Of a DNA stretch of 64,000 bases, positions 1 through 64,000 are shown piece after piece (position 1 is the stretch's first letter; every line of letters starts with the position of its first letter). The stretch lies in assembly GCF_004216695.1 (NCBI RefSeq), contig NZ_SGXC01000003.1, positions 310,001 through 374,000 of the forward strand, in the 5' to 3' direction. This DNA comes from Pigmentiphaga kullae. GTDB lineage: Bacteria; Pseudomonadota; Gammaproteobacteria; Burkholderiales; Burkholderiaceae_B. The notes beneath the pieces are model-generated. The model made no database searches and was not told the DNA's origin. It was given only the letters and a program-made list of their open reading frames with translations. A program made the position numbers and the translations under genes.

Positions 1-142
1 CGGTCGCCATCCTGATCAGCGCGCCTTCCACGCCGTCCGACCGCAGGGCCCAGGGCGCCGACAGTGCGAAGCGGGCCGTCACCGCACGATCGGATCGCCA
101 GTGGGCCAGCAGGCGGCTGAGGAGGTCACCGGAGGCGTGCAT
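1..142 (-). CDS. AraC-family transcriptional regulator, N-terminal fragment (runs off left edge)
   Basis: An ATG at 142 on the minus strand opens a frame with no stop down to base 1 (47 codons). The start MHASGDLLSRLLAHW and the following SAPWALRSDG segment resemble the N-terminal cupin domain of AraC-type regulators, where a 'sAPWalR' motif is typical. The DNA-binding HTH domain would lie outside the window. It is divergent from the FAD monooxygenase at 271, with a small inverted repeat between them, so it may control that gene. Family assignment rests on a short stretch only. Confidence 0.6.
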   Translation of the reverse strand, partial: MHASGDLLSRLLAHWRSDRAVTARFALSAPWALRSDGVEGALIRMAT

Positions 143-180
143 GCGGGGTCGGAGGTCTGGGCGGGGCCGCGTGGCGGATT

Positions 181-201
181 TCCGGACGCCTGGTGTCCGG
201 A
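181..201. promoter_or_regulatory. Inverted repeat between AraC-type gene and monooxygenase
   Basis: Arms TCCGGAC (181-187) and GTCCGGA (195-201) are perfect reverse complements around a 7-base spacer. They lie in the 128-base divergent gap, 70 bases before the monooxygenase ATG. This could be an operator, but GC-rich dyads also occur by chance in such DNA. Confidence 0.25.
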
Positions 202-270
202 TCCGGCGTCCCGAGGGTTGAGGCGGGTGCGGGCTGCGCCGACACTTACGGCATCGACACGGAGATTATC

Positions 271-1440
271 ATGCCTCGAATCGACCACGCCCTGATCGTC
301 GGCGCCGGCATCGCCGGCTGTTCGGCGGCGATCGCGCTCGCGCAGCAGGGCATGCGCGTGACCCTGGTGGAAAAACAGCGGGCCTGGCGGTTCCAGAGCT
401 CGGGCCTGTTCATCTACAGCAACGGCCTGCGGGCGCTGCGGGAGATCGGCGTGCTTGCGCCGATCCTCCAGGCCGGATTCGCCGTGCCGGGCGGGCGCAA
501 CCGCTATTTCGGCCCGGACGGCGCGTTCATCGTCGAAACGGTCTATCCCTGCCTGGACGGGCTGCCCGCCATCCTGGGCATCAAGCGCGCCGAGCTGCAT
601 CGCATCCTGGCAGCGCGCATCGAGGAACTGGGCATCGAGCTCAAGCTGGGCACGACGGTGGCGCGCCTGCCGCCCGGCCAGGACGACGGACCGATGCGCG
701 TGGCCCTGTCCGACGGCACGCAAGCCGCCTGCGACCTGCTCATCGGCGCCGATGGCATCCGCTCCCAGGTCCGGGCCGAGGCATTTCCCGAGCTCGTGCC
801 GAGCTATTCGGGTTTCGGCGTCTGGCGCAGCGTGCACGACCGCCCGCGGGATCTCGACGCCAAGATCATGATGATGGGCACGGGCAAGCGCCTGGGCATC
901 ATGCCCATCAGCGACGAGAAGCTCTATCTGTTCGGCGTGATGCTCGAACCCCGGGATGCCTGGTACGAGCGCGCCGGGTGGCCGGCGCTGATGCGCGAGC
1001 GCTTCGCCGAGTTCAGGGGCCCGGCGGCGCCCTTCCTGGATCAACTGGGCGAAGGCGCCGAAGTGCTCTACACCGGCGTGGAGGAGGTGATCGCCCCGTT
1101 GCCCTGGCACCGCGGGCGGGTGTTGCTGATCGGCGACGCCGCCCATGCGTCGACTCCCTTCATGGGGCAGGGCGGCGCGATGGCGCTCGAGGACGCGGTG
1201 GTGCTGGCCGAGGAGTTGGCGTCGGAAGGGGCGCTGGAACAGGCCTTGCTGGCGTTCGGCCGGCGTCGCCACCCCATGTGCCGGCTGGTGCAGGACGTCT
1301 CGCGGCAGGTGGGGCAGGCCGGCGCGCTGGAGGACGCCGAGGGATGCGCGCGCCGCGACCAGGCGTTGCGGCGGGAAGGGCAGGCGAAGGTCGATGCTTT
1401 CTTCGCCGAACTGGAGCGCCTGCGCCCGGCGGGCCGGTAG
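271..1440 (+). CDS. FAD-dependent monooxygenase (PHBH / UbiH-type fold)
   Basis: A 389-residue flavoprotein of the p-hydroxybenzoate hydroxylase fold. It probably inserts one oxygen atom into an aromatic or related substrate using NAD(P)H. The N-terminus has the Rossmann FAD motif VGAGIAGCSAA (G11, G13, G16), and the second FAD motif LIGDAAHASTPFMGQG follows around D289. No membrane segment or signal peptide is seen, so it should be cytosolic. I chose ATG 271 because GGAG sits seven bases upstream; the frame is open further upstream (from 193) but that part is atypical. It is divergent from an AraC-type regulator, a common arrangement for catabolic hydroxylases. The substrate cannot be read from the sequence. 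Confidence 0.85.
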   Translation: MPRIDHALIVGAGIAGCSAAIALAQQGMRVTLVEKQRAWRFQSSGLFIYSNGLRALREIGVLAPILQAGFAVPGGRNRYFGPDGAFIVETVYPCLDGLPAILGIKRAELHRILAARIEELGIELKLGTTVARLPPGQDDGPMRVALSDGTQAACDLLIGADGIRSQVRAEAFPELVPSYSGFGVWRSVHDRPRDLDAKIMMMGTGKRLGIMPISDEKLYLFGVMLEPRDAWYERAGWPALMRERFAEFRGPAAPFLDQLGEGAEVLYTGVEEVIAPLPWHRGRVLLIGDAAHASTPFMGQGGAMALEDAVVLAEELASEGALEQALLAFGRRRHPMCRLVQDVSRQVGQAGALEDAEGCARRDQALRREGQAKVDAFFAELERLRPAGR

Positions 1441-1461
1441 CGGCCGCCGCGCGCCCGGGCG

Positions 1462-1857
1462 TCAGTCCTTGTGGGTATTGGCCTGGATGAACTCGATCTT
1501 GTAGCCGTCCGGGTCTTCGACGAAGGCGATGACCGTGGTGCCGTGCTTCATGGGGCCGGCCTCGCGCGTGACCTTGCCGCCCAGTTCGCGTACGCGGTCA
1601 CAGGCGGCATAGGCGTCGTCGACCGCCACCGCGATGTGGCCGTAGCCGGTGCCCAGGTCGTACTTGTCCACGCCCCAGTTGTGCGTGAGTTCGAGCACGG
1701 TGCCGTCCTTCTCGTCTTCGTAGCCCACGAAGGCCAGCGTGAACTTGCCGTCGGGATAGTCCTTGCTGCGCAGCAGGCGCATGCCCAGCACCTTGGTGTA
1801 GAAGTCGATCGAGCGCTGCATGTCGCCGACGCGGAGCATGGTGTGGAGTAGTCGCAT
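1462..1857 (-). CDS. gloA: Lactoylglutathione lyase (glyoxalase I)
   Basis: A 131-residue glyoxalase I of the vicinal-oxygen-chelate superfamily. It isomerises the hemithioacetal of methylglyoxal and glutathione to S-lactoylglutathione. The four metal ligands of the E. coli enzyme fall at identical positions here: H5, E56, H74 and E122. This fits the short Ni/Co-dependent bacterial class rather than the longer zinc class. It is a single-domain cytosolic enzyme of full family length. It lies downstream of the YgjP-like gene's locus in the opposite direction of transcription from the monooxygenase (convergent, 21-base gap), and probably has its own promoter in the 1858-1910 gap. Confidence 0.95.
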
Positions 1858-1910
1858 GGGTTACCTCGCTAATCGTGGGAAGGGGAATCCGGGCCCCTAG
1901 TGTAAACAGG

Positions 1911-2846
1911 CTAGTCGAACCGCGGCAGGCTGCCCGGATCGTGGCGCCGCAAGGCGTCGCGGGCGTCCTCGAAGCCGGGCATCAATTGGCCGACTTCGGC
2001 CCAGAAGCCCGGGCCGTGGTTCATTTCCCGCAGGTGCGCCAGTTCGTGTGCGATGACGTAGTCGATGATGCCGACCGGGAAATGGATCAGGCGCCAGTTC
2101 AGCAGGATGTTGCCTTCGCTGGTGCACGACCCCCAGCGCGTGGCGGCCGACGACAGCCGCCAGCGGTTGATGGTCAGGCCGGTGCGGGCCAGGAAGTCGT
2201 GCAGGCGGACGTCGAACAGGACGCGGGCGCGGCCTTGCAGCCAGGCCTGGACGGTGTCGCGGATGCGGGCCGCCGTCGCGTCGGGCGGCAGGCCCAGCCA
2301 GAGCACGTCGCCATCGGCGGGCGCGTCGAGGTCGGTGGTGGCCAGGGCCGTGTCGCGCTGCGCGTCCAGGCGCATGACGATACGGCGGCCCAGGTAGGGC
2401 AGGTCGCCGCCGTCCTCCCAGCGCGTCTGGTTCAGCGCCAGGCGTTCCCGGCGCAACTGCCACTCGTGGAGCTTGGACAGGATCCAGCGCGCCTTTTCGC
2501 GGACGGCGCCATCGATCTCGGCCAGGCCGACCCAGCGCGGCGCGGTTACCCGCAGGCCGTCGTCGCCGATCAGGAAGCCGATGGTGCGGCGGCGCGACCG
2601 TTGCAGGACGAAGCGTATCCGCTGCCCCTCGGCCACCACCTCGTGCCAGCGGGCCCCGGGCGGCAGCTGGATGGCGGGGGCGGAGGGCGGCGGCGCGGCG
2701 GGCGCGCGGACGACGGGCGGCGGTGCCGCCGGAACGGCCACGGCCTGGGGCGGCTCGGCGAACAGGTCGAGCTGCGCGGAATGGGAACCGGTCTCCCGCC
2801 GCGGAGCCGGGGGCGTGCCGGTGTCGGAAGCGGGACGTGTGGCCAT
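1911..2846 (-). CDS. YgjP-like (DUF45/M48-family) zinc metallopeptidase
   Basis: A 311-residue protein. The first 90 residues are low-complexity and rich in Ala and Pro, likely disordered. The rest is a YgjP/DUF45 domain with the gluzincin motif HELAHLREMNH (H267, E268, H271, H277) and the preceding family signature around WGSCTSEGNILLNW. Members of this family are predicted SprT-like or M48-like metal-dependent hydrolases of uncertain substrate. The ATG at 2846 is five bases downstream of the plsC-like stop, so it is the last gene of the glyQ-glyS-gmhB-plsC run. The long Ala/Pro N-terminus is unlike the short E. coli YgjP. Function is a family prediction only. Confidence 0.85.
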   Translation of the reverse strand: MATRPASDTGTPPAPRRETGSHSAQLDLFAEPPQAVAVPAAPPPVVRAPAAPPPSAPAIQLPPGARWHEVVAEGQRIRFVLQRSRRRTIGFLIGDDGLRVTAPRWVGLAEIDGAVREKARWILSKLHEWQLRRERLALNQTRWEDGGDLPYLGRRIVMRLDAQRDTALATTDLDAPADGDVLWLGLPPDATAARIRDTVQAWLQGRARVLFDVRLHDFLARTGLTINRWRLSSAATRWGSCTSEGNILLNWRLIHFPVGIIDYVIAHELAHLREMNHGPGFWAEVGQLMPGFEDARDALRRHDPGSLPRFD

Positions 2847-2851
2847 GGACG

Positions 2852-3604
2852 CTAGCCGGCGGCGCGTTCGGCGCCCCGGGTGTCCGGATAGCGCTCGGGG
2901 TTGAGCTGGCGCATCTCGGCCTCGATCCAGTCCTCGACCCGGCGGTTGATCTCGTCGGCGGTCAGGCCTTGCGGGTCGATCGGCGGGCCGATGGAAACGG
3001 TGATCAGGCCCGGCCGCTTGACGAAGGCCCTGCGCGGCCAGCATTCGCCCGCGTTGTGGGCGATGGGCACGACCAGCGCGCCGGTGCGCGCGGCCAGGCG
3101 CGCGCCGCCGCTCTTGTACTTGCCCTTCCTGCCCGGGGCGATGCGGGTGCCTTCCGGGAACATCACCATCCAGCGGCCCGCGGCCAGGCGTTCGCGGCCC
3201 TGCGCCACGACCTGCTCGAAGGCGTCGCTGCCTTTCTTGCGGTCGATGGCGATCATGCGCAGTCCCGCCAGGCCCCAGCCGAAGAACGGTACCCAGTTCA
3301 GCTCGCGCTTGTACACGTAGCAGACTTCGCGCGGCATCCAGGCGGGCAGGAACATGGTTTCCCAGGTCGACTGGTGCTTGGGCAGCAGGATGGCCGGCTG
3401 GTCGGGAAGATTGTCCCAGCCCTTGACGCGCCAGCGCATGCCGACGATCCAGCGGCCGCCCCAGATCATCAGGCGCGGCCAGCCTATCGTGAGCCGGTAG
3501 CGCCACCGCAGGGGCAGCGGCAGCCACAGCACGCAGGCGATGGCGTAGGGGACGACCGTGACGACGAAGAAGATCGAGAACAGCAGCGAGCGAAGCCAGC
3601 GCAT
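2852..3604 (-). CDS. 1-acyl-sn-glycerol-3-phosphate acyltransferase (PlsC family)
   Basis: A 250-residue membrane-associated acyltransferase that should form phosphatidic acid from lysophosphatidate and acyl donor. An N-terminal hydrophobic segment (about residues 6-30) anchors it. The catalytic block is KHQSTWE: the usual HX4D is HX4E here (H77, E82), a variant common in this betaproteobacterial subfamily. The second block FPEGTR (149-154) is intact. The ATG at 3604 overlaps the gmhB stop by one base (TGATG), indicating translational coupling. The C-terminal residues contain a motif-free helical tail. The C-terminal gene YgjP-like follows after five bases. Acyl-chain preference is unknown. 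Confidence 0.9.
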   Translation of the reverse strand: MRWLRSLLFSIFFVVTVVPYAIACVLWLPLPLRWRYRLTIGWPRLMIWGGRWIVGMRWRVKGWDNLPDQPAILLPKHQSTWETMFLPAWMPREVCYVYKRELNWVPFFGWGLAGLRMIAIDRKKGSDAFEQVVAQGRERLAAGRWMVMFPEGTRIAPGRKGKYKSGGARLAARTGALVVPIAHNAGECWPRRAFVKRPGLITVSIGPPIDPQGLTADEINRRVEDWIEAEMRQLNPERYPDTRGAERAAG

Positions 3605-4179
3605 CAGTGCTCCTCGGCCTGGGCGGCGGTTTCGAGCGCGTCGGCGACTTCGCCCAGATCGTTCCAGACCACCGTTCCGGGCGGCAGCTGGCCCTTGGCG
3701 AGGGTCTTGGGCCCGTTGCCGGTCAGCACCAGCCAGGGCGTGCAGCCTGCAGCCGCGGCGGCTTCCAGGTCGCGGGCCGAGTCGCCCACCGAGGGTACGC
3801 CGTGCAGATCGGACTCGAAGCGCCGGGCGATCTCGCGATACAGGCCGGGCAGCGGCTTGCGGCAGTCGCAGCCTTCGTCCGGCGCGTGCGGGCAGATGAA
3901 GATGGCGTCGATGGCGCCGCCATGCTTGGCCAGTGCCGCCCGCAGCTTGGCGTGGATGGCGTTCAGCGTGGCCGCGTCGAACAGGCCGCGGCCCAGGCCC
4001 GACTGGTTGGTGGCGACCACGACGCGATAGCCGGCCTGGTTGATCCGGGCGATGGCCTCGAGCGCGCCGGGCAGCGGGATCCACTCGTCCGGCGACTTGA
4101 CGAAGTCGGGGCTGTCCTGGTTGATGACGCCGTCGCGGTCCAGGACCACCAGCTTGGGGCGGGCAGGAGTGGTGGGCAT
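3604..4179 (-). CDS. gmhB: D-glycero-beta-D-manno-heptose-1,7-bisphosphate 7-phosphatase
   Basis: A 191-residue HAD-superfamily phosphatase of ADP-heptose synthesis for the LPS inner core. It removes the 7-phosphate of heptose bisphosphate. The catalytic motif is DRDGVIN with nucleophile D14 and acid/base D16. The GmhB-specific zinc loop is present with C96, H98, C104 and C106 (CPHAPDEGCDC), which separates it from histidinol phosphatases. A later VGDSARD motif supplies the magnesium site. The length matches the family. It starts one base after the glyS stop and overlaps plsC by one base, so it is inside a tightly packed leftward operon. Cytosolic. Confidence 0.95.
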   Translation of the reverse strand: MPTTPARPKLVVLDRDGVINQDSPDFVKSPDEWIPLPGALEAIARINQAGYRVVVATNQSGLGRGLFDAATLNAIHAKLRAALAKHGGAIDAIFICPHAPDEGCDCRKPLPGLYREIARRFESDLHGVPSVGDSARDLEAAAAAGCTPWLVLTGNGPKTLAKGQLPPGTVVWNDLGEVADALETAAQAEEH

Positions 4180-4180
4180 A

Positions 4181-6313
4181 TCAGGCGGTTGCCAAACGGG
4201 ACAGATCTGCCACGTGGTTCATCGTGCGGTGCAGTTCGGCCAGCAGCGCCAGGCGGTTGGCCCGCACGGCGGGATCCTCGGCCATGACCATGACGTCGGC
4301 GAAGAAGGCGTCCACCGGTTCGCGGGCCTGCGACAGCACCGTCAGGGCGCCGGCGAAGTCGCCCTGCGCGAACTTGCCTTCTGCCTGCGGCCGCAGCGTT
4401 TGCACGGCTTGCGCCAGCGCCTGCTCGGCCGGCTCCTTGAGCAGGGCCCGGTCGACCGCGCCGGGTTCGCCTTCGACCTTCTTGAGCAGGTTGCCGATGC
4501 GCTTGTTGGCGGCCGCCAGCGCGGCCGCCTCGGGCAGCGCCGAGAAGGCGACCACCGCGCGCACCCGCGCCGGCACCTGCGCCAGGGGCGGCGCCACGGC
4601 GACCACGGCATCGACCGCGGCGCGGTCGAACTGGCCGGCCAACTGGTTGCGGTAGCGCTCGAACACGAAGGCGCGGACCTCGTCGATCTGGGCCGTCGTG
4701 GGCGGCGTGGCGAAGGTTTCCGCCGCCCGCGCCAGCAGGCCGTCCAGCGTGAGCCCGGCGCCATCGGCGGACAGACGCCCACCCGCGTCGAGCTGCTCGA
4801 ACGCGCTGATCAGCCCCAGCGCCGCGCGGCGCAGGCCGTAGGGGTCCTTGTCGCCGGTGGGTACCAGGCCGATGCTCCAGATGCCCAGCAGCGTTTCGGC
4901 ACGTTCGGCCACGAACAGCGCGGCGGCCGTGGCGCCGTCGGCGTCGACGGGCTGGTCCAGGCGGATGCGGTATTGCTGGCGGATGGCCTCGACCACGTCG
5001 GCGGCTTCGCCGTCGGCCGCCGCGTAGTAGGCGCCCATGACGCCCTGCAGTTCCGGGAACTCGCCCACCATGCCGGTGACGAGGTCGGCCTTGGCCAGCA
5101 TCGCGGCGCGGTCGGCGTGCTCGGGATCGGCGCCGATCGCGCCCGCCACCCAGCGCGCCAGCGCGCGCACGCGCTGCGCGCGTTCGAGCTGGGTGCCGAG
5201 CTTGTTGTGATAGACGATGGTGCCGAGCTGTTCGACCCGGCCGGCCAGCGGCACCTTCTTGTCGGTCTCGAAGAAGAAGCGCGCGTCGGCCAGGCGCGGC
5301 CGGACCACCCGCTGGTTGCCTTCGACGATGTTGGACGGATTGGCCAGGGCCATGTTGCTGACGATCAGGAAGCGGTGCGTCAGCTTGCCGGTGGCGGCGT
5401 CGAACAGCGGGAAATACTTCTGGTTCAGCCGCATCGTCAGGATCAGGCATTCCTGGGGCACGGCCAGGAATTCGGATTCGAACTCGCCCACGTAGACCGT
5501 GGGGTACTCGACCAGCGCGCATACCTCGTCCAGCAGCGAGGCCACGTCGGCCTCGTCGCCCAGCGACGCTTGCAGGCGCGCGGCCTGGTCGCGCAACTGG
5601 CGCTCGATGGCGGCGCGGCGCTGGTCGAACGAGGCGATCACGCGGCCCGGCTCGTGCAGCAGCGCTTCATAGGCATCGGCCGAGGGCAGCTCGATCGCCG
5701 CCTGCGACTGGAAGCGATGGCCGCGCGTGCTGCGGCCGGCGCGCAGGCCGAGCGCGGTGATGTCGACCACCGCGTCGCCGTGCAGCGCGACCAGGCCGTG
5801 CGCGGGGCGCACGAAGCGAACGGTGGTGACGCCGTCGGCCAGTTGATAGCTCATGACCTTGGGGATCGGCAGCTTGCCCAGCGTGTCTTCCAGCGCCGCC
5901 TGCAGGGCGGGCGCCAGCGCCGCGCCCTTGGCGATGCCGCGGTAGACCAGTTGTTCGTTCTTGCCGTCCGACTCGCGCGCGAGCCCGGCGACGTCGACGC
6001 CTTCCAGGCCCTTGGCCGCGAGTTTCTTTTGCAGCGCGGGCGTGGGCTGGCCGTTGGCGTCCAGTCCCACGCTCACGGGCATGAGCTTTTCGGAGAACTC
6101 GCTGTCGGCCCCTTGCGGCAGCACGGCCGACAGGCGCACGGCCAGCCGCCGCGGCGTGGCGTAGGCGGTGGTGGCGCTGCCGTCGGCCAGCAGGCCCCGG
6201 TTCTTCAGGCCGGCGGCGATGCCTTCGGCGAAGGCCTGGCCCAGACGGTTCAGCGCCTTGGGCGGGAGTTCCTCGGTGAACAGTTCCAGCAGGAGGGGTT
6301 GAGCGGCCGGCAT
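4181..6313 (-). CDS. glyS: Glycyl-tRNA synthetase beta subunit
   Basis: The 710-residue beta subunit of the bacterial alpha2beta2 glycyl-tRNA synthetase, responsible mainly for tRNA-Gly recognition. The N-terminus reads LLLELFTEELPPKALNRLG, the family hallmark. The HD-like core and the C-terminal anticodon-binding-like region are present, including the TGDKDPYGLRRAALG segment. Its ATG follows the glyQ stop with no intervening base, so the two subunits are translationally coupled and made in equal amounts. The length agrees with proteobacterial GlyS (about 690-710). Confidence 0.97.
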   Translation of the reverse strand: MPAAQPLLLELFTEELPPKALNRLGQAFAEGIAAGLKNRGLLADGSATTAYATPRRLAVRLSAVLPQGADSEFSEKLMPVSVGLDANGQPTPALQKKLAAKGLEGVDVAGLARESDGKNEQLVYRGIAKGAALAPALQAALEDTLGKLPIPKVMSYQLADGVTTVRFVRPAHGLVALHGDAVVDITALGLRAGRSTRGHRFQSQAAIELPSADAYEALLHEPGRVIASFDQRRAAIERQLRDQAARLQASLGDEADVASLLDEVCALVEYPTVYVGEFESEFLAVPQECLILTMRLNQKYFPLFDAATGKLTHRFLIVSNMALANPSNIVEGNQRVVRPRLADARFFFETDKKVPLAGRVEQLGTIVYHNKLGTQLERAQRVRALARWVAGAIGADPEHADRAAMLAKADLVTGMVGEFPELQGVMGAYYAAADGEAADVVEAIRQQYRIRLDQPVDADGATAAALFVAERAETLLGIWSIGLVPTGDKDPYGLRRAALGLISAFEQLDAGGRLSADGAGLTLDGLLARAAETFATPPTTAQIDEVRAFVFERYRNQLAGQFDRAAVDAVVAVAPPLAQVPARVRAVVAFSALPEAAALAAANKRIGNLLKKVEGEPGAVDRALLKEPAEQALAQAVQTLRPQAEGKFAQGDFAGALTVLSQAREPVDAFFADVMVMAEDPAVRANRLALLAELHRTMNHVADLSRLATA

Positions 6314-7213
6314 TTACGCGGCCTCCTTGCGTGCAAGCATGGGAAAGCCCAGTCGTTCTCGTGAGTCGTAGTACGCCTGCGCGATGGCGCGCGACAGGTT
6401 GCGGATGCGGCCGATGTAGGCGGCGCGTTCGGTGACGCTGATCGCGCCCCGGGCATCGAGCATGTTGAAGGTATGGGCCGCCTTGAGCACCATTTCGTAG
6501 GCCGGCAGCGCCAGCGGCACTTCCACCAGACGCTTGGCCTGGGCCTCGTAGTCGTTGAAATGGCGGAACAGGGTCTCGGCCGACGAATGCTCGAAGTTGT
6601 AGGTGGACTGCTCGACTTCGTTCTGGTGGTAGACGTCGCCGTAGGTGACGCGCGTGCCGTCCGGCGCCTCGGTCCACACCAGGTCGTAGACGCTTTCCAC
6701 GCCTTGCAGGTACATGGCCAGGCGTTCCAGGCCGTAGGTGATCTCGCCCATGATGGGCTTGCAGTCGATGCCGCCGACCTGCTGGAAATAGGTGAACTGC
6801 GTCACTTCCATGCCGTTGAGCCAGACCTCCCAGCCCAGGCCCCAGGCGCCCAGCGTGGGGTTTTCCCAGTCGTCCTCGACGAAGCGGATGTCGTGCTCCT
6901 GGGGATCGATGCCCAGCGCCTGCAGCGAGCCGATGTACAGGTCGAGGATGTCGGGGGGCGAGGGCTTGAGCACCACCTGGTACTGGTAGTAGTGCTGCAG
7001 GCGGTTGGGGTTTTCGCCGTAGCGGCCGTCCTTGGGGCGGCGCGAGGGCTGCACGTAGGCCGCGCGCCAGGGCTCGGGGCCGAGCGCCCGCAGGAACGTG
7101 GCGGTGTGCGACGTGCCGGCACCGACTTCCATGTCGTAGGACTGCAGGAGGGCGCAGCCTTGCTGGCTCCAGTATTCCTGGAGTCGGAGAATGATTTGTT
7201 GAAATGTCAGCAT
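6314..7213 (-). CDS. glyQ: Glycyl-tRNA synthetase alpha subunit
   Basis: A 299-residue catalytic subunit of glycyl-tRNA synthetase, a class II enzyme that adenylates glycine and charges tRNA-Gly with GlyS. The start [20 protein letters not shown] is nearly invariant in the family. The class II motifs sit in the [19 protein letters not shown] and [19 protein letters not shown] stretches. The open frame runs far upstream of 7213 through the lnt region, but the conserved N-terminus fixes the start. It leads the glyQ-glyS-gmhB-plsC operon. The 110-base gap upstream contains GTTAAAAT near 7270 on the minus strand, a possible -10 element. Confidence 0.97.
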
Positions 7214-7323
7214 GGTGTTGGAGTAGATGCGGCCGCGGGCGGCCTTGCGGCACGGCCAAACCCTGGATTTTAACTGGCCCGGGCGAAATACGGACGGATG
7301 GCGCCTTGGGGCGCTGCGGCGTA

Positions 7324-8952
7324 TCAGTCCACGCGGCGGATCCGCAGCCAGCCCAGCACCGCCAGCAGGGCCGCGACGATGAACAGGACGGGCACGTTGC
7401 CGGTGCGGGCGTAGGGCGTGAGCCCCGTGGTGCCCTGCACCGCCGCGTCCAGCGCGCCGGCGGTGTGCGGCGCCAGCTCGCCCACCACCTGCGCCCGTTC
7501 GTCCACCACCGCCGTCATGCCGGTATTGGTGGCCCGCAGCATGGGGCGCCCGGTCTCGCGCACCCGCATGCGCGACATCTGCAGGTGCTGGGGCAGCGCC
7601 AGCGAATTGCCGAACCAGGCCAGGTTGCTGACGTTGGCGAGGATGGTGGCGCCCGGATCGGCCGGGCCGGGCCGGACCGCGGGCAGCAGTTCCTCGCCGA
7701 ACACGTCCTCGTAGCAGATGTTCATCGCGATGTACTGGCCGCCGATGTCGAACGGTTTCTGCCGTTCGCGGCCCCGGTCGAAGTCGCCCAGCGGCATGAC
7801 CATCTCGTCCACGAACCAGCGGAAGCCGGGCGGCACGAATTCGCCGAAGGGGACGAGGTGGCGTTTGTCGTAGCGGTGCGCGACGCGGCCGGCCACCAGT
7901 TGTTCCGGCGAACTGCGGCCATCGAGCGAGATGACGCTGTTGTAGTAGTAGTCGCGGTCGGGATGGATGTCGCGCATGGCCACGCCCAGCGCGAACGTGC
8001 CGCCGCGCAGCGCGGCGCTGTCTACCCATTCCTTCCAGGCCGCGGCGCTGAGCTGGTCCTGGAATACCGGCACGGCGGTCTCGGGCAGCAGCGTGAGGGC
8101 GATGGGCTTGCCGTCGGCCCGGGGCGCCTCGGCCAGGTCGCGGTGAAGGTCCATCCCCTGCCAGATCTGCGTCGGGTCGAACTTGTCGGAAAGCGGGATA
8201 TTGGCCTGCACCAGCCGGACGGTCAGCGGCGAGCCGTAGGGTTGCACCCAGTTCCAGGCGGCGCCCGCCATGCCGACGGCCAGCGCGCCCAGTGCTCCCG
8301 CGGGCGCGCGCCAGCCCGGGCGCAGCGCGGCCGCGACGCCGGCGGTGCCGCGTTCGGCCACGGCACTGGCCGCCCAGACCAGTCCCGAGGCTGTCAGCGC
8401 GGCGGCGAAGGCCACGCCGTAGACGCCCAGCAGCGGCGCCCAGCCTTGCAGCGGCCCGTCAACGTGGGCGTAGCCGATGTTGAGCCAGGGAAAGCCGGTG
8501 AACAGGACGCCGCGCAGCCATTCCGAGCCGGTCCAGGCCGCCGCCATCGCCAGCACGCAGGTCAGCGGCGAGGCGAGCCGGGCCGGGCCGTCCGCGGTGG
8601 TGGGCCGCTGCGACAGCCACCACGCCACGCCGGCGGCCAGCGCGGGATACAGCGACAGGTAGGCGGCCAGCAGGCCCACGCCCAGCGCCGCCAGCGGCGC
8701 CGCCATGAAAGCGTAGACGTGCAGGCTGATGTAGATCCACGACACGCCGACCAGGAAGGTGCCGCCGCCGAAGGCCGCGCCGATCCAGATGGCGCCCCGC
8801 AGGCTCGTGGCGCGCCAGGTCAGCCAGCTCATGCCGCCGAAGGCGGACAACTGCAGCACCGGCAGGAACCAGGCGGGAAACGGGGTGGGCGCGAAGGCCA
8901 GCCCCTGCAGCATGCCGAGGATCAGCGCTGCGGCCAGCGCGGTGTAGGGCAT
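7324..8952 (-). CDS. lnt: Apolipoprotein N-acyltransferase
   Basis: An inner-membrane enzyme (542 residues from ATG 8952) that adds the third acyl chain to the N-terminal cysteine of lipoproteins, allowing their transport to the outer membrane by Lol. Several hydrophobic helices fill the N-terminal 200 residues, then comes a periplasmic nitrilase-like domain and a last helix with an RIRRVD end. The E-K-C triad is visible: the glutamate in [10 protein letters not shown], the lysine in [12 protein letters not shown] and the cysteine in [16 protein letters not shown] at 8958 is an alternative start. It follows corC by about 15 bases, the usual order in beta- and gammaproteobacteria. Confidence 0.95.
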
Positions 8953-8966
8953 GGGCACGGGCGGGC

Positions 8967-9863
8967 TCAGCCTTGGTTGGGAAGCACGGCGGCCGGCGCG
9001 GCGCCGGCACTCAGGCGGGAGACGCGCAGCCAGAGCGCGCGGCGGGCATCGGCGCGGATCACGTCTATGCGCAGGTCGTCGCGTTCGATGCGGTCGCCGC
9101 GCCGAGGGATGCGGCCCAGGATGCCGGCCATCCAGCCGCCCACGGTGTCGTATTCGTCGTCGTCCAGCGACGAACCGAAGGTTTCGTTGAAGCGGCGGAT
9201 GTTGGTCAGCGCCATGACCCGCCAGCGGTTCTTGCCGTCGGGGAAGATGGATTGCTCGACCGCGGCGTCGTCGAATTCGTCTTCGATCTCGCCCACGATC
9301 TGTTCCAGCACGTCCTCGATGGTGATCAGGCCGGCGGTGCCGCCGTGCTCGTCGACCACGATGGCGATGTGGTTGCGGTTGCTGCGGAATTCGCGCAGCA
9401 GCACGTTCAGGCGCTTGGATTCGGGAATGAAGACCGCCGGCCGCAGCAGCGTGCGCAGGTCGAGTTCGCGGTCGATCATGTAGCGCAGCAGGTCCTTGGC
9501 CAGCAGGATGCCGATGACGTTGTCGCGGCTGTCCTCGAACACCGGGAAGCGCGAATGGGCGGTCTCGATGATGGCGGGCAGCTGCACGTCGATGGGCTGC
9601 GAGACTTCCAGCATGTCCATGCGCGAGCGCGGGATCATGATGTCGCCCGCCGTGAGCTCGGACACCGCCAGCACGCCCTCGATCATGGACAACGCCTCGG
9701 CGTCGAGCAGGTCGCGGCTGTAGGCGGCCTCGAGCACGGCCTTGAGGTCCTCGCGGTCTTCCGGTTCGCGGTGGATCAGCGCCGAAAGCCGTTCGAAGAA
9801 GGTTCTGGGTGGGTTTTTGGGCGTACGCGAGGCGTACGCCGGACTAGGGGAGGTGTCTGACAT
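8967..9863 (-). CDS. corC: CorC/HlyC-family transporter-associated CBS domain protein
   Basis: A 298-residue cytosolic protein with a tandem CBS-domain pair (roughly residues 60-180, with IMIPRSRMDML at the start and a VVDEHGGTAGLITIEDVLE motif) and a C-terminal CorC_HlyC transporter-associated domain. Homologues are linked to magnesium/cobalt efflux or, as YbeX, to ribosome homeostasis in the ybeZ-ybeY-ybeX operon. That gene order is preserved here (phoH-like, ybeY, corC, lnt). I chose the ATG at 9863 (MSDTSPSP); another in-frame ATG lies 24 bases upstream at 9887. No membrane domain, so it is a regulator-type member rather than a channel. Confidence 0.9.
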   Translation of the reverse strand: MSDTSPSPAYASRTPKNPPRTFFERLSALIHREPEDREDLKAVLEAAYSRDLLDAEALSMIEGVLAVSELTAGDIMIPRSRMDMLEVSQPIDVQLPAIIETAHSRFPVFEDSRDNVIGILLAKDLLRYMIDRELDLRTLLRPAVFIPESKRLNVLLREFRSNRNHIAIVVDEHGGTAGLITIEDVLEQIVGEIEDEFDDAAVEQSIFPDGKNRWRVMALTNIRRFNETFGSSLDDDEYDTVGGWMAGILGRIPRRGDRIERDDLRIDVIRADARRALWLRVSRLSAGAAPAAVLPNQG

Positions 9864-9891
9864 CGTCCAATAGGACAAGTGTTGCAAAAGT

Positions 9892-10366
9892 TTAGGATAC
9901 TCGATACGGGTCGGGTATTGCCATCTCGGCCAGGATACGGGTCTCCAGGGCCTCCATGCGCCGCGCGTCGCGGTCGTTCAGGTGGTCGTAGCCCAGGGAA
10001 TGCAGCACGCCGTGGACCACCAGGTGGGCGGCGTGATGCAAAAACGGCTTTTTCTGCGCCCGTGCCTCGGAAACCAGGACCGGCAGGCACAGCACGATGT
10101 CGCCGCCCACCACGCCGGCCGGATCCGCGCCGTACTCGAAGGTCAGCACGTTGGTGGCGTAGTCGCGCTGGCGGAAATCGCGGTTCAGCCGCCGGCCCTC
10201 GGCGGCGCCCACCAGCCGCAGCGTCAGGGCGACCCCCGCCACGTCGGCCAGTTCCGGCGCCCGCAGCGCCTGGGCCACCCAGCGCCGCAGCCGCCAGCGC
10301 GGCAGCCGGGCCTCTTCCTGCCCGTACTGAATGGCCAGGGACAGCGCCGGCGCGGCGGCAGGCGCG

Positions 10367-10395
<29 letters not shown>
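9892..10395 (-). CDS. ybeY: Endoribonuclease YbeY (rRNA maturation factor)
   Basis: A 167-residue single-domain protein of the UPF0054 family. It is needed for 16S rRNA 3'-end maturation and 70S quality control. The zinc site HGVLHSLGYDH is complete (H128, H132, H138). The first 20 residues are an Ala/Pro-rich extension not seen in E. coli YbeY. Its ATG lies 29 bases inside the end of the upstream phoH-like gene, so the two are translationally coupled. It is followed 28 bases later by corC. Confidence 0.95.
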
Positions 10396-11382
<987 letters not shown>

Positions 11383-11386
<4 letters not shown>

Positions 11387-12750
11387 GCGGACACCTCCCC
11401 GGCCGTCTCGCGCGTCACGACTTCGCCGCGCAGCGTGTGCGACAGCGCCGTGGTGATGCGGATGTCGGCCAACTGGCCGACCAGCCGCGCGGGCGCGGGG
11501 AAATTCACGATGCGGTTGTTCTCGGTACGGCCCATCAGTTCGTTGGGATCCTTGCGCGACGGGCCTTCGACGATGACCCGCTGCGTGGTGCCGACCATGC
11601 TCTGGCTGATGGCCGCGGCCTGGTCGTTGATCAGCGCCTGCAGGCGCTGCAGGCGCGCCAGCTTGACGGCCTGCGGCGTATCGTCGGCCAGGTCGGCCGC
11701 CGGCGTGCCGGGGCGGCGCGAATAGACGAACGAGAACGACGTGTCGAAGCCGACTTCGTCGATCAGCCGCATGGTCTTTTCGAAATCCTCTTCGGTTTCG
11801 CCGGGGAACCCCACGATGAAGTCCGACGACAGCGACAGGCCGGGCCGGGCGGCGCGCAGCTTGCGCACGATGGACTTGAACTCCAGCGCCGTATAGCCGC
11901 GCTTCATCGCCGCCAGCACGCGGTCGCTGCCCGCCTGCACCGGCAGGTGCAGGAAGGACACCAGCTTGGGCAGCCGCGCGTAGGCCTCGATCAGCCGCGG
12001 CGTCATTTCCTTGGGATGCGAGGTCGTGTAGCGGATGCGCTCGATGCCGGGGGTGTCGTGCACGTATTCCAGCAGCAGCGCGAAATCGGCGATCTCGGCC
12101 GTATCGCCCATCCTGCCGCGGTAGGCGTTGACGTTCTGCCCCAGCAGCGTCACTTCCTTGACGCCCTGGTCCGCCAGGTCGGCGATCTCGGTCAGCACGT
12201 CCTCGAACGGGCGCGAGACTTCCTCGCCGCGGGTATAAGGCACGACGCAGAAGCTGCAATACTTGCTGCAGCCTTCCATGATCGATACGAAGGCCGTGGC
12301 GCCATCCACCCGGGCCGGCGGCAGATGGTCGAACTTCTCGATCTCGGGGAAGCTGATGTCCACCTGCGAGACGCCCGAAGCGCGCCGCCTGGCGATCAGC
12401 TCGGGCAGCCGGTGCAGCGTCTGCGGACCGAACACCACGTCGACGTAGGGCGCGCGCGCCACGATGGCATCGCCTTCCTGGCTCGCCACGCAGCCGCCCA
12501 CGCCTATGACCAGGTCGGGCTTCTCGCGCTTGAGCATCTTGGCGCGGCCAAGGTCGGAGAAGACTTTTTCCTGCGCCTTCTCGCGCACCGAACAGGTGTT
12601 GAACAGGATGATGTCCGCGTCTTCGGGACGGTCGGTGATTTCCAGCGGCTGGTCGGCGTTCAGGACGTCCACCATCTTGTCCGAGTCGTACTCGTTCATC
12701 TGGCAGCCGAAGGTGCGGATGTACAGCTTGCGGGGAGTGGGATTGCTCAT
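11383..12750 (-). CDS. miaB: tRNA-2-methylthio-N6-dimethylallyladenosine synthase
   Basis: A 455-residue radical-SAM methylthiotransferase acting on i6A37 of tRNAs that read UNN codons. The N-terminal UPF0004 domain holds the auxiliary cluster cysteines C16, C53 and C87. The radical-SAM cluster motif CSKYCSFC (C161, C165, C168) follows, and a TRAM domain ends the protein (about 380-445). The start [20 protein letters not shown] matches the family. It heads the leftward miaB-phoH-ybeY-corC-lnt operon. Upstream codons in frame as far as 12846 are not family-like. Confidence 0.96.
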
Positions 12751-12802
12751 GTCGATTGCCGTGACGGGGTTATAGCCCGGGGGCAGAAAGGCGGAACAGG
12801 AC

Positions 12803-12811
12803 ATTTTAACA
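12803..12811 (-). promoter_or_regulatory. Candidate extended -10 element for miaB operon
   Basis: On the minus strand the bases read TGTTAAAAT, an extended -10-like sequence (TG-N-TAAAAT) about 53 bases before the miaB ATG. No good -35 is seen, as is usual for extended -10 promoters. This is a position guess only. Confidence 0.3.
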
Positions 12812-13023
12812 GAGGGGGCGGGGTTGGCCGGACGCCACGTGGGCACCGTGTTCAGGTCTCTGTCAGTCCCCCCGGTCTAGACTGGAGCCTCAGATGATTG
12901 CTTTGCCGCTAAGGGCGCCGGCGGAATCCGCAGATCCCCAGCGCCTGGCAGGGTTGTTGTCCGACACCGATACCGCGCTTCCCCCGCGAGCATATTGAGG
13001 CGCGGCATTGTGTGCTCCCTATT

Positions 13024-13055
13024 GGCCCGACAGTTTACTGTCGGGCCATTTTTTT
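13024..13055 (+). terminator. Intrinsic terminator, rightward, of unknown transcript
   Basis: A perfect 10-bp stem GGCCCGACAG / CTGTCGGGCC with a TTTA loop is followed by A and seven T (13049-13055). The T-run exists only for rightward transcription; the minus strand has no T-run after the hairpin. No annotated plus-strand gene precedes it within several kilobases, because everything from 12750 leftward runs on the minus strand. Confidence 0.9.
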
Positions 13056-13092
13056 GGTGATTCCGGGGTGTTGGCCTGGGCCTGACGTCCAT

Positions 13093-13121
13093 TTGCGTCC
13101 TGTTTCCCGACTGTATATAAT
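13093..13121 (+). promoter_or_regulatory. Sigma-70 promoter of the tRNA gene
   Basis: TTGCGT (13093-13098), a 17-base spacer and a perfect TATAAT (13116-13121) stand 20 bases before the tRNA's first base. A GC-rich discriminator (CGCGGTC) follows the -10, as in stringently controlled stable-RNA promoters. Confidence 0.8.
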
Positions 13122-13140
13122 CGCGGTCTTGGTTTTTTTT

Positions 13141-13217
13141 GGCGCATTAGCTCAGCCGGTTAGAGCGACGGAATCATAATCCGCAGGTCCCCTGTTCGAA
13201 TCAGGGATGCGCCACCA
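13141..13217 (+). tRNA. tRNA-Met (CAT anticodon)
   Basis: A 77-base cloverleaf. The acceptor stem GGCGCAT pairs perfectly with ATGCGCC, the D-arm is GCTC...GAGC, and the T-arm is CCCTG-TTCGAAT-CAGGG. The anticodon loop ATCATAA gives anticodon CAT, and CCA is encoded (13215-13217). The anticodon stem has one A-C mismatch at its outer pair. A G-C first acceptor pair excludes the initiator tRNA, which has a mismatched 1:72 pair. It is probably elongator Met; a lysidine-modified Ile(CAT) tRNA shares the anticodon and cannot be fully excluded by eye. Confidence 0.9.
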
Positions 13218-13226
13218 GAATTCATG

Positions 13227-13257
13227 CGGCCCGCAGCGATGCGGGCCGTTTTGTTTT
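13227..13257 (+). terminator. Intrinsic terminator of the tRNA gene
   Basis: Ten bases after the tRNA, a 9-bp stem CGGCCCGCA / TGCGGGCCG with a GCGA tetraloop is followed by TTTTGTTTT. It ends the monocistronic tRNA transcript and also separates it from the convergent histidine kinase gene. Confidence 0.9.
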
Positions 13258-13281
13258 CAGCGGCCGATGGCAGCCATACCC

Positions 13282-15120
13282 TTACTCCGGCAACCGCGCC
13301 GGAAGCACCAGCAACAGCCTCGCGCCATCCTCCCCCAGCGTGAACTCCACACGCCCGCCAAGCTCCCGAGCCCGGCGGCGCATGTTGCGCAGCCCGTTCC
13401 CCGCGCCGGCCTGGAGCGGCCGGCCGCCATCGTTGAACACCGATAGCGCCGCCATTCCGTCCCCGGTCGTCCTGCCTTCGATAGCCAGGCGGCGCGCGGG
13501 CCCGTGCCGGATAGCGTTGGTGACGGCTTCCTGCAGGATGCGCAGCACGGACAGGGCGTTCTGGGGCGTGACGCCGGTGACCGCTGGCAGTTTCTCGGTG
13601 GACCAGTGGAATTCGATGCCCAGGCGCCGCAATTGCGGTTCGAGCCGTTCGCGGAAGGCCGCCAGGGCCACGCCCAGGTCGCCGTCGCCCAGGTCCAGGG
13701 AATGGACCACCAGCCGCAGGTCGTCGAGCGCCGCCCGGGCCGCGCGTTCGATGGCCTGGCCGCCTTCCGGGTTGCGTTCGGAAAGCGCGATGATGGCGAC
13801 GAGGTGGCCGCTCATTCCGTCGTGCAGGTCCCGCATCAGGCGCTGGCGTTCCTGTTCGCGCACCATCTGGCTGGCGTGGATCTTTTCCTTTTCGTGCAGC
13901 AGCCCCAGCTCCGCTTCCCGCGCCGCCAGTTTCTGCCGGAGCGTATCGTTGGCGCGGTCCAGGCCGTTGAGGCTGCGGGCCAGCCGGCCCATCAGGATGA
14001 CCATGATGGCCAGCAGCATCAAGGTGCGGGCGTACGACGCGAGCAGGAAAGGATCGTCGTAGCGTCCGGTCACCACGAGGACGTCGTGTGCCCCGAACCA
14101 GACGGTCAGCACGCAGGGCACCGCCATGATGGCGGCATCCCGGTTCCTGCTCTGCGCGAACTGATGCGCCAGGATGCCGGCGGCGACGACGTAGGCGGTC
14201 AGCGTGACGCAGGCGCTCATGAATCCGATCACCGGAAAGGGAACCAGTCCGGTCTGCCCCAGGATCAGGAGGAACGCGGGAACGGCGATGACGGCCGGCA
14301 GCAATTGCCTGGGGCGCCGCCGCCCCACGATCGCCAGGGCCATGCCGATCGCCATCAGGCCGACGGCGGACACGAGCGAGATGGACTGGAATTGCTCCAG
14401 GGTGCCCAGCGCGGCATGCGGCGATTGGGTAACGACGATCAGGATGCTGGTGACCGACATCGCGGCCAGCCATCCGAAGACGGGGTCGTGCCGGCGGGCG
14501 GTCCAGATGCTGGCAATGCCTATCGTCAGGGCGATGTGCAGGGCGAAGGTCATGGCGCGGACTTCCTCGATCAGGAAGTTCGACAACTGGTAAGCCGGCA
14601 TGACCGCGGCGGCCGTTCCCACGCTGACCTGGGAAAGCCGGCCCGGCAGCCAGCCGATCTTGCGGGTCTGCCGCAGCAGGATTTCGTTGTCGCCTGGCTG
14701 GATCGCGCCATCGGGAATCCGCGCCAGGAAGGAATAGCCGCTGGTGGGCGCCGACCAGACGGTGTTCGGCGCCGCGTCGGCCCTGCGGCCGTTCACCCAG
14801 GCCTCGACGCGATGGCGCACGGCGGGGATGAACAGGAACATGGATTCGCCGGGCACGTCCGCGACGTGGAAGGACAGGCGATAGCTGCCGGTCGTCAGTT
14901 CGTAGAGCGCCTCGGGCATCCAGTGGTGCGGCAGGGAAACCGCCTGTTCCGGACTTTCCCCTTCCTGGATGAAGCGGGCTTCGGTGATTGCCAGGGCGCC
15001 CTGCGGCGGAGACGTATCCACGAGGTGGGGGAGGGCGCCGATCGCGACCGTAAGGGTGACCAGGAGAATCCAGGCGACCAGTTTTCCCCGATCGTACGAG
15101 CAGCGCGCGCGTGTCCCCAT
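13282..15120 (-). CDS. Membrane sensor histidine kinase, 7TM-DISM / HisKA_3 type
   Basis: A 612-residue sensor kinase. After an N-terminal membrane helix comes a periplasmic region of about 150 residues that resembles the beta-sandwich sensor of 7TMR-DISM proteins (note the LPHHW and GSYRLSFHV parts). About seven hydrophobic segments follow, then a coiled-coil stretch, a HisKA_3 dimerisation domain with phosphoacceptor H433 in MRDLHDGMSGH, and a GHKL ATPase domain ending near the C-terminus. The ATG at 15120 shares one base with the response regulator stop (TGATG), so they form a two-gene operon. The ligand is unknown; such sensors often respond to small extracellular compounds. Confidence 0.88.
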   Translation of the reverse strand: MGTRARCSYDRGKLVAWILLVTLTVAIGALPHLVDTSPPQGALAITEARFIQEGESPEQAVSLPHHWMPEALYELTTGSYRLSFHVADVPGESMFLFIPAVRHRVEAWVNGRRADAAPNTVWSAPTSGYSFLARIPDGAIQPGDNEILLRQTRKIGWLPGRLSQVSVGTAAAVMPAYQLSNFLIEEVRAMTFALHIALTIGIASIWTARRHDPVFGWLAAMSVTSILIVVTQSPHAALGTLEQFQSISLVSAVGLMAIGMALAIVGRRRPRQLLPAVIAVPAFLLILGQTGLVPFPVIGFMSACVTLTAYVVAAGILAHQFAQSRNRDAAIMAVPCVLTVWFGAHDVLVVTGRYDDPFLLASYARTLMLLAIMVILMGRLARSLNGLDRANDTLRQKLAAREAELGLLHEKEKIHASQMVREQERQRLMRDLHDGMSGHLVAIIALSERNPEGGQAIERAARAALDDLRLVVHSLDLGDGDLGVALAAFRERLEPQLRRLGIEFHWSTEKLPAVTGVTPQNALSVLRILQEAVTNAIRHGPARRLAIEGRTTGDGMAALSVFNDGGRPLQAGAGNGLRNMRRRARELGGRVEFTLGEDGARLLLVLPARLPE

Positions 15121-15788
15121 CACAGCTTGATGAGCCCGAGTCTCGATGCCTCGAAGACGGCCTCGGAACGGTTGGTGGCTTGCAGCTTGCGGTAGATGTT
15201 GCGGATGTGGACCGGGACGGTCTGCCGGGAAATGGCCAGCTTGTCGGCCAGCTCGCCATAGGTGAAGCCCTTGGCGATGCCCCACAGGATGTCCATCTCG
15301 CGTTCGGTCAGGGAGGGCTTGTCCGCGGTTTTCTCCGCGTCGCTGGCCACCTGGCCCTGCTCGGCCAGGCGGCGGACCAGGACCCGGGCGATGCGCGAGG
15401 AAATGGGCGAGCGGCCGGCCATGACGTCCCGGATCGCGTCGAGCAGGTCGATGGAGTCGGCATCCTTGAGCAGGTAGCCGGCGGCGCCCGCCTCGATCGC
15501 GTCGAGGACGGAGCGCTCGTCCGCCAGGATGGAAATGACCATGGCCTCGGCCTTGGGCTGCCGCTTGGCCAGGAAACGGATGGCGTCGATGCCGCTGCCG
15601 TCCGGCAGGTTGATGTCGGTGATCAGGAGATCGATCTCGTTGGCCCCGATGGCGATCAGGGTTTCCTCGAGGTTGGCGCAAGCCGCGCACAGGTCCGCTT
15701 CGGGCCATTCGCCGATGATGCGGGCGAGGCGCTCGCGTATGGGCCCATCGTCTTCGGTCAGCAGAATCCTGAGCGGACCCGTCGTCAT
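15120..15788 (-). CDS. NarL/FixJ-family response regulator
   Basis: A 222-residue response regulator. The receiver domain has the acidic pair D13-D14, phosphoacceptor D58 in LLITDINLPDGSG and the conserved lysine in GYLLKDADS. A C-terminal LuxR-type HTH (about 155-215, LTEREMDILWGIAKGFTYGEL...) binds DNA. It is the partner of the downstream HisKA_3 kinase, with which its stop codon overlaps. I chose ATG 15788 (MTTGPLRILL), which places the receiver start at the normal position. It is divergent from the sulfatase gene, with a palindrome in the shared 195-base gap, so the sulfatase is the obvious candidate target. Confidence 0.93.
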   Translation of the reverse strand: MTTGPLRILLTEDDGPIRERLARIIGEWPEADLCAACANLEETLIAIGANEIDLLITDINLPDGSGIDAIRFLAKRQPKAEAMVISILADERSVLDAIEAGAAGYLLKDADSIDLLDAIRDVMAGRSPISSRIARVLVRRLAEQGQVASDAEKTADKPSLTEREMDILWGIAKGFTYGELADKLAISRQTVPVHIRNIYRKLQATNRSEAVFEASRLGLIKL

Positions 15789-15874
15789 TGCAGATCTCCT
15801 GGCCGCACTCCTGCCGCGGCCGTCCCATCGGCCCATGGCGAGTGCGCATTTCTCGATTCAGCAAGTATCGCAGA

Positions 15875-15921
15875 GGGCGTCGGGCCGACCATACCATGTA
15901 CATGGTATTCAACCGACGCCC
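15875..15921. promoter_or_regulatory. Nested palindrome between response regulator and sulfatase
   Basis: The core ATACCATGTACATGGTAT (15891-15908) is an 18-base perfect palindrome. It is enclosed by a second inverted repeat, GGGCGTCGG (15875-15883) and CCGACGCCC (15913-15921). The core is 76 bases before the sulfatase ATG and just over 100 bases from the response regulator ATG. A dimeric regulator site is the simplest reading; as RNA it could also form a long hairpin. Confidence 0.6.
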
Positions 15922-15983
15922 CAGGCATGACTAAGATGCGCCCATCGCGGGCGATCGGCTGCGCGAGCCCAGGGGGAATACCA

Positions 15984-18227
15984 ATGAAAACACATATCCA
16001 GCGCCTGGCGGCGGTGGGCGCCGCGGCCGTCACGGGGCTGGCCGCCTGCGGCGGCGGGTCGTCCGGCGGGGACGGCCAGGCCGAAGGGCCCACCACGAAT
16101 CCACCGAATATCCTGTTCGTGGTGATGGACGACGTGGGCATCGACCAGATGGCCGCCTTCGGCTACGGCGGCGCCACCGCGCCCAGCATGCCCAACATCG
16201 GCGCGGTCGCCTCGGCCGGCGTGCGCTTCCGCAATACCTGGTCGATGCCGGAGTGCTCGCCGGGCCGGGCCGCCTTTTTCCTGGGCCGCTACCCGACCCG
16301 CACCCGCATCTATCAGGCCATCGGGCCCAACGATCTCGCCAATTCGCAGGTGTCGCCGTACGAGGTGACGGTGCCCAAGCTGCTCAAGCGGGCGAACTAC
16401 GAAAGCGCGATGTTCGGCAAGTTCCACCTGGCCGGCCCCGAGAACAACGAGGCCGGCAACGCCACGCCCAGCGTGCTGGGCTGGGACCACTTCTATGGCT
16501 GGATCGGCGGGCTGCCCGGCTCGATCGACTCGACCGCGGGCGGCATCGCGGCCGAGAAGACCTATGCCTGCGGCTTCGTGCCGGGCAAGGCCGCCGGCGG
16601 CGCGGACACGGGGGCCTGCTACCAGGCCGACAACAGCTGCACGACGGTCAGCCGCACTTCGCCCCTGCAGGACGCGGCTGGCCTGCAATGCCTGTCCGCG
16701 GGGGGCATCTTCGTGCCCGACCAGAGTTGCGGCAAGGCGCCGGCCACGCTGAATTTCGAACGCGAGAACGCCTACTACGTCTCGCCGCTGGTGATCATCG
16801 ACGGCGGCAAGGTCACCGAGGTCCCGCTGAGCGATCCGCGTTCGCGCGGCTATCGCACGCGCATCGAAACCGATGCCGCCATCGACTGGATCAAGTCGCG
16901 TCCGTCGTCGCGGCCGTGGATGGCCACCGTCAGCTACAGCGCGGCCCATACGCCCTGGCAGCAGCCGCCTCGCAGCCTGGTGCCGGCCAGCGGCAACGCC
17001 GTGGCCGACGGCTGGGACTGCAACGGCACGCTGACCGGCCGCCTTATCCAGGACCAGATGACCGAGGCCCTGGACACCGAGTTCGGCCGCCTGCTGGTGG
17101 AAACCGGGCTGGCGCGCCGGGGCGACGACGGCCAGTTGCAGTACGACCCGAAGGCCGCCAATACGGTGATCGTTATCGTCGGCGACAACGGCACGCTGGG
17201 CTCGGCGGTCAAGCTGCCGTTCAGCGGTTCGCAGGCCAAGGGCACGGCCTACCAGACCGGCGTCTGGGATCCGCTCATCATCGCCGGGCCCCAGGTCGCG
17301 CAGCCCGACCGCGAGGTCGATCACATGGTCAACATGGTGGACCTGTTCCAGTTCTTCGGCGAGGTGGCCGGCATCGATGCGCACGCGGCGGTCCCGCGCA
17401 CGATCGACTCGGTGGCCATCCTGCCCTACCTGACCCACCCCGACCAGCCCAGCCTGCGCACCGTCAACTTCACCATCGGCGGCTACAACCAGCAGGCCGA
17501 CGGCGGGCGCAACGGCGCTTGCGTGATCAATACGAGCTGCACGCAGATTCCCGTGTCCAAGAGCGTGTGCGAGGACAACCAGGGCACCTGGTGGGGCGCC
17601 GGCTACGACGATCCCTCGGTGGTGCCCAATGGCGGTGCCGGCTACGCCTCGTGCTGGAGCGTCAACCAGGCGCTCTACAAGGCCGACCGCGACCAGCTCG
17701 AGATCCTGCCCGAGATATCGGCGGCGATCCGCGACGACCGCTACAAGCTGGTGCGCCTGAATCGCAAGACCTACACGATGGACACCGCCAATCCGGTCAA
17801 CTCGGCGTACGTGGAAAACAAGAACACCGACGAGCTGTACCGGATCGACATGGCCGTTCCCAATCCCACGCTGGATCGCAGCGGCAGCGCCATCGCCACG
17901 GGCTCGCCCACCATCACCGCCGCGCTGGATGGCGAGGCGCAGCAGGCCTACGCCACGCTCAAGGCCGAAATGGACAAGCGGGACCAGGTGGCGGCCTACA
18001 ACTACGGCTATGACACCTTCAACTGCCCGGGCGACGGCAATCGCGATGGCGTGGTCGACCAGAAGGACCTGGACAACTGGACCGAGCTCAGCCAGTTGAA
18101 CCTGCACGAGGGCGTGGCCCAGTCCAGCTGGTACGACTTCAACCACGATGGCAAGACCGACGCCGCGGATCGCGCCATCATCCAGACCAACCTGGGCAAG
18201 TCGTGCAAGCTGACCGTGGCCGGATGA
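15984..18227 (+). CDS. Lipoprotein sulfatase with C-terminal dockerin-like EF-hand pair
   Basis: A 747-residue alkaline-phosphatase-superfamily sulfatase. The lipobox LAAC gives acylated C22, so it should sit in an envelope membrane. The type I sulfatase signature CSPGR (C91-R95) provides the cysteine that is converted to formylglycine, and metal-binding DD occurs early in VVMDDVGIDQ. The middle has many extra cysteines. The C-terminal 70 residues contain two perfect Ca-binding loops, DGNRDGVVDQKD (684-695) and DFNHDGKTDAAD (718-729), arranged as in type I dockerins. AGGGGG precedes the chosen ATG. It is divergent from a two-component system. Substrate unknown; the dockerin-like tail is rare in betaproteobacteria. 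Confidence 0.9.
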   Translation: MKTHIQRLAAVGAAAVTGLAACGGGSSGGDGQAEGPTTNPPNILFVVMDDVGIDQMAAFGYGGATAPSMPNIGAVASAGVRFRNTWSMPECSPGRAAFFLGRYPTRTRIYQAIGPNDLANSQVSPYEVTVPKLLKRANYESAMFGKFHLAGPENNEAGNATPSVLGWDHFYGWIGGLPGSIDSTAGGIAAEKTYACGFVPGKAAGGADTGACYQADNSCTTVSRTSPLQDAAGLQCLSAGGIFVPDQSCGKAPATLNFERENAYYVSPLVIIDGGKVTEVPLSDPRSRGYRTRIETDAAIDWIKSRPSSRPWMATVSYSAAHTPWQQPPRSLVPASGNAVADGWDCNGTLTGRLIQDQMTEALDTEFGRLLVETGLARRGDDGQLQYDPKAANTVIVIVGDNGTLGSAVKLPFSGSQAKGTAYQTGVWDPLIIAGPQVAQPDREVDHMVNMVDLFQFFGEVAGIDAHAAVPRTIDSVAILPYLTHPDQPSLRTVNFTIGGYNQQADGGRNGACVINTSCTQIPVSKSVCEDNQGTWWGAGYDDPSVVPNGGAGYASCWSVNQALYKADRDQLEILPEISAAIRDDRYKLVRLNRKTYTMDTANPVNSAYVENKNTDELYRIDMAVPNPTLDRSGSAIATGSPTITAALDGEAQQAYATLKAEMDKRDQVAAYNYGYDTFNCPGDGNRDGVVDQKDLDNWTELSQLNLHEGVAQSSWYDFNHDGKTDAADRAIIQTNLGKSCKLTVAG

Positions 18228-18248
18228 GCGTGTAGGGTGGCTGGGGAC

Positions 18249-18632
18249 TCAGATCGTCCGCAGCCACCTGCCCCGGCTCTTGCGCTGCTGGCCGGCCAGC
18301 GGCGGGAGGTCGAAGGGATGGTCTTCGTCGAACGGCGATTCGTAGGGCGTCCTGATCAACCCGGCCAGCTTGTAGGGCGGGGACGGCAGGGGGTCGAAGC
18401 GCCGGCCCGTGCGGGTCAGGCGATTCATCTTGTCGGCGTTGTAAAGGCGCCAGCCAGGGGGATCGCCCGAACGGCCGTCGAGCTGCCAGGCGATCACGAC
18501 CAGCGTGCCGTCGGTGGTGGAGCCCAGGCAGTGGGGATGGGCGATGCGCGTGGCGCCGTGGTAGTGGAACTGGAGTTCGGACCGGACGGCAATGGCGGCG
18601 GACAATAGGGTGGAGCGGGTTTCGTTGTGCAT
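18249..18632 (-). CDS. Uncharacterised small protein
   Basis: A 127-residue soluble protein with no signal peptide or membrane segment. It has a DGTLVVIAWQLDG beta-rich region and a Pro-rich C-terminal half with basic end. The pattern of short strands with aromatic residues (LQFHYHG, GWRLYNADK) vaguely recalls the WYL ligand-binding fold, but I cannot assign it. Codon use fits the neighbours. It is convergent with the sulfatase and 141 bases downstream of nothing obvious; the 18633-18773 gap to phoD holds no gene that I can see. Confidence 0.6.
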   Translation of the reverse strand: MHNETRSTLLSAAIAVRSELQFHYHGATRIAHPHCLGSTTDGTLVVIAWQLDGRSGDPPGWRLYNADKMNRLTRTGRRFDPLPSPPYKLAGLIRTPYESPFDEDHPFDLPPLAGQQRKSRGRWLRTI

Positions 18633-18773
18633 CGCAGTTCGGGTAATCCTGATGGATTCCCTTGATGGTAGCGCCTGAAAAACCAGATCGCCAGAAAAAT
18701 GTTGCGATGCACAAATACGGGTCGGAACGCACCATGACGGCGCGTCCGAGACCCTGTCCTGGTGCCTTGCCGG

Positions 18774-20579
18774 TCAGATTTCCACCAGCTTGCGCTGGGC
18801 CGCGCCGGGCAGCGTGGCGAGACTCTTGCCGAGCGAGGCGCGGTAGCCGCGGGCATGAACCGTGTCGACGTATTGCCAGTCGGCGCGGATGCGTTCGGGC
18901 GTGACGGTCAGGACCATGTAGCCGCGCAGGCTGGTGTCGGCGTACTTCAGGCTGCCAGCCCACTTGCTGCCCGCGGGCAGGGTGGACAGGTTGGCCAGGC
19001 CGGTCAGCAGGGCCGCCAACTGGGCGGGCGGCACGCCGTCGCCCAGGTATTCCTCGAAGCCGGGCGAGGTCACCGACGAAGCGGCGAACTCCACGCCCAC
19101 GGCGTTGCCGTCCTGGTCGCGCAGGTCGCTGGCCCAGGCGTTGTGGGTATCCCCGGCCAGCACGACCAGGTTCTTGTCCAACTGGCGCGCCATGCCCAGC
19201 ACGGTCTCGCGCGCGGCCCAGTAGCCGTCCCACGAGTCGAGGTTGTACGGGATGCAGGGCATGGCCAGGACGGCGCGTTCCTGCGCGGTCAGGGTCGGAT
19301 CGCCGGCCTGCTGCCGGGCCACCAGCCGGGCATAGGCGGCGGGGTCCATCGCGAACTGGGCGGGGATCTCGACGTCGCCCAGTTGGCCGGTCGAGGCCAG
19401 CAGGCCGAGCAGGACCGGCATGGGCAGGTGCACCGGCGCCATCAGCACCTGCTGGCCCAGGACCTGCCAGGTCGCGCTCGATGCGGCCATGCGGTCGCGC
19501 AGCCAGGTGGTCTGGGCCTGCCCCATCAGTTGCCGGCCAGGGGCGGCAACGTCGGCGGTGAACGCGGCGGCGAACTGCGCGAGCCCGGCGGCGGGATCGG
19601 GGCTGCCGAGCAGCGCGCCGAAGTAGCTGGTATAGGACAACTGTTTGGCGCGGGCCAGCACGCGTGTGTCGAGCATGTGCAGCGACAGCAGGTTGCCGAA
19701 GTCGAAGCTGCGGTAGATGACGTTGGGGGCCGACTGCGGACGCGTGGGCAGCCACTCGTGGTAGGCGCGCACCGCGGCTGCCTTGCGCAGCGCGAAGTCG
19801 CCCTCGGTATCGGGCTGGTGGTTCTCGGCGCCGCTCTCCCAGGTGTCGTTGGCGATCTCGTGGTCGTCCCAGACGGCGATGAAGGGCAGGGCGGCATGCA
19901 CGGCCTGCAGGTCGGGATCACTGCGGTACTGGGCATAGCGGCGGCGGTAGTCCGCCAGCGAGACGATTTCGTTGGCCGGCTCGGACGGCCGGCCCATGGC
20001 CTGGGCCTGCTCCGAGGCATAACCGTCGCGGCCGTATTCGTAGATGTAGTCGCCCAGGTGGACGGCGACATCCAGGTCGCCGCGCCTGGCGGCCTCGGCA
20101 TAGACGTGGAAATAGCCGGCGGGGTAGTTGGAACAGGAGAAGACCACCAGCTTGACCTGCTTGACCGGGCCGGTGGGCAGGGTGCGGGTGCGGCCGACGC
20201 CGGAGGTCTTGTCTTCGTGCTTGAAGCGGTACCAGTAGGACGTGCCCGCCGCGAGGCCGGTGACGTCGACCTTGACGGTGTGGTCCTGGTCGGCGCGGGC
20301 GCTGGTCGACCCGCTCTTGGCGATGTTCTGGAAGGCTTCGTCGGTAGCCATTTCCCACTTGATGTCGACGTCGCCGCCGCCGGCCGGGACGGCGCGGGTC
20401 CAGATGACGACGCGGTCGGCCAGCGGATCGCCGCTGGCCACGCCATGGGTGAAGCTGACGTCGACGGGATGGTCATCGTCGCCGCCGCCGCAGGCGGCCA
20501 GGGCCAGGGAGGAAGCGGCGCCGGCGCCGCTCAAGGCGACGCCGCGCAGGAAGCGGCGGCGGGCAAGAGTATCGGTCAT
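18774..20579 (-). CDS. PhoD-like alkaline phosphatase / phosphodiesterase
   Basis: A 601-residue secreted metallophosphoesterase. The N-terminus has a Tat motif RRRFLRG and then a lipobox-like LALAAC, so export in folded form and perhaps lipidation are expected. A PhoD N-terminal domain (about 40-140) precedes the metallophosphatase core, which shows VHLGDYIYEYG, VWDDHEIANDTW and LAGDTHNAW motifs for metal binding. PhoD enzymes hydrolyse phosphate mono- and diesters and usually bind Ca and Fe. The length is somewhat above the Bacillus enzyme. No Pho box was recognised in the 89-base gap upstream. Confidence 0.93.
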   Translation of the reverse strand: MTDTLARRRFLRGVALSGAGAASSLALAACGGGDDDHPVDVSFTHGVASGDPLADRVVIWTRAVPAGGGDVDIKWEMATDEAFQNIAKSGSTSARADQDHTVKVDVTGLAAGTSYWYRFKHEDKTSGVGRTRTLPTGPVKQVKLVVFSCSNYPAGYFHVYAEAARRGDLDVAVHLGDYIYEYGRDGYASEQAQAMGRPSEPANEIVSLADYRRRYAQYRSDPDLQAVHAALPFIAVWDDHEIANDTWESGAENHQPDTEGDFALRKAAAVRAYHEWLPTRPQSAPNVIYRSFDFGNLLSLHMLDTRVLARAKQLSYTSYFGALLGSPDPAAGLAQFAAAFTADVAAPGRQLMGQAQTTWLRDRMAASSATWQVLGQQVLMAPVHLPMPVLLGLLASTGQLGDVEIPAQFAMDPAAYARLVARQQAGDPTLTAQERAVLAMPCIPYNLDSWDGYWAARETVLGMARQLDKNLVVLAGDTHNAWASDLRDQDGNAVGVEFAASSVTSPGFEEYLGDGVPPAQLAALLTGLANLSTLPAGSKWAGSLKYADTSLRGYMVLTVTPERIRADWQYVDTVHARGYRASLGKSLATLPGAAQRKLVEI

Positions 20580-20668
20580 GTTCGTCGTGTTCGCGTGGGG
20601 GAGACGCCGGGCAGGCTACCCGCCGCGGGTGACAACGAAGTGAACGATCCGCGCCGCCGCGCGGCGGG

Positions 20669-21094
20669 TCAGACTACCGTGAGCGTGACGTCGATGTTGC
20701 CGCGGGTCGCGTTGGAGTACGGGCACACGACGTGGGCCTTCTGCACCAGCGATTCGGCCGTGGCGCGCTCCAGGCCCGGCAGGGAGATCCTGAGTTCCAC
20801 CTCGATCGCGAAACCGGTCGGAATGGGACCGATGCCCACCGCGCCTTCGATCTGCGTGTCCGCCGGCAGGCCGACCTTCTCCTTGGCGGCGACGAACTTC
20901 AGCGCGCCCAGGAAGCACGCCGAGTAGCCGGCCGCGAACAACTGTTCCGGGTTGGTGCCGGGGCCGCCCGCGCCGCCCAGTTCCTTGGGGGTGGACAGGC
21001 GCACGTCCAGCGCGTTGTCGGATGAGGCGGCCTTGCCGTCCCGGCCGCCGGTGGCCGTCGCGTGGGCGACGTAGAGGACTTTTTCGATGGACAT
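20669..21094 (-). CDS. ohr: Organic hydroperoxide resistance protein
   Basis: A 141-residue OsmC-superfamily thiol peroxidase that reduces organic hydroperoxides with lipoylated partners. The two redox cysteines are C60 (in [10 protein letters not shown]) and C124 (in [12 protein letters not shown]). The start [20 protein letters not shown] is the Ohr hallmark, and an AGGAG lies in front of the ATG at 21094. It is transcribed from the 156-base gap to the MarR-type OhrR gene in the same direction. The length equals characterised Ohr proteins. Confidence 0.96.
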
Positions 21095-21171
21095 GATGAA
21101 ACTCCTGGAAGGGCTCGCAGAGCCATGGTGGCGGTTGGGGATGTAGCCGGCCGCCACCCCGGACGGCTACA

Positions 21172-21208
21172 TGTATATTTAGCTATTTAATCGTGTGCTA
21201 TATAAATG
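21172..21208 (-). promoter_or_regulatory. AT-rich ohr control region
   Basis: This AT-rich block lies about 80-115 bases before the ohr ATG. It contains TTTAGCTATTTAATCG and GCTATATAAAT, which resemble the TAAATAGC and TTAAATCGC elements in front of ohrR. A shared OhrR operator is likely, although the dyad here is imperfect. Confidence 0.45.
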
Positions 21209-21250
21209 CCGTGACATGTCATGCGGATCTCCGTATGGGCTGCCATGTAC

Positions 21251-21712
21251 TCAGCCGTTCTTCAACAGGCTGTCCCGCAGGGCCTCCAATTGCTGCTTGG
21301 TGGCGGCGAGCTGGGCGGGGGTGCATGCGCTGGCGCACAGGACGGCGGAAGGAACCGAAGCGGCCTTGGCCTTGAGCGCCCGGCCTTTCGGCGTCAGCGT
21401 GACGAGCACCTGGCGTTCGTCTTCCTTGCCGCGCGTGCGGGCGATCAATTCCATGGCCTGGAGCCGCTTGAGCAGGGGCGTCAACGTGGCGGAATCCAGG
21501 AACAGCCGCTGGCCCAGCTCGGAAACCGTCAGGCCGTCCCGTTCCCATAGCACCAGCATGGCCAGGTACTGGGGATAGGTCAGCTCCAGCTTGCCCAGCA
21601 ACCGGCGGTAGAGCTTGTTCATCGCCAGGTTGGTGGAATACAGCGCGAAGCAGAGCTGGCTGTCCAGCGACAGCGGCGCGGACTTGGCGGCGGCCTGGGG
21701 TTTCGTGTTCAT
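21251..21712 (-). CDS. ohrR: MarR-family organic peroxide sensor OhrR
   Basis: A 153-residue winged-helix repressor. The peroxide-sensing cysteine is C21 in the QLCFALYSTNLAMNKLYR helix, exactly as in OhrR. The DNA-reading part is about residues 60-100 (LTVSELGQRLFLDSATLTPLLKRL). Two further cysteines near residues 125-129 (LCASACTP) could form the resolving partner of a 2-Cys OhrR. It should repress ohr and itself until oxidised by organic hydroperoxide. The ATG at 21712 is 23 bases from a perfect palindrome. Confidence 0.93.
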   Translation of the reverse strand: MNTKPQAAAKSAPLSLDSQLCFALYSTNLAMNKLYRRLLGKLELTYPQYLAMLVLWERDGLTVSELGQRLFLDSATLTPLLKRLQAMELIARTRGKEDERQVLVTLTPKGRALKAKAASVPSAVLCASACTPAQLAATKQQLEALRDSLLKNG

Positions 21713-21734
21713 GCGGGCAGTATAAATAGCAAAA

Positions 21735-21758
21735 AATTAAATCGCAAGCGATTTAATT
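21735..21758. promoter_or_regulatory. OhrR autoregulatory operator (candidate)
   Basis: A perfect inverted repeat with 11-base arms, AATTAAATCGC (21735-21745) and GCGATTTAATT (21748-21758), around an AA centre. It is immediately upstream of ohrR and surrounded by AT-rich bases (TATAAATAGC at 21721) that could form its -10. Position and symmetry fit a MarR-family dimer. Confidence 0.65.
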
Positions 21759-21792
21759 GGCGAGAGCAGGCCGCATGCCGGGTCCGACGCCG

Positions 21793-22707
21793 TCACGGCA
21801 TGGGCGGCACCGGTTCTCCCAGGACGTCCTGGATGAGCGTGCGCAGCCAGATGCTCTTGGGGTCGTCGTGGAAGCGCCGGTGCCAGTACTGCTTGAGGTC
21901 GTAGCGGCGGATGGGGAAGGGCGGTTCGATGATGCGCGCATTGGCGCTGCGCACGTGCAGCGCGGCCACCGCGCGCGGCAGCACGACGATGAGGTCGCTG
22001 TCGTTGATCAGCGTGCCCAGGCTCATGTAGTGCGAGGTGTGCAGCGCGATCTTGCGCTCGATGCCGCGGGCGGCCAGTTCCTGCTCGAACATTTCCTGGC
22101 TGCGCCCGTCGTCGCGCACCAGCACGTGGTCCATGGCCAGGAATTCGTCCAGCGTCATGCGCGGGCCTGCCAGCGGATGGGCCTGGCGCACCAGGCAGGT
22201 GAGGTCGTGCGAGTACAGCCGCTGCTGGAAGATGAAGTGGGATTGCAGGTCGGGGAAGTAGCCCAGGACCGAATCGACGCGGCCTTCATACAGAGCGCCT
22301 TCCAACTCGGCCGGCAGCAGGCCGATGGTGCGCAGCCGCGCGCCGGGCGCCTCGGCGCGTATGCGCCGGTAGAGGGCGGGCAGGAAGACCGCCTCGCCGA
22401 TCTCGCTCATGCACAGCGTCAGTTCGCCGTCGAAACGGGCCGGCGAGAACTCGGGGTTGGGCAGGATCTCGTGGTCGATGACCTGGATGACCTCGCGCGT
22501 GCGGGCGATGATGTGCTGCGCGCGCGGCGTGGCTTCCATGCGCGATCCGCGCCGCACGAACAACTGGTCGCCCAGGGATCCGCGCAGGCGCGACAGCGCG
22601 GCGCTGGCGGCCGGCTGGCTCATGGCGAGGCGCTGGGCGGCGGCGCTGACGCTGCCGGTGTCGTAGATGGCGACCAGCACGCGCAACAGATTCAGGTCGG
22701 TCTTCAT
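21793..22707 (-). CDS. LysR-family transcriptional regulator (NodD/LinR-like)
   Basis: A 304-residue LysR regulator. The HTH is in residues 5-65 (LNLLRVLVAIYDTGSVSAAA, then SQPAASAALSRLR). The effector domain starts near residue 90 (FDGELTLCMSEIGE) and ends with HRRFHDDPKSIWLR, a C-terminal pattern of the NodD/LinR/PcpR-like group that often controls aromatic catabolism. It is divergent from an ABC-type binding protein and Rieske oxygenase, with a symmetrical site between them, so it probably controls that operon. Confidence 0.92.
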   Translation of the reverse strand: MKTDLNLLRVLVAIYDTGSVSAAAQRLAMSQPAASAALSRLRGSLGDQLFVRRGSRMEATPRAQHIIARTREVIQVIDHEILPNPEFSPARFDGELTLCMSEIGEAVFLPALYRRIRAEAPGARLRTIGLLPAELEGALYEGRVDSVLGYFPDLQSHFIFQQRLYSHDLTCLVRQAHPLAGPRMTLDEFLAMDHVLVRDDGRSQEMFEQELAARGIERKIALHTSHYMSLGTLINDSDLIVVLPRAVAALHVRSANARIIEPPFPIRRYDLKQYWHRRFHDDPKSIWLRTLIQDVLGEPVPPMP

Positions 22708-22731
22708 GCGGCGGATATTATCTAAAAATCA

Positions 22732-22760
22732 AATAGTCGATATTGAAAATATTTGCTATT
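22732..22760. promoter_or_regulatory. Symmetrical LysR binding site (candidate)
   Basis: Four blocks form an interrupted dyad: AATAG (22732-22736), ATATT (22740-22744), AATAT (22748-22752) and CTATT (22756-22760), each separated by three bases. Outer and inner pairs are both perfect reverse complements. It lies 25 bases before the LysR ATG and about 90 bases before the binding-protein ATG, the normal place for a LysR autoregulatory/activation site. Confidence 0.6.
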
Positions 22761-22850
22761 GAAATTCTGTCGGTGCCGGTAGATTGCTGGCTGAGCCCCG
22801 GCTTGGGGCCATCCAAGAACGAGGCGCCAGGCGCCGACAGGAGACGATGC

Positions 22851-24014
22851 ATGCAAGCAAGATATCCGCTGGCCGCGGCGCTGGCCTGGGCATGCCTGGC
22901 TTCGGGGGCGCAGGCCCAGGTCAGGATCGGTTTCATGGGAGAGCTGTCCGGTCCGCAGGCGATGCTGGGCCAGGACATGTACGACGGCTTCATGCTGGCG
23001 GTGGAACAGGAAGGAGGCAAGCTGGGCGGCATTCCCGTGGCCATCGTGCGCCGGGACAGCCAGCTCAAGCCCGAGGTCGCCACGCAGATCGCCGACGAAT
23101 TGATCGAACGCGAGAAAGTGGCGCTGGTGGCCGGCATGACCTTCTCGAACGTGGCGATGGCGGTGACCCGCAAGTTCGCCGCGGCGCAGGTATTCATGGT
23201 GTCGGGCAACGCCGGGCCGTCGCCCACGGCCGGGTCCGCCTGCTCGCCTTTCTTCTTTTCGGCGGCCAAGCAGAACGACCAGTTCGCCGAGGCCAGCGGC
23301 ACCTATGCCAGGCAGCAGGGCTATGCGCGCGTGATCGCGCTCGCGCCCAACTACCAGGCCGGCAAGGATTTCGTGGCCGGTTTCAAGCGCAACTACGGCC
23401 AGCCGCTGGCCGACGAGATCTACACCCCGCTGGCCCAGCTGGATTTCTCGGCCGAGATCACCCGCATCGCGGCCGCGCGGCCGGACGCCGTCTATGCGTT
23501 CTACCCGGGCGCCAACGGCGTGGCCTTCGTCCGGGCCTACGGGCAGGCGGGCTTGCTGGGCAAGATCCCGCTGCTGACCAATGCGGCGGCCGACGGCACC
23601 AATCTGCCCGCTCTCAAGGAAGCCGCGCTGGGCGTGTTCAACAGCAGCAACTGGGGGCCGGACCTGCCCAACGCCGAGAACCGGCAGTTCGTCGCGGCCT
23701 TCGAGGCGAAGTACGGCCGCATTCCGTCCGAGTACGCGGCGCAGTCCTACGACTCCGCCCGGCTGATCGGCTCGGCGCTGAAGGCCACCGGCGGCAAGGT
23801 GGACGACAAGCAGGCCCTGGGCAAGGCCTTGCGCGCGGCCGATTTCAAGTCGGTGCGCGGCAACTTCCGCTTCAACACCAACAACTATCCGATCCAGGAT
23901 TTCTACATGTTCGTGGCCGCGCGCGATGCCCAGGGGCGGGTCAGCCTGAAGACCGTGTCCAAGCCCTTGTCCGACGCCAAGGACAGTTTCCACGCGCAAT
24001 GCCGCATGTCGTGA
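22851..24014 (+). CDS. ABC transporter substrate-binding protein (Leu/Ile/Val type)
   Basis: A 387-residue periplasmic binding protein of the Peripla_BP_6 family. A Sec signal peptide ends near residue 22 (ASGAQAQV). The mature part begins VRIGFMGELSGPQAMLGQDMYDG, the usual start of branched-chain amino acid or aromatic acid receptors. A CAGGAGACG ribosome site precedes the ATG. No permease or ATPase gene is nearby, so it must use components encoded elsewhere or act as a sensor. It is seven bases upstream of the Rieske oxygenase, suggesting the ligand is the oxygenase substrate, perhaps a methoxybenzoate-type aromatic acid. Confidence 0.9.
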   Translation: MQARYPLAAALAWACLASGAQAQVRIGFMGELSGPQAMLGQDMYDGFMLAVEQEGGKLGGIPVAIVRRDSQLKPEVATQIADELIEREKVALVAGMTFSNVAMAVTRKFAAAQVFMVSGNAGPSPTAGSACSPFFFSAAKQNDQFAEASGTYARQQGYARVIALAPNYQAGKDFVAGFKRNYGQPLADEIYTPLAQLDFSAEITRIAAARPDAVYAFYPGANGVAFVRAYGQAGLLGKIPLLTNAAADGTNLPALKEAALGVFNSSNWGPDLPNAENRQFVAAFEAKYGRIPSEYAAQSYDSARLIGSALKATGGKVDDKQALGKALRAADFKSVRGNFRFNTNNYPIQDFYMFVAARDAQGRVSLKTVSKPLSDAKDSFHAQCRMS

Positions 24015-24021
24015 GGATGGC

Positions 24022-25050
24022 ATGGAGTTCCTGAGGAATTGTTGGTACATGGCGGGCTGGAGCGAGGAGCTCCCCGCCGGGGCGCTGTTGTCGCGCACTT
24101 TCCTGGAGCAGCCGGTCGTGCTGTTTCGCCGGCAGGACGGCGCACCCGTCGCCCTGCTGGACCGCTGCCCGCACCGCGTGGCGCCGCTCAGCCGCGGTAC
24201 GCTGGCGGGCGACACGCTGCGCTGCATCTATCACGGCCTGCGCTTCGATGCCCACGGGCGCTGCGTGGAGAACCCGCACGGCGCCATCCCGGCCAAGGCC
24301 AGCGTGCCGGCCTTCCCGATGGCCGAGCGCGACGGCGTGCTGTGGATCTGGATGGGCACGCCGGACGCCGCCGACACCGCCCGCGTGCCCGATCTGGGCC
24401 ACATGGCGCGCGTGCCCGCCACGGCGCAGTCGCGTGGCGCCATGCCGTCCGCCTGTCATTACCAATTGATCGTCGACAACGTCGCCGATCTCAGCCATGT
24501 CGAGTACCTGCACGCGACCACGCTGGGCGGCGGGGCCTTCGTCGAGAATCGTCCCGTCGTGTCCGAGCAGGGCACCGAGGTGGTCATCGAGTTGCGCAGC
24601 CAGGGGCAGCCCGCGCCGCCGGTCTACGACCGTTTCCTGCCGCAACCCGGCGTGCCCGTGGACTTCGTCAATCGCGTGACCTGGTATCCGGCCGGACTGC
24701 TCAAGCTGGACATCAGTGTCACGCCCATGGGCGCGCCGCCGGAGCAGGGGCTGCGGACCTTCAACGCCCACATCGTCACGCCCGAGACGCGCACGTCGTC
24801 CCACTATTGGTATTGGCTGACGCGCGAATACCGGCAGGACGACGAGGACATGACCCGGCTGCGGCATGCGCTGATGACGCGCGTCTTCGTCGAGGAGGAC
24901 AAGCCCGTCATCGAGGCGCAGCAGCGGCTGCTGGGAACCGCCGACCTGTTCGACGCCCAGCCGGTGCTGCTGGCCACCGACACGGGCTCGATCCGCATCC
25001 GCCGGGTCCTGAAGCAGTTGCTCGCGCAGGAGGGCGGCCCGGCGGCCTGA
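24022..25050 (+). CDS. Rieske non-haem iron oxygenase, vanillate O-demethylase type
   Basis: A 342-residue oxygenase alpha-subunit. The Rieske [2Fe-2S] ligands are C49/H51 (RCPHRVAPL) and C68/H71 (CIYHGL). The mononuclear iron site is in DNVADLSHVEYLH (H159, H164, with acidic ligand further on). The size and N-terminus NCWYMAGWSEEL match VanA/dicamba-demethylase-like enzymes that remove O-methyl groups from aromatic acids. The partner reductase is missing here; the VanB-like reductase at 50179 lies 25 kb away. It probably forms an operon with the preceding binding protein under LysR control. Confidence 0.92.
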   Translation: MEFLRNCWYMAGWSEELPAGALLSRTFLEQPVVLFRRQDGAPVALLDRCPHRVAPLSRGTLAGDTLRCIYHGLRFDAHGRCVENPHGAIPAKASVPAFPMAERDGVLWIWMGTPDAADTARVPDLGHMARVPATAQSRGAMPSACHYQLIVDNVADLSHVEYLHATTLGGGAFVENRPVVSEQGTEVVIELRSQGQPAPPVYDRFLPQPGVPVDFVNRVTWYPAGLLKLDISVTPMGAPPEQGLRTFNAHIVTPETRTSSHYWYWLTREYRQDDEDMTRLRHALMTRVFVEEDKPVIEAQQRLLGTADLFDAQPVLLATDTGSIRIRRVLKQLLAQEGGPAA

Positions 25051-25148
25051 GCGCCGCGGTGTCGCGCCCCAGGAACGGTTCGTCCGGCTGATTGCAACAT
25101 CGCCCCGCCCGCGTCGCGTCTGGGGATTCCGGCCGCAGGCCGGCCTGG

Positions 25149-25170
25149 ACATACGTTTGATTACGTATGT
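25149..25170. promoter_or_regulatory. 22-base inverted repeat upstream of rcnB-like gene
   Basis: Perfect 8-base arms ACATACGT (25149-25156) and ACGTATGT (25163-25170) around TTGATT. A second smaller dyad GCAAT/ATTGC follows (25172-25189). The 233-base gap (25051-25283) is otherwise without a gene. With no T-run it is unlikely to be a terminator, so an operator for the next gene is the better guess. Confidence 0.5.
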
Positions 25171-25283
25171 AGCAATGTATCAATATTGCCGCGGTGTACA
25201 GTCAGCTTGCCGAAAGCCAAGTGTGCAGGCTCTCCTTGCAGGGGGGCGGCACAGGCGGCGTCGGAACAGAAGGAACCGACATC

Positions 25284-25712
25284 ATGATCAAGAAAACGCT
25301 GGTGATTGCGATGGCCTGTGCCGGCCTCGCCCTGGGCACTGCGGCCCAGGCCAAGGGAGACCGCTGGGAGCGTGGCCACGGTCACGGGCACTACGACAAG
25401 CATGACCGGGGCGACCACCGCCGTTGGGACGATCGCCGCCGCGACCGCGATTATCGCCATGGCTATCGCGACGGCTACCGCGACGCGCCGCGCGTCGTCC
25501 ATCGCGGCTGGGCGCCGCCTCCGCCGCACCGCTGGGCGCGAGGCGACCGCCTGCCCAACTACCATCGCGGCGGTTATTATGTCGTGAACGACTGGCACTC
25601 CCATCGGCTCTATCGGCCGCAGCCGGGCTACCAGTGGGTGCGGATGGGGTCCGAGTACCTGCTGGTCGCGATCGCTTCCGGCGTGATCGCCAGCATCATC
25701 CTCAACAACTGA
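25284..25712 (+). CDS. RcnB-like periplasmic protein
   Basis: A 142-residue exported protein. A clear Sec signal (residues 1-23, ending TAAQA) is followed by a strikingly His/Asp/Arg-rich stretch (about 24-75) that could bind metal. Next comes the RcnB signature (RGDRLPNYHRGGYYVVNDWHS) with LYRPQPGYQWVRMGSEYLLVA, and a short hydrophobic C-terminus. RcnB in E. coli is a periplasmic protein involved in nickel/cobalt homeostasis; many homologues have unknown roles. AAGGAACC precedes the ATG. A 22-base inverted repeat lies 114 bases upstream and may bind its regulator. Confidence 0.85.
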   Translation: MIKKTLVIAMACAGLALGTAAQAKGDRWERGHGHGHYDKHDRGDHRRWDDRRRDRDYRHGYRDGYRDAPRVVHRGWAPPPPHRWARGDRLPNYHRGGYYVVNDWHSHRLYRPQPGYQWVRMGSEYLLVAIASGVIASIILNN

Positions 25713-25748
25713 CCACCCCTGTCCGCAAGGACATTGGAGCGGGATTCC

Positions 25749-26609
25749 ATGTCCATGCGGCATACGCGCCTGGCGGCGCGCGCGGCGGTCCTGGCGCTGG
25801 CGGCGGCGACGCCGCTGTCGGCGCAGACCATCCTCCACACTGAGAAATCGGCTTTCGAGGACATCGTCGTCTACGAGTCCCGGGGCGAGCGCTGCATGAA
25901 GTTCGGCAGCGTGCAGGCGCCCGGGCGCCAGACCTGCCAGTTGCCGGCGCGGCCCGAGGAACTGCTGTTCGACTACACCCGGATGATGATGGCCTCGCTG
26001 TACCTGCGCCCCGATCCGCGCCGCATCCTGGTGATCGGCCTGGGCGGCGGCAGCCTGCCCATGGCGCTGGCCAGGGTCGTGCCCCAGGCCCGCATCGACG
26101 TGGTCGAGATCGACCCCGCGGTGGCCCGCGTGGCCGAACGCTACTTCGGTTTCCGGACGGGGCCGGCCATGCGGGTGGAAGTGGCCGACGGGCGCGCTTT
26201 CGTGCAGGCGGCCGCCCGGCGCGGCGACCGCTACGACATCGTCATGCTCGATGCCTTCGACGAGACCTATATCCCCCGGCATCTGTCCACTGTGGAATTC
26301 ATCCGCGAGGTGCGATCCATCCTGCGGTCCGATGGCGTGCTCGCGGCGAACACGTTCGCCTCCAGCGGCTCGTACGCCAACGAATCGGCGACCTATGCCG
26401 AGGTGTTCGGGCCGTTCTACAACCTGCGCAGCGCCAATCGGGTCGTGCTGGCCTCGGCCGGCGCGCTGCCCGGCCAGGACGAGGTGGCGGCGCGGGCCCG
26501 CGCGCTGCAACCCACCCTGGCGCCCATGGGCATCGACCCCGCGCGCCTGCTGCCGATGTTCTCGACCCGCCCCGACTGGCCGCCGGACGCGCGGCCGCTG
26601 CGCGACTGA
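25749..26609 (+). CDS. Exported spermidine-synthase-fold protein
   Basis: A 286-residue protein with an N-terminal Sec signal (cleavage after about residue 24, PLSAQ) followed by a class I methyltransferase-like spermidine synthase fold. The nucleotide-type glycine loop VIGLGGGSLPMALA and the DVVEIDPAVARVAE acidic motif are present, and MLDAFDETYIP corresponds to the catalytic region. Cytosolic spermidine synthases have no signal peptide, so a periplasmic role, or a role not in polyamine synthesis, must be considered. It starts 36 bases after the RcnB-like gene and may share its transcript. Substrate unknown. Confidence 0.85.
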   Translation: MSMRHTRLAARAAVLALAAATPLSAQTILHTEKSAFEDIVVYESRGERCMKFGSVQAPGRQTCQLPARPEELLFDYTRMMMASLYLRPDPRRILVIGLGGGSLPMALARVVPQARIDVVEIDPAVARVAERYFGFRTGPAMRVEVADGRAFVQAAARRGDRYDIVMLDAFDETYIPRHLSTVEFIREVRSILRSDGVLAANTFASSGSYANESATYAEVFGPFYNLRSANRVVLASAGALPGQDEVAARARALQPTLAPMGIDPARLLPMFSTRPDWPPDARPLRD

Positions 26610-26627
26610 CGAGGCAAGGCCGCGCGA

Positions 26628-27752
26628 TCAGCGCAGCAGCGACGCCGGATCCTCGCGGTGCAGCCGGCGGACCGCGAACAGTCCCGAGATCAGCGCGATC
26701 GCCATGACGAGGATGGCGCATATGGCTGCCACCATGGGCGTCATGCGTACCGGCACGTTCTGTCCGCGCGCGATGGTCAGCAGCACGACGCACAGGATGG
26801 CGGCCAGCGCGGTGCCGGTCACGCCCACGCCGAACGCCTGCTTGAGCACCACCGTGCGCAGCGACGAGGCGCTGACGCCCATGGCCTTGAGCGTGGCGTA
26901 GGCGCGCATGGAGCCGGCGATGGCGGCGATCAGGGTCTGGCTGGTGATGGCGGCGCCCGCCAGGAACACCACGCCGGCCAGGAACAGCACGCCGGCGCCG
27001 GCGCCCGTTTGCAGCAGCCAGTACAACTGCGTCTTCTTGGAAAATTCCTTGCTGCTCCAGACCTCGTAGGCGCCGAAGCTGCGCTGGTTCGCGATCCGTT
27101 CGCGCACCGCCTCGGCTTCCGACGGATTGCGCGCCTTGGCGACGAAGTAGGTCGGCAGGTCGCCTTCGTCCGGCGTGCTGATCAGCCGCGCGGTGTCGGA
27201 CGAGGCCAGCACGTTGGCGCCGTCCAGGGCGCGCAGGCCGCTGATGACGCCGATGACGCGCACGGGATGGCCGTTGAGCGTGGCCTGTCCGCCTTGCCGC
27301 GTGCCCAGCTTGTGCAGGTCGGCGCGGTCCACGACGATGGTGCCGATCTCGGCCAGGCGCTCGCGCAGATCGGGCGACAGCAGCCGCGAAAAGAGCATGC
27401 CGCCCGGCCGGACGTCCACGCCCGACACGGCCACGCTCATGCCGCCATGCACCTCGGGGCTGCGCCATTCGGCCGAACGCAGGTAGAAGGGCTCGACCGC
27501 CGCGATGCCGCGGTCCATGCGCAGGGGCATCTCGATGTCGGGGTTCAGCGGCAGGCCCTGGTCGATGCTTTGCGTGCCGGGCGAGCCTATCCAGATGTCG
27601 GCGTCCGACGCGGTGATGTAGACCGCCGCGTTGCCGAATATGCCCAGCACCAGGCCGGCCTGGGCCAGGAGCAGCAGGCCGGAGAAGGCCACCGCCACCA
27701 CCGCGGGCAGGAAGCGCGGCCATTCGTGGATGAGAGTCTTGCGTGCGAGCAT
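26628..27752 (-). CDS. ABC transporter permease, FtsX/DevC-like
   Basis: A 374-residue MacB/FtsX-type permease. One membrane helix near residues 15-40 is followed by a large periplasmic domain (about 45-255) and three helices near the C-terminus, the last ending RRLHREDPASLLR. This topology is that of tripartite exporters such as DevBCA. No ATPase or fusion protein lies next to it. It is one base downstream of the outer-membrane component gene, so both form a two-gene operon. The natural partners, an ABC ATPase and a membrane fusion lipoprotein, are at 44458-46136. Confidence 0.9.
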   Translation of the reverse strand: MLARKTLIHEWPRFLPAVVAVAFSGLLLLAQAGLVLGIFGNAAVYITASDADIWIGSPGTQSIDQGLPLNPDIEMPLRMDRGIAAVEPFYLRSAEWRSPEVHGGMSVAVSGVDVRPGGMLFSRLLSPDLRERLAEIGTIVVDRADLHKLGTRQGGQATLNGHPVRVIGVISGLRALDGANVLASSDTARLISTPDEGDLPTYFVAKARNPSEAEAVRERIANQRSFGAYEVWSSKEFSKKTQLYWLLQTGAGAGVLFLAGVVFLAGAAITSQTLIAAIAGSMRAYATLKAMGVSASSLRTVVLKQAFGVGVTGTALAAILCVVLLTIARGQNVPVRMTPMVAAICAILVMAIALISGLFAVRRLHREDPASLLR

Positions 27753-27753
27753 G

Positions 27754-29199
27754 TCAGTGACTCGAGGCGGCGGATGACCGTTCTTCGCCGCGCCAGGCCG
27801 GGGCGCCGCCCACGGCCTTGTGCAGCGAGATGAACGCGAGATCCTGCGCCAGCGTGGTGGCCGACAGCGCGAGTTGGGCCTGGATGCGGCGCGAGGCGAG
27901 GTCGGCGTTGTCGAATTCGCTCGACAGTTTCGAGGCCGTCAGCCGCCCGGCGTGGTCGGCGGCCCGGCCGATCGCTTGCAGCGCGCGTTCCTCGGCTTCG
28001 CGGCGCTGGCGGTACTGGTCGAGTTCGATCAGCGCGGACTCGGCTTCGGACCATCCTTCCAGCACCGCCTGGCGGTAGGCCAGCAGGGCGGCGTCGAGTT
28101 CGTCGCTGCGGGCATGCGCGGCGGCCTGCCGCTGGCCCCAGTCGAACAGCGGAATGTCGATCAGCGGCCCCAGCGAGAAGATCGTCTGGGTATAGGTGGG
28201 CGTGTTGCGCCGGTTGAAGTTGTTGGCGAAGTTGCTGGCCACCGTGAGCGAACCGCCTATGCCCAGGCGGGGATAGAGATCGGCCCGGGCGATGCCCAGC
28301 GCGCCGGCGGCATCCAGCACGCGGGCCTGGGCCATCTGGACGTCCGGGCGGGTGCGCAGCATGTCGGCGGGCGTGCTGGCGATGGCGGCCGGCACGGCGG
28401 GGTTTGCGGCCAGGGCCGGTTCGCGGCTCCAGGCCGGATCGGGCTCGTGGCGGCCCAGGAGCACGGCCAGCTTGAGCGCGCTTTGCCGCACGGCCATGCC
28501 GGGGTCGGCCAGCGCGGCCCGGGCCTGCTCCAGCGCGGCCTGGGTCCGTTCGACGTCCACGCGCGATGCCAGGCGCGTGCGTTCCCGTAACGAGACAAGC
28601 TCCACCTGGCGCTCTTGCAGAGTGACCGCTTCCTTCAGCAGGCGCTGCCTGAGCTGGGCGCTGCGCAGTTCGCGCCAGGCGCGTACGACTTCGGCGGCGA
28701 CGCTGACCCGCGCGCCCTGCAAAGTGGCGGCGGCCGCGTCCACGCTGGCGCGGGCCTGCCGCTCGGCGCCTTCGCCGCGCCCGAACAGGCCGAATTCCCA
28801 GGTGGCATCGAACCCGGCCTGGAAATACGAACTGCTGGCGTCGGCGGCGACGGCATCGCGCGTGCGGAAATTCAGGTTGGGCAGGTAGGGTGCGTTGGCC
28901 GCGTCATGCAGCTTGCGCGCGGCCTGCAGGCGGGCATGGGCTTCGGCGATGGTCAGGTTGCCGGCCAGGGCCTGCTCCACCAGCCCGTCGAGCTGCGGGT
29001 CGCCGTAGGCCTTCCACCATTCGGCGGGCGCTGGCGCGGCCGCGCCCCGCGAAGCGTTGTTCCATTGCGGGGGGACGTCCGCTTGCAGGTCCGGCGCCGG
29101 AACGCTCACGCACCCGGTCAGCGCTGCGGCTGCCAGGACCAGTGTCCACCGGAGGCCGGGGCGGAGGGGAAAGGACTGCGAAAAGCGGGAAAAGGGCAT
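27754..29199 (-). CDS. Outer-membrane efflux lipoprotein (TolC/NodT family)
   Basis: A 481-residue NodT-type outer-membrane factor. The signal peptide ends in a lipobox LTGC near residue 33. Two outer-membrane-efflux domains follow, with long heptad-rich helices (for example residues 70-140 and 310-380). The start MPFSRFSQSF at 29199 is the first ATG with a proper signal; longer frames upstream are not signal-like. Its stop is one base before the permease ATG. It is divergent from the class III aminotransferase across a 400-base gap, so it marks the left edge of the cluster. It provides the exit duct for the split exporter proposed here. Confidence 0.93.
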   Translation of the reverse strand: MPFSRFSQSFPLRPGLRWTLVLAAAALTGCVSVPAPDLQADVPPQWNNASRGAAAPAPAEWWKAYGDPQLDGLVEQALAGNLTIAEAHARLQAARKLHDAANAPYLPNLNFRTRDAVAADASSSYFQAGFDATWEFGLFGRGEGAERQARASVDAAAATLQGARVSVAAEVVRAWRELRSAQLRQRLLKEAVTLQERQVELVSLRERTRLASRVDVERTQAALEQARAALADPGMAVRQSALKLAVLLGRHEPDPAWSREPALAANPAVPAAIASTPADMLRTRPDVQMAQARVLDAAGALGIARADLYPRLGIGGSLTVASNFANNFNRRNTPTYTQTIFSLGPLIDIPLFDWGQRQAAAHARSDELDAALLAYRQAVLEGWSEAESALIELDQYRQRREAEERALQAIGRAADHAGRLTASKLSSEFDNADLASRRIQAQLALSATTLAQDLAFISLHKAVGGAPAWRGEERSSAASSH

Positions 29200-29599
29200 G
29201 ACCGGGCGCGCAGAGGATCCGTGGGGCGTAAGGCGGCAGGAGCCCCGGCGTCGAGGGGCCCATCGCGACAGGCGTGATCTTACTGTCTGTTGGGCATCTG
29301 GCGCGAGCGGGGCGATATCGGCGAGCACTGGGCAGGCTATAATTTTGCCGCGGGAATGCCTAACTGAATGGTAATGGAAATGTCCACCATGGCCGTTTAC
29401 CCTATGCGCCTCTTGCAACAGGCGCAGCCCACCGGCCGTGTCGACGATGGCAGTTCACGGCTTTTCTGCGATACTGCGCAACGGCGGAGGGTCGGGAAGG
29501 TCGCCGGGGACTTCCCGTGTGCTTTCCTAGAACGATAAGCGGTGGGCGCCCAGCCCCCAAGACCCGCGGCCGCAACTGATCTCCCCGAGGTTTCCCTTA
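29200..29599. other. 400-base divergent control region
   Basis: No gene is apparent. A perfect TATAAT is at 29338-29343 on the plus strand, with no good -35 (bases 29315-29320 read ATATCG). If used, the transcript for the aminotransferase would carry a leader of about 250 bases. A hairpin GCGCCT / AGGCGC (29406-29425, eight-base loop) lies in that leader. The minus strand should carry the efflux promoter, which I could not place. A GAGG ribosome site ends at 29590 before the aminotransferase. Confidence 0.4.
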
Positions 29600-30976
29600 A
29601 TGAGCTCCGAATCCCAACTGCTTGCCGACGAAGCGCAATATTGCTCGTTCGGTGATACCGTCCATTACGTCAACCCGCCGAAGATCTTCGATCGCTGCGA
29701 AGGCAGCTACATGTACGATGCCCAGGGCACGCCGTACCTGGACCTGCAGATGTGGTACTCGGCCGTCAACTTCGGCTATGGCAACCAGCGCCTGAACAAC
29801 GTGCTCAAGAAGCAGCTGGACGTGCTGCCCCAGGTCGCCAGCCAGTACCTGCACCCGACCAAGATCGAACTGTCCAAGGTCATCGCGCAGGACGCCGAGC
29901 GCAAGTTCGGCTACAAGGGCCGCGTGCACTTCAACGTGGGCGGCTCGCAATCCGTCGAGGATTCGCTCAAGCTGGTGCGCAACGCCACGGAAGGCAAGAG
30001 CCTGATGTTCGCCTTCGAGGGCGGCTACCACGGCCGGACCCTGGGCGCCTCGGCCATCACCTCCAGCTACCGCTACCGCCGCCGCTACGGCCACTTCGGC
30101 GAGCGTGCCCACTTCGTGCCGTTCCCGTATCCGTTCCGCCGTCCGCGCGGCATGACGCCCGAGGAATACAGCGAACATTGCGTGGCCGGTTTCGCCCGCC
30201 TGTTCGAGACCGAATACAACGGCGTCTGGGATCCGAAGGTGGGGCAGGCCGAATACGCCGCGTTCTACGTCGAGGCCATCCAGGGTACCGGCGGCTACGT
30301 CGTGCCCCCGCCCGATTTCTTCAAGGGCCTGAAGAAGGTGCTGGACCAGTACGGCATCCTGCTGGTGGTCGATGAAATCCAGATGGGTTTCTATCGTACC
30401 GGCAAGCTCTGGGCCATCGAGCACTTCGGCGTCAAGCCCGACGTGCTGGTCTTCGGCAAGGCGCTCACGAACGGCCTGAATCCGCTGGCCGGCCTGTGGG
30501 CGCGCGAAGAACTCATCAACCCCACCGTGTTCCCGCCGGGATCGACCCACTCCACCTTCGCGTCCAATCCGCTCGGCACCGCCATCGGCCTGGAAACGAT
30601 GAAGATGCTGGCCGAGGTCGACTACGAGGCCATGGTGATGGCCAGCGGCAAGCACTTCCTGGAAGGCCTGAAGGACCTGCAGAAGCGCCATCGCGAGATC
30701 GGCGACGTCGACGGCCTGGGCCTGGCCCTGCGCGCCGAGATCTGCACCGAGGACGGCTTCACGCCCAACAAGGCGCTGCTGGACCGGATGGTCGACATCG
30801 GCCTGTCCGGCGACCTGGACTACAAGGGCAAGAAGATGGGCCTGGTCCTGGACGTCGGCGGCTACTACAAGAACGTCATCACGTTCGCGCCTTCGCTGCA
30901 CATCACGCCGGAAGAGATCGACCAGGGACTGGAACTGCTCGACCAGTTGCTGACTCGTGCAAAGAACGGCGGTTGA
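29600..30976 (+). CDS. Class III PLP-dependent aminotransferase
   Basis: A 458-residue fold-type I transaminase of the ornithine/GABA/acetylornithine group. The PLP lysine is K287 in LVFGKALTNG, and the aspartate that binds the pyridine nitrogen is in VVDEIQMGFYRTG. The FEGGYHGRTLG motif lies upstream. Family members move an omega-amino group from a diamine or omega-amino acid to 2-oxoglutarate. It heads the operon with the FemAB-like and ureohydrolase genes. The unusually long leader upstream is noted separately. A substrate derived from ornithine, lysine or a polyamine is likely, but not proven. Confidence 0.92.
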   Translation: MSSESQLLADEAQYCSFGDTVHYVNPPKIFDRCEGSYMYDAQGTPYLDLQMWYSAVNFGYGNQRLNNVLKKQLDVLPQVASQYLHPTKIELSKVIAQDAERKFGYKGRVHFNVGGSQSVEDSLKLVRNATEGKSLMFAFEGGYHGRTLGASAITSSYRYRRRYGHFGERAHFVPFPYPFRRPRGMTPEEYSEHCVAGFARLFETEYNGVWDPKVGQAEYAAFYVEAIQGTGGYVVPPPDFFKGLKKVLDQYGILLVVDEIQMGFYRTGKLWAIEHFGVKPDVLVFGKALTNGLNPLAGLWAREELINPTVFPPGSTHSTFASNPLGTAIGLETMKMLAEVDYEAMVMASGKHFLEGLKDLQKRHREIGDVDGLGLALRAEICTEDGFTPNKALLDRMVDIGLSGDLDYKGKKMGLVLDVGGYYKNVITFAPSLHITPEEIDQGLELLDQLLTRAKNGG

Positions 30977-32072
30977 GGTTGCCGGTCCGGGGGCGACCCC
31001 GGACTTCCTGCGGCCGTACCTGAACAGGTTGGAACCCGAGGGGCTGGTAGGCCATTTCCTGGCTTGCCCGCCCCAAGGCTTTTCTGCGTGGGTGACCGCC
31101 AGCGGCGGCCCGATGTTCCGTGCCCGGTTCGACCTGCTGACTACGGCCGACGACGGCGCCAAGCGCCTGGTGCGGCGCCTGCCGGGTTTTCGCTTCTGGA
31201 AGGGCCTGCTGCAGCCGCGCACCGCGTTCGTCGGTACGACCGTCTCGGAATACGCGCTGCTGGCCGCGGGCACGGATCCCGCGCGCCTGGCCGCGCAGTT
31301 GAAGGCCGAGTACGGCGGCCAGCAGCCGTTCCTGATCGTCAAGGACCTGCCGCAGGATTCGCCGCTGCTGAGCGCCGAGGAAAACGACTGCGCGGCGGCA
31401 TTGGCGCAGGCCTGCCAGGCCGAAGGCTTCGTGCTGGTGGAAGGCCAGGCGCTGGCCTATGTGCCCGTCGATTTCGCCAGCCTGGATGCCTATCTGGAAA
31501 GGGTGTCCTATTCGCGGCGCAAGAACATCCGCCGCAAGCTGCGCTCGCGCGCGGGGCTGGACATCGAGCGGGTCATGGCCGGCGATGCCCGGTTCGCGCG
31601 GCCCGAGGTGCTGCGCGAGTTCTACGCGCTGTACCGGAACGTCTACGACCAGAGCGAGATGCATTTCGACCTGCTGACCGAAGACTTCTTCCAGCGGGTG
31701 CTACAGGACGGCGACAGCGGCGGGATCATTTTCGTGTACCGCCGCGAAGGCCGGATGATCGGCTACAACATCTGTTTCGAGTGCGACGGCAACCTGGTCG
31801 ACAAGTACATCGGCTTCCAGTATCCCGACGCGCGCGACAACAACCTGTATTTCGTCAGTTGGATGGTCAATCTCGAATACGCGCTGGAGCGCGGCTTGCG
31901 CCACTACATCGCCGGCTGGACCGATCCCGAGGTGAAGTCCTACCTGGGCGCGTCGTTCACGTTCACGCGGCATGCGGTCTACATCCGCAATCCCTTGCTG
32001 CGGGCCGTGCTCAAGCGCTTCGCCGGGCGTTTCGAGGGCGACCGCACATGGAGCGAGGGCGACAAGCCGTGA
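30957..32072 (+). CDS. FemAB / GNAT-like acyltransferase
   Basis: A 371-residue protein of the GNAT superfamily with the two-domain look of FemAB-like transferases. The C-terminal half (about 170-350) has the catalytic-type segment GIIFVYRREGRMIGYNICFE and a GFQYPDARDNNLYF loop followed by a helix. A Lys/Arg-rich helix at about 185-200 (SYSRRKNIRRKLRSR) may bind a nucleic acid or acidic partner. GTG at 30957 overlaps the aminotransferase end by 20 bases. FemAB enzymes transfer aminoacyl groups, and plain GNAT enzymes use acetyl-CoA. I infer N-acylation or aminoacylation of the aminotransferase product or of the CphA-type polymer. Moderately sure of the fold. Confidence 0.75.
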   Translation: MQRTAVEVAGPGATPDFLRPYLNRLEPEGLVGHFLACPPQGFSAWVTASGGPMFRARFDLLTTADDGAKRLVRRLPGFRFWKGLLQPRTAFVGTTVSEYALLAAGTDPARLAAQLKAEYGGQQPFLIVKDLPQDSPLLSAEENDCAAALAQACQAEGFVLVEGQALAYVPVDFASLDAYLERVSYSRRKNIRRKLRSRAGLDIERVMAGDARFARPEVLREFYALYRNVYDQSEMHFDLLTEDFFQRVLQDGDSGGIIFVYRREGRMIGYNICFECDGNLVDKYIGFQYPDARDNNLYFVSWMVNLEYALERGLRHYIAGWTDPEVKSYLGASFTFTRHAVYIRNPLLRAVLKRFAGRFEGDRTWSEGDKP

Positions 32073-32944
32073 ATGCCGTTCCGCTGGTGCTCGATTTCGA
32101 CGATGCCTGCGGCAAGGTGGAAGGCGCCACGGTGCTGCCGCTGCAGTCCTGGCAGGAATCCGTGCGCTTCGGCTGCTCGCTGGCCACGTTCCGCGCGCTG
32201 CGGCGCGAGTTGGATGGAACCATCCCGGCGCAGCATGGCACGGTGCTGATGGGCAGCGGCGACTTCCACCACCTGAGCTGGCCCCTGATCGAGCGCATGC
32301 GCGCGCGCGGGCCTTTCCGCGTGGTGGTGTTCGACAATCATCCGGACAACATGCGCTATCTGTTCGGGATCCACTGCGGGTCGTGGGTGCGCAGGGTGGC
32401 CGCGCTGCCCTTCGTGTCGCACGTGCACGTGATCGGCATCACGTCAGGCGACGTGGGCTGGTCGCACAGCTGGGAAAACTATCTGCGTCCGCTGGCGGGC
32501 GGCAAGCTCAGCTACTGGTGCATGAACGTGGATGCCGGCTGGGCCCGGCTGCTGGGCCTGGGCGGCGCGGTGCGCAGCTTCGGCGGCCCGGATGCGCTGA
32601 TGGAGGCGGTGCTGCCCGTGCTGGGGGCCTCGTCCGAACCCACCTACGTCTCGATCGACAAGGATGTGTTCCACCCCGACGTGGCCCGCACCAACTGGGA
32701 CCAGGGCATCCTGCGCGAGGAGCACGTGGCCCGGGCGATCGGGGCGCTGTCGGGCCGCGTGATCGGCAGCGACATCACGGGCGAGGTCTCGCTGTACGAG
32801 TACCGCGCCTGGTGGAAACGGTGGCTGAGCGCCGCCGACGGCCAGGAGGCGCCTTCGGCGGAACTCCTGGCCCGCTGGCAGGCCCAGCAGCATGCGCTCA
32901 ATGCGCGACTGATTGCCCTGCTGGCTGCCGCATCGCCGCACTGA
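32069..32944 (+). CDS. Ureohydrolase (arginase/agmatinase) family protein
   Basis: A 291-residue arginase-fold protein. Manganese ligands fit the family: H67 in GSGDFHHLSW (like the GDHS block), D89, H91 and D93 in FDNHPDNM, and D197 and D199 in SIDKDVFHPD. Such enzymes cleave guanidino groups, acetylpolyamines or formiminoglutamate, or deacetylate polyamines. The metal set is complete but the surrounding residues differ from classical arginase, so the substrate is open. GTG 32069 overlaps the FemAB-like stop (GTGA), so it is coupled. Its 3' end overlaps the convergent cphA by 47 bases. It could act on arginine or on the beta-Asp-Arg product of cyanophycin. Confidence 0.82.
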   Translation: MNAVPLVLDFDDACGKVEGATVLPLQSWQESVRFGCSLATFRALRRELDGTIPAQHGTVLMGSGDFHHLSWPLIERMRARGPFRVVVFDNHPDNMRYLFGIHCGSWVRRVAALPFVSHVHVIGITSGDVGWSHSWENYLRPLAGGKLSYWCMNVDAGWARLLGLGGAVRSFGGPDALMEAVLPVLGASSEPTYVSIDKDVFHPDVARTNWDQGILREEHVARAIGALSGRVIGSDITGEVSLYEYRAWWKRWLSAADGQEAPSAELLARWQAQQHALNARLIALLAAASPH

Positions 32945-35519
32945 TCGCGCAATCGGCGGCGATGCGCTGCTCGATGTGGGCCAGCGCTTCCTCCACCTGA
33001 TCCACCAGGATCAGGCACAGGTCGCCCGCCCCGAGTTCATCCATGGCCGTGTCGATGGCCAGGAACTCGCCCCGGATCTCCCGCACGTCCTGCGCACGGG
33101 TCGCGCCCGCCAGTCCCTGGCGCAGCAGCGCGAGCACCTCGCCGTCCTCGCGGCCGCGCTGGCACTGGTCTTCGTACAGCACGACCTGGTCGAAGGCGGT
33201 GCCCAGGATTTCGGTCTGGCGGCAGATGTCCACGTCGCGGCGGTCGCCCGCTCCGCTGATGACCACCGAACGCCGCTTGGCGGGCATGCGCTCGATCGCG
33301 CGCACCAGCGCCTGGATGGCGTCGGGGTTGTGGCCATAGTCGGCGAAGATCGTGGCGCCGCGGAATTCGAAGCGGTTGAAGCGGCCGGGCGCGGTCTGGG
33401 CGTCGTTCACGAAGCTGGCCAGGCCGCGGCGGATGACCTGCCAGTCCAGGCCCAGGGCCCAGGCGGCGGCGATGGCCGCCATCGCGTTCTCGACCTGGAA
33501 GTCGATCGCGCCGTCGTAGGTCAGGGGAATGTCGGCCAGCGCGATGCGCTGTTCCTCGGCGCCGCGCGCCGCGACGATGGCCTGGCCGTCGCGATAGACC
33601 ACGCGCTGGTTCTTGGCGCGCTGGGTGGTGATCAGCGTGTGCTGGCGATCGTTCGAGAAGAAGATCACCGAGCCGGGGCAGCTGTCGGCCATGTTGGCGA
33701 CGTTGGGGTCGGTGGCATTGAGCACCGCGGTGCCGGTGGGCGCCACGTTCTCGACAATCACCCGCTTGACCACCGCGAGGTCCTCGACCGTGCTGATGAA
33801 ATTCAGGCCCAGATGGTCGCCCATGCCGATGTTGGTCACCACCGCCACGTCGCAGCGGTCGAAGCCCAGGCCCTCGCGCAGGATGCCGCCGCGCGCCGTC
33901 TCGAACACGGCCGCGTCGACGTCGGGGTGCAGCAGCACGTTGCGCGCGCTGCGCGGTCCGCTGCAGTCGCCCACGTCGATGCGCTGCTGGCCGATGTAGA
34001 CGCCGTCGGAATTGGTCATGCCGACCAGATGCCCGTTGACGCCTTGCAGGTGGGCGATCAGGCGCACGGTCGTGGTCTTGCCGTTGGTGCCGGCCACCGC
34101 GACCACGGGGATGCGGCCGTCGTCCTCGGGCGCGAACATGTCGGCGATGACGGCTTCGCCCACCGCACGCGGCTTGCCGTACGAGGGCGCGAGATGCATG
34201 CGCAGGCCGGGGGCGGCGTTGACTTCGACGATGGCGCCGCCCTGGCTTTCCAGCGGCTTGATGACGGTGCCGGCCACGATGTCCACGCCGCAGATGTCCA
34301 GGCCCACCGTGCGCGCGGCCGCGATGGCGTGGGCGGCGAACTCGGGGTGGACTTCGTCGGTGACGTCGGTGGCGGTACCGCCGGTGCTCAGGTTGGCGTT
34401 GTTGCGCAGGATGACCAGCGCGCCCTTGGGCGGGATGGAGTCGGGCGTGTAGCCCGCCTTGGCCAGGGTCGCGATGGCGATGTCGTCCAGGCGGATCTTG
34501 GTCAGGCTGGTGGCATGGCCCTCGCCGCGGCGGGGGTCCTTGTTCACTTCGTCCACCAGTTCGCGGATGGTATGCACCGCGTCGCCGAACACCTGCGGCG
34601 GATCGCGCCGCGAGGCCGCGACCAGGGTGCTGCCGACCACCAGCAGGCGGAAGTCGTGGCCGGGGATGTAGCGTTCGACCAGGACGGCCGACCCGTACTT
34701 CTCGGCCACGGCATAGGCCGCCAGGACCTGTTCGCGCGTCGAGATGTTGACCGCTACGCCCTTGCCCTGGTTGCCGTCGCGCGGCTTGACCACCACGGGC
34801 GCGCCGATCTCCTGCGCCGCCGCCCAGGCGTCCTCCGCATCCTCGACCGGACGGCCTTCAGGAACCGGGACGCCGGCGGCATGCAGCAGGGTCTTGGTCA
34901 GTTCCTTGTCCTGGGCGATGGCTTCGGCGATGGCGCTGCTGCGGTCCATCTCGGCCGCCTGGATGCGCCGCTGTTTCTTGCCCCAGCCGAACTGGATCAG
35001 GCTGCCCTGCGTCAGGCGGCGGAACGGAATGCCGCGCTGGACCCCCGCCTGCACGATGGAGCCGGTGCTGGGGCCGATGCGGACGTCCTCGTCCAGGTCG
35101 CGCAGCTGCGCCAGCGCGGCGTCGAGGTCGAAGGGCGTGTCATGCTCGGCGGCCCGGCACAGTTCGAGCGCGAACTTCAGAGCCAGCCTGCCGACTTCTT
35201 CCTCGGTGTACTCGACCACGACCTGATAGATGCCGGCCTCCAGCGTGGGGACGGTGCGCACGAAGGTGACCGGGCAGCCGGCCTGGGATTGCAGTCCCAG
35301 CGTGGCCAGGCCGAGGGCGCGGGCCATGGAGACGGAGCGCTCCTGGCCCGCCGGCTGCAACAGGCCGATGGCGGGAAAGCGGGCGCGCAGGCGCGCCTCG
35401 AAGCCGGGGATGCCGGCGATGGCGCGCTCGGCTTCGGTGCACGAGACGATCGCCTCGAGCGCGGTGCGCCGGCTCCACAGATTGGGGCCGCGCAGCGCAC
35501 GGATACGTGAGACTTCCAT
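32898..35519 (-). CDS. cphA: Cyanophycin synthetase (full length)
   Basis: An 873-residue enzyme that polymerises aspartate and arginine to cyanophycin. The ATP-grasp domain (about 200-470) has VVVKPRDGNQGKG, and the Mur-ligase-like domain starts with the intact loop VAGTNGKTTTVRL near residue 475. The N-terminal domain is of family length (about 160 residues). The start MEVSRIRALRGPNLWSRRTA is typical. It follows the shortened cphA' gene by 28 bases in one operon and overlaps the convergent ureohydrolase by 47 bases. The substrate can only be inferred: family members use Asp and Arg, sometimes Lys. Confidence 0.93.
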   Translation of the reverse strand: MEVSRIRALRGPNLWSRRTALEAIVSCTEAERAIAGIPGFEARLRARFPAIGLLQPAGQERSVSMARALGLATLGLQSQAGCPVTFVRTVPTLEAGIYQVVVEYTEEEVGRLALKFALELCRAAEHDTPFDLDAALAQLRDLDEDVRIGPSTGSIVQAGVQRGIPFRRLTQGSLIQFGWGKKQRRIQAAEMDRSSAIAEAIAQDKELTKTLLHAAGVPVPEGRPVEDAEDAWAAAQEIGAPVVVKPRDGNQGKGVAVNISTREQVLAAYAVAEKYGSAVLVERYIPGHDFRLLVVGSTLVAASRRDPPQVFGDAVHTIRELVDEVNKDPRRGEGHATSLTKIRLDDIAIATLAKAGYTPDSIPPKGALVILRNNANLSTGGTATDVTDEVHPEFAAHAIAAARTVGLDICGVDIVAGTVIKPLESQGGAIVEVNAAPGLRMHLAPSYGKPRAVGEAVIADMFAPEDDGRIPVVAVAGTNGKTTTVRLIAHLQGVNGHLVGMTNSDGVYIGQQRIDVGDCSGPRSARNVLLHPDVDAAVFETARGGILREGLGFDRCDVAVVTNIGMGDHLGLNFISTVEDLAVVKRVIVENVAPTGTAVLNATDPNVANMADSCPGSVIFFSNDRQHTLITTQRAKNQRVVYRDGQAIVAARGAEEQRIALADIPLTYDGAIDFQVENAMAAIAAAWALGLDWQVIRRGLASFVNDAQTAPGRFNRFEFRGATIFADYGHNPDAIQALVRAIERMPAKRRSVVISGAGDRRDVDICRQTEILGTAFDQVVLYEDQCQRGREDGEVLALLRQGLAGATRAQDVREIRGEFLAIDTAMDELGAGDLCLILVDQVEEALAHIEQRIAADCAISAAMRQPAGQSVAH

Positions 35520-35547
35520 GATGGGTTTCCTGTGCGTTTCCCAGGCT

Positions 35548-37719
35548 TCAGGCCGTGGCGGCCGCGGGGGCCGGCATGCCGTGGGTTTCGATCCCGGCGC
35601 GGATGCAATCCTGCGGCAGGTCCAGCGCCCAGCCCGCGGCCACGGCGGCCAGGACGCTTTCGATCGGCAGGCCCGGCTGTCCGGCCAGGCAGGGCACGGA
35701 CACGAGGGGAGCCAAGAGGGTTTCGTTCGCGCCATGGGCCAGCACGATGGCGCCGTCGCGTACGAAGACCGCGCGCTTGCCGGCGGCCCGGTGTTCGGCG
35801 ATGCGCGGCAGCTTGCCGTCGCGCGCGAAGAACATGACGTCGCCGTCGCACAGCCGGGCCATGTCGGCGACCAGTTCGTCGGCGGCATTGAGCACGGCGC
35901 AGCCGCTGGGCAGCACGACGTCGACCTGGGTGCGCAGCACGTTGAAGATCTGCTGCGGTTCCACGATGGACAGGTCGGGGTGCGTCTGCGCGGGATCGAG
36001 GTCGGTCACGACGCCGACCTGGCAGCGGTCGTAGGCCAGGCCCTGCGTCAGGATGGCGCGGGCGCCGGTCTCGATCGCGGCCGCTTCCATCATGGGGTTC
36101 ATCAGCGCGCGCTGCACGGCGTTCCAGTCCGCGGGGGCGCGATCGACCTGCCGGTGGTCGAAGTACAGGCCCTGGCTGGACGCCGTGGCGACGCGGCGGC
36201 CCGACAGCCGCAGGAATTGGCCGACCAGGTGGACCACGCCGGTCATGCCGTGGCTGCCGGACACGCCCACCAGCGGGATGCGGCCTTCGCCGCCGTTGGG
36301 GAACAGATGATCGACGATGGCGCGGCCCACGGGGCGGGGCTTGCCGTCGGCGGGTTTCAGGTGCATCAGCAGGCCGGGGCCGGCATTGACCTCGACGATG
36401 GCGCCGCCCTGTTCCTCGAGCGGCCGCGAAATGTCCTCGACCACCAGGTCCACGCCGGCGATGTCCAGGCCGACGATGCGCGCGGCGAGCCGTACGTGCG
36501 CCGCGACCGAGGGGTGGACCTCGTCGGTCACGTCGAAGGCGACGTTGCCGTTGCGCTGGATCAGGACTTCCTCGCCGGCGGGCGGGATGGAGTCGCCGTC
36601 ATAGCCCTGGCGTTCGAGTTCGATGCGGGCGGCGGAGTCCAGCGCGACCAGGTTCAGCGGATGCTCCTCGGTGTTGCCGCGGCGCGGGTCCGAGTTGAGC
36701 TGGCTGCCGATCAGCTGCTGGATCGTCGAGCGGCCGTCGCCGATGACCGAGGCGGTCTTGCCGCGCGCCGCCGCCACCATCCGGTCGCCCACCACCAGCA
36801 GGCGGTGTTCGTTGCCGGGCACGCAGCGCTCGACGATCACGCCGCTGCCTTCGCCGCTGGCCACGCCGAACGCGGTCTCGATGGCCTCGCGCGTGCGCAG
36901 GTCCAGGAACACGCCGCGGCCATGGTTACCGTCGCTGGGCTTGACCACCACCGGCAGGCCGATTTCCTGCGCGGCTTCCCACGCGTCTTCCTTGCTTTCC
37001 ACCGCGCGGCCCTGGGGCACGGGCACGCCGCAGGCCTGCAGCAGGCTCTTGGTCAGGTCCTTGTCGCAGGCGATGCCTTCCGCCACGGCGCTGGTGCGGT
37101 CGGTCTCGGCGGTCCAGATGCGGTGCTGCGCGGCGCCGTAGCCGAACTGCACCAGGTTGCCCTGGTTGAGGCGGATGTAGGGAATGCGGCGGTCCTCGGC
37201 GGCCTGCACGATGCTGGCGGTGCTGGGGCCCAGCCAGTGTTCGTTGACGAGGTCGCGCAGGGCCTCGATGGCCGCGGGCACGTCGTAGGGCCGGTCTTCG
37301 ATGGCGGCCATGACGAGGTCGCGCGCGGTGTGGAGCGCGGCGCGCGTGACCTCTTCCTGGTAGGCGCTGACGATCACGCGGTAGACGCCGCGCGTGGACG
37401 TCTCGCGCGCCTTGCCGAAGCCGCCCGGCAGCCCGGCCAGGTTCTGCAGTTCCAGCGTGACGTGTTCCAGGATGTGGCCCGGCCAGGTGCCCTCGCGAAC
37501 GCGGCGCAGGAAGCCGCCGCGTTCGTCGTAGCTGCACCGGTGCTCGATCAGCGTCGGCAGCCAGGCCTCCAGCCGTTCGTAGAAGCCCGGAATCAGGTTG
37601 GACGGGAAGTCCTCGAGTTCCCCGATGTCCACCCAGGCCTCGAGGACGGGCGGATAAGTCCACATGCTGGGTCCGCGCAGGGACAGCACATCGAGGAATT
37701 CAATGTGTTTGCGTTTCAT
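35548..37719 (-). CDS. Shortened cyanophycin synthetase homologue (CphA'/CphA2-like)
   Basis: A 723-residue CphA homologue, about 150 residues shorter than its neighbour. The N-terminal and ATP-grasp domains are intact (VVVKPSDGNHGRG). The Mur-type P-loop is degenerate: GVSGSHGMTGVV replaces GTNGKTT around residue 485, losing the key lysine. The C-terminal Mur ligase domain is missing. This is the pattern of CphA2-type enzymes that polymerise beta-aspartyl-arginine dipeptide with one ATP site. The frame is unbroken, so it is not a pseudogene. The start MKRKHIEFLDVLSLRGPS lies beyond a 368-base regulatory gap. Non-cyanobacterial genomes with a second 'cphA-prime' are known. Confidence 0.85.
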   Translation of the reverse strand: MKRKHIEFLDVLSLRGPSMWTYPPVLEAWVDIGELEDFPSNLIPGFYERLEAWLPTLIEHRCSYDERGGFLRRVREGTWPGHILEHVTLELQNLAGLPGGFGKARETSTRGVYRVIVSAYQEEVTRAALHTARDLVMAAIEDRPYDVPAAIEALRDLVNEHWLGPSTASIVQAAEDRRIPYIRLNQGNLVQFGYGAAQHRIWTAETDRTSAVAEGIACDKDLTKSLLQACGVPVPQGRAVESKEDAWEAAQEIGLPVVVKPSDGNHGRGVFLDLRTREAIETAFGVASGEGSGVIVERCVPGNEHRLLVVGDRMVAAARGKTASVIGDGRSTIQQLIGSQLNSDPRRGNTEEHPLNLVALDSAARIELERQGYDGDSIPPAGEEVLIQRNGNVAFDVTDEVHPSVAAHVRLAARIVGLDIAGVDLVVEDISRPLEEQGGAIVEVNAGPGLLMHLKPADGKPRPVGRAIVDHLFPNGGEGRIPLVGVSGSHGMTGVVHLVGQFLRLSGRRVATASSQGLYFDHRQVDRAPADWNAVQRALMNPMMEAAAIETGARAILTQGLAYDRCQVGVVTDLDPAQTHPDLSIVEPQQIFNVLRTQVDVVLPSGCAVLNAADELVADMARLCDGDVMFFARDGKLPRIAEHRAAGKRAVFVRDGAIVLAHGANETLLAPLVSVPCLAGQPGLPIESVLAAVAAGWALDLPQDCIRAGIETHGMPAPAAATA

Positions 37720-37904
37720 GACGAAAATGGGTCTGGGGCGGGGCGCACGGCGCGGAACGGGAAACCGGGGCGTGCAGGCGGCGCGGACAGGCTGAGAAGT
37801 TGGGACGAGAGTCCGGGTGGCACGATGCGAGCTGGGTGTACGCTCTCGGGGCGTACTCGAGTCAATCCGATGACAATCGTAGATGAGCGGAAATGTATTG
37901 CCCC

Positions 37905-37921
37905 CTTGCCTGGCAGGCAAG
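37905..37921. promoter_or_regulatory. 17-base palindrome upstream of cphA'
   Basis: Perfect 8-base arms CTTGCCTG and CAGGCAAG around one central G. It is about 190 bases from the cphA' start and 80 bases upstream of the TATAAT that probably serves the ABC transporter. The symmetry suits a dimeric regulator; no regulator gene lies within the cluster. Confidence 0.5.
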
Positions 37922-38001
37922 ATGGAATACACGGTTTAGGGAATCCCCTAGATGCGACGCTACAACGCATCGGTTTCTCGAACAACGGAAGTGGTGGGAA
38001 C

Positions 38002-38007
38002 TATAAT
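38002..38007 (+). promoter_or_regulatory. -10 element for ABC transporter/DUF1854 operon
   Basis: TATAAT in an AT-rich stretch, about 80 bases before the ATG at 38088. No convincing -35 was found at the right distance, so an activator may be needed. The adjacent dyads at 37905-37971 would suit such control. Confidence 0.45.
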
Positions 38008-38087
38008 ACTTACGTGAGGCTGACATATTTCCATGAATTAGAAATAGTTACAAATACTATGTTGCTTATTTGGGGCACTGCCCGCCG

Positions 38088-40364
38088 ATGACTGCCGCGT
38101 CTCATCCGTTGTCCTCCCTGCCCGATGCCTGGCGTGGCCAGGCCGCTCCGCCGCTGGCCGAAGGCGAAACCGTCTGCGCCTGGCTGGAGCTCGATCTCGA
38201 TACGGAACTGCGCTATGCCCGGGGCGCGCTGGTGCTGACCGAGACCCGGCTGCTGGCGGCCTCGGCCGACGCGCCGGGATGGCGCGACTGGCCGCTGGGC
38301 GAGGGAATGCGGCTGGCGCTGTCCGACCACGCCGGCGTCGTCGCGGTCGAGCTGGTGGATGCCCGGGCGCGGCTGGCGCTGTGGCGCACGACCATGGCCC
38401 ACCACGCCGGCGCGGTCCGACTGGCCGACCAGTTCGAGCGCCAACTGGCCGCGCTGGCGCAGGGCGGCGTGGCGGCCCGCCTGGCGCCGGCCTGCCCGCG
38501 CTGCCATGCGCCGCTGCCGGAAGGCGAGCAGGACTGCCCGGCCTGCGAGGCCGAAGCGCCGGTCGAGAAGCGGGGCTGGGCGCTGCTGCGGCTGCGCCGT
38601 TTCGCCCGCCCTTATCGCGGCAGGCTGCTGCTGGGCTTCATCCTGACGGTCCTGTCCACCGCCGCGACGCTGGTTCCGCCCTACCTGACCATGCCGCTGA
38701 TGGACGACGTGCTGATCCCGTTCCAGAACGGCAAGCCCATCGACTACGACCTGGCCGCGCTCTACCTGTCCGGGCTGCTGGGCGCGGCGCTGGTGGCCTG
38801 GGTGCTGGGCTGGTCGCGCACCTACATCCTGGCCTGGGTCAGCGAGCGCATCGGCGCCGACCTGCGCACCAGCGCCTATGAACACCTGCAGCAACTGTCG
38901 CTGGAATACTTCGGCGGCAAGCGCACGGGCGACCTCATGGCGCGCATCGGCAACGAGACCGACCGCATCTGCGTCTTCCTGTCGCTGCACCTGCTGGACT
39001 TCGCCACCGATGTCCTGATGATCCTGATGACGGCCGGCATCCTGGTTTCCATCGACCCGTGGCTGGCGCTGGTCACGCTGCTGCCGCTGCCCTTCATCGC
39101 CTGGCTGATCCACCTCGTGCGCGACAAACTGCGTCACGGGTTCGAAAAGGTGGACCGCAACTGGGCCGAGATCACCAACGTGCTGGCCGACACCATTCCG
39201 GGCATCCGGGTGGTCAAGGCCTTCGCCCAGGAAAAGCGCGAGGTGGCGCGCTTCCGAGAGGCCAACAACCACAACCTCGCGGTCAACGACAAGGTCAACA
39301 CCACGTGGTCGATGTTCTCGCCCACGGTCATCCTGCTGACCGAGGTCGGCCTGCTGGTGGTCTGGATATTCGGCATCTGGCAGATCGCCAACCACCACAT
39401 CTCGGTGGGCGTGCTGGCGGCGTTCCTGGCCTACATCAGCCGTTTCTACCTGCGGCTGGACTCCATGAGCCGCATCGTCTCGGTCACGCAGAAGGCGGCG
39501 GCGGGCGCCAAGCGCATCTTCGACATCCTGGACCGCGTCTCCAGCGTGCCCGAGCCGGCCCATCCGGTTCCCCTGGGCCGGGTGGAGGGCCGCATCCAGA
39601 TCCGCGAGGCCACCTTCCGCTACGGCACGCGCGCCGTGCTGCGCGGCATAGACCTGGACATCCAGCCGGGCGAGATGATCGGCCTGGTGGGGCACAGCGG
39701 CTCGGGCAAGAGCACGCTGGTCAACCTGATCTGCCGCTTCTACGACGTGGCGCAGGGATCGATCAAGGTGGATGGCGTCGACATCCGCGCGCTGTCCATT
39801 CCCGGGTACCGGCGCAACATCGGCGTGGTGCTGCAAGAGCCCTTCCTGTTCTTCGGGACGGTGGCCGAGAACATCGCCTACGGCAAGCCCGAGGCCACGC
39901 GCGAGGAAATCGTGGCCGCCGCGCGCGCGGCCCATGCGCACGAGTTCATCCTGCGCCTGCCGCACGGCTACGATTCGCTGGTGGGCGAGCGCGGCCAGGC
40001 CCTGTCGGGCGGCGAGCGCCAGCGCATTTCCATCGCCCGCGCGCTGCTGATCGACCCGCGCATCCTGATCCTGGACGAGGCCACGTCCTCGGTCGACACC
40101 TCGACCGAACAAGAGATCCAGAAGGCGCTCGACAACCTGGTGCGGGGGCGCACCACCATCGCCGTGGCGCACCGGCTCAGCACCCTGCGACGGGCCGACC
40201 GGCTGGTGGTGCTGGACCGCGGCCGCATCGTCGAGCAGGGCCGCCACGAAGACCTGATCGCCAAGGGCGGCGCCTACTATCGCCTGCACCAGGCGCAGAC
40301 CCGGCAGCTCGATCCTCCCGGCAGCGACAGCACCTGGGACGGCGACGACGAGGAGCAGGCATGA
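38088..40364 (+). CDS. ABC transporter (fused permease-ATPase) with N-terminal zinc-ribbon-like segment
   Basis: A 758-residue half-transporter. The first 160 residues contain no membrane helix; they include a beta-rich region and a zinc-ribbon-like motif CPRC...CPAC (C136, C139, C150, C153). Six helices follow (about 180-460) and then an ABC-ATPase with Walker A GHSGSGKST near 535, signature LSGGERQR and Walker B ILILDEATS. ABC exporters of this type next to a DUF1854 gene and cyanophycin synthetase are, to my knowledge, annotated as cyanophycin-metabolism-associated. The extra N-terminal part is unusual for exporters. It probably moves a cyanophycin-related compound; direction and substrate are unknown. 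Its stop overlaps the next ATG. Confidence 0.88.
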   Translation: MTAASHPLSSLPDAWRGQAAPPLAEGETVCAWLELDLDTELRYARGALVLTETRLLAASADAPGWRDWPLGEGMRLALSDHAGVVAVELVDARARLALWRTTMAHHAGAVRLADQFERQLAALAQGGVAARLAPACPRCHAPLPEGEQDCPACEAEAPVEKRGWALLRLRRFARPYRGRLLLGFILTVLSTAATLVPPYLTMPLMDDVLIPFQNGKPIDYDLAALYLSGLLGAALVAWVLGWSRTYILAWVSERIGADLRTSAYEHLQQLSLEYFGGKRTGDLMARIGNETDRICVFLSLHLLDFATDVLMILMTAGILVSIDPWLALVTLLPLPFIAWLIHLVRDKLRHGFEKVDRNWAEITNVLADTIPGIRVVKAFAQEKREVARFREANNHNLAVNDKVNTTWSMFSPTVILLTEVGLLVVWIFGIWQIANHHISVGVLAAFLAYISRFYLRLDSMSRIVSVTQKAAAGAKRIFDILDRVSSVPEPAHPVPLGRVEGRIQIREATFRYGTRAVLRGIDLDIQPGEMIGLVGHSGSGKSTLVNLICRFYDVAQGSIKVDGVDIRALSIPGYRRNIGVVLQEPFLFFGTVAENIAYGKPEATREEIVAAARAAHAHEFILRLPHGYDSLVGERGQALSGGERQRISIARALLIDPRILILDEATSSVDTSTEQEIQKALDNLVRGRTTIAVAHRLSTLRRADRLVVLDRGRIVEQGRHEDLIAKGGAYYRLHQAQTRQLDPPGSDSTWDGDDEEQA

Positions 40365-40828
40365 GCTTCCCCTATACGCTGAGCCGCAACGCCTACGGCC
40401 GGCTGATCTGCACGCCCGCCGACGGCGGGCCGGCCGAGGAAGTGACGCCCGTGCGCGCCTTCCCCATCGATACCGAATCCGAGGACATCTCGCTGGTCGG
40501 CCCGGGCGGACACGAAGTGGCCTGGATCTCCCGGCTGGCGGACCTGCCGCCCGAGGCGCGGGAACTGGTCCGCGAAGAACTCGGCCACCGCGAATTCATG
40601 CCCGAGATCCAGCGCATCGTGCAGGTGGCGAGCTACGTCACGCCCACGACCTGGACCGTCCGGACCAACCGCGGCGAAGCCCGGCTATGGCTCAAGAGCG
40701 AACAGGACATCCGGCGCATTTCCCAGTCCAAGCTCCTGATTTCGGACGGCCACGGCATCCACTTCCTGATACGCGACCTGGAACGCCTGGACCGCGCCAG
40801 CCGCCGCATCCTGGACCGCTTTCTTTGA
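40361..40828 (+). CDS. DUF1854 family protein (cyanophycin-cluster type)
   Basis: A 155-residue soluble protein, all of it one DUF1854 domain. Conserved parts are VRAFPIDTESEDISLVG, HEVAWI and the C-terminal DGHGIHFLIRDLERLD. It has no signal or membrane segment. The ATG overlaps the transporter's stop by four bases (ATGA), so the two products probably act together, perhaps as a partner of the transporter's N-terminal region. The biochemical role is not known. Confidence 0.88.
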   Translation: MSFPYTLSRNAYGRLICTPADGGPAEEVTPVRAFPIDTESEDISLVGPGGHEVAWISRLADLPPEARELVREELGHREFMPEIQRIVQVASYVTPTTWTVRTNRGEARLWLKSEQDIRRISQSKLLISDGHGIHFLIRDLERLDRASRRILDRFL

Positions 40829-40835
40829 GGTCCGG

Positions 40836-40853
40836 CGCGCCCTCCGGGGCGCG
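40836..40853. other. GC-rich hairpin between convergent genes
   Basis: CGCGCCC / GGGCGCG with a TCCG loop fills the 25-base gap between the DUF1854 and DegT stops. There is no T-run on either side. It may slow polymerase or protect 3' ends, but it is not a typical intrinsic terminator. Confidence 0.3.
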
Positions 40854-42074
40854 TCAGGACGCCAGGACCCGGCAGATCGCCTCGAACCGCTCGTCGTCCA
40901 GCCAGTGGCTGTTGGTGATCGACAGCGCGCGCGCAGCGAAATCGCGGGCGTGGGGCACCGGCGCATCGGCGACGATGGGGCGCAGGTACTCGTAGTCGGG
41001 CAGGGTGTGCACGAATAGCGGGCCCACGCCCAGTCCCGCGCCCCACAGCCGGTCCAGCGCCCGCTGCCGCGTTTGCGCGTCAGGCAGCAGCAGCATGAAG
41101 AATGGCCAGACACCGTCACCGCCGGCGGTGTCCTGCATGACGCGTACCCCGGGCAGGTCTTGCAGCCGCTCCAGGCGCCGCCGGGCGCGTTCCCGGGCGT
41201 CGCCCAGGAACGCCGGCAGGCGGCGGGCCGCCCGCGCGCCTACGCCGCGGCGCCAGCGGCCGACCCGGTGGATGGGAATGTCGAGCGAGAAATCGTCGCC
41301 GGCGGCCCGGACGGGATCGCCGGCGCGCAAGGCCGCGCGCTGTGGGTTGCCGTAGGCCAGGCGCATGCCGCGCGGTCCGTACAGCAGCGCGTAGGCCAGC
41401 AGTTCCAGGCTGCGGCGCGCCTCCCATCCCGGGCGGCTGCCGACGGTGCGCGCGCTGGTGGCGCGCAATTCGTCGCGCAGCGCGGGATCGCGCGCCAGCA
41501 GCAGGCCGCCTTCGTAGATGCTAAGGCCCTTGCCCGCGGCCAGGCTGAAGAAGCCGATGTCGCCGTCCTGGCCCACGCTGCGCCCGTTGCGGCGGGCGCC
41601 CAGCGCCTGTGCCGCGTCTTCGATGACGGCCGCGCCGCAGCGGGCCGCGCAGCGCAGCGCGGCGCCGGTGTCGGCCACGCGGCCGGCCAGGTGGGTGACC
41701 ACGATGGCCAGCGTATCGTCGTCGCAGGCCGCCTCGAGCGCGGCCGGGTCCAGGTCGAAGTGCCCGGGGGCCAGATCGCACAGCTTCAGGCGCAGTCCGC
41801 AATGGTGGACCGCCAGCGCGACCAGCGGGCAGGTGTAGGCGGGCAGGATGACGGTCTTGCGCGGGCTGCGCCGGGCCAGCGTCAGCAGGGAGACGACCAG
41901 GCTGGAGGTGCCGGAGCATTCCAGTTGCAGGGCCGGGACGTCCAGCCAGGACGCGACGTGCGCCTCCAGGTCCGCCGGGCCGCCGGGCAGGAGGTCGTTC
42001 CAGCGCAGCGGCAGGCCCGCCGTGGGCGGGATGTCGCGCCCGTGGGCGCCGGCCGCGAGCCTAGGCGTCGGCAC
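40854..42074 (-). CDS. DegT/DnrJ/EryC1/StrS-family aminotransferase
   Basis: A 406-residue PLP enzyme of the sugar-aminotransferase family. The Schiff-base lysine is K182 in FFSLAAGKGLSIYEGG, and the upstream VIEDAAQALGAR block carries the PLP-binding aspartate. Relatives such as ArnB or PglE aminate nucleotide sugars; others act on different ketones. The start GTG at 42074 overlaps the upstream small EamA gene by 14 bases. It is the last gene of the seven-gene leftward operon that begins with the ABC ATPase. With two EamA-type proteins upstream the set recalls ArnB with ArnE/ArnF, but no other Arn gene is present. Confidence 0.85.
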   Translation of the reverse strand: MPTPRLAAGAHGRDIPPTAGLPLRWNDLLPGGPADLEAHVASWLDVPALQLECSGTSSLVVSLLTLARRSPRKTVILPAYTCPLVALAVHHCGLRLKLCDLAPGHFDLDPAALEAACDDDTLAIVVTHLAGRVADTGAALRCAARCGAAVIEDAAQALGARRNGRSVGQDGDIGFFSLAAGKGLSIYEGGLLLARDPALRDELRATSARTVGSRPGWEARRSLELLAYALLYGPRGMRLAYGNPQRAALRAGDPVRAAGDDFSLDIPIHRVGRWRRGVGARAARRLPAFLGDARERARRRLERLQDLPGVRVMQDTAGGDGVWPFFMLLLPDAQTRQRALDRLWGAGLGVGPLFVHTLPDYEYLRPIVADAPVPHARDFAARALSITNSHWLDDERFEAICRVLAS

Positions 42075-42471
42075 GGCCGGACTCCGGGTGGAGGCGCCGC
42101 GATTCGCTGGCCTCGCCGAAGGCCAGGCAGACGATGCCGCCGATGATCAGCAGCGCGCCCAGCATCTGGTTGGCGGTGATGTGTTCGTCGAACAGCCAGA
42201 CCGACACCAGCATCACGGTCACGACTTCGAGATGGGAGGCGGCGAAGGCCGGGCCGATGGGCGCGCGCTTGAGCAGCGACATCCAGGTGAAGAAGGCGCC
42301 GATGTAGCCGACGAAAGCGCCGTAGATCCACGGCTGGCCGAATACCCGCATGAGCCAGTCGAGGTCGGCCGCCAGCGGCATCGCATGGTTGGCGGCGTAC
42401 TTGAAGCTGATCTGCGCCAGCGTGTCGAAGGCCATCAGCAGGCCGAAGCCGATCAGATAGAAGCGGCGCAT
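42061..42471 (-). CDS. Small EamA/SMR-type membrane protein (second of pair)
   Basis: A 136-residue four-helix membrane protein. Helices lie at about 6-24, 46-66, 73-93 and 100-121, with EamA-type motifs such as SLLKRAPIGPAFAASHLEVV and FDEHITANQMLGALLIIGGI. This is half the size of usual EamA transporters, so it should work as a dimer. Its start forms TGATG with the stop of the other small EamA gene (ATG 42471; a GTG at 42474 is an alternative). The pair therefore resembles ArnE/ArnF-like flippase subunits. The cargo is unknown. Confidence 0.85.
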   Translation of the reverse strand: MRRFYLIGFGLLMAFDTLAQISFKYAANHAMPLAADLDWLMRVFGQPWIYGAFVGYIGAFFTWMSLLKRAPIGPAFAASHLEVVTVMLVSVWLFDEHITANQMLGALLIIGGIVCLAFGEASESRRLHPESGRADA

Positions 42472-42827
42472 CACGGTATCCCCACGACCGCCACGCCGGC
42501 GGCGATCAGCGCGATGCCGGCCACCCGCAGCGGCGTCAGGTGTTCGTTGAACAGGAAGCGGCCGGCGATCATGATGGCGACGATGTTGATCGAGCCCAGC
42601 AGCACGCCCTCGGACAGCGGCACAAGCGACAGGAAGGCCAGCCAGACGACGAACTCCAGGATATAGCAGGCGATGCCTATCCAGATCCAGGGGCGCCGCG
42701 CCAGCTCGCGCCAGTAACGCAGGCCGCTGCCTTCGGCAGGCGTGGTGGCGGCCGCCTTGAACGCCAGCTGGCCGCCGGTGTCGACCAGCACGTTCAGCGT
42801 CCAGAGCAGGGCGACGAGCGGCGTCAT
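42471..42827 (-). CDS. Small EamA/SMR-type membrane protein (first of pair)
   Basis: A 118-residue membrane protein with four hydrophobic segments (about 3-25, 45-67, 72-90, 96-117) and the EamA pattern LVPLSEGVLLGSINIVAIMI plus LFNEHLTPLRVAGIALIAAG. Its ATG overlaps the hydrolase stop by four bases, and its stop overlaps the next small EamA gene by one base, so the two halves are made together. A heteromeric flippase or exporter is likely. The first helix sequence includes a QLAFKAA stretch as in other half-size drug/metabolite transporters. Confidence 0.85.
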   Translation of the reverse strand: MTPLVALLWTLNVLVDTGGQLAFKAAATTPAEGSGLRYWRELARRPWIWIGIACYILEFVVWLAFLSLVPLSEGVLLGSINIVAIMIAGRFLFNEHLTPLRVAGIALIAAGVAVVGIP

Positions 42828-43666
42828 CGCGCCGCCTGCGGCGCGGCGCCTTCGCGCTGCGCGGCGATGTCGGAGAAGAACTCGGCCGATTCGCGTATGA
42901 CTTCGCGGCGTTCGCGGTCCACCGTGATCATGTGATAGCTGTCGTGCAGCAGCACCAGCTTGGCGGGCCCGCCGACGCGCTCCATGACCAGATGGGCGTT
43001 GCCGACGCTGGCCATGTCGTCCTCGGCGGCGTGCATGACCAGGCAGGGCGCGCGCACCTGGCGCAACTGGCGCCGCACCGTGGCCGACAGGTCGATGAGC
43101 TCGGCCAGGGAGGGCCAGGGGTTGCCGGGCAGGCCGGCGTCGGCGCTGTCGCCGCCCAGCATGCTGGAGGACACCGCGGCGCGCAGCCGTTCGTCCTTCA
43201 GGCCGTAGGGCGGTTCTTCGTCGAAGGTCTTGTCCTGGAACAGGTTCAGGCGCTTGAACCAGGGCAGCAGGAACGACAGGCGCCAGTACCAGGGAATGTT
43301 CCAGCCATCGTAGCGGAAGGTGGCGCCGTAGACGCCGACGCCGGCGATGTCGTCGGGCCGGTCGGCCGCGGCCTTCAGGGCCAGCACCGCGCCCATCGAC
43401 AGGCCGGCGACGAAGCAGTGGTCGACGTCGCGGCGCAGGCGGTCGACGCCCTCCAGCACGCTGGCGTACCAATCCTTCCAGCCGGTGCGGACGAGGTCGT
43501 CGACGTCGCCGCAGTGGCCCGCCAGCTGCATGCCGTAGACCGTGAAGCCGGCCCGGTGCAGGCCCTTGCCGACGGTACGCATTTCATTGGGGGTGCCGGT
43601 CAGGCCATGAATGAGCAGCACGCCCGCGCGGCCGCCTTCGAAATAGAAATCCGCGGATTTGATCAT
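42824..43666 (-). CDS. Alpha/beta hydrolase (carboxylesterase/lipase-like)
   Basis: A 280-residue hydrolase. The nucleophile elbow is GLSMG with S90. An oxyanion-type HGLTGTPNEMR block lies at 20-30, the acid is probably in HAAEDDMAS, and the catalytic histidine in LHDSYHMITVD. This resembles bacterial carboxylesterase Est30-type or monoacylglycerol lipase-like enzymes. There is no signal peptide, so it is cytosolic. It is the fourth gene of the leftward operon, 26 bases after the HAD gene, and overlaps the EamA gene by four bases. It could remove an acyl group from an intermediate. Confidence 0.88.
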   Translation of the reverse strand: MIKSADFYFEGGRAGVLLIHGLTGTPNEMRTVGKGLHRAGFTVYGMQLAGHCGDVDDLVRTGWKDWYASVLEGVDRLRRDVDHCFVAGLSMGAVLALKAAADRPDDIAGVGVYGATFRYDGWNIPWYWRLSFLLPWFKRLNLFQDKTFDEEPPYGLKDERLRAAVSSSMLGGDSADAGLPGNPWPSLAELIDLSATVRRQLRQVRAPCLVMHAAEDDMASVGNAHLVMERVGGPAKLVLLHDSYHMITVDRERREVIRESAEFFSDIAAQREGAAPQAAR

Positions 43667-43692
43667 GAGGTGAAAAATGGACCGCCGGGGGT

Positions 43693-44448
43693 TCAGGCGG
43701 TGCTGGCTGCCGCCGGCGCGATGGTGAAGCCGCGCGGGGGTTGCGCGATGGCGTGCAACTGGCCTTTCAGGATGAAGTCGAGCGCATTGCGGGCCTGGTC
43801 GAAGCCGGCGATGGGAATGTGTACCAGGCCGTGTTCGCGGCAGTAGTCGATCAGGCGGTGCTTGGCCAGCACGAAGTCGACCGTGCCCGACACGCAGAAG
43901 TCCGAGGCGCCGTCGCCCACGTACAGGATCTTCTCGTGCAGGCCGCGCACGCCCGAACCGTACGAGCACTTGCAGGTGCCGCTGGCCTTGCGGCAGGCGG
44001 CGTCGGCGTAGGGGAAGGTCAGTTGCCAGCTGCGCGGCCCGGCCTGTTCGAAGCGGTTGGCCACCACGGGCAGGTCCGCCAGGCCGTGGCGTTCCATGAT
44101 GGCCGCGATCACGCCGGCCAGGCCGTCGCTGACGATGTGCACCGGCGTGCCGAGGCGGCGCGCCTGCGCCACGAATTCGGGGAAGGCCGGATCGATCTCG
44201 ATGTTCGCCACCAGGGCGTCCAGTTCTTCCTTGCTGGCGTCCAGCAGCGCGATCTGCTTGGCCATGCACTCGCGCGAGCCGATTTCTCCGCGTTCCCAGG
44301 CGTCTTCCAGCTCCTGCCAGCCCGGCCGGCCGAAATGTTCAAGCAGGGTATCGGTGACATCCTGCTTGGAAATGGTGCCGTCGAAGTCGCACAACACGAT
44401 CCATTCGGATCCGGGTTGTTCATCGGCGGCGTACTGACTGAGCAACAT
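43693..44448 (-). CDS. HAD-superfamily phosphatase, MtnX/SerB-like
   Basis: A 251-residue HAD-IB phosphatase. Motif I is DFDGTIS (nucleophile D21, acid D23), motif II is the HIVSDG serine, and motif III/IV is the lysine and ILYVGDGASDFC. Between them is a cysteine-rich cap part (ACRKASGTCKCSYG) seen in MtnX-like enzymes. Substrates of the group are phosphorylated small metabolites such as phosphoserine or diketo-methylthiopentane phosphate. No other methionine-salvage gene is nearby, so a different role in this cluster is likely. It is nine bases after the fusion-protein stop, in the same operon. Confidence 0.88.
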   Translation of the reverse strand: MLLSQYAADEQPGSEWIVLCDFDGTISKQDVTDTLLEHFGRPGWQELEDAWERGEIGSRECMAKQIALLDASKEELDALVANIEIDPAFPEFVAQARRLGTPVHIVSDGLAGVIAAIMERHGLADLPVVANRFEQAGPRSWQLTFPYADAACRKASGTCKCSYGSGVRGLHEKILYVGDGASDFCVSGTVDFVLAKHRLIDYCREHGLVHIPIAGFDQARNALDFILKGQLHAIAQPPRGFTIAPAAASTA

Positions 44449-44457
44449 GGCAAGCCT

Positions 44458-45360
44458 TTAGGGAAGGAAGCGGACCAGCACGCGCTGGCCGACACGCAGC
44501 TTTTCGGGGTTTTCGATCGACAGCAGGCTTTCGACGCCGCGGCGGCTGATCCGCTCCTGCGGGTCGTCGCCGGGCGACATGACCTGGAACACGCTGCCGA
44601 TGCGTTCCAGGCGTGCCGGGATGGGGGTGCCGCCGGGGGCGGACTCTTCCACGATCTCTGCCTGCATGCCGGTTTTCAGCGCCGCGACGTAGGCTTCGTT
44701 CACCTCGGCGCGGACGATCAGGCGCCGCTTGGGCAGCAGGCGCAGCATTTCGGTCTGGGCGGTGACCGCGTTGCCGACCTGCACCTCCAGGCCGACGATC
44801 TCGCCATCCACGGGCGCGCGGACCTGCTGGCGCTCCAGCGTCCATTGCGCGGCGCGCAATTTCTGGCGCGCGACGTCCACCGCCGCCTGGGCCGCCGTGG
44901 CCTCTGCCTCGGCCTGGGCCACGGCGTTGCGCGCGTCGTCGGCTGCCTGGCCATCGATGGCGCCGCCGGCGGCGGCCTCGGCCAGCCGCTGGGCGCGCTG
45001 CTTCAGCCCGGGCAGGCGGCTGCGCAGCACGCGTTCCTGAGCCTGCGTCTGGCGCAATTCGGCATCGGCCGCATCGACCGCCAGCTGCGCCGCCGCCGGA
45101 TTGAACTCGATCAGCGCCTGGCCCTTCTTGACCTGGTCGCCGTCGCGCACCGCCACCCGGGCAACGGTGCCGTCCACGGCCGCGCCCACGCGCACCAGGC
45201 CGCCTTCGACATCGATGCGCCCGCGCGCGACGGCGGCGTAGGGCGGCTGGTCGGCCGCCGGGGCTTCCGCCTGTTGCTGGCGGGAACACGACGCCAGCAG
45301 CACGCCGCCTGTCAGTACGGCCAGGATTCCAAGGCGAAAGGTAGTGAAAAGCTTAGGCAC
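44458..45360 (-). CDS. Membrane fusion lipoprotein (HlyD/DevB-like)
   Basis: A 300-residue periplasmic adaptor. A signal peptide with lipobox LASC gives acylated C25. The barrel-sandwich parts (GTVARVAVRDGDQVKKGQAL and IRAPVDGEIVGLEVQVG-like) flank an alpha-helical coiled hairpin of about residues 90-170. It starts at GTG 45360, 14 bases after the ATPase stop. As a DevB-type adaptor it must link an FtsX-type permease to a TolC channel. Neither gene is present at this end; both lie at 26628-29199. Confidence 0.9.
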   Translation of the reverse strand: MPKLFTTFRLGILAVLTGGVLLASCSRQQQAEAPAADQPPYAAVARGRIDVEGGLVRVGAAVDGTVARVAVRDGDQVKKGQALIEFNPAAAQLAVDAADAELRQTQAQERVLRSRLPGLKQRAQRLAEAAAGGAIDGQAADDARNAVAQAEAEATAAQAAVDVARQKLRAAQWTLERQQVRAPVDGEIVGLEVQVGNAVTAQTEMLRLLPKRRLIVRAEVNEAYVAALKTGMQAEIVEESAPGGTPIPARLERIGSVFQVMSPGDDPQERISRRGVESLLSIENPEKLRVGQRVLVRFLP

Positions 45361-45374
45361 GAGCTCGAGAGTTC

Positions 45375-46136
45375 CTAGGTTTCGGCGACCAGCGCACCGG
45401 TGCGCCTGTCGTCCAGGATGCGTCCATCTTCCATGGTCAGGACGCGGTCGGCATGGCTGATCAGGCGCGGATCATGGCTGACGCACAACACCGTGGCGCC
45501 GTGGCGCTTGGCGATGCGGTGCAGGATGTCGATGACTTTCATGCCGTTGCCGGCGTCCAGCGCGCTGGTCGGCTCGTCGGCAAAGAGCAGTTCGGGTTCC
45601 TTGGCGAGCGCGCGGGCGATGGCCACGCGCTGCTGTTCGCCGCCCGACAGGCCCGACGGCCGCTGGCGGGCGCGCCCGCTCATGCCCACTTCCTCGAGGG
45701 CGGCCCAGGCCTGTTCCTCGGCCCGCGGCTTGGACAGGCCCACGTAGCGCAGGGGCAGGACGACCTGTTCGACAGCCGTCAGCGCGGGAAAGAGGTTGAA
45801 GCCTTGGAAGACGAAGCCGGTATGCATCAGCCGGAAACGTTCAAGCTCTTGAAGCTGAAGCAGGCCAAGATCCTGGCCCAGGGCGCGCACCATGCCGGCA
45901 TCCGGACGCAGCATGCCGCTGAGTATGGCCAACAGGGTGCTTTTGCCGCAGCCCGACGGCCCAGAAATCAATGTCAGTTCGCCGGGCATGATGCTAACCG
46001 ACAAATCTCGCAAAATGCGCTCGCGAACATTACCGGATAGAAAGGATTTGCTGAGCGACTCGGCGACGAGACTCGGTGTGCTACCAGGGGGATTCCCCGA
46101 TGTGCGGCCTGTGGCCTGGGGCTCGGTCGCCCGCAT
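45375..46136 (-). CDS. ABC transporter ATPase, LolD/MacB-like (DevA type)
   Basis: A 253-residue ATPase. Walker A SGPSGCGKST, signature LSGGEQQR, and Walker B LLFADEPTSALD are intact, with the H-loop in VSHDPRLISHADR. It matches the ATPases of tripartite FtsX-permease exporters. The chosen ATG 46136 follows a GGAGACC; a TTG 30 bases earlier also leaves the frame open. It begins the seven-gene leftward operon and starts 20 bases after the U-run of the MFS terminator. Its permease partner is proposed to be the one at 26628. Confidence 0.92.
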   Translation of the reverse strand: MRATEPQATGRTSGNPPGSTPSLVAESLSKSFLSGNVRERILRDLSVSIMPGELTLISGPSGCGKSTLLAILSGMLRPDAGMVRALGQDLGLLQLQELERFRLMHTGFVFQGFNLFPALTAVEQVVLPLRYVGLSKPRAEEQAWAALEEVGMSGRARQRPSGLSGGEQQRVAIARALAKEPELLFADEPTSALDAGNGMKVIDILHRIAKRHGATVLCVSHDPRLISHADRVLTMEDGRILDDRRTGALVAET

Positions 46137-46157
46137 GGCAAGGTCTCCAACTGGCTG

Positions 46158-46183
46158 AAAAAACAAAACCCGGCAACGCCGGG
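46158..46183 (-). terminator. Intrinsic terminator of the MFS transporter gene
   Basis: On the minus strand CCCGGC-GTT-GCCGGG (46183-46169) is followed by TTTTGTTTTTT (46168-46158). It ends the MFS transcript. A TACAAT (46189-46184) directly precedes the hairpin on the same strand and may be the -10 of the ABC ATPase operon, so terminator and promoter would overlap. Confidence 0.8.
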
Positions 46184-46310
46184 ATTGTAACGCTTGTTAC
46201 GATAACCCAAGACTTGCGATCGTGGGAAGCCTTGGCGCGGTCCGTCCCGGGGGAGATTGTTGCAACCGCGCATCGGTGCAGGGCGCGGCGTGGCCGCGCC
46301 CTTGCAAGGC

Positions 46311-47987
46311 TCAATCCTCCAGGCGGTTGTCCTTGGTTTCCTTGATGAACAGGGTGCCGATCACCAGGCTCATCACGGCGACGATGATGGGGTACCACAG
46401 TCCGTTGTAAATGTTACCGGTGGCCGCCACGATGGCGAAGGCGGTGGTGGGCAGGAAGCCGCCGAACCAGCCGTTGCCGATGTGGTAGGGCAGGCTCATC
46501 GAGGTATAGCGGATGCGGGTGGGGAACATTTCCACCAGCATGGCCGCGATCGGGCCGTAGACCATGGTCACCAGGATCACCAGCAGCGTCAGCAGCAGCA
46601 CCAGCATGGGCTTGTTGACCTGGGCCGGATCGGCCTTGGCCGGATAGCCGTGGTTGCGGATCTCCGTCGTCAGGCGGGCCTTGAGTTCGTCGCCGCGGGT
46701 CTTGAACTCCGCCGCCGGCAGGCCCGCGCCCTCGAAGGACTCGATCGTGGTGTCGCCGACCTTGATCTTGGCCACGGATCCCGGAGGAGCCGCCTCGTTG
46801 CTGTAGTTGACCGAGTTCGACGCCAGGAAGGACTTGGCCTGGTCGCAGGAGCTGACGAACTTGGCTGTGCCCACGGGGTTGAACTGGAACGAGCAGGTCT
46901 TGGGATCGGCCACGACCACCACCGGCGCCTTGGCCTGCGCCGCTTCCAGCGCCGGGTTGGCGTAGTGCGTGATGGCCTTGAACAGCGGGAAGTAGGCGAC
47001 GGCGGCGATCAGGCAGCCGGCCATGATGATGGGCTTGCGGCCTATCTTGTCCGACAGCGAGCCGAAGATCAGGAAGAAGGGCGTGCCGATCAGCAGGGCC
47101 AGGGCGATCAGGATGTTGGCCGTGGTGGCGTCCACCTTCAGGGTCTGGGTCAGGAAGAACAGCGAATAGAACTGACCCGTGTACCAGACCACGGCCTGGC
47201 CGGCGGTCAGGCCCAGCAGCGCCAGCAGGACCACCTTCAGGTTGCTCCACTGGCCGAAGGATTCGGTCAGCGGCGCTTTCGATTGCTTGCCCTCGGCCTT
47301 CATGCGCTGGAAGGCGGGCGACTCGTTCAGCTTGAGCCGGATCCAGACCGAAATCGCCAGCAGGAAGATGGAGACCAGGAACGGGATGCGCCATCCCCAG
47401 GCGGCGAACGCTTCCTCGCCGGTGGCGTTGCGCACGCCCAGGATCACCAGCAGGGACAGGAACAGGCCCAGGGTGGCCGTGGTCTGGATCCAGGCGGTGT
47501 AGGCGCCGCGCTTACCATGGGGGGCGTGCTCGGCGACGTAGGTGGCCGCGCCGCCGTACTCGCCGCCCAGCGCCAGGCCTTGCGCCAGCCGCAGGACGAT
47601 GAGGATGACGGGCGCCGCGATGCCGATGGACGCGTACGAGGGCAGTATCCCGACGATGAAGGTCGACAGGCCCATGATCAGGATGGTGATCAGGAAGGTG
47701 TACTTGCGCCCGACCAGGTCGCCCAGCCGGCCGAACACCAGAGCCCCGAACGGCCGGACCGCGAAGCCCGCCGCGAATGCCAGCAGCGCGAAGATGAAGG
47801 CCGCCGTGTCGTTGACCCCCGAGAAGAACTGCCTGGCGATGATGGCGGCCAGCGAGCCGTAAAGATAGAAGTCGTACCACTCGAATACCGTGCCTAGCGA
47901 CGAGGCGAAGATCACGCGCCGCTCTTCCTTGGTCATGGGACGCGCGGCCGGAGTCGGCGCCCCTGAACTGCTGACGGTGGTGCTCAT
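46311..47987 (-). CDS. MHS-family MFS transporter (metabolite:H+ symporter)
   Basis: A 558-residue transporter of the ProP/KgtP/ShiA group. The start region (EWYDFYLYGSLAAII) and the motif GRLGDLVGRKYTF between helices 2 and 3 are typical; a second KIGRKPI loop comes in the C-terminal half. It has an unusual periplasmic insert of about 110 residues (about 340-450) between helices 8 or 9 and the C-terminal bundle, which explains the large size (usual about 430-450). CAGGAGAC precedes the ATG. Substrate probably a small organic acid; not identifiable. It is separated from the cluster downstream by a terminator. Confidence 0.9.
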   Translation of the reverse strand: MSTTVSSSGAPTPAARPMTKEERRVIFASSLGTVFEWYDFYLYGSLAAIIARQFFSGVNDTAAFIFALLAFAAGFAVRPFGALVFGRLGDLVGRKYTFLITILIMGLSTFIVGILPSYASIGIAAPVILIVLRLAQGLALGGEYGGAATYVAEHAPHGKRGAYTAWIQTTATLGLFLSLLVILGVRNATGEEAFAAWGWRIPFLVSIFLLAISVWIRLKLNESPAFQRMKAEGKQSKAPLTESFGQWSNLKVVLLALLGLTAGQAVVWYTGQFYSLFFLTQTLKVDATTANILIALALLIGTPFFLIFGSLSDKIGRKPIIMAGCLIAAVAYFPLFKAITHYANPALEAAQAKAPVVVVADPKTCSFQFNPVGTAKFVSSCDQAKSFLASNSVNYSNEAAPPGSVAKIKVGDTTIESFEGAGLPAAEFKTRGDELKARLTTEIRNHGYPAKADPAQVNKPMLVLLLTLLVILVTMVYGPIAAMLVEMFPTRIRYTSMSLPYHIGNGWFGGFLPTTAFAIVAATGNIYNGLWYPIIVAVMSLVIGTLFIKETKDNRLED

Positions 47988-48136
47988 GAAGGAATGTCTC
48001 CTGGGTGGGCCTGCTGTAAAGGAGTAATAGTTGGAACGGCAGACTGGCCCTCAGCCACGGGAGCCTCGGGCTTGAAACCAGAGTAGAAACAGTTACTGAC
48101 GCGGCACTGACAAGTTGCTGACTGACAGCTGAATTT

Positions 48137-49048
48137 TCACGATTCGGTGATATGAGCGGGCTCCGCGGTCTCCGGCCGCAAGTGCCCGACCAGCCAGTCG
48201 ACCAGCGCGGCGACGCGGGCGACGTGCTGCTTGCGCCGCGGGACGTAGGCCTTGAACCAGGTTTCCTGCAGCGGGAAATCGTCCAGTACCGTCTCCAGCG
48301 TGCCGGCCTGCAGCGCCGGGCGGGCGACGTAGGCGGGCAGGGCGGCGATGCCCAGTTCCGACAGGGCGGCGTCCCGCAGCGTGAGGTTGTCGTCGGCCAC
48401 CAGGCGGGGCGGGATGTCCAGGCTGATGCCGCCGCGGGCGCTGCGGAAATGCCAGGCGCGGCCGGATGGCTTGAAGACCAGGCAGGCGTGTTCGGTCAGG
48501 GCCTGGGGGTGGCGGGGCCGGCCGTGGCGGGCGAGATAGCCGGGCGCGGCGCACAGCACGGTGTCCACCGGGCACAGCGGGATTTCGACCACGCCCTCGT
48601 AGCTGGCCGGCCGGCCGCTGATGGCCAGGTCGTAGTCCCGCTCGGCGGGGTTGGTGGAGTGATCGACCAGCGAGATCTCCATCGTGATGCCGTCGTGCCG
48701 CCGCAGGAAGGCATTGAAGAGCGGCCCCAGCCTGACCGTGGTCAGCGTGGTTGGCGTGGCCACCCGCAGATGGCCCACCAGTTTGGAGGCGTCCCGCTCC
48801 ACGCTTTGCACCAGGTCCTCGAAGCTGGCCACCAGCACGCCGGCGCGGGCGTGCAGTTTCTCGCCCGCTTCGGTCAGGCGCACCGTGCGGGTGGTGCGGT
48901 CGAACAGCCGCGCGCCCACGGTGGCTTCCAGCTGGCGGATGCGCTTGGCCACCACCGAGGGCACCACGTCCATCTGCCGGGCCGCCTCGGAAAAGCCGCC
49001 GCAGGCGACGACCGTGGTGAAGGTGCGCAATTGCGTGATGGCGTCCAA
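48137..49048 (-). CDS. LysR-family transcriptional regulator
   Basis: A 303-residue LysR regulator. The HTH (residues 1-60, with EAARQMDVVPSVVAKRIRQLEA) and an effector domain starting near 90 are present. It belongs to the group with the FDRTTRTVRLTEAGEKLH linker common in proteobacteria. It is divergent from the Bug-protein / reductase / Rieske operon, with an ATC-N9-GAT site in the 128-base gap, so it very likely controls it. The C-terminal tail is slightly charged and ends at ITES. Confidence 0.92.
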   Translation of the reverse strand: MDAITQLRTFTTVVACGGFSEAARQMDVVPSVVAKRIRQLEATVGARLFDRTTRTVRLTEAGEKLHARAGVLVASFEDLVQSVERDASKLVGHLRVATPTTLTTVRLGPLFNAFLRRHDGITMEISLVDHSTNPAERDYDLAISGRPASYEGVVEIPLCPVDTVLCAAPGYLARHGRPRHPQALTEHACLVFKPSGRAWHFRSARGGISLDIPPRLVADDNLTLRDAALSELGIAALPAYVARPALQAGTLETVLDDFPLQETWFKAYVPRRKQHVARVAALVDWLVGHLRPETAEPAHITES

Positions 49049-49057
49049 TTTATTCCT

Positions 49058-49074
49058 TATCGAGCTTACTGATA
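49058..49074. promoter_or_regulatory. LysR-type operator (ATC-N9-GAT)
   Basis: TATC (49058-49061) and GATA (49071-49074) flank nine bases, giving the classical T-N11-A / ATC-N9-GAT pattern of LysR sites. It lies 10 bases from the LysR ATG and about 100 bases from the Bug-protein ATG. Confidence 0.55.
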
Positions 49075-49176
49075 GCTATTTTTTGAACAAATATTCTCCA
49101 TTATTCCTCAATAAAATCCATTCCCACAATGGGCCGCAAGCGACGTCCCACCGTATCCACGAAGAGGAGACAAGAC

Positions 49177-50157
49177 ATGTCCAAATCGCCGATCGCGCGC
49201 ATGCTGGCCGTCGCCCTGGCCGCGGCATCGACCGCCGCCGTCGCCGCCGCGCCGGGCTATCCGGCCCGGCCGGTCAAGATCGTGACGCCGTTCGCGGTGG
49301 GCCAGGGGCCCGACGTGCTGCTGCGCATCGTCGCCGAGAAGCTGACCGCCGCGCTGGGGCAGCAGGTGATCGTGGAGAACCGGCCCGGCGCCAGCGGCTT
49401 CCTCGCCTTCGAGGCCGGCCGGCGCGCCGCGCCCGACGGCTACACGCTGGTCCACATGGACAGCTACCATGTCGGCACCCAGCCCTACCTGTTCGCCAGG
49501 CTGCCCTACGACGTGCGCAAGGATTTCGATCCGGTTACGCCGCTGGTCCGCAACTACTTCTTCGTCGTGGTTCCCGCCGGTTCGCCATGGCGGACGATGG
49601 GCGACCTGATCGCCGCGGCCAAGGCAAGGCCCGGCGGCGTCTCGTACGGCTCCTGGGGCGTGGCCAGTCCGGCGCACCTGGGCGGGCTGCTGCTGGAGGC
49701 GGCCACCGGCACGAGCATGATGCACGTGCCCTACAAGGAGTCGGCCCAGTTGTTCCAGTCGGTGGCCGTGGGCGATGTGAACTGGACGCTGGGATCGCCG
49801 GTGTCGGCCGGGCCCGTGTACCAGTCCGGCAAGGTGCGCTTCCTGGCCGTGGCGGCGCCGCAGCGCCTGCCGGGCTACGCCGACGTGCCCACCGTGGCGC
49901 AGGCCGGCGGTCCGGCCAACTTCGAGGTGGGCGGCTGGAACGGCCTGTTCGTGCCCAGGGGTACGCCCGCCGGGATCGTGCAGCGGCTGAACGAAGGCAT
50001 CGCCGCCGCGCTGAAGGCGCCCGACGTCAAGGAGAAGCTGGCCACCTTCACCTACGAGGCCTACGCCATGCCCCCGCGCGACATGGCGCGGCTGGTGGAC
50101 GAGGAAATCGCCAAGTGGGGGCCGATCATCAAGGGCGCCGACATCCGCCTGGATTGA
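49177..50157 (+). CDS. Bug/TctC-family tripartite tricarboxylate solute-binding protein
   Basis: A 326-residue periplasmic binding protein with a Sec signal ending near residue 25 (AVAAA). The mature start YPARPVKIVTPFAVGQGPDV is the Bug family pattern, and VENRPGASG is a ligand-binding loop. GAAGAGGAGA precedes the ATG. Bug proteins feed TctAB-type transporters or act as sensors; no membrane partner is nearby. In an operon with a Rieske oxygenase and its reductase, it probably binds the aromatic acid that they convert. Confidence 0.92.
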   Translation: MSKSPIARMLAVALAAASTAAVAAAPGYPARPVKIVTPFAVGQGPDVLLRIVAEKLTAALGQQVIVENRPGASGFLAFEAGRRAAPDGYTLVHMDSYHVGTQPYLFARLPYDVRKDFDPVTPLVRNYFFVVVPAGSPWRTMGDLIAAAKARPGGVSYGSWGVASPAHLGGLLLEAATGTSMMHVPYKESAQLFQSVAVGDVNWTLGSPVSAGPVYQSGKVRFLAVAAPQRLPGYADVPTVAQAGGPANFEVGGWNGLFVPRGTPAGIVQRLNEGIAAALKAPDVKEKLATFTYEAYAMPPRDMARLVDEEIAKWGPIIKGADIRLD

Positions 50158-50178
50158 CGCCGCAGAGAGGAAACCATC

Positions 50179-51156
50179 GTGGCAAGCAAGCACATCGAGG
50201 TCGTGGTGGCCGGCGTCCGGCCGCTGACGCCGCGCATCAAGGAATACCTGTTGGCCTCGGCCGACGGCCGGCCGCTGCCGCGCTACGAGCCCGGAGCGCA
50301 CGTGGCGCTGCACATGGCGTCGCGCGACCGGGGGCCCATCGTCCGGCACTATTCGCTGATAGGCGGACTGGCCGGGCGGGACGATCCGCGGCACGTCTAT
50401 CGCATCGCCGTGCAAAGAGAGGACCGGGCGCGCGGCTCGGCCTTCATTCACGATACCTTCGCGCCGGGCACGCGCCTGCGCGTCGCCGCGCCGGTCAACG
50501 ATTTTCCGCTGGACCGGCGCGATGCCTGCACCCTGCTCATCGCCGGCGGCATAGGCGTGACGCCCATCGTGTCCATGGCGCGCAGCCTGGCCCGACGGGG
50601 CTGTCGCTACCGCGTCGTGTACGCCGGACGCGATCCGGCCGCCATGGCCTATCGCGACATGCTGGAAGCGGTGGCCGGCGACCGCGTCCGTTTCCACTAC
50701 AGCGACGCGGCCGGCGTGCTGGACCTGCGCGGCCTGCTGGCGTCGCAGCCCGACGGGACGCGCGTGTACGTGTGCGGTCCCGCGCCCATGATCGCCGCCA
50801 CCCACGACGCCGGCGCCGCGCTGGGATGGGACCCCGGTCGCGTGCGCAGCGAAGTGTTCGCCGCCGGACCCACGGGCGACGAAACGGCCTTCGAGGTCGA
50901 GCTGCGCCGATCGGGCAGGACCGTGCGGGTCGGTCCCGACGCCAGCATCCTGGATGCGCTGCGCCTGGCCGACGTGCCCGTGCTGTGGGACTGCGCGCGC
51001 GGTGAATGCGGCCTGTGCCCGCTGCCCGTCGTCTCGGCCGACGGCCCCATCGATCATCGCGATCGCTATCTGAGCGCAGAAGAGCGTGCCGCGGGCCAGA
51101 CCTTGTGCATCTGCGTGTCGCGCATCCGCGGCACGCGCCTGGTGCTGGACGCCTGA
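50179..51156 (+). CDS. VanB-type FMN/[2Fe-2S] oxidoreductase
   Basis: A 325-residue reductase of the phthalate-dioxygenase-reductase class: an FMN-binding domain (about 1-105), an NAD-binding domain with LLIAGGIGVTPIVSMA (about 110-220), and a C-terminal plant-type ferredoxin domain with C272, C277, C280 and C310. It passes electrons from NADH to the Rieske oxygenase. GTG 50179 follows AGAGAGGA. The order reductase then oxygenase is the reverse of the usual vanAB. It may also serve the orphan oxygenase at 24022. Confidence 0.93.
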   Translation: MASKHIEVVVAGVRPLTPRIKEYLLASADGRPLPRYEPGAHVALHMASRDRGPIVRHYSLIGGLAGRDDPRHVYRIAVQREDRARGSAFIHDTFAPGTRLRVAAPVNDFPLDRRDACTLLIAGGIGVTPIVSMARSLARRGCRYRVVYAGRDPAAMAYRDMLEAVAGDRVRFHYSDAAGVLDLRGLLASQPDGTRVYVCGPAPMIAATHDAGAALGWDPGRVRSEVFAAGPTGDETAFEVELRRSGRTVRVGPDASILDALRLADVPVLWDCARGECGLCPLPVVSADGPIDHRDRYLSAEERAAGQTLCICVSRIRGTRLVLDA

Positions 51157-51190
51157 CCATTCCGAGCCATTCCTGCAGGAGCGTGCCATC

Positions 51191-52294
51191 ATGAACCGCA
51201 TCGCCGACCCCATGCCCGAACTGCGGGCCGATTTTTCCTTCGAACCCGGCGGCTTCGCCGACCACGCCACGCCGCTGGTGCGCAACTGCTGGTACGTGGC
51301 GGGGCTGTCCGGCGAGATCACCCGCGCACTGAGCAGCCGGCGCTTCCTGGGCGTGGACGTCGCCCTGTACCGCACGCAGGCCGGCGAGCCGGTGGCGGTG
51401 CGCAACCGCTGTCCGCACCGTTCCTTTCCGCTGGCCAAGGGCCGCCTGGACGGCGATGAACTGATGTGCGGCTACCACGGCATGCGCTTCGATCCGTCGG
51501 GCCGCTGCGTGAAGATGCCGGCCATGCCGCTGGTCCCCACCAATGCGCAGGTGCGCAGCTTTCCCATCGTCGAGCGGGCGCCGCTGGTGTGGATCTGGAT
51601 GGGCGATCCGGACCATGCCGATCCGGCCCTGATCCCGGACACGAGCTGGCTGGCCAGCCCGGCGTGGAAGAGCGTGGGCGGGGCCTTCCACATGAAGGCC
51701 GACTACGTGTCCATGCACGAGAACCTGCTGGACCAGACCCACTTCCCGTTCCTGCATCCGGGCGCCATCGGCACGCCGGAGTACGCGCGCAGCAAGCTGG
51801 ACGTGCGCCAGGAAGGCGACGTGGTCATCATCGACCGCGCGCTGAAGAACTCGCCGCCGCCCGACGTCTACGGCGTGCCCACCGGCCTGACCGGCAAGCC
51901 GGTGGACCGCTATTCGGAAGCGCGTTTCGCCTCGCCCGGCCTGCACGTCGCCTTCGCCCGCATCGTCGACAACCACGATGCCGGCGGCGCGCCGCGCACC
52001 TATCGCTTCAACATCACCCACGCCTTCACGCCCGAGACCAACGGCAGCATCCACTACTGGTGGTTCAACAGCCGCGATTCCAACCTGGGCGATCCGGCCG
52101 CCGACGCCTATCTGCACGAGGCCTCGTCCAAGGCCTACCTCGAGGACGTGGATGCGCTGGAGTGGATACTGGACGTGGTGACGCGCGACGCCGAGCCGCA
52201 GTTCGACCTGAACTTCGCGCCCGACAAGCCGGGGCTGCTGATGCGCCGCGCGCTGCATGACATGGCGGCGCGCGAGGCCGGGCTGGACTTCTGA
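51191..52294 (+). CDS. Rieske non-haem iron oxygenase, aromatic O-demethylase type
   Basis: A 367-residue oxygenase. The Rieske cluster ligands are C74/H76 (NRCPHRSFP) and C93/H96 (CGYHGM). The catalytic iron site is in MHENLLDQTHFPFLH. An N-terminal extension of about 25 residues precedes the family start (RNCWYVAGLS). CAGGAGCG lies before the ATG. Together with the upstream reductase it should form a two-component demethylase or hydroxylase for a methoxylated aromatic acid. Its N-terminus and length differ from the oxygenase at 24022, so these are separate substrates rather than a duplication. Confidence 0.93.
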   Translation: MNRIADPMPELRADFSFEPGGFADHATPLVRNCWYVAGLSGEITRALSSRRFLGVDVALYRTQAGEPVAVRNRCPHRSFPLAKGRLDGDELMCGYHGMRFDPSGRCVKMPAMPLVPTNAQVRSFPIVERAPLVWIWMGDPDHADPALIPDTSWLASPAWKSVGGAFHMKADYVSMHENLLDQTHFPFLHPGAIGTPEYARSKLDVRQEGDVVIIDRALKNSPPPDVYGVPTGLTGKPVDRYSEARFASPGLHVAFARIVDNHDAGGAPRTYRFNITHAFTPETNGSIHYWWFNSRDSNLGDPAADAYLHEASSKAYLEDVDALEWILDVVTRDAEPQFDLNFAPDKPGLLMRRALHDMAAREAGLDF

Positions 52295-52307
52295 CCGGCC
52301 GGAGGCG

Positions 52308-53750
52308 TCAGGCCGGCGGAAAGCTCACGCTGATGCGCGTGCCGGGCATGCCGGCGGCGGTGTCCTGCGGATTGTCGGAAATCGCCAGGGCGGCGCCGTG
52401 CCGCTGGGCGATCTCGCGCACGATGGCCAGGCCCAGGCCGCTGCCTTCGGCGTGGGACCCCAGGATCCGGTAGAAGCGGTCGAACACCAGCTCGCGTTCC
52501 TCGGGCGGGATGCCCGGGCCGGAGTCCTCGATGTCCAGCGTCGCGCCCGCGGCGGTCGCGGCCACGCGCACGGTGACCGTGCCGCCGCCCGGGGTGTAGC
52601 GTAGCGCGTTGTCGATCAGGTTGTTGACCAGCTCGGCCAGCAGCAGGGCATTGCCGGCCACCAGGACCGGCGTTTCCGGGCCTTCCAGGCCCAGGTCTAT
52701 CCCGCGTTCCATCGCCTCGTGCACCCAGTTCTGCGTCTGGTCGCTGGCGATGGCCAGCAGGTCGACGCGGGCGGAGACGTCCACGGGGCTGCCCTTGTCC
52801 TCGGCGCGCGCCAGCGCCAGCAACTGGTTCACCAGGCGCGTGGCCCGTTCGGCGCCCGAGACCAGGTGCCTGAGGCTGGCCTCCATGTCTTCCGGGCTGG
52901 CATTGCGCAGCGCCAGCTCGGCCTGCGTGCGTAGGCCGGCAAGCGGGGTCTTCAACTGGTGCGCCGCGTCGGCGACGAAGCGCTTCTGCGCATCGACGTT
53001 GGCCGACAGGCGCTGCAGCAGCTCGTTCATCGCGCCGACCAGCGGCGCGATCTCCTGCGGCACCTCGCGGTCGTCGATGGGCGACAGGTCGTCCGGCCGC
53101 CGCGCGCGCAGCCGCTCCTGCAGCCGGCCCAGCGGGGCGATGCCGCGCGACAGGCCGAACCACACCAGCACCACGGCCAGCGGCAGCACGACGAATTGCG
53201 GCAGCACCACGCCCTTGATGATCTCATTGGCCAGCTGCGAGCGCTTCTCCAGCGTCTCGGCCACCTGCACCAGCGCCGGCTGCGCGCCCGGGATCGTGGG
53301 CAGCGACACCCAGGTGTAGGCCACGCGCACCGCGAAGCCGCGCATCACGTCGTCGCGGTACTGGACGATGCCGGGCAGGGGGCGCTCGAGCGACGGCAGC
53401 GGCAGTTCCCGGTCGCCGCCCAGGTATTCGCCGCGGCTGCCCAGCACCAGGTAGAACACGCTGTCGGTCTCGTCGGCGCGCAGCATCTCGCGCGCCGAGA
53501 CCGGCAACTGCAGCCGGGCCCGGCCGTTGACGTCCTTGATCTGCTGGGCCAGGGCCAGCACGTTGTTGGCCAGGCTGCGGTCGTAGGGCGCGACCGAGAT
53601 GGACTGCGCGACCACGTAGGTGATGGCGACGCTGATCGGCCACAGCAGGAACAGCGGGACCAGCATCCAGTCCAGGATCTCGCCGAACAGCGAGCGCGCC
53701 GGCCGTTCGACGGCGGGGATGGGCTGCGGCCCCTTGGGATGGTCGTCCAT
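52308..53750 (-). CDS. Sensor histidine kinase, TctE/BctE-like
   Basis: A 480-residue classical sensor kinase. Two membrane helices (about 28-50 and 180-200) enclose a periplasmic 2CSK_N-type domain, then a HAMP linker, a HisKA domain with H264 in ADAAHQLKTPLAG, and a GHKL ATPase domain. The N-terminal sensor plus adjacent Bug gene is the pattern of the BctDE/TctDE systems that regulate tricarboxylate uptake. Its partner is the OmpR regulator 15 bases upstream in transcription order. It is convergent with the Rieske oxygenase. Confidence 0.92.
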   Translation of the reverse strand: MDDHPKGPQPIPAVERPARSLFGEILDWMLVPLFLLWPISVAITYVVAQSISVAPYDRSLANNVLALAQQIKDVNGRARLQLPVSAREMLRADETDSVFYLVLGSRGEYLGGDRELPLPSLERPLPGIVQYRDDVMRGFAVRVAYTWVSLPTIPGAQPALVQVAETLEKRSQLANEIIKGVVLPQFVVLPLAVVLVWFGLSRGIAPLGRLQERLRARRPDDLSPIDDREVPQEIAPLVGAMNELLQRLSANVDAQKRFVADAAHQLKTPLAGLRTQAELALRNASPEDMEASLRHLVSGAERATRLVNQLLALARAEDKGSPVDVSARVDLLAIASDQTQNWVHEAMERGIDLGLEGPETPVLVAGNALLLAELVNNLIDNALRYTPGGGTVTVRVAATAAGATLDIEDSGPGIPPEERELVFDRFYRILGSHAEGSGLGLAIVREIAQRHGAALAISDNPQDTAAGMPGTRISVSFPPA

Positions 53751-53765
53751 GCTCCCGGAGCCGGA

Positions 53766-54455
53766 TCAGGCCGCGCCGTGCTGGGCGCCGGGCTCGCGTT
53801 CCAGGCAGTATCCCAGCCCGCGCACGGTGGCGATCTTGACGCCGCCCGGCTCCAGCTTCTTGCGCAGCCGGTGCACGTAGACCTCGATGGCATTGGTGCT
53901 GACTTCCTCGCCCCATTCGCACAGGTGGTCCACCAGCTGCTTCTTGCTGACCATGCGGCCGCTGCGCGACAGCAGGACTTCCAGCAGGCTGACTTCGCGC
54001 GCCGACAATTCGACGATCTGCTCGTCGATGGTCACCACCCGGCCGACCTGGTCGAATGCCAGGCGGCCGTGGCGCAGCACCGCCGGGCCGCCACCCGCGC
54101 CGCGCCGCGTCAGCGCGCGGACCCGCGCCTCGAGCTCGGACAGCGCGAAGGGCTTGGCCATGTAGTCGTCGGCGCCCAGGTCCAGCCCCTTGACGCGCTG
54201 CTCCACGCTGTCGGCGGCGGTCAGGATCAGCACCGGCATGTGCGAATTGCGCGACCGCAGCCGGCGCAGGACCTCGGTGCCCGACAGCCGGGGCAGGCCG
54301 ATGTCCAGGATCAGCAGGTCGAAGGGTTGCGCCGCCAGCGCGGAGTCCGCCTCGAGTCCGTCGTGGACGGCATCGACGGCGTAGCCGTTCTGGCGCAGGG
54401 AGCGGGACAGGCCGTCGGCAAGGATGTTGTCGTCTTCGGCGATGAGGATACGCAT
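53766..54455 (-). CDS. OmpR-family response regulator, TctD/BctD-like
   Basis: A 229-residue OmpR/PhoB-type regulator. Receiver: acidic pair D8-D9, phosphoacceptor D51 in LLILDIGLPR, lysine in DDYMAKPF. The C-terminal winged helix (about 130-220) ends with VRGLGYCLE. It probably activates a Bug-protein gene such as the one 74 bases downstream in the opposite order of transcription (54529-55506 lies upstream on the same strand). It is in one operon with the kinase. Confidence 0.93.
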   Translation of the reverse strand: MRILIAEDDNILADGLSRSLRQNGYAVDAVHDGLEADSALAAQPFDLLILDIGLPRLSGTEVLRRLRSRNSHMPVLILTAADSVEQRVKGLDLGADDYMAKPFALSELEARVRALTRRGAGGGPAVLRHGRLAFDQVGRVVTIDEQIVELSAREVSLLEVLLSRSGRMVSKKQLVDHLCEWGEEVSTNAIEVYVHRLRKKLEPGGVKIATVRGLGYCLEREPGAQHGAA

Positions 54456-54528
54456 GGGGGGATTGTAGCTTCGGGGTGATGCATCGAGGTGCCCCGACGC
54501 ATTGTCCCCCAGGCGCGCGTCCCCGTCA

Positions 54529-55506
54529 CTATTCGATCTGATACATCCCCGTGCGGCGCGTCGCGTCGGCCCAGTAGGCGGTTTCCTTGTCCACGAAGCG
54601 GCCGAACTCCTGGGGCGTCATGGGTTCGACGGCCTCCAGGCCGAGCTGGGGCAGCTTGGCCACGATCTCGGGGTTTTGCAGCACGGCCCGCACGTCGGCG
54701 ACGATGCGCGCCATGGTGGCGGGAGGCGTGGCCTTGGGCGCGAACATGCCGTACCAGGCGCGTCCCGGCAGCCCGGTCAGGCCCGAGCGGGAGGCCAGCG
54801 GCACGTCCGGCATGATGGTGGAAGGCGTGTCGCTGCTGGTGATCGCGATCGCCCGGACCCGGCCCGATTTCACCTGGGGCATGGCGCTGGGCAGGGCGTC
54901 GATCATCAGCTTGATCGAACCGCCGATCAGGTCCGTGAACGCCGGCGGGCTGCCTTTGTAGGGCACGTGGACGAGGTCCACGCCCGCCAGCTGCTTGAAG
55001 ACTTCCATGCTGAGATGGCTGGTGGAGCCCGTGCCGGGCGAGCCGTAGCTGAATTTGCCGGGATTGGCCTTCAACTGGGCGATGACCTCGGACAGCGTGG
55101 TGGCCGGGAACTGCGCGTTCACCACCATGAGCATGTCGGTGCCGGCCAGCAGCGCGACGGGCTGGAAGTCGCGCCCCACGTCGTAGGGCAGGTGCTTGTA
55201 CAGGTTGGGATTGATCACGACGGGGGAGTTGGAGGTGACCAGCAGGGTGTACCCGTCGCCCTCGGCCCGCGCCACTTCCTGCAGCGCGATGGAGCCGTTG
55301 GCGCCGGCGCGGTTCTCCACCACCACCGGCTGCCCCCATCTTTGCGCCAGCTTGTCGCCGATGGCGCGCGCGAGGATGTCCGACCCCTGTCCGGGCGGGA
55401 AGGGAATGATCACGCGTACCCGCTTGCTGGGGAACGCCTGGTCGGCAAGGGCGGGTTGGCTGGCCAGGCCTACGGCCAGGCAGAGCAGCAAAAGCAGTTT
55501 GTTCAT
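54529..55506 (-). CDS. Bug/TctC-family solute-binding protein
   Basis: A 325-residue periplasmic binding protein with Sec signal (residues 1-21, QPALA) and mature start FPSKRVRVIIPFPPGQGSD, typical of Bug proteins. Further typical loops are VENRAGANGS and HVPYKGSPPA. A GAGGAGACCC ribosome site precedes the ATG. It is just upstream of the TctD/TctE-like two-component genes on the same strand, so it may be their extracytoplasmic sensor or uptake protein. It is divergent from the CoA-transferase operon with a palindrome in between, suggesting its ligand is the C5 dicarboxylate broken down there. Confidence 0.92.
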   Translation of the reverse strand: MNKLLLLLCLAVGLASQPALADQAFPSKRVRVIIPFPPGQGSDILARAIGDKLAQRWGQPVVVENRAGANGSIALQEVARAEGDGYTLLVTSNSPVVINPNLYKHLPYDVGRDFQPVALLAGTDMLMVVNAQFPATTLSEVIAQLKANPGKFSYGSPGTGSTSHLSMEVFKQLAGVDLVHVPYKGSPPAFTDLIGGSIKLMIDALPSAMPQVKSGRVRAIAITSSDTPSTIMPDVPLASRSGLTGLPGRAWYGMFAPKATPPATMARIVADVRAVLQNPEIVAKLPQLGLEAVEPMTPQEFGRFVDKETAYWADATRRTGMYQIE

Positions 55507-55568
55507 GGGAAGGGTCTCCTCGGGAATAGTGCCATCGGTTGGCTTTTCTGTTTCCGAATTTTGATATA

Positions 55569-55580
55569 TTGTTATAACAA
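55569..55580. promoter_or_regulatory. GntR-type operator between Bug gene and CoA-transferase operon
   Basis: TTGTTATAACAA is a perfect 12-base palindrome of GT-N4-AC form, as in many GntR/HutC-type sites. It overlaps a possible -10 (TATAAC) for the CoA-transferase, 40 bases before its ATG. The gntR gene in that operon is the likely regulator. Confidence 0.55.
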
Positions 55581-55619
55581 ACTCAAGATGTCCTTTTCCC
55601 ACATCGTCCGGGGAGCTTC

Positions 55620-56813
55620 ATGTCGCTACTTCACGGGTTCCGCATTCTTGCCGTCGAACAGTACGGCGCGGCGCCTTTCGGCACCCAGTTGCTGGCCGCG
55701 CTGGGGGCCGAAATCATCAAGGTCGAGCAGGCCGCGCAGGGGGGGGACGTGTCGCGGCTGGTCGGGCCGCATTTCCTCGCGGACCTGCCCGACGGCGCGC
55801 AAAGCCTGTTCTTCCAGAGCCTGAACCAGGGCAAGAAAAGCATCACGCTGAACCTCGCCCATCCCGAGGGGCGGGCGGTGTTCCGCAAGCTGGCCGCCAC
55901 GGCCCACGGCGTCGTCGACAACCTGCGCGGCGACGTCGCGGGCAAGCTCGGCCTGACCTACGAGGACCTGAAGGACGTCAACCCGGCGGTGGTCTGTGCC
56001 CACATATCGGCCTATGGCCGGACCGGCGAGCGCGCGGCCTGGCCGGGCTACGACTACCTGATGCAGGCCGAGGCGGGCTATTTCTCGCTGACCGGCGAAC
56101 CGGACACGGCGCCGTCGCGCATGGGCCTGTCGCTGGTCGACTACATGACCGGCGTGATGATGTCCGTGGGGCTGCTCAGCGGCATGCTGGAGGCCGCGCG
56201 CAGCGGCAGGGGATGCGACGTGGACACCAGCCTGTACGACGTCGCGCTGTTCAATCTCAACTACGTGGCGGCGTGGTACCTGAACGGCGCCGCCGAGACC
56301 GACCGCCAGCCCCGGTCCGGGCATCCCTCGCTCACGCCGTGCCAGCTCTATCGCACCGGCGACGGCTGGATCTACCTGATGTGCAACAAGGAAAAATTCT
56401 GGCGCAACCTGTGCGAGCGGGTCGGGCGGCCGGAATGGATCGCGGATGCGCGCTTCGTCGATTTCGCCGCCCGCGGCCGGCATCGTGAGGAACTGACCGG
56501 ACTGCTGGACGAGGCACTGTCGGTCCGCACCACGGCCGAGTGGATGCGGCACTTCGCCGGCACGGTGCCCGCCGCGCCCGTGTGGTCCGTGGGGCAGGCG
56601 CTGGACGCGCCCCTGGCCGAAGGCCGCATCCGCCAGGTCGACCTGGCGGGCGGCGGCGCGCTGCGGGTGCTCGACAGCCCGCTGCGCACGTCCCGGCCGG
56701 CGGTGGCCGTCGGGCCCGCGCCGGCCATGGGCGCCGATACCCGCGAGCTGCTGGCCGGCATCGGGATCGACGAAGAGGAGCAAGGTAGACTAAGGACCCT
56801 TGGTGTTCTCTGA
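55620..56813 (+). CDS. Family III (CaiB/BaiF) CoA-transferase
   Basis: A 397-residue CoA-transferase. The catalytic aspartate is D174 in SLVDYMTGVM, and the N-terminal block GFRILAVEQYGAAPFGTQLL is typical. It should transfer CoA between acyl-CoA and a free dicarboxylate. With a CitE-like lyase and MaoC hydratase downstream it fits an itaconate or mesaconate activation step (Ict-like), as in the ict-ich-ccl pathway of Pseudomonas. Substrate is inferred from context only. The 11-base gap to gntR indicates an operon. Confidence 0.88.
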   Translation: MSLLHGFRILAVEQYGAAPFGTQLLAALGAEIIKVEQAAQGGDVSRLVGPHFLADLPDGAQSLFFQSLNQGKKSITLNLAHPEGRAVFRKLAATAHGVVDNLRGDVAGKLGLTYEDLKDVNPAVVCAHISAYGRTGERAAWPGYDYLMQAEAGYFSLTGEPDTAPSRMGLSLVDYMTGVMMSVGLLSGMLEAARSGRGCDVDTSLYDVALFNLNYVAAWYLNGAAETDRQPRSGHPSLTPCQLYRTGDGWIYLMCNKEKFWRNLCERVGRPEWIADARFVDFAARGRHREELTGLLDEALSVRTTAEWMRHFAGTVPAAPVWSVGQALDAPLAEGRIRQVDLAGGGALRVLDSPLRTSRPAVAVGPAPAMGADTRELLAGIGIDEEEQGRLRTLGVL

Positions 56814-56824
56814 CGTGTCGCCCC

Positions 56825-57562
56825 ATGTTCCAGCGCAGTGCCGGTTCGCAGTACAAGCTGTTGGCCCAGACCCTGATCCGGCGGATCCGCGACGGCGAAT
56901 ATCCGCCCGGCACCCTGCTGCCGACCGAGAACGAACTGGGGCAGCAGTTCAACGTCAGCCGCATCACCGTGCGGGGGGCCTTGCGCGAACTGGAAGTGCA
57001 GGGGCTGGTCAGCCGCCGGCCCGGCATCGGGACCCGCGTGGAGTCGACGCAACCCTCGGGCAACTTCGTGCACGTGGGCAACACGGTGGACGACATCCTG
57101 CGCTTCACCCGCGGCTTTCGCTTCCATACCCTGAACATCCGCGAGGTCGACGGCGACGAGGGCTCGGCCCGCGCGCTGCGGCTGCCCGCCGGCCAGCGCT
57201 TCGTCAGGGTGACCGGCCTGCGCCAGGCCGAGGGCGCGCCGCCGGTCGTCTACAGCGAACACCACATTCCGCCGCTGTACGCGGACGCGCTCGAACAGCT
57301 GGACGGCTACCGGGCCTCGGTGGCCGAATGGCTGGCCGAGCGGCGCGGCGACCGGGTGTGCGAAATCCGCCAGGAGATCGATGCCGTCCGGCTGACCCGG
57401 GCCCAGGCCGATTTGCTGCAGACCCGCTTCAGTACGCCCACCCTGCGCACGCGCACCTGGTACTACGGCACCAAGAAAGACCTGATCGTCGCCTCGGTGG
57501 GGCTCTTCCCCGAAGGGCGGCACCTGTTCAGTACCGTGATGCGGCGCGAGCCGATCGGCTGA
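56825..57562 (+). CDS. GntR-family regulator, HutC subfamily
   Basis: A 245-residue repressor. The winged HTH (about 8-75) reads YPPGTLLPTENELGQQFNVS then RITVRGALRELEVQGLVSRR. The UTRA ligand domain follows (about 95-240). It lies in the middle of the CoA-ester operon, so it probably senses the pathway substrate and represses from the palindrome at 55569. UTRA domains bind small organic acids or sugars. Confidence 0.92.
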   Translation: MFQRSAGSQYKLLAQTLIRRIRDGEYPPGTLLPTENELGQQFNVSRITVRGALRELEVQGLVSRRPGIGTRVESTQPSGNFVHVGNTVDDILRFTRGFRFHTLNIREVDGDEGSARALRLPAGQRFVRVTGLRQAEGAPPVVYSEHHIPPLYADALEQLDGYRASVAEWLAERRGDRVCEIRQEIDAVRLTRAQADLLQTRFSTPTLRTRTWYYGTKKDLIVASVGLFPEGRHLFSTVMRREPIG

Positions 57563-57602
57563 TCCGATCGCGCGGGCCGCGACCTCGTCCCGGAGAGCCC
57601 GC

Positions 57603-58490
57603 GTGACCCACCCCGTCGTTCCTTCCACCTTCCTGTTCTGCCCCGGCAACCGGCCCGACCGCTACGACAAGGCGCTGCGCGGCGGCGCGCCGGGCGTCAT
57701 CATCGATCTCGAGGACGCCGTGCCGCCGGCCGACAAGGCTGCCGCCCGGCGCGACGCGCTGGCCTGGCTGGCGGCGCTGCCGCCGGCCGGCCCGGGGGCG
57801 CCCGTGGTGGCCTTGCGGGTTTCTTCCCCGCAGACGCCCGCGGGTCTGGAGGACCTGTACGCGCTGGCCCATGCCGGCGCCTTGCCCACCCTGGACTTCG
57901 TGGCCGTTCCCAAGGCCGAGGACGCTTCCGAACTGCGCATGGTCCACACGCACGCGGCCGCGGCCAACCCCGCGCTGCGGCTGATGGCGCTGGTGGAGTC
58001 GGCGCAGGGCGTGCGCCGCGCGGCCGGCATCGCCGGCGCCGGGCCGTGGCTGGCGGCCATGGCCTTCGGCGCCGCCGACTTCAGCGCCGAGACCGGGGCG
58101 GACAACGCCTGGGACGCGCTGGCCTACGTGCGCGGCCGCCTGATGTTCGAGACCGCCGGCAGCGGCGTGCCCATGCTGGACGTGCCGCACATCGCCATCG
58201 ACGACGACGCCGGGCTGCGCGTCGATTGCGAGCGGGCGCGCGCCATGGGCTTCCACGGCAAGCTCGCCATCCATCCGCGCCAGTGGCCCATCGTCGTCCA
58301 GGCCTTCGCGCCCGACCCGCGCCGGCTGGCGTGGGCCGGCGAGGTTGCCGCCGCGTACGAACGCGCCGGCCGCCGCGCCTGCGCGGTGGGGGCGACCATG
58401 GTGGACGAGCCCGTCTACCAGAGCGCCCTGCGCATCCTGCGGCGTGCCGCCGCCCCGACCCCATCCACCGTTGGAGACCGACATGCATAG
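57603..58490 (+). CDS. HpcH/HpaI-CitE-like CoA-ester lyase
   Basis: A 295-residue TIM-barrel lyase of the citrate lyase beta/malyl-CoA lyase group. The metal site acid is in [13 protein letters not shown], and [11 protein letters not shown] supplies another acidic residue. The N-terminal [15 protein letters not shown] is typical. It should split a (methyl)malyl- or citramalyl-CoA to acetyl-CoA and a keto acid. GTG 57603 follows GGAGAG. The 3' end overlaps the next ATG (58483) by eight bases. In the proposed pathway it is the Ccl-like step making pyruvate and acetyl-CoA. Confidence 0.88.
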
Positions 58491-59523
58491 CGCCTACTAC
58501 CGCCTGGGCGACGACCTGTACGCCGAACGTTTCGGCCTGGGCTTCGAACACCTGTCCGCCGGCCAGCGTTTCGTCCATCGGCCGGGCATCACCTTCTCGC
58601 AGCAGGACAACGTGGCCGAGGCCCTGGATTCGATCAATTCCGCCATGGTCCACTACGACGACTGCTATGCCGGACTGACCGACTGGAAGCGGCCCCTGAT
58701 GGTCAGCACGCTGACCTTGCAGCGGCTGATCGGCATGACGTCCAAGACCTTCGGCCGGCGCCGCCGCATCGTGTCCATGTCCAGCATCGCGCTGATCCGC
58801 CCCATGTTCGGCGGCGATACCCTGTATGTCGAGACCGAAGTCTTGGCGACCGAACCGGTGGACGCGCATCTGGGCCGTGCCAGCCTGCTTACGCGCGGCT
58901 ACAACCAGCGCGGCGAGCAGGTAGCCGAACTGCGCTACGTGGCCGAGCTGTGGCATGGCGCGGCGGGGCCGGACGTGATCGCGGGCGCCTCGGCTTCGGA
59001 CGAAGAGCGTTTCCTGTCGCATGCCCGGCGCGAGGACGGCGCCTGGGTCGAGCAGACGGGCCTGTTCTTCGAGGACCTGCGGCAGGGGGAAACCTTCGTC
59101 CACAGCCCCCGCAAGACCCTGCTGGCCGAGGAAGCCACGCTGCACGCGCTGCGCGCCATGGAGTGGCAGCCGCAAAGCCACGACCATGCCTTCGCGCAGG
59201 CGCTGGGGCTGGCCGCGCCGGTCGTGCCGCAGACCTGGGGCATAGGCGTGGCCGTGGCGCTGTCCACGCGCACCTTCGGCCGGGTCACCGTCAATCTGGG
59301 GTGGACCGACGTGGAGTTCGGCGCCGACCTGATGCCGGGGGACACGCTGGAGGCGCGCTCCATGGTCGAAGGCACGCGGCTGTCCGGTTCGCGGCCCGAC
59401 CAGGGCGTGGTGACGGTGCTGACCGAGGCGCGCAACCAGCGGGGGGAGATGGTCAATCGCTACCGGCGCGCGCTGATGGTGTACCGGCGGGGGGCCAATC
59501 CTTATGCCAGGGCGGGGTACTGA
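58483..59523 (+). CDS. Double-hotdog MaoC-type hydratase (Mch/Ich-like)
   Basis: A 346-residue protein with two hotdog modules (about 20-150 and 190-330). The MaoC-like hydratase residues can be seen around [18 protein letters not shown] in the first half and [20 protein letters not shown] in the second. Its length fits mesaconyl-CoA (Mch) hydratase (about 345) better than the shorter Ich. It would hydrate or dehydrate an unsaturated C5 dicarboxyl-CoA. It is the last gene of the CoA-ester operon, followed by recA 129 bases later. Confidence 0.86.
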
Positions 59524-59589
59524 ACGGCGGGCATGCGCTCCTGTTTCGAAATTTCCGTTGTTAATTTGGCCTGGGAGCTTGCAGTCCCA

Positions 59590-59609
59590 TACTGTTTTTT
59601 TATACAGTA
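59590..59609 (+). promoter_or_regulatory. LexA (SOS) box of recA
   Basis: TACTG-N10-CAGTA matches the LexA consensus at all ten outer bases, with an all-A/T spacer. It lies 44 bases before the recA ATG. CATAAT (59621-59626) after it is a candidate -10. This predicts normal SOS repression of recA and co-transcribed recX. Confidence 0.9.
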
Positions 59610-59652
59610 TCGGGCAGTGCCATAATTCGCCCATCAACCCAAGGATCCCAGA

Positions 59653-60732
59653 ATGGACGACACCAAAGCTTCCAAGGCCGCAGCCGCTGCCCAGAACGAA
59701 AAGACCAAGGCCCTGGCCGCCGCGCTGTCCCAGATCGAAAAGCAGTTCGGCAAGGGCTCGGTCATGCGCTACGGCGACAACGAGGTCGAGCACGACATCC
59801 AGGTCGTCTCCACCGGTTCGCTCGGCCTGGACATCGCCCTGGGCGTGGGCGGCCTGCCGCGCGGCCGGGTCATCGAGATCTATGGCCCGGAATCGTCCGG
59901 CAAGACCACGCTCACGCTGCAGGTCGTGGCCGAAATGCAGAAGCTGGGCGGCGCCTGCGCCTTCATCGACGCCGAGCATGCGCTGGACGTCCAGTACGCC
60001 TCCAAGCTGGGCGTGAACCTGACCGATCTGCTGATCTCGCAGCCCGACACCGGCGAACAGGCGCTGGAAATCACCGACGCGCTGGTGCGCTCGGGCGCGG
60101 TCGACCTGATCGTCATCGACTCGGTCGCGGCGCTGGTGCCCAAGGCCGAAATCGAAGGCGAGATGGGCGATTCGCTGCCCGGCCTGCAGGCCCGCCTGAT
60201 GAGCCAGGCGCTGCGCAAGCTGACCGCCTCGATCAAGCGCACCAACTGCATGGTCATCTTCATCAACCAGATCCGGATGAAGATCGGCGTCATGTTCGGC
60301 AACCCGGAAACCACCACCGGCGGCAACGCGCTGAAGTTCTACGCCTCGGTCCGCCTCGACATCCGCCGCACCGGCTCCATCAAGAAGGGCGACGAGGTCA
60401 TCGGCAACGAGACCCGCGTCAAGGTCGTCAAGAACAAGGTGTCACCGCCGTTCAAGAGCGCGGAGTTCGACATCATGTACGGCGCCGGCATCTCGCGCGA
60501 AGGCGAGATCCTGGACCTGGGCGTGCAGGCAGGCATCGTCGAGAAGTCCGGTTCGTGGTTCAGCTATAACGGCGAACGCATCGGTCAGGGCAAGGACAAC
60601 GCCCGCGAGTTCCTGAAGGAACGCGTGGAAATGGCCATCGAGATCGAGAACCGCGTGCGCGACAGCCTGGGCGTGGCCGCCCGGGTCGCCGGCGCCGGCA
60701 AAGTGACCGAAGCCGAGCTTGAAGACGAGTGA
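59653..60732 (+). CDS. recA: Recombinase RecA
   Basis: A 359-residue recombinase. Walker [10 protein letters not shown] (78-86), the L1/L2 DNA loops ([34 protein letters not shown]) and the DNA-binding C-terminus are all present. It forms filaments on single-stranded DNA, drives strand exchange and triggers LexA cleavage. It carries a perfect LexA box upstream and overlaps recX by 14 bases. The length is typical of betaproteobacteria. Confidence 0.99.
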
Positions 60733-61201
60733 CGACGGCAAGCCCGCCTCCGGACCTTCGCTGAAGGCCCGGGCGGTGGGCTATCTGTCCCGGCGCGAAC
60801 ACAGCCGCCTGGAGCTGGGCCGCAAGCTTGCCCGTTTCGGGGAAGAGGACGAAGTTCGCGCCGTGCTCGACAGCCTGGAGAAGGAAGGCTGGCTGTCCAC
60901 CCAGCGCTATGCCCAGAGCGTGGTGCACCGGCTGGCCGCCAAGCAGGGCACCCTGCGCATCATGCATGAGTTGCGTCAGCATGGCGTGGCGGACACGCAG
61001 ATCGCCGAACTGCGGGACACGCTCGAAACCACCGAGCTGGCCCGGGCGCGCGAGGTATGGCGCAAGCGTTTCGGCACCTTGCCCGCCGATGCCGGCCAGC
61101 GCGCCAAGCAGGTGCGTTTCCTGATGTCCCGGGGTTTCGGCCAAGCCACCATCAGGCAGGTGTTGCGAGGCGTCGATCTCGACGACCTGGACCAAGACTA
61201 G
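60719..61201 (+). CDS. recX: RecA regulatory protein RecX
   Basis: A 160-residue all-helical RecX, modulating RecA filaments. Three-helix repeat units are visible: [20 protein letters not shown], then [20 protein letters not shown], then [20 protein letters not shown]. The start is TTG at 60719, inside the recA end; the next in-frame starts would remove part of the first repeat. Weak TTG initiation plus overlap keeps RecX below RecA in amount. Confidence 0.93.
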
Positions 61202-61257
61202 GCCGCTTCCCCGAACCCTCGTACACTTTCCGCATCCGTTTTCGCCGCGAGGCCGCC

Positions 61258-61560
61258 ATGCGCGCATTGTTGTTGGCACTGTGCCTGAGTGTGTCCAGCC
61301 TGTGGGCCTGCGCCCAGCCCGCTCCCCAGGCGGGCGACGTGATCACGCTGGAAGGACGCATCGTGCTCAAGGGCAACGAGCCCTTCGTCGTGGCCGTGCT
61401 CGAGTCGGGCGACCGGCAATGGGACCTGCGCGGCCTGACCCGGCAGCAGATGCAGGACCTGCAATCCCGCACCGTCACGGTCACCGGCACGGTGGCTCGT
61501 CCCGCCGGCGAGGCGGGCGGCGGGATGCCTGCCCAGTTGCAGGTGCAGTCCATCCGCTAG
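61258..61560 (+). CDS. Small exported protein of unknown function
   Basis: A 100-residue protein with a Sec-type signal in residues 1-18. A cysteine follows LW-A (LSVSSLWAC), so it might be a lipoprotein, but W in that position is atypical. The mature part is short-stranded (GDVITLEGRIVLKGNEPFVV, then SRTVTVTGTVARP), like a small OB-fold, as in other periplasmic OB-fold proteins. No clear family. GC and codon use fit the neighbours. It lies 57 bases after recX. Confidence 0.65.
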   Translation: MRALLLALCLSVSSLWACAQPAPQAGDVITLEGRIVLKGNEPFVVAVLESGDRQWDLRGLTRQQMQDLQSRTVTVTGTVARPAGEAGGGMPAQLQVQSIR

Positions 61561-61608
61561 CCTGTGTGCCATGGTATGTTGCGCAAAAGCTTCTTCTGCG
61601 GGGGCAAG

Positions 61609-63234
61609 ATGAATCGCGATACCGTGGGTACCATCCGGACTCTGGCCGGGATCTCGTTGGCGACGCTGCTGGCCTCCTGTGGCGGCGGCGGGGGCGGCGA
61701 GGTTTCCGGATCGGGCGTGTTGTCGGTGGCGTGCAGCGGCGCGCAATGCGGCGCTTCCGACGCCCAGACCTACCGCGGCAGCGGCGTGGGCATCTGGCGC
61801 TACGACAATAGCGGTTCGAGTTCGGGCACGTCCGTGCCGATCACCCTCAATGGCGTCAGCGGCCGCACCGTCACCCTGGTCTTCAGCAACGTATCCGACC
61901 GCGATGCCGGCATGGCCTCGGTCAGCACGTCCGTCGCGGACCGGCCCGCCACCGCGTCGAAAATAGAGGCTCCATCCGATCCGGATCACCTGCCGGGCGT
62001 CAACCAGATCCCCGCGCACATCCGCGACTACCAGCCGCCGGTCGATCGCGCGTCCCAGCCGCAGGTCTCGGCGCGGCAAGGGCCCGCCGCGGCGGTGCGC
62101 GCCGCCGTCGAAGGCGATGTGCGGGAATGGCAGGACAGCGGCGGTACGCGGTTCCAGGCCACGCTGGCCCGCCGCTGGGCCGCTGCCGACGGGCGCTGGC
62201 TGAACATCTGGGTGCAGGACGGCGAGCGGTCCCCCGCGAAGGTGAGCGAGGCCCTGCTGGACAGCCTGAAGAGCCGGTTCTCGTCGAACCAGGATTCGGT
62301 CTATCCCATCGTGACCGATCTCGCGGGCGCGCCCTGGGGCGCCACCGTCGGCAGCGGCTACATCGGCCCCGACCAGGACCTGCACATCGTGATGTCCAAC
62401 ATCACGCCCGATGGCAAGGCCTGGGGCGTGATCGGCTATTTCTTCAGCGCCAATGCCTTCCTGAAGAGCTACGAGGGGCTCAGCAACGAAGCGGTGGTGC
62501 TGTTCCTGGACACCGAGACCATGTACCTGGGCGGCCAGGCCGGCCGGAACACCGGCTATACCACGCTGGCGCACGAGATGACCCACATGGTCAATTTCTA
62601 CCAGCGCGCGGCGCGCACGGGCGTGAGTCCGGACAACCGCTTCGCGGTCTGGCTGGAAGAGACCACGGCACTGATGATGGAGGACCTGGCCTCGGGCCGG
62701 GTGGTGCCGGGCTTCAACCCGTTGCGGGATGGGGACTACGGCAACTGGCTTCATCAAAGCCAGAACTGCGATTACATCCGCGGCTGGGACGCCAGCGTGT
62801 CCTCCAACTGCTTCTCGTATCCCATCGCCGCGAACTACGGCGGCTACCTGCTGCGGCAATACGGCACGGATTTCTATCGCAGCCTGCTGCGCGGCACCTC
62901 GTCCACCGATTCGTTCACGCTGCTCGACCAGGCAGTCAGGCAGGCGGGCGGCGCGGGCGCGCGCCCGGCCTTGCGCGATTGGGGCGCGGCGCTGGCGCTG
63001 CTGCCCGCGTCGTCGCCGGCCGGGTTCGGCTATCCGCGCCGCGCGCAGGGCGGTTACGATCTGCCCGCCATCAACGGCCCCGATTACGCCTCGCTGCGCA
63101 CGCTGCCGTCCAGTTCGCCGTCCACGCTCAAGGCCTCGGGCCATTTCCCGGTGGTGCGCCGGCCATCGGGCGCGTCGTACTCGGAAACCGTGGCGGTGCC
63201 GGCGGGTTCGGCCCTGACCGTCGTCGTCCAGTAG
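61609..63234 (+). CDS. Lipoprotein metallopeptidase, M30-like
   Basis: A 541-residue secreted protein. The lipobox LASC gives acylated C24, followed by a Gly stretch. The zinc motif HEMTH (H322, E323, H326) and the later WLEETTALMMEDL acid fit the M30 hyicolysin-like metallopeptidase family, and the catalytic domain fills about residues 180-480. The upstream 150 residues are a low-complexity linker and beta-rich segment. The start MNRDTVG at 61609 gives a proper signal peptide. It is 48 bases after the small exported protein. Substrate unknown. Confidence 0.85.
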   Translation: MNRDTVGTIRTLAGISLATLLASCGGGGGGEVSGSGVLSVACSGAQCGASDAQTYRGSGVGIWRYDNSGSSSGTSVPITLNGVSGRTVTLVFSNVSDRDAGMASVSTSVADRPATASKIEAPSDPDHLPGVNQIPAHIRDYQPPVDRASQPQVSARQGPAAAVRAAVEGDVREWQDSGGTRFQATLARRWAAADGRWLNIWVQDGERSPAKVSEALLDSLKSRFSSNQDSVYPIVTDLAGAPWGATVGSGYIGPDQDLHIVMSNITPDGKAWGVIGYFFSANAFLKSYEGLSNEAVVLFLDTETMYLGGQAGRNTGYTTLAHEMTHMVNFYQRAARTGVSPDNRFAVWLEETTALMMEDLASGRVVPGFNPLRDGDYGNWLHQSQNCDYIRGWDASVSSNCFSYPIAANYGGYLLRQYGTDFYRSLLRGTSSTDSFTLLDQAVRQAGGAGARPALRDWGAALALLPASSPAGFGYPRRAQGGYDLPAINGPDYASLRTLPSSSPSTLKASGHFPVVRRPSGASYSETVAVPAGSALTVVVQ

Positions 63235-63235
63235 C

Positions 63236-64000
63236 TCAGGGCCCGGGGACCGCCTGGCGTTCGGCGCGGGGCGTCCGGATGCCGGTCAGGTTCCGGAAGG
63301 TCAGTTCGCGCGCGATGTCCAGGAAATTCAGGATGTAGGGCGCGTCTCCGTCCTCGACCCGCACGCCCGCGTACAGCGTGCGCCAGACGCCTTCCGCGCC
63401 CAGGCGGCAGGCATGCAGCAGACCTTGGTCCAGATATTCGGTCAACGCCCAGTTGGGGATGGCCGTCACGCCGCGGCCGCTGGCCACGAGCTGGATGATC
63501 ATGGGCGTGAGCTCGGTGGTGCGGATGTCCGCGGGCTCCACGTCGGCGGGGTCCAGGAAGGCGGTGAAGATGTCCAGCCTGTCGCGTTCGACGGGGTAGG
63601 TGATCAGCGTCTGCTGCGCCAGTTGCGCCGCCTCCAGGGTCTTGAACGCCGCCAGCGGGCTGTTGCGCGCCACCGCCAGCACCAGCTCGTAGCGGAACAG
63701 CGGCACGTAGCGGACCGCGTCCAGGCGGATGGGGTCGGACGTGATCACCAGGTCCAGGTCGCCGCGCACCAGCGCCGGCAGCGGCGCGAAGGAAAAGGCC
63801 GCGGACAGGTCCAGGACGACCTCGGGCCATTGTTCGCGGAACACGTCCAGCGCCGGCATCAGCCATTGGAAGCACGAATGGCATTCGATGGCCAGGTGCA
63901 GGCGGCCGGTGCGTCCCGCCGCCAGGCGTCCCAGTTCCCGCTCGGCGGCGCGCATGCGAGGCAGGACGTCGTCGGCCAGGGCCAGCACGCGCAGGCCGGC
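63236..64000 (-). CDS. metR: LysR-family regulator MetR, C-terminal part (runs off right edge)
   Basis: The frame is open to base 64000 and covers the effector half (about 250 residues) of a LysR protein. The segment LHLAIECHSCFQWLMPALD is the hallmark of MetR, the homocysteine-responsive activator of metE/metH. The N-terminal HTH lies outside. It is convergent with the metallopeptidase. The C-terminus ends in a short Pro/Arg-rich tail. Confidence 0.88.
   Translation of the reverse strand, partial: AGLRVLALADDVLPRMRAAERELGRLAAGRTGRLHLAIECHSCFQWLMPALDVFREQWPEVVLDLSAAFSFAPLPALVRGDLDLVITSDPIRLDAVRYVPLFRYELVLAVARNSPLAAFKTLEAAQLAQQTLITYPVERDRLDIFTAFLDPADVEPADIRTTELTPMIIQLVASGRGVTAIPNWALTEYLDQGLLHACRLGAEGVWRTLYAGVRVEDGDAPYILNFLDIARELTFRNLTGIRTPRAERQAVPGP

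Follow-up and report, generated by a model that had tools for sequence, protein, structure and literature searches.

A predicted tripartite exporter and its biosynthetic partner genes lie permuted around a resident cyanophycin locus in Pigmentiphaga kullae

Two separately encoded half-exporters in Pigmentiphaga kullae, a permease with an outer-membrane channel and an ATPase with a periplasmic adaptor, are predicted from their sequences and distribution to form one MacB/DevBCA-like tripartite exporter. It is likely, in our judgment, that this exporter belongs with a conserved biosynthetic gene set that has no link to cyanophycin, that the whole has been permuted around a cyanophycin (cph) locus, and that it makes an acylated amine for export in two steps. 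The window analyzed is a 64,000-nucleotide stretch of contig NZ_SGXC01000003.1, and the features of interest are as follows (window coordinates).

26628 to 27752, minus strand: PERM, MacB/DevC-type (type VII) ABC permease without an ATPase domain (Pfam FtsX, 4.1e-10)
27754 to 29154, minus strand: OMF, TolC/NodT-type outer-membrane channel with lipobox LTGC (Pfam OEP, 3.9e-31); frame open to 29418, 29154 being the presumed start
29600 to 30976, plus strand: AT3, class III PLP aminotransferase, or racemase-like (Pfam Aminotran_3, 1.1e-74)
30957 to 32072, plus strand: FemAB-like GNAT acyltransferase (Pfam FemAB_like, 2.6e-15; Acetyltransf_6, 1.2e-10)
32069 to 32944, plus strand: ARGase, arginase-family protein with metal motifs, overlapping the FemAB-like gene
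32898 to 35564, minus strand: cphA1 cyanophycin synthetase, resident neighbor (PRK14016, 1244.9 bits; TIGR02068, 970 bits)
35548 to 37704, minus strand: shortened cyanophycin synthetase paralogue, resident neighbor (PRK14016, 1035.2 bits)
38070 to 40364, plus strand: cyanophycin metabolism-associated ABC transporter, resident neighbor (NF052233, 1365.9 bits)
40854 to 42074, minus strand: DegT-family aminotransferase of the exporter cluster (Pfam, 1.9e-38)
42061 to 42471, minus strand: EamA2, small EamA transporter half (Pfam EamA, 2.5e-09)
42471 to 42800, minus strand: EamA1, small EamA/ArnE-like transporter half (Pfam EamA, 6.9e-07; ArnE, 5.1e-07)
42824 to 43666, minus strand: ABH, alpha/beta hydrolase (Hydrolase_4), nucleophile GLSMG
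43693 to 44448, minus strand: HAD-IB phosphatase, MtnX/phosphoserine-phosphatase-like (Pfam HAD, 2.1e-12; structure 2fea, 1.2e-17)
44458 to 45360, minus strand: MFP, HlyD-type periplasmic adaptor with lipobox LASC (HlyD_3, 6.3e-17)
45375 to 46136, minus strand: exporter ATPase, DevA/LolD type (ABC_tran, 4.1e-34; TIGR02982, 209.5 bits)
46169 to 46183, minus strand: weak terminator-like hairpin between an MFS gene and the ATPase gene (six such sites in the region against 8.0 expected by chance)

Profile matches bear out the layout given in an earlier note on this DNA, with permease and channel at 26.6 to 29.2 kb, ATPase and adaptor at 44.5 to 46.1 kb, and seven right-hand genes on one strand in the order ATPase, adaptor, HAD, alpha/beta hydrolase, EamA, EamA, DegT. 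The arginase-family gene (32069 to 32944, plus strand), which overlaps the end of the FemAB-like gene, was absent from that description. A promoter scan of the region was uninformative (one found, 1.4 expected). The split arrangement is kept in all eight genomes of the window's lineage, the window included, and the 14 genes tested (the hydrolase was left out) are all under purifying selection, with dN/dS of 0.05 to 0.32 against three genus-mates; the arrangement is therefore not a matter of chance.

The permease passes the Pfam cut-off for FtsX and falls just short of that for MacB_PCD, the MacB periplasmic core (26.9 bits against 27); with its FtsX C-terminal domain and four hydrophobic stretches, matching the roughly four membrane segments of the class, it is predicted to be a MacB/type VII permease. 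The channel matches OEP/NodT, and the ATPase carries Walker A, signature, Walker B, and H-loop motifs. Together with the HlyD-type adaptor, the permease would thus have a complete set of cognate ATPase, adaptor, and TolC-type channel, and their assembly is predicted. DevBCA-HgdD, the Anabaena heterocyst glycolipid exporter of the type VII/MacB family, likewise has a separate permease, ATPase, and adaptor plus a TolC-type channel, and the best NCBIfam matches of the window's permease and ATPase are the DevC model TIGR01185 (weak, 76.1 bits) and the DevA-family model TIGR02982 (209.5 bits). Both scores are far below the curated cut-offs (290.35 and 295.8 bits, respectively), and we rejected an assignment as DevBCA equivalogs on that ground. 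Unlike DevBCA-HgdD, the system described here has its channel gene in the same cluster, its exporter split into two operons, and aminotransferase, GNAT, arginase-family, HAD, and EamA genes as partners. MacAB-TolC is also tripartite with a MacB-type permease (Pfam FtsX, near-cut-off MacB_PCD), but the window's permease lacks a Walker A motif and its ATPase is unfused, encoded by a separate gene, so that MacAB-TolC proper was rejected as well.

That the two halves make up one exporter, as the earlier note had proposed, is supported by their distribution. Of the 268 family genomes, 16 have the permease, and precisely these 16 also have the ATPase and the class III aminotransferase (orthologue limits of 1e-62 for the ATPase and 1e-150 for the aminotransferase were set once a gap had been seen separating orthologues from the rest of each family). 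Permease and ATPase genes are adjacent, with a gap of at most 157 bp, in all 95 other listed entries that have both (about 90 distinct genomes); this count and the permease tree leave out L117, a contig without the ATPase, as well as seven stretches chosen on other grounds, while a second tree leaves out rows without an aminotransferase of more than 400 residues. In a phylum sample, the permease was found in 12 of 329 genomes, 11 of them contiguous (three already among the 95) and the twelfth the window's own. Channel, permease, ATPase, and adaptor genes are contiguous in relatives, and a permease-ATPase separation of 17.6 to 17.8 kb is confined to the window's lineage (8/8 genomes). Four order-level relatives (permease 39 to 47% identical) have permease, ATPase, and adaptor, but within 20 kb neither a channel nor a biosynthetic gene was matched.

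The cph genes occupy the middle of the block as an independent resident neighbor and are not part of the exporter system. The cphA1 product is above both cut-offs (850 bits for TIGR02068, 877 for PRK14016). The second synthetase, which we take to be cphA2'-like, passes PRK14016 with a match that ends at 714/871, short of the C terminus, and scores 710.1 bits on TIGR02068, below the cut-off. The adjacent ABC gene exceeds the NF052233 cut-off of 880 bits, an equivalog assignment absent from the earlier description, and transporters of this type occur in 165 of the 268 family genomes. At E ≤ 1e-3, the genome gave no match to the cyanophycinase model TIGR02069. Of the 166 family genomes having cphA1, 154 lack the exporter; cphA1 is present in 12 of 16 genomes with the exporter and in 154 of 252 without it, which is no association (Fisher P = 0.30). 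The earlier note had described a cyanophycin-type cluster and named the occurrence of the halves without cph genes as one of the observations that would refute it. Our neighborhood comparison found just that in 4 of the 16 exporter genomes (G189, G061, G183, and the 89%-complete G178), which have both halves and the partner genes with no cphA1 match at E ≤ 1e-150. Four more have cphA1 elsewhere on the chromosome (about 96 kb away in G193; also G012, G026, and G104), and cphA is found in the stretch read at none of 80 loci of other genera (those listed, of 289 relatives). In the genus-mates G192 and G193, the cph locus stands at the same chromosomal site and the exporter-cluster genes are not around it. 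Cyanophycin was accordingly rejected as cargo on both co-occurrence and synteny. Of the genes between the halves, all of which had been assigned to one cluster, the HAD, hydrolase, EamA pair, DegT, class III aminotransferase, and FemAB-like genes do belong, but the cph genes do not.

The exporter's partners are the class III aminotransferase, the FemAB-like GNAT, the arginase-family protein, the HAD phosphatase, the hydrolase, the EamA pair, and often DegT. AT3 is 78 to 81% identical in the eight more distant family genomes. Solved-structure searches returned class III aminotransferases and racemases (best for AT3, the alanine/serine racemase 9wqz, 3.8e-59), MtnX/phosphoserine phosphatases (for HAD, the MtnX structure 2fea), and weak matches for the permease; for the arginase-family protein they returned nine chains, whose names point to designed or cell-surface proteins and whose matches span about 20 residues. 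The latter protein scores 37.6 bits on PF00491 (cut-off 22), and its motifs GSGDxHH, DNHPD, and DKD are invariant in 17 alignment rows. The hydrolase is present in all 15 family cluster genomes besides the window's and at 44 of the 80 listed loci. At 18 of those 80 loci, 13 of them in Stenotrophomonas, the stretch covered has the exporter but lacks all of the aminotransferase, HAD, hydrolase, and EamA genes, some contigs being short, and the exporter may carry other substrates there. On Rhizobium and Bartonella plasmids, conversely, the aminotransferase is present with no exporter match in the 25 to 29 kb of plasmid read. A two-component system flanks the exporter in 8/8 contiguous family clusters, and a search here for a close orthologue of the response regulator that the relatives have found none.

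The common order of the 12 listed cluster genes is found in 17 of 90 scored entries, and the same order minus DegT in 10. The window's order is a circular permutation of it, wrapped around cph, so that the exporter is cut into two transcription units; the cluster set would have come to lie on both sides of the resident cph locus in this lineage. A search for scars of mobile elements found none at the junctions: no repeat of at least 22 nt from 25700 to 47000 lies at any of the four boundaries, and the repeats that do occur come from the two cphA paralogues, from sequence that ABC ATPases have in common, and from chance pairing.

Other readings of these genes deserve weighing. The halves might now use other partners, the permease and channel working with another ATPase and adaptor and the ATPase and adaptor with another permease; they do lie in two operons 17.6 kb apart, and at E ≤ 1e-3 the ATPase family accounts for 136 matches in the genome. 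Yet a search of that genome with the permease gives one match at E ≤ 0.001, the 16 of 268 genomes with the permease are also those with the ATPase, both are under purifying selection, and their genes are adjacent in the other lineages examined. The same points led us to reject separate partner sets for each half and make the exchange of partners highly improbable. The view that the exporter works as a single functional cluster with the cph genes and transaminases and exports a cyanophycin-type product is hardly less so: although the genes are interleaved and conserved in 8/8 lineage genomes, arginine is a conceivable substrate for the arginase-family gene product, and the lack of a cyanophycinase match leaves room for a cph product that is not a plain store, the absence of any family-wide association, the exporter genomes and outside loci without cphA, the unaccompanied cph locus of G192 and G193, and that locus's own NF052233 transporter all speak against it.

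A general drug or envelope-stress pump with biosynthetic genes beside it by chance deserves somewhat more weight but is still unlikely. MacB relatives export drugs, according to PMC5985334, and the lone exporter loci, most of them in Stenotrophomonas, and the two-component system beside the contiguous clusters fit such a role. On the other side, the aminotransferase accompanies the exporter in 16/16 family genomes and in all five further genomes tested (76 to 81% identical); in four of these, two being Stenotrophomonas maltophilia, it is unlinked within the stretch covered, and in S. maltophilia D457 it forms part of a run of eight biosynthetic genes, with about 354 kb between it and the exporter. 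To our knowledge, drug-pump genes are seldom found in such biosynthetic company.

We therefore favor a dedicated exporter, and its cargo is probably a small, lipid-like molecule. The window's own cluster yielded no fatty-acid gene. Among relatives, a cyclopropane-synthase homologue occurs at 11 of the 80 listed loci, an ACP and ketosynthase at 6 of the 80 and on a Xanthomonas plasmid, a desaturase with a cyclopropane synthase on a Rhizobium plasmid, and an MBOAT near cluster genes on a Bartonella plasmid; these fatty-acyl genes lead us to propose an acylated amine whose export takes two steps. The cytoplasmic enzymes would build the small acylated amine, the HAD phosphatase and aminotransferase probably catalyzing consecutive steps and the GNAT the acylation. 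The EamA1/EamA2 pair would then carry the product over the inner membrane. Working from the periplasm, the MacB-type pump would deliver it, by way of adaptor and channel, to the outer membrane or the exterior. PMC8277102 and PMC5985334 describe MacB-type pumps as working from the periplasm and DevBCA as exporting glycolipids, so that a lipid-type cargo is reported there and proposed here.

An inner-membrane role for the EamA pair has a parallel in the Arn pathway, where ArnE/ArnF is the aminoarabinose flippase and ArnB is a DegT protein; in the window, too, a short EamA pair lies beside a DegT aminotransferase. EamA1, which the NCBIfam scan for ArnE/ArnF covered, matches these models weakly, below their cut-offs (29.9 bits against 92 and 29.4 against 99), and no ArnA, ArnC, ArnD, or ArnT is among the identified cluster genes.

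Literature searches on the cluster found no description of it. We lean, by a modest degree, toward regarding it as a widespread, undescribed aminolipid system of Proteobacteria, for envelope or secreted products: aminotransferase, FemAB-like GNAT, arginase-family, and HAD proteins would be its core, an EamA heterodimer would serve the inner membrane, and passage of the outer membrane would fall to a dedicated MacB-type tripartite pump. Its genes would be kept together genetically even where unlinked, and one Alcaligenaceae lineage would have acquired them separately and permuted them around cph. Two orphan half-exporters thus become one system with a defined gene set, testable in such common laboratory species as Comamonas testosteroni or Delftia acidovorans. 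The locus illustrates clearly how one gene cluster can come to lie, in permuted order, around a resident locus, and it cautions that neighbors of cph need not be cyanophycin genes. If the proposed cargo is correct, a DevBCA-like pump would be carrying lipid-type molecules in bacteria other than cyanobacteria, and the genes for the inner-membrane step would lie next to those of the pump.

The exporter genes lie in two separate runs, as the earlier note had described: a permease and channel pair with neither an ATPase nor an adaptor gene alongside, and a seven-gene right-hand run that opens with the ATPase and adaptor. The features are as follows.

26628-27752, minus strand: MacB/DevC-type permease
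27754-29154, minus strand: NodT/TolC-type channel
Between the two exporter halves, plus strand: class III aminotransferase, then FemAB-like GNAT
32069-32944, plus strand: arginase-family gene, overlapping the GNAT gene
32898-35564 and 35548-37704, between the halves after the arginase-family gene, minus strand: cphA1 and a shortened cphA paralogue
38070-40364, beside the cphA genes and between the halves: ABC transporter, NCBIfam equivalog NF052233, cyanophycin metabolism-associated
Run from 46136, minus strand: ATPase, HlyD-type adaptor, HAD phosphatase, alpha/beta hydrolase, two short EamA proteins, DegT aminotransferase

All fourteen genes tested, a set without the hydrolase, are under purifying selection (dN/dS 0.05-0.32, window versus three genus-mates). 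Beside the block, 46311-54455 carries MFS, LysR, TctC-like binding protein, reductase, Rieske oxygenase, and 2CSK_N histidine kinase genes, and VanA-type Rieske oxygenases lie one on each side of it (24022-25050 and 51086-52294).

The permease/channel and ATPase/adaptor pairs are one exporter, as had been proposed from the sequence. Of 268 family genomes, the same 16 have matches to the permease (E ≤ 1e-30), to the ATPase (E ≤ 1e-62), and to the class III aminotransferase (E ≤ 1e-150), and none of the other 252 matches any of the three. We read the neighborhoods of the 15 exporter genomes besides the window's own, of 80 named loci (the best 80 among 289 relatives in the genome_contigs collection), and of the 8 additional genomes with the permease that a set of 320 from the order contained. 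Outside the window lineage, the two genes are neighbors, with a gap of at most 157 bp, in 95/95 entries, a count that omits one relative's locus (L117) whose contig stops short of the ATPase and that comprises about 90 distinct entries (searched genomes G178, G183, G397, G434, and G466 duplicate loci L124, L096, L086, L077, and L138, respectively). In the window lineage (the window genome plus seven close genus-mates), permease and ATPase are separated by 17.6-17.8 kb. A phylum sample contained the permease family at E ≤ 1e-60 in 12 of 329 genomes; 11 are contiguous (three already in the 95-entry count), and the twelfth is the window genome. By type, the exporter falls among the MacB/type VII tripartite systems, but it does not qualify for curated DevA or DevC equivalog status in NCBIfam.

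The common layout elsewhere runs two-component system, channel, permease, ATPase, adaptor, HAD, hydrolase, EamA1, EamA2, DegT, with the aminotransferase, GNAT, and arginase-family genes following in a convergent second part. By a score that allows intervening genes, 17 of the 90 scored entries have the 12 listed genes in exactly this order, and 10 have it minus DegT; many of the 80 loci end at contig or stretch limits. The order varies, the aminotransferase and HAD being divergent to the channel gene in Dyella and the aminotransferase lying inside the cluster in Uliginosibacterium. Read along one strand, the window has ATPase, adaptor, HAD, hydrolase, EamA1, EamA2, DegT, the cph block, arginase, GNAT, aminotransferase, channel, and permease. 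Minus the cph block, this is a circular permutation of the common order: channel and permease have moved from the front to the end, and strands are unchanged. Repeats were not found at the junctions. In the window genome, the two-component system that lies upstream in 8/8 contiguous family clusters has no close orthologue (best response-regulator match, 43% identical).

At 18/80 loci, 13 of them from Stenotrophomonas, the stretch covered contains the exporter but no gene for aminotransferase, HAD, hydrolase, or EamA. In four such genomes (two S. maltophilia, one Pseudomonas, and one Luteibacter) and one linked Dyella, the aminotransferase was nevertheless present in 5/5, at 76-81% identity. 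In S. maltophilia D457 (loci L118 and L183), it belongs to a biosynthetic run of eight genes on one strand, hydrolase-EamA1-EamA2-DegT-HAD-aminotransferase-GNAT-arginase, which lies downstream of two-component-like genes and is separated from the exporter by about 354 kb. Pump and enzymes therefore keep company across genomes even when unlinked. The D457 exporter is itself flanked by a transposase gene and an integrase gene. One Rhizobium plasmid and one Bartonella plasmid carry the aminotransferase and some partners, and the 25-29 kb read there gave no match to the exporter; in four order-level relatives whose permease is more distant (39-47%), permease-ATPase-adaptor are present, and neither a channel nor a biosynthetic gene was matched within 20 kb. 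On Agrobacterium salinitolerans plasmid pDG3-1h (L164), the set is contiguous except for DegT. There and on a Xanthomonas sacchari plasmid (L161), the cluster is plasmid-borne in whole or for the most part; in the Xanthomonas record, the permease and channel matches are each in two pieces. Plasmids are a possible route of spread.

The co-occurrence of exporter and cph genes that the earlier note expected did not hold. At E ≤ 1e-150, cphA1 occurs in 166/268 family genomes, and the NF052233-type transporter occurs in 165/268 at E ≤ 1e-200; cphA1 is in 12/16 exporter genomes versus 154/252 others (Fisher P = 0.30). Four exporter genomes lack a cphA1 match (G189, G061, G183, and the 89% complete G178), and cphA is absent from the stretches read at all 80 outside loci. 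Exporter and cphA1 are about 96 kb apart in G193 and megabases apart in G012, G026, and G104. In G192 and G193, of the window's genus, the cph locus occupies the same site as in the window, between spermidine-synthase-like and RcnB-like genes on the cphA1 side and MFS and histidine-kinase genes opposite, and exporter genes were not found in the 40 kb read. On the simplest reading, the cph locus was an independent resident of this site, and the exporter cluster ended up on either side of it. A cyanophycinase search (TIGR02069, E ≤ 1e-3) gave no match in the window genome, so the cph product may not be used here in the classical way and is perhaps processed or exported rather than stored. The main text of PMC10206079, which describes cphA1 clusters with cyanophycinase and dipeptidases, has no word starting with "export."

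As to the exporter's own cargo, aminotransferase and HAD lie within 400 bp of each other in 21 of the 60 entries having both, which suggests that they act in consecutive steps. The arginase-family protein keeps its metal motifs in 17/17 aligned rows; we take these to be the arginase metal motifs. Fatty-acyl genes recur inside or next to the cluster of relatives; a look for them in the cluster of the window gave none. A homologue of the Rhizobium cyclopropane-synthase-family gene is present at 11/80 loci, adjoining the arginase-family gene by coordinates in 10 (the eleventh has no arginase-family match). Acyl carrier protein and ketosynthase genes adjoin the GNAT at six Rhodanobacter loci and likewise on the Xanthomonas plasmid, the Rhizobium plasmid operon contains a desaturase with the cyclopropane-synthase-family gene, and an MBOAT acyltransferase lies near the Bartonella genes. 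From these genes in relatives, together with the aminotransferase, HAD phosphatase, and FemAB-like GNAT, we infer that the product is an acylated amine or amino alcohol. According to PMC8277102 and PMC5985334, DevBCA exports glycolipids, and MacB-type pumps work from the periplasm, with no cargo transfer across the inner membrane. The inner-membrane step would fall to the EamA pair; one of these two proteins is similar to ArnE/ArnF, at scores below the cut-offs for both. In the PMC library, which includes few subscription papers, searches by family names turned up no account of these biosynthetic genes as a set.

Trees of the permease (103 rows, with long branches flagged) and the aminotransferase (60 rows, with none flagged), built by a quick method with SH-aLRT support only and a midpoint root in place of an inferred one, both set the window lineage apart from same-genus G189 and G193. 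This placement fits a separate acquisition of the cluster from an unsampled donor.
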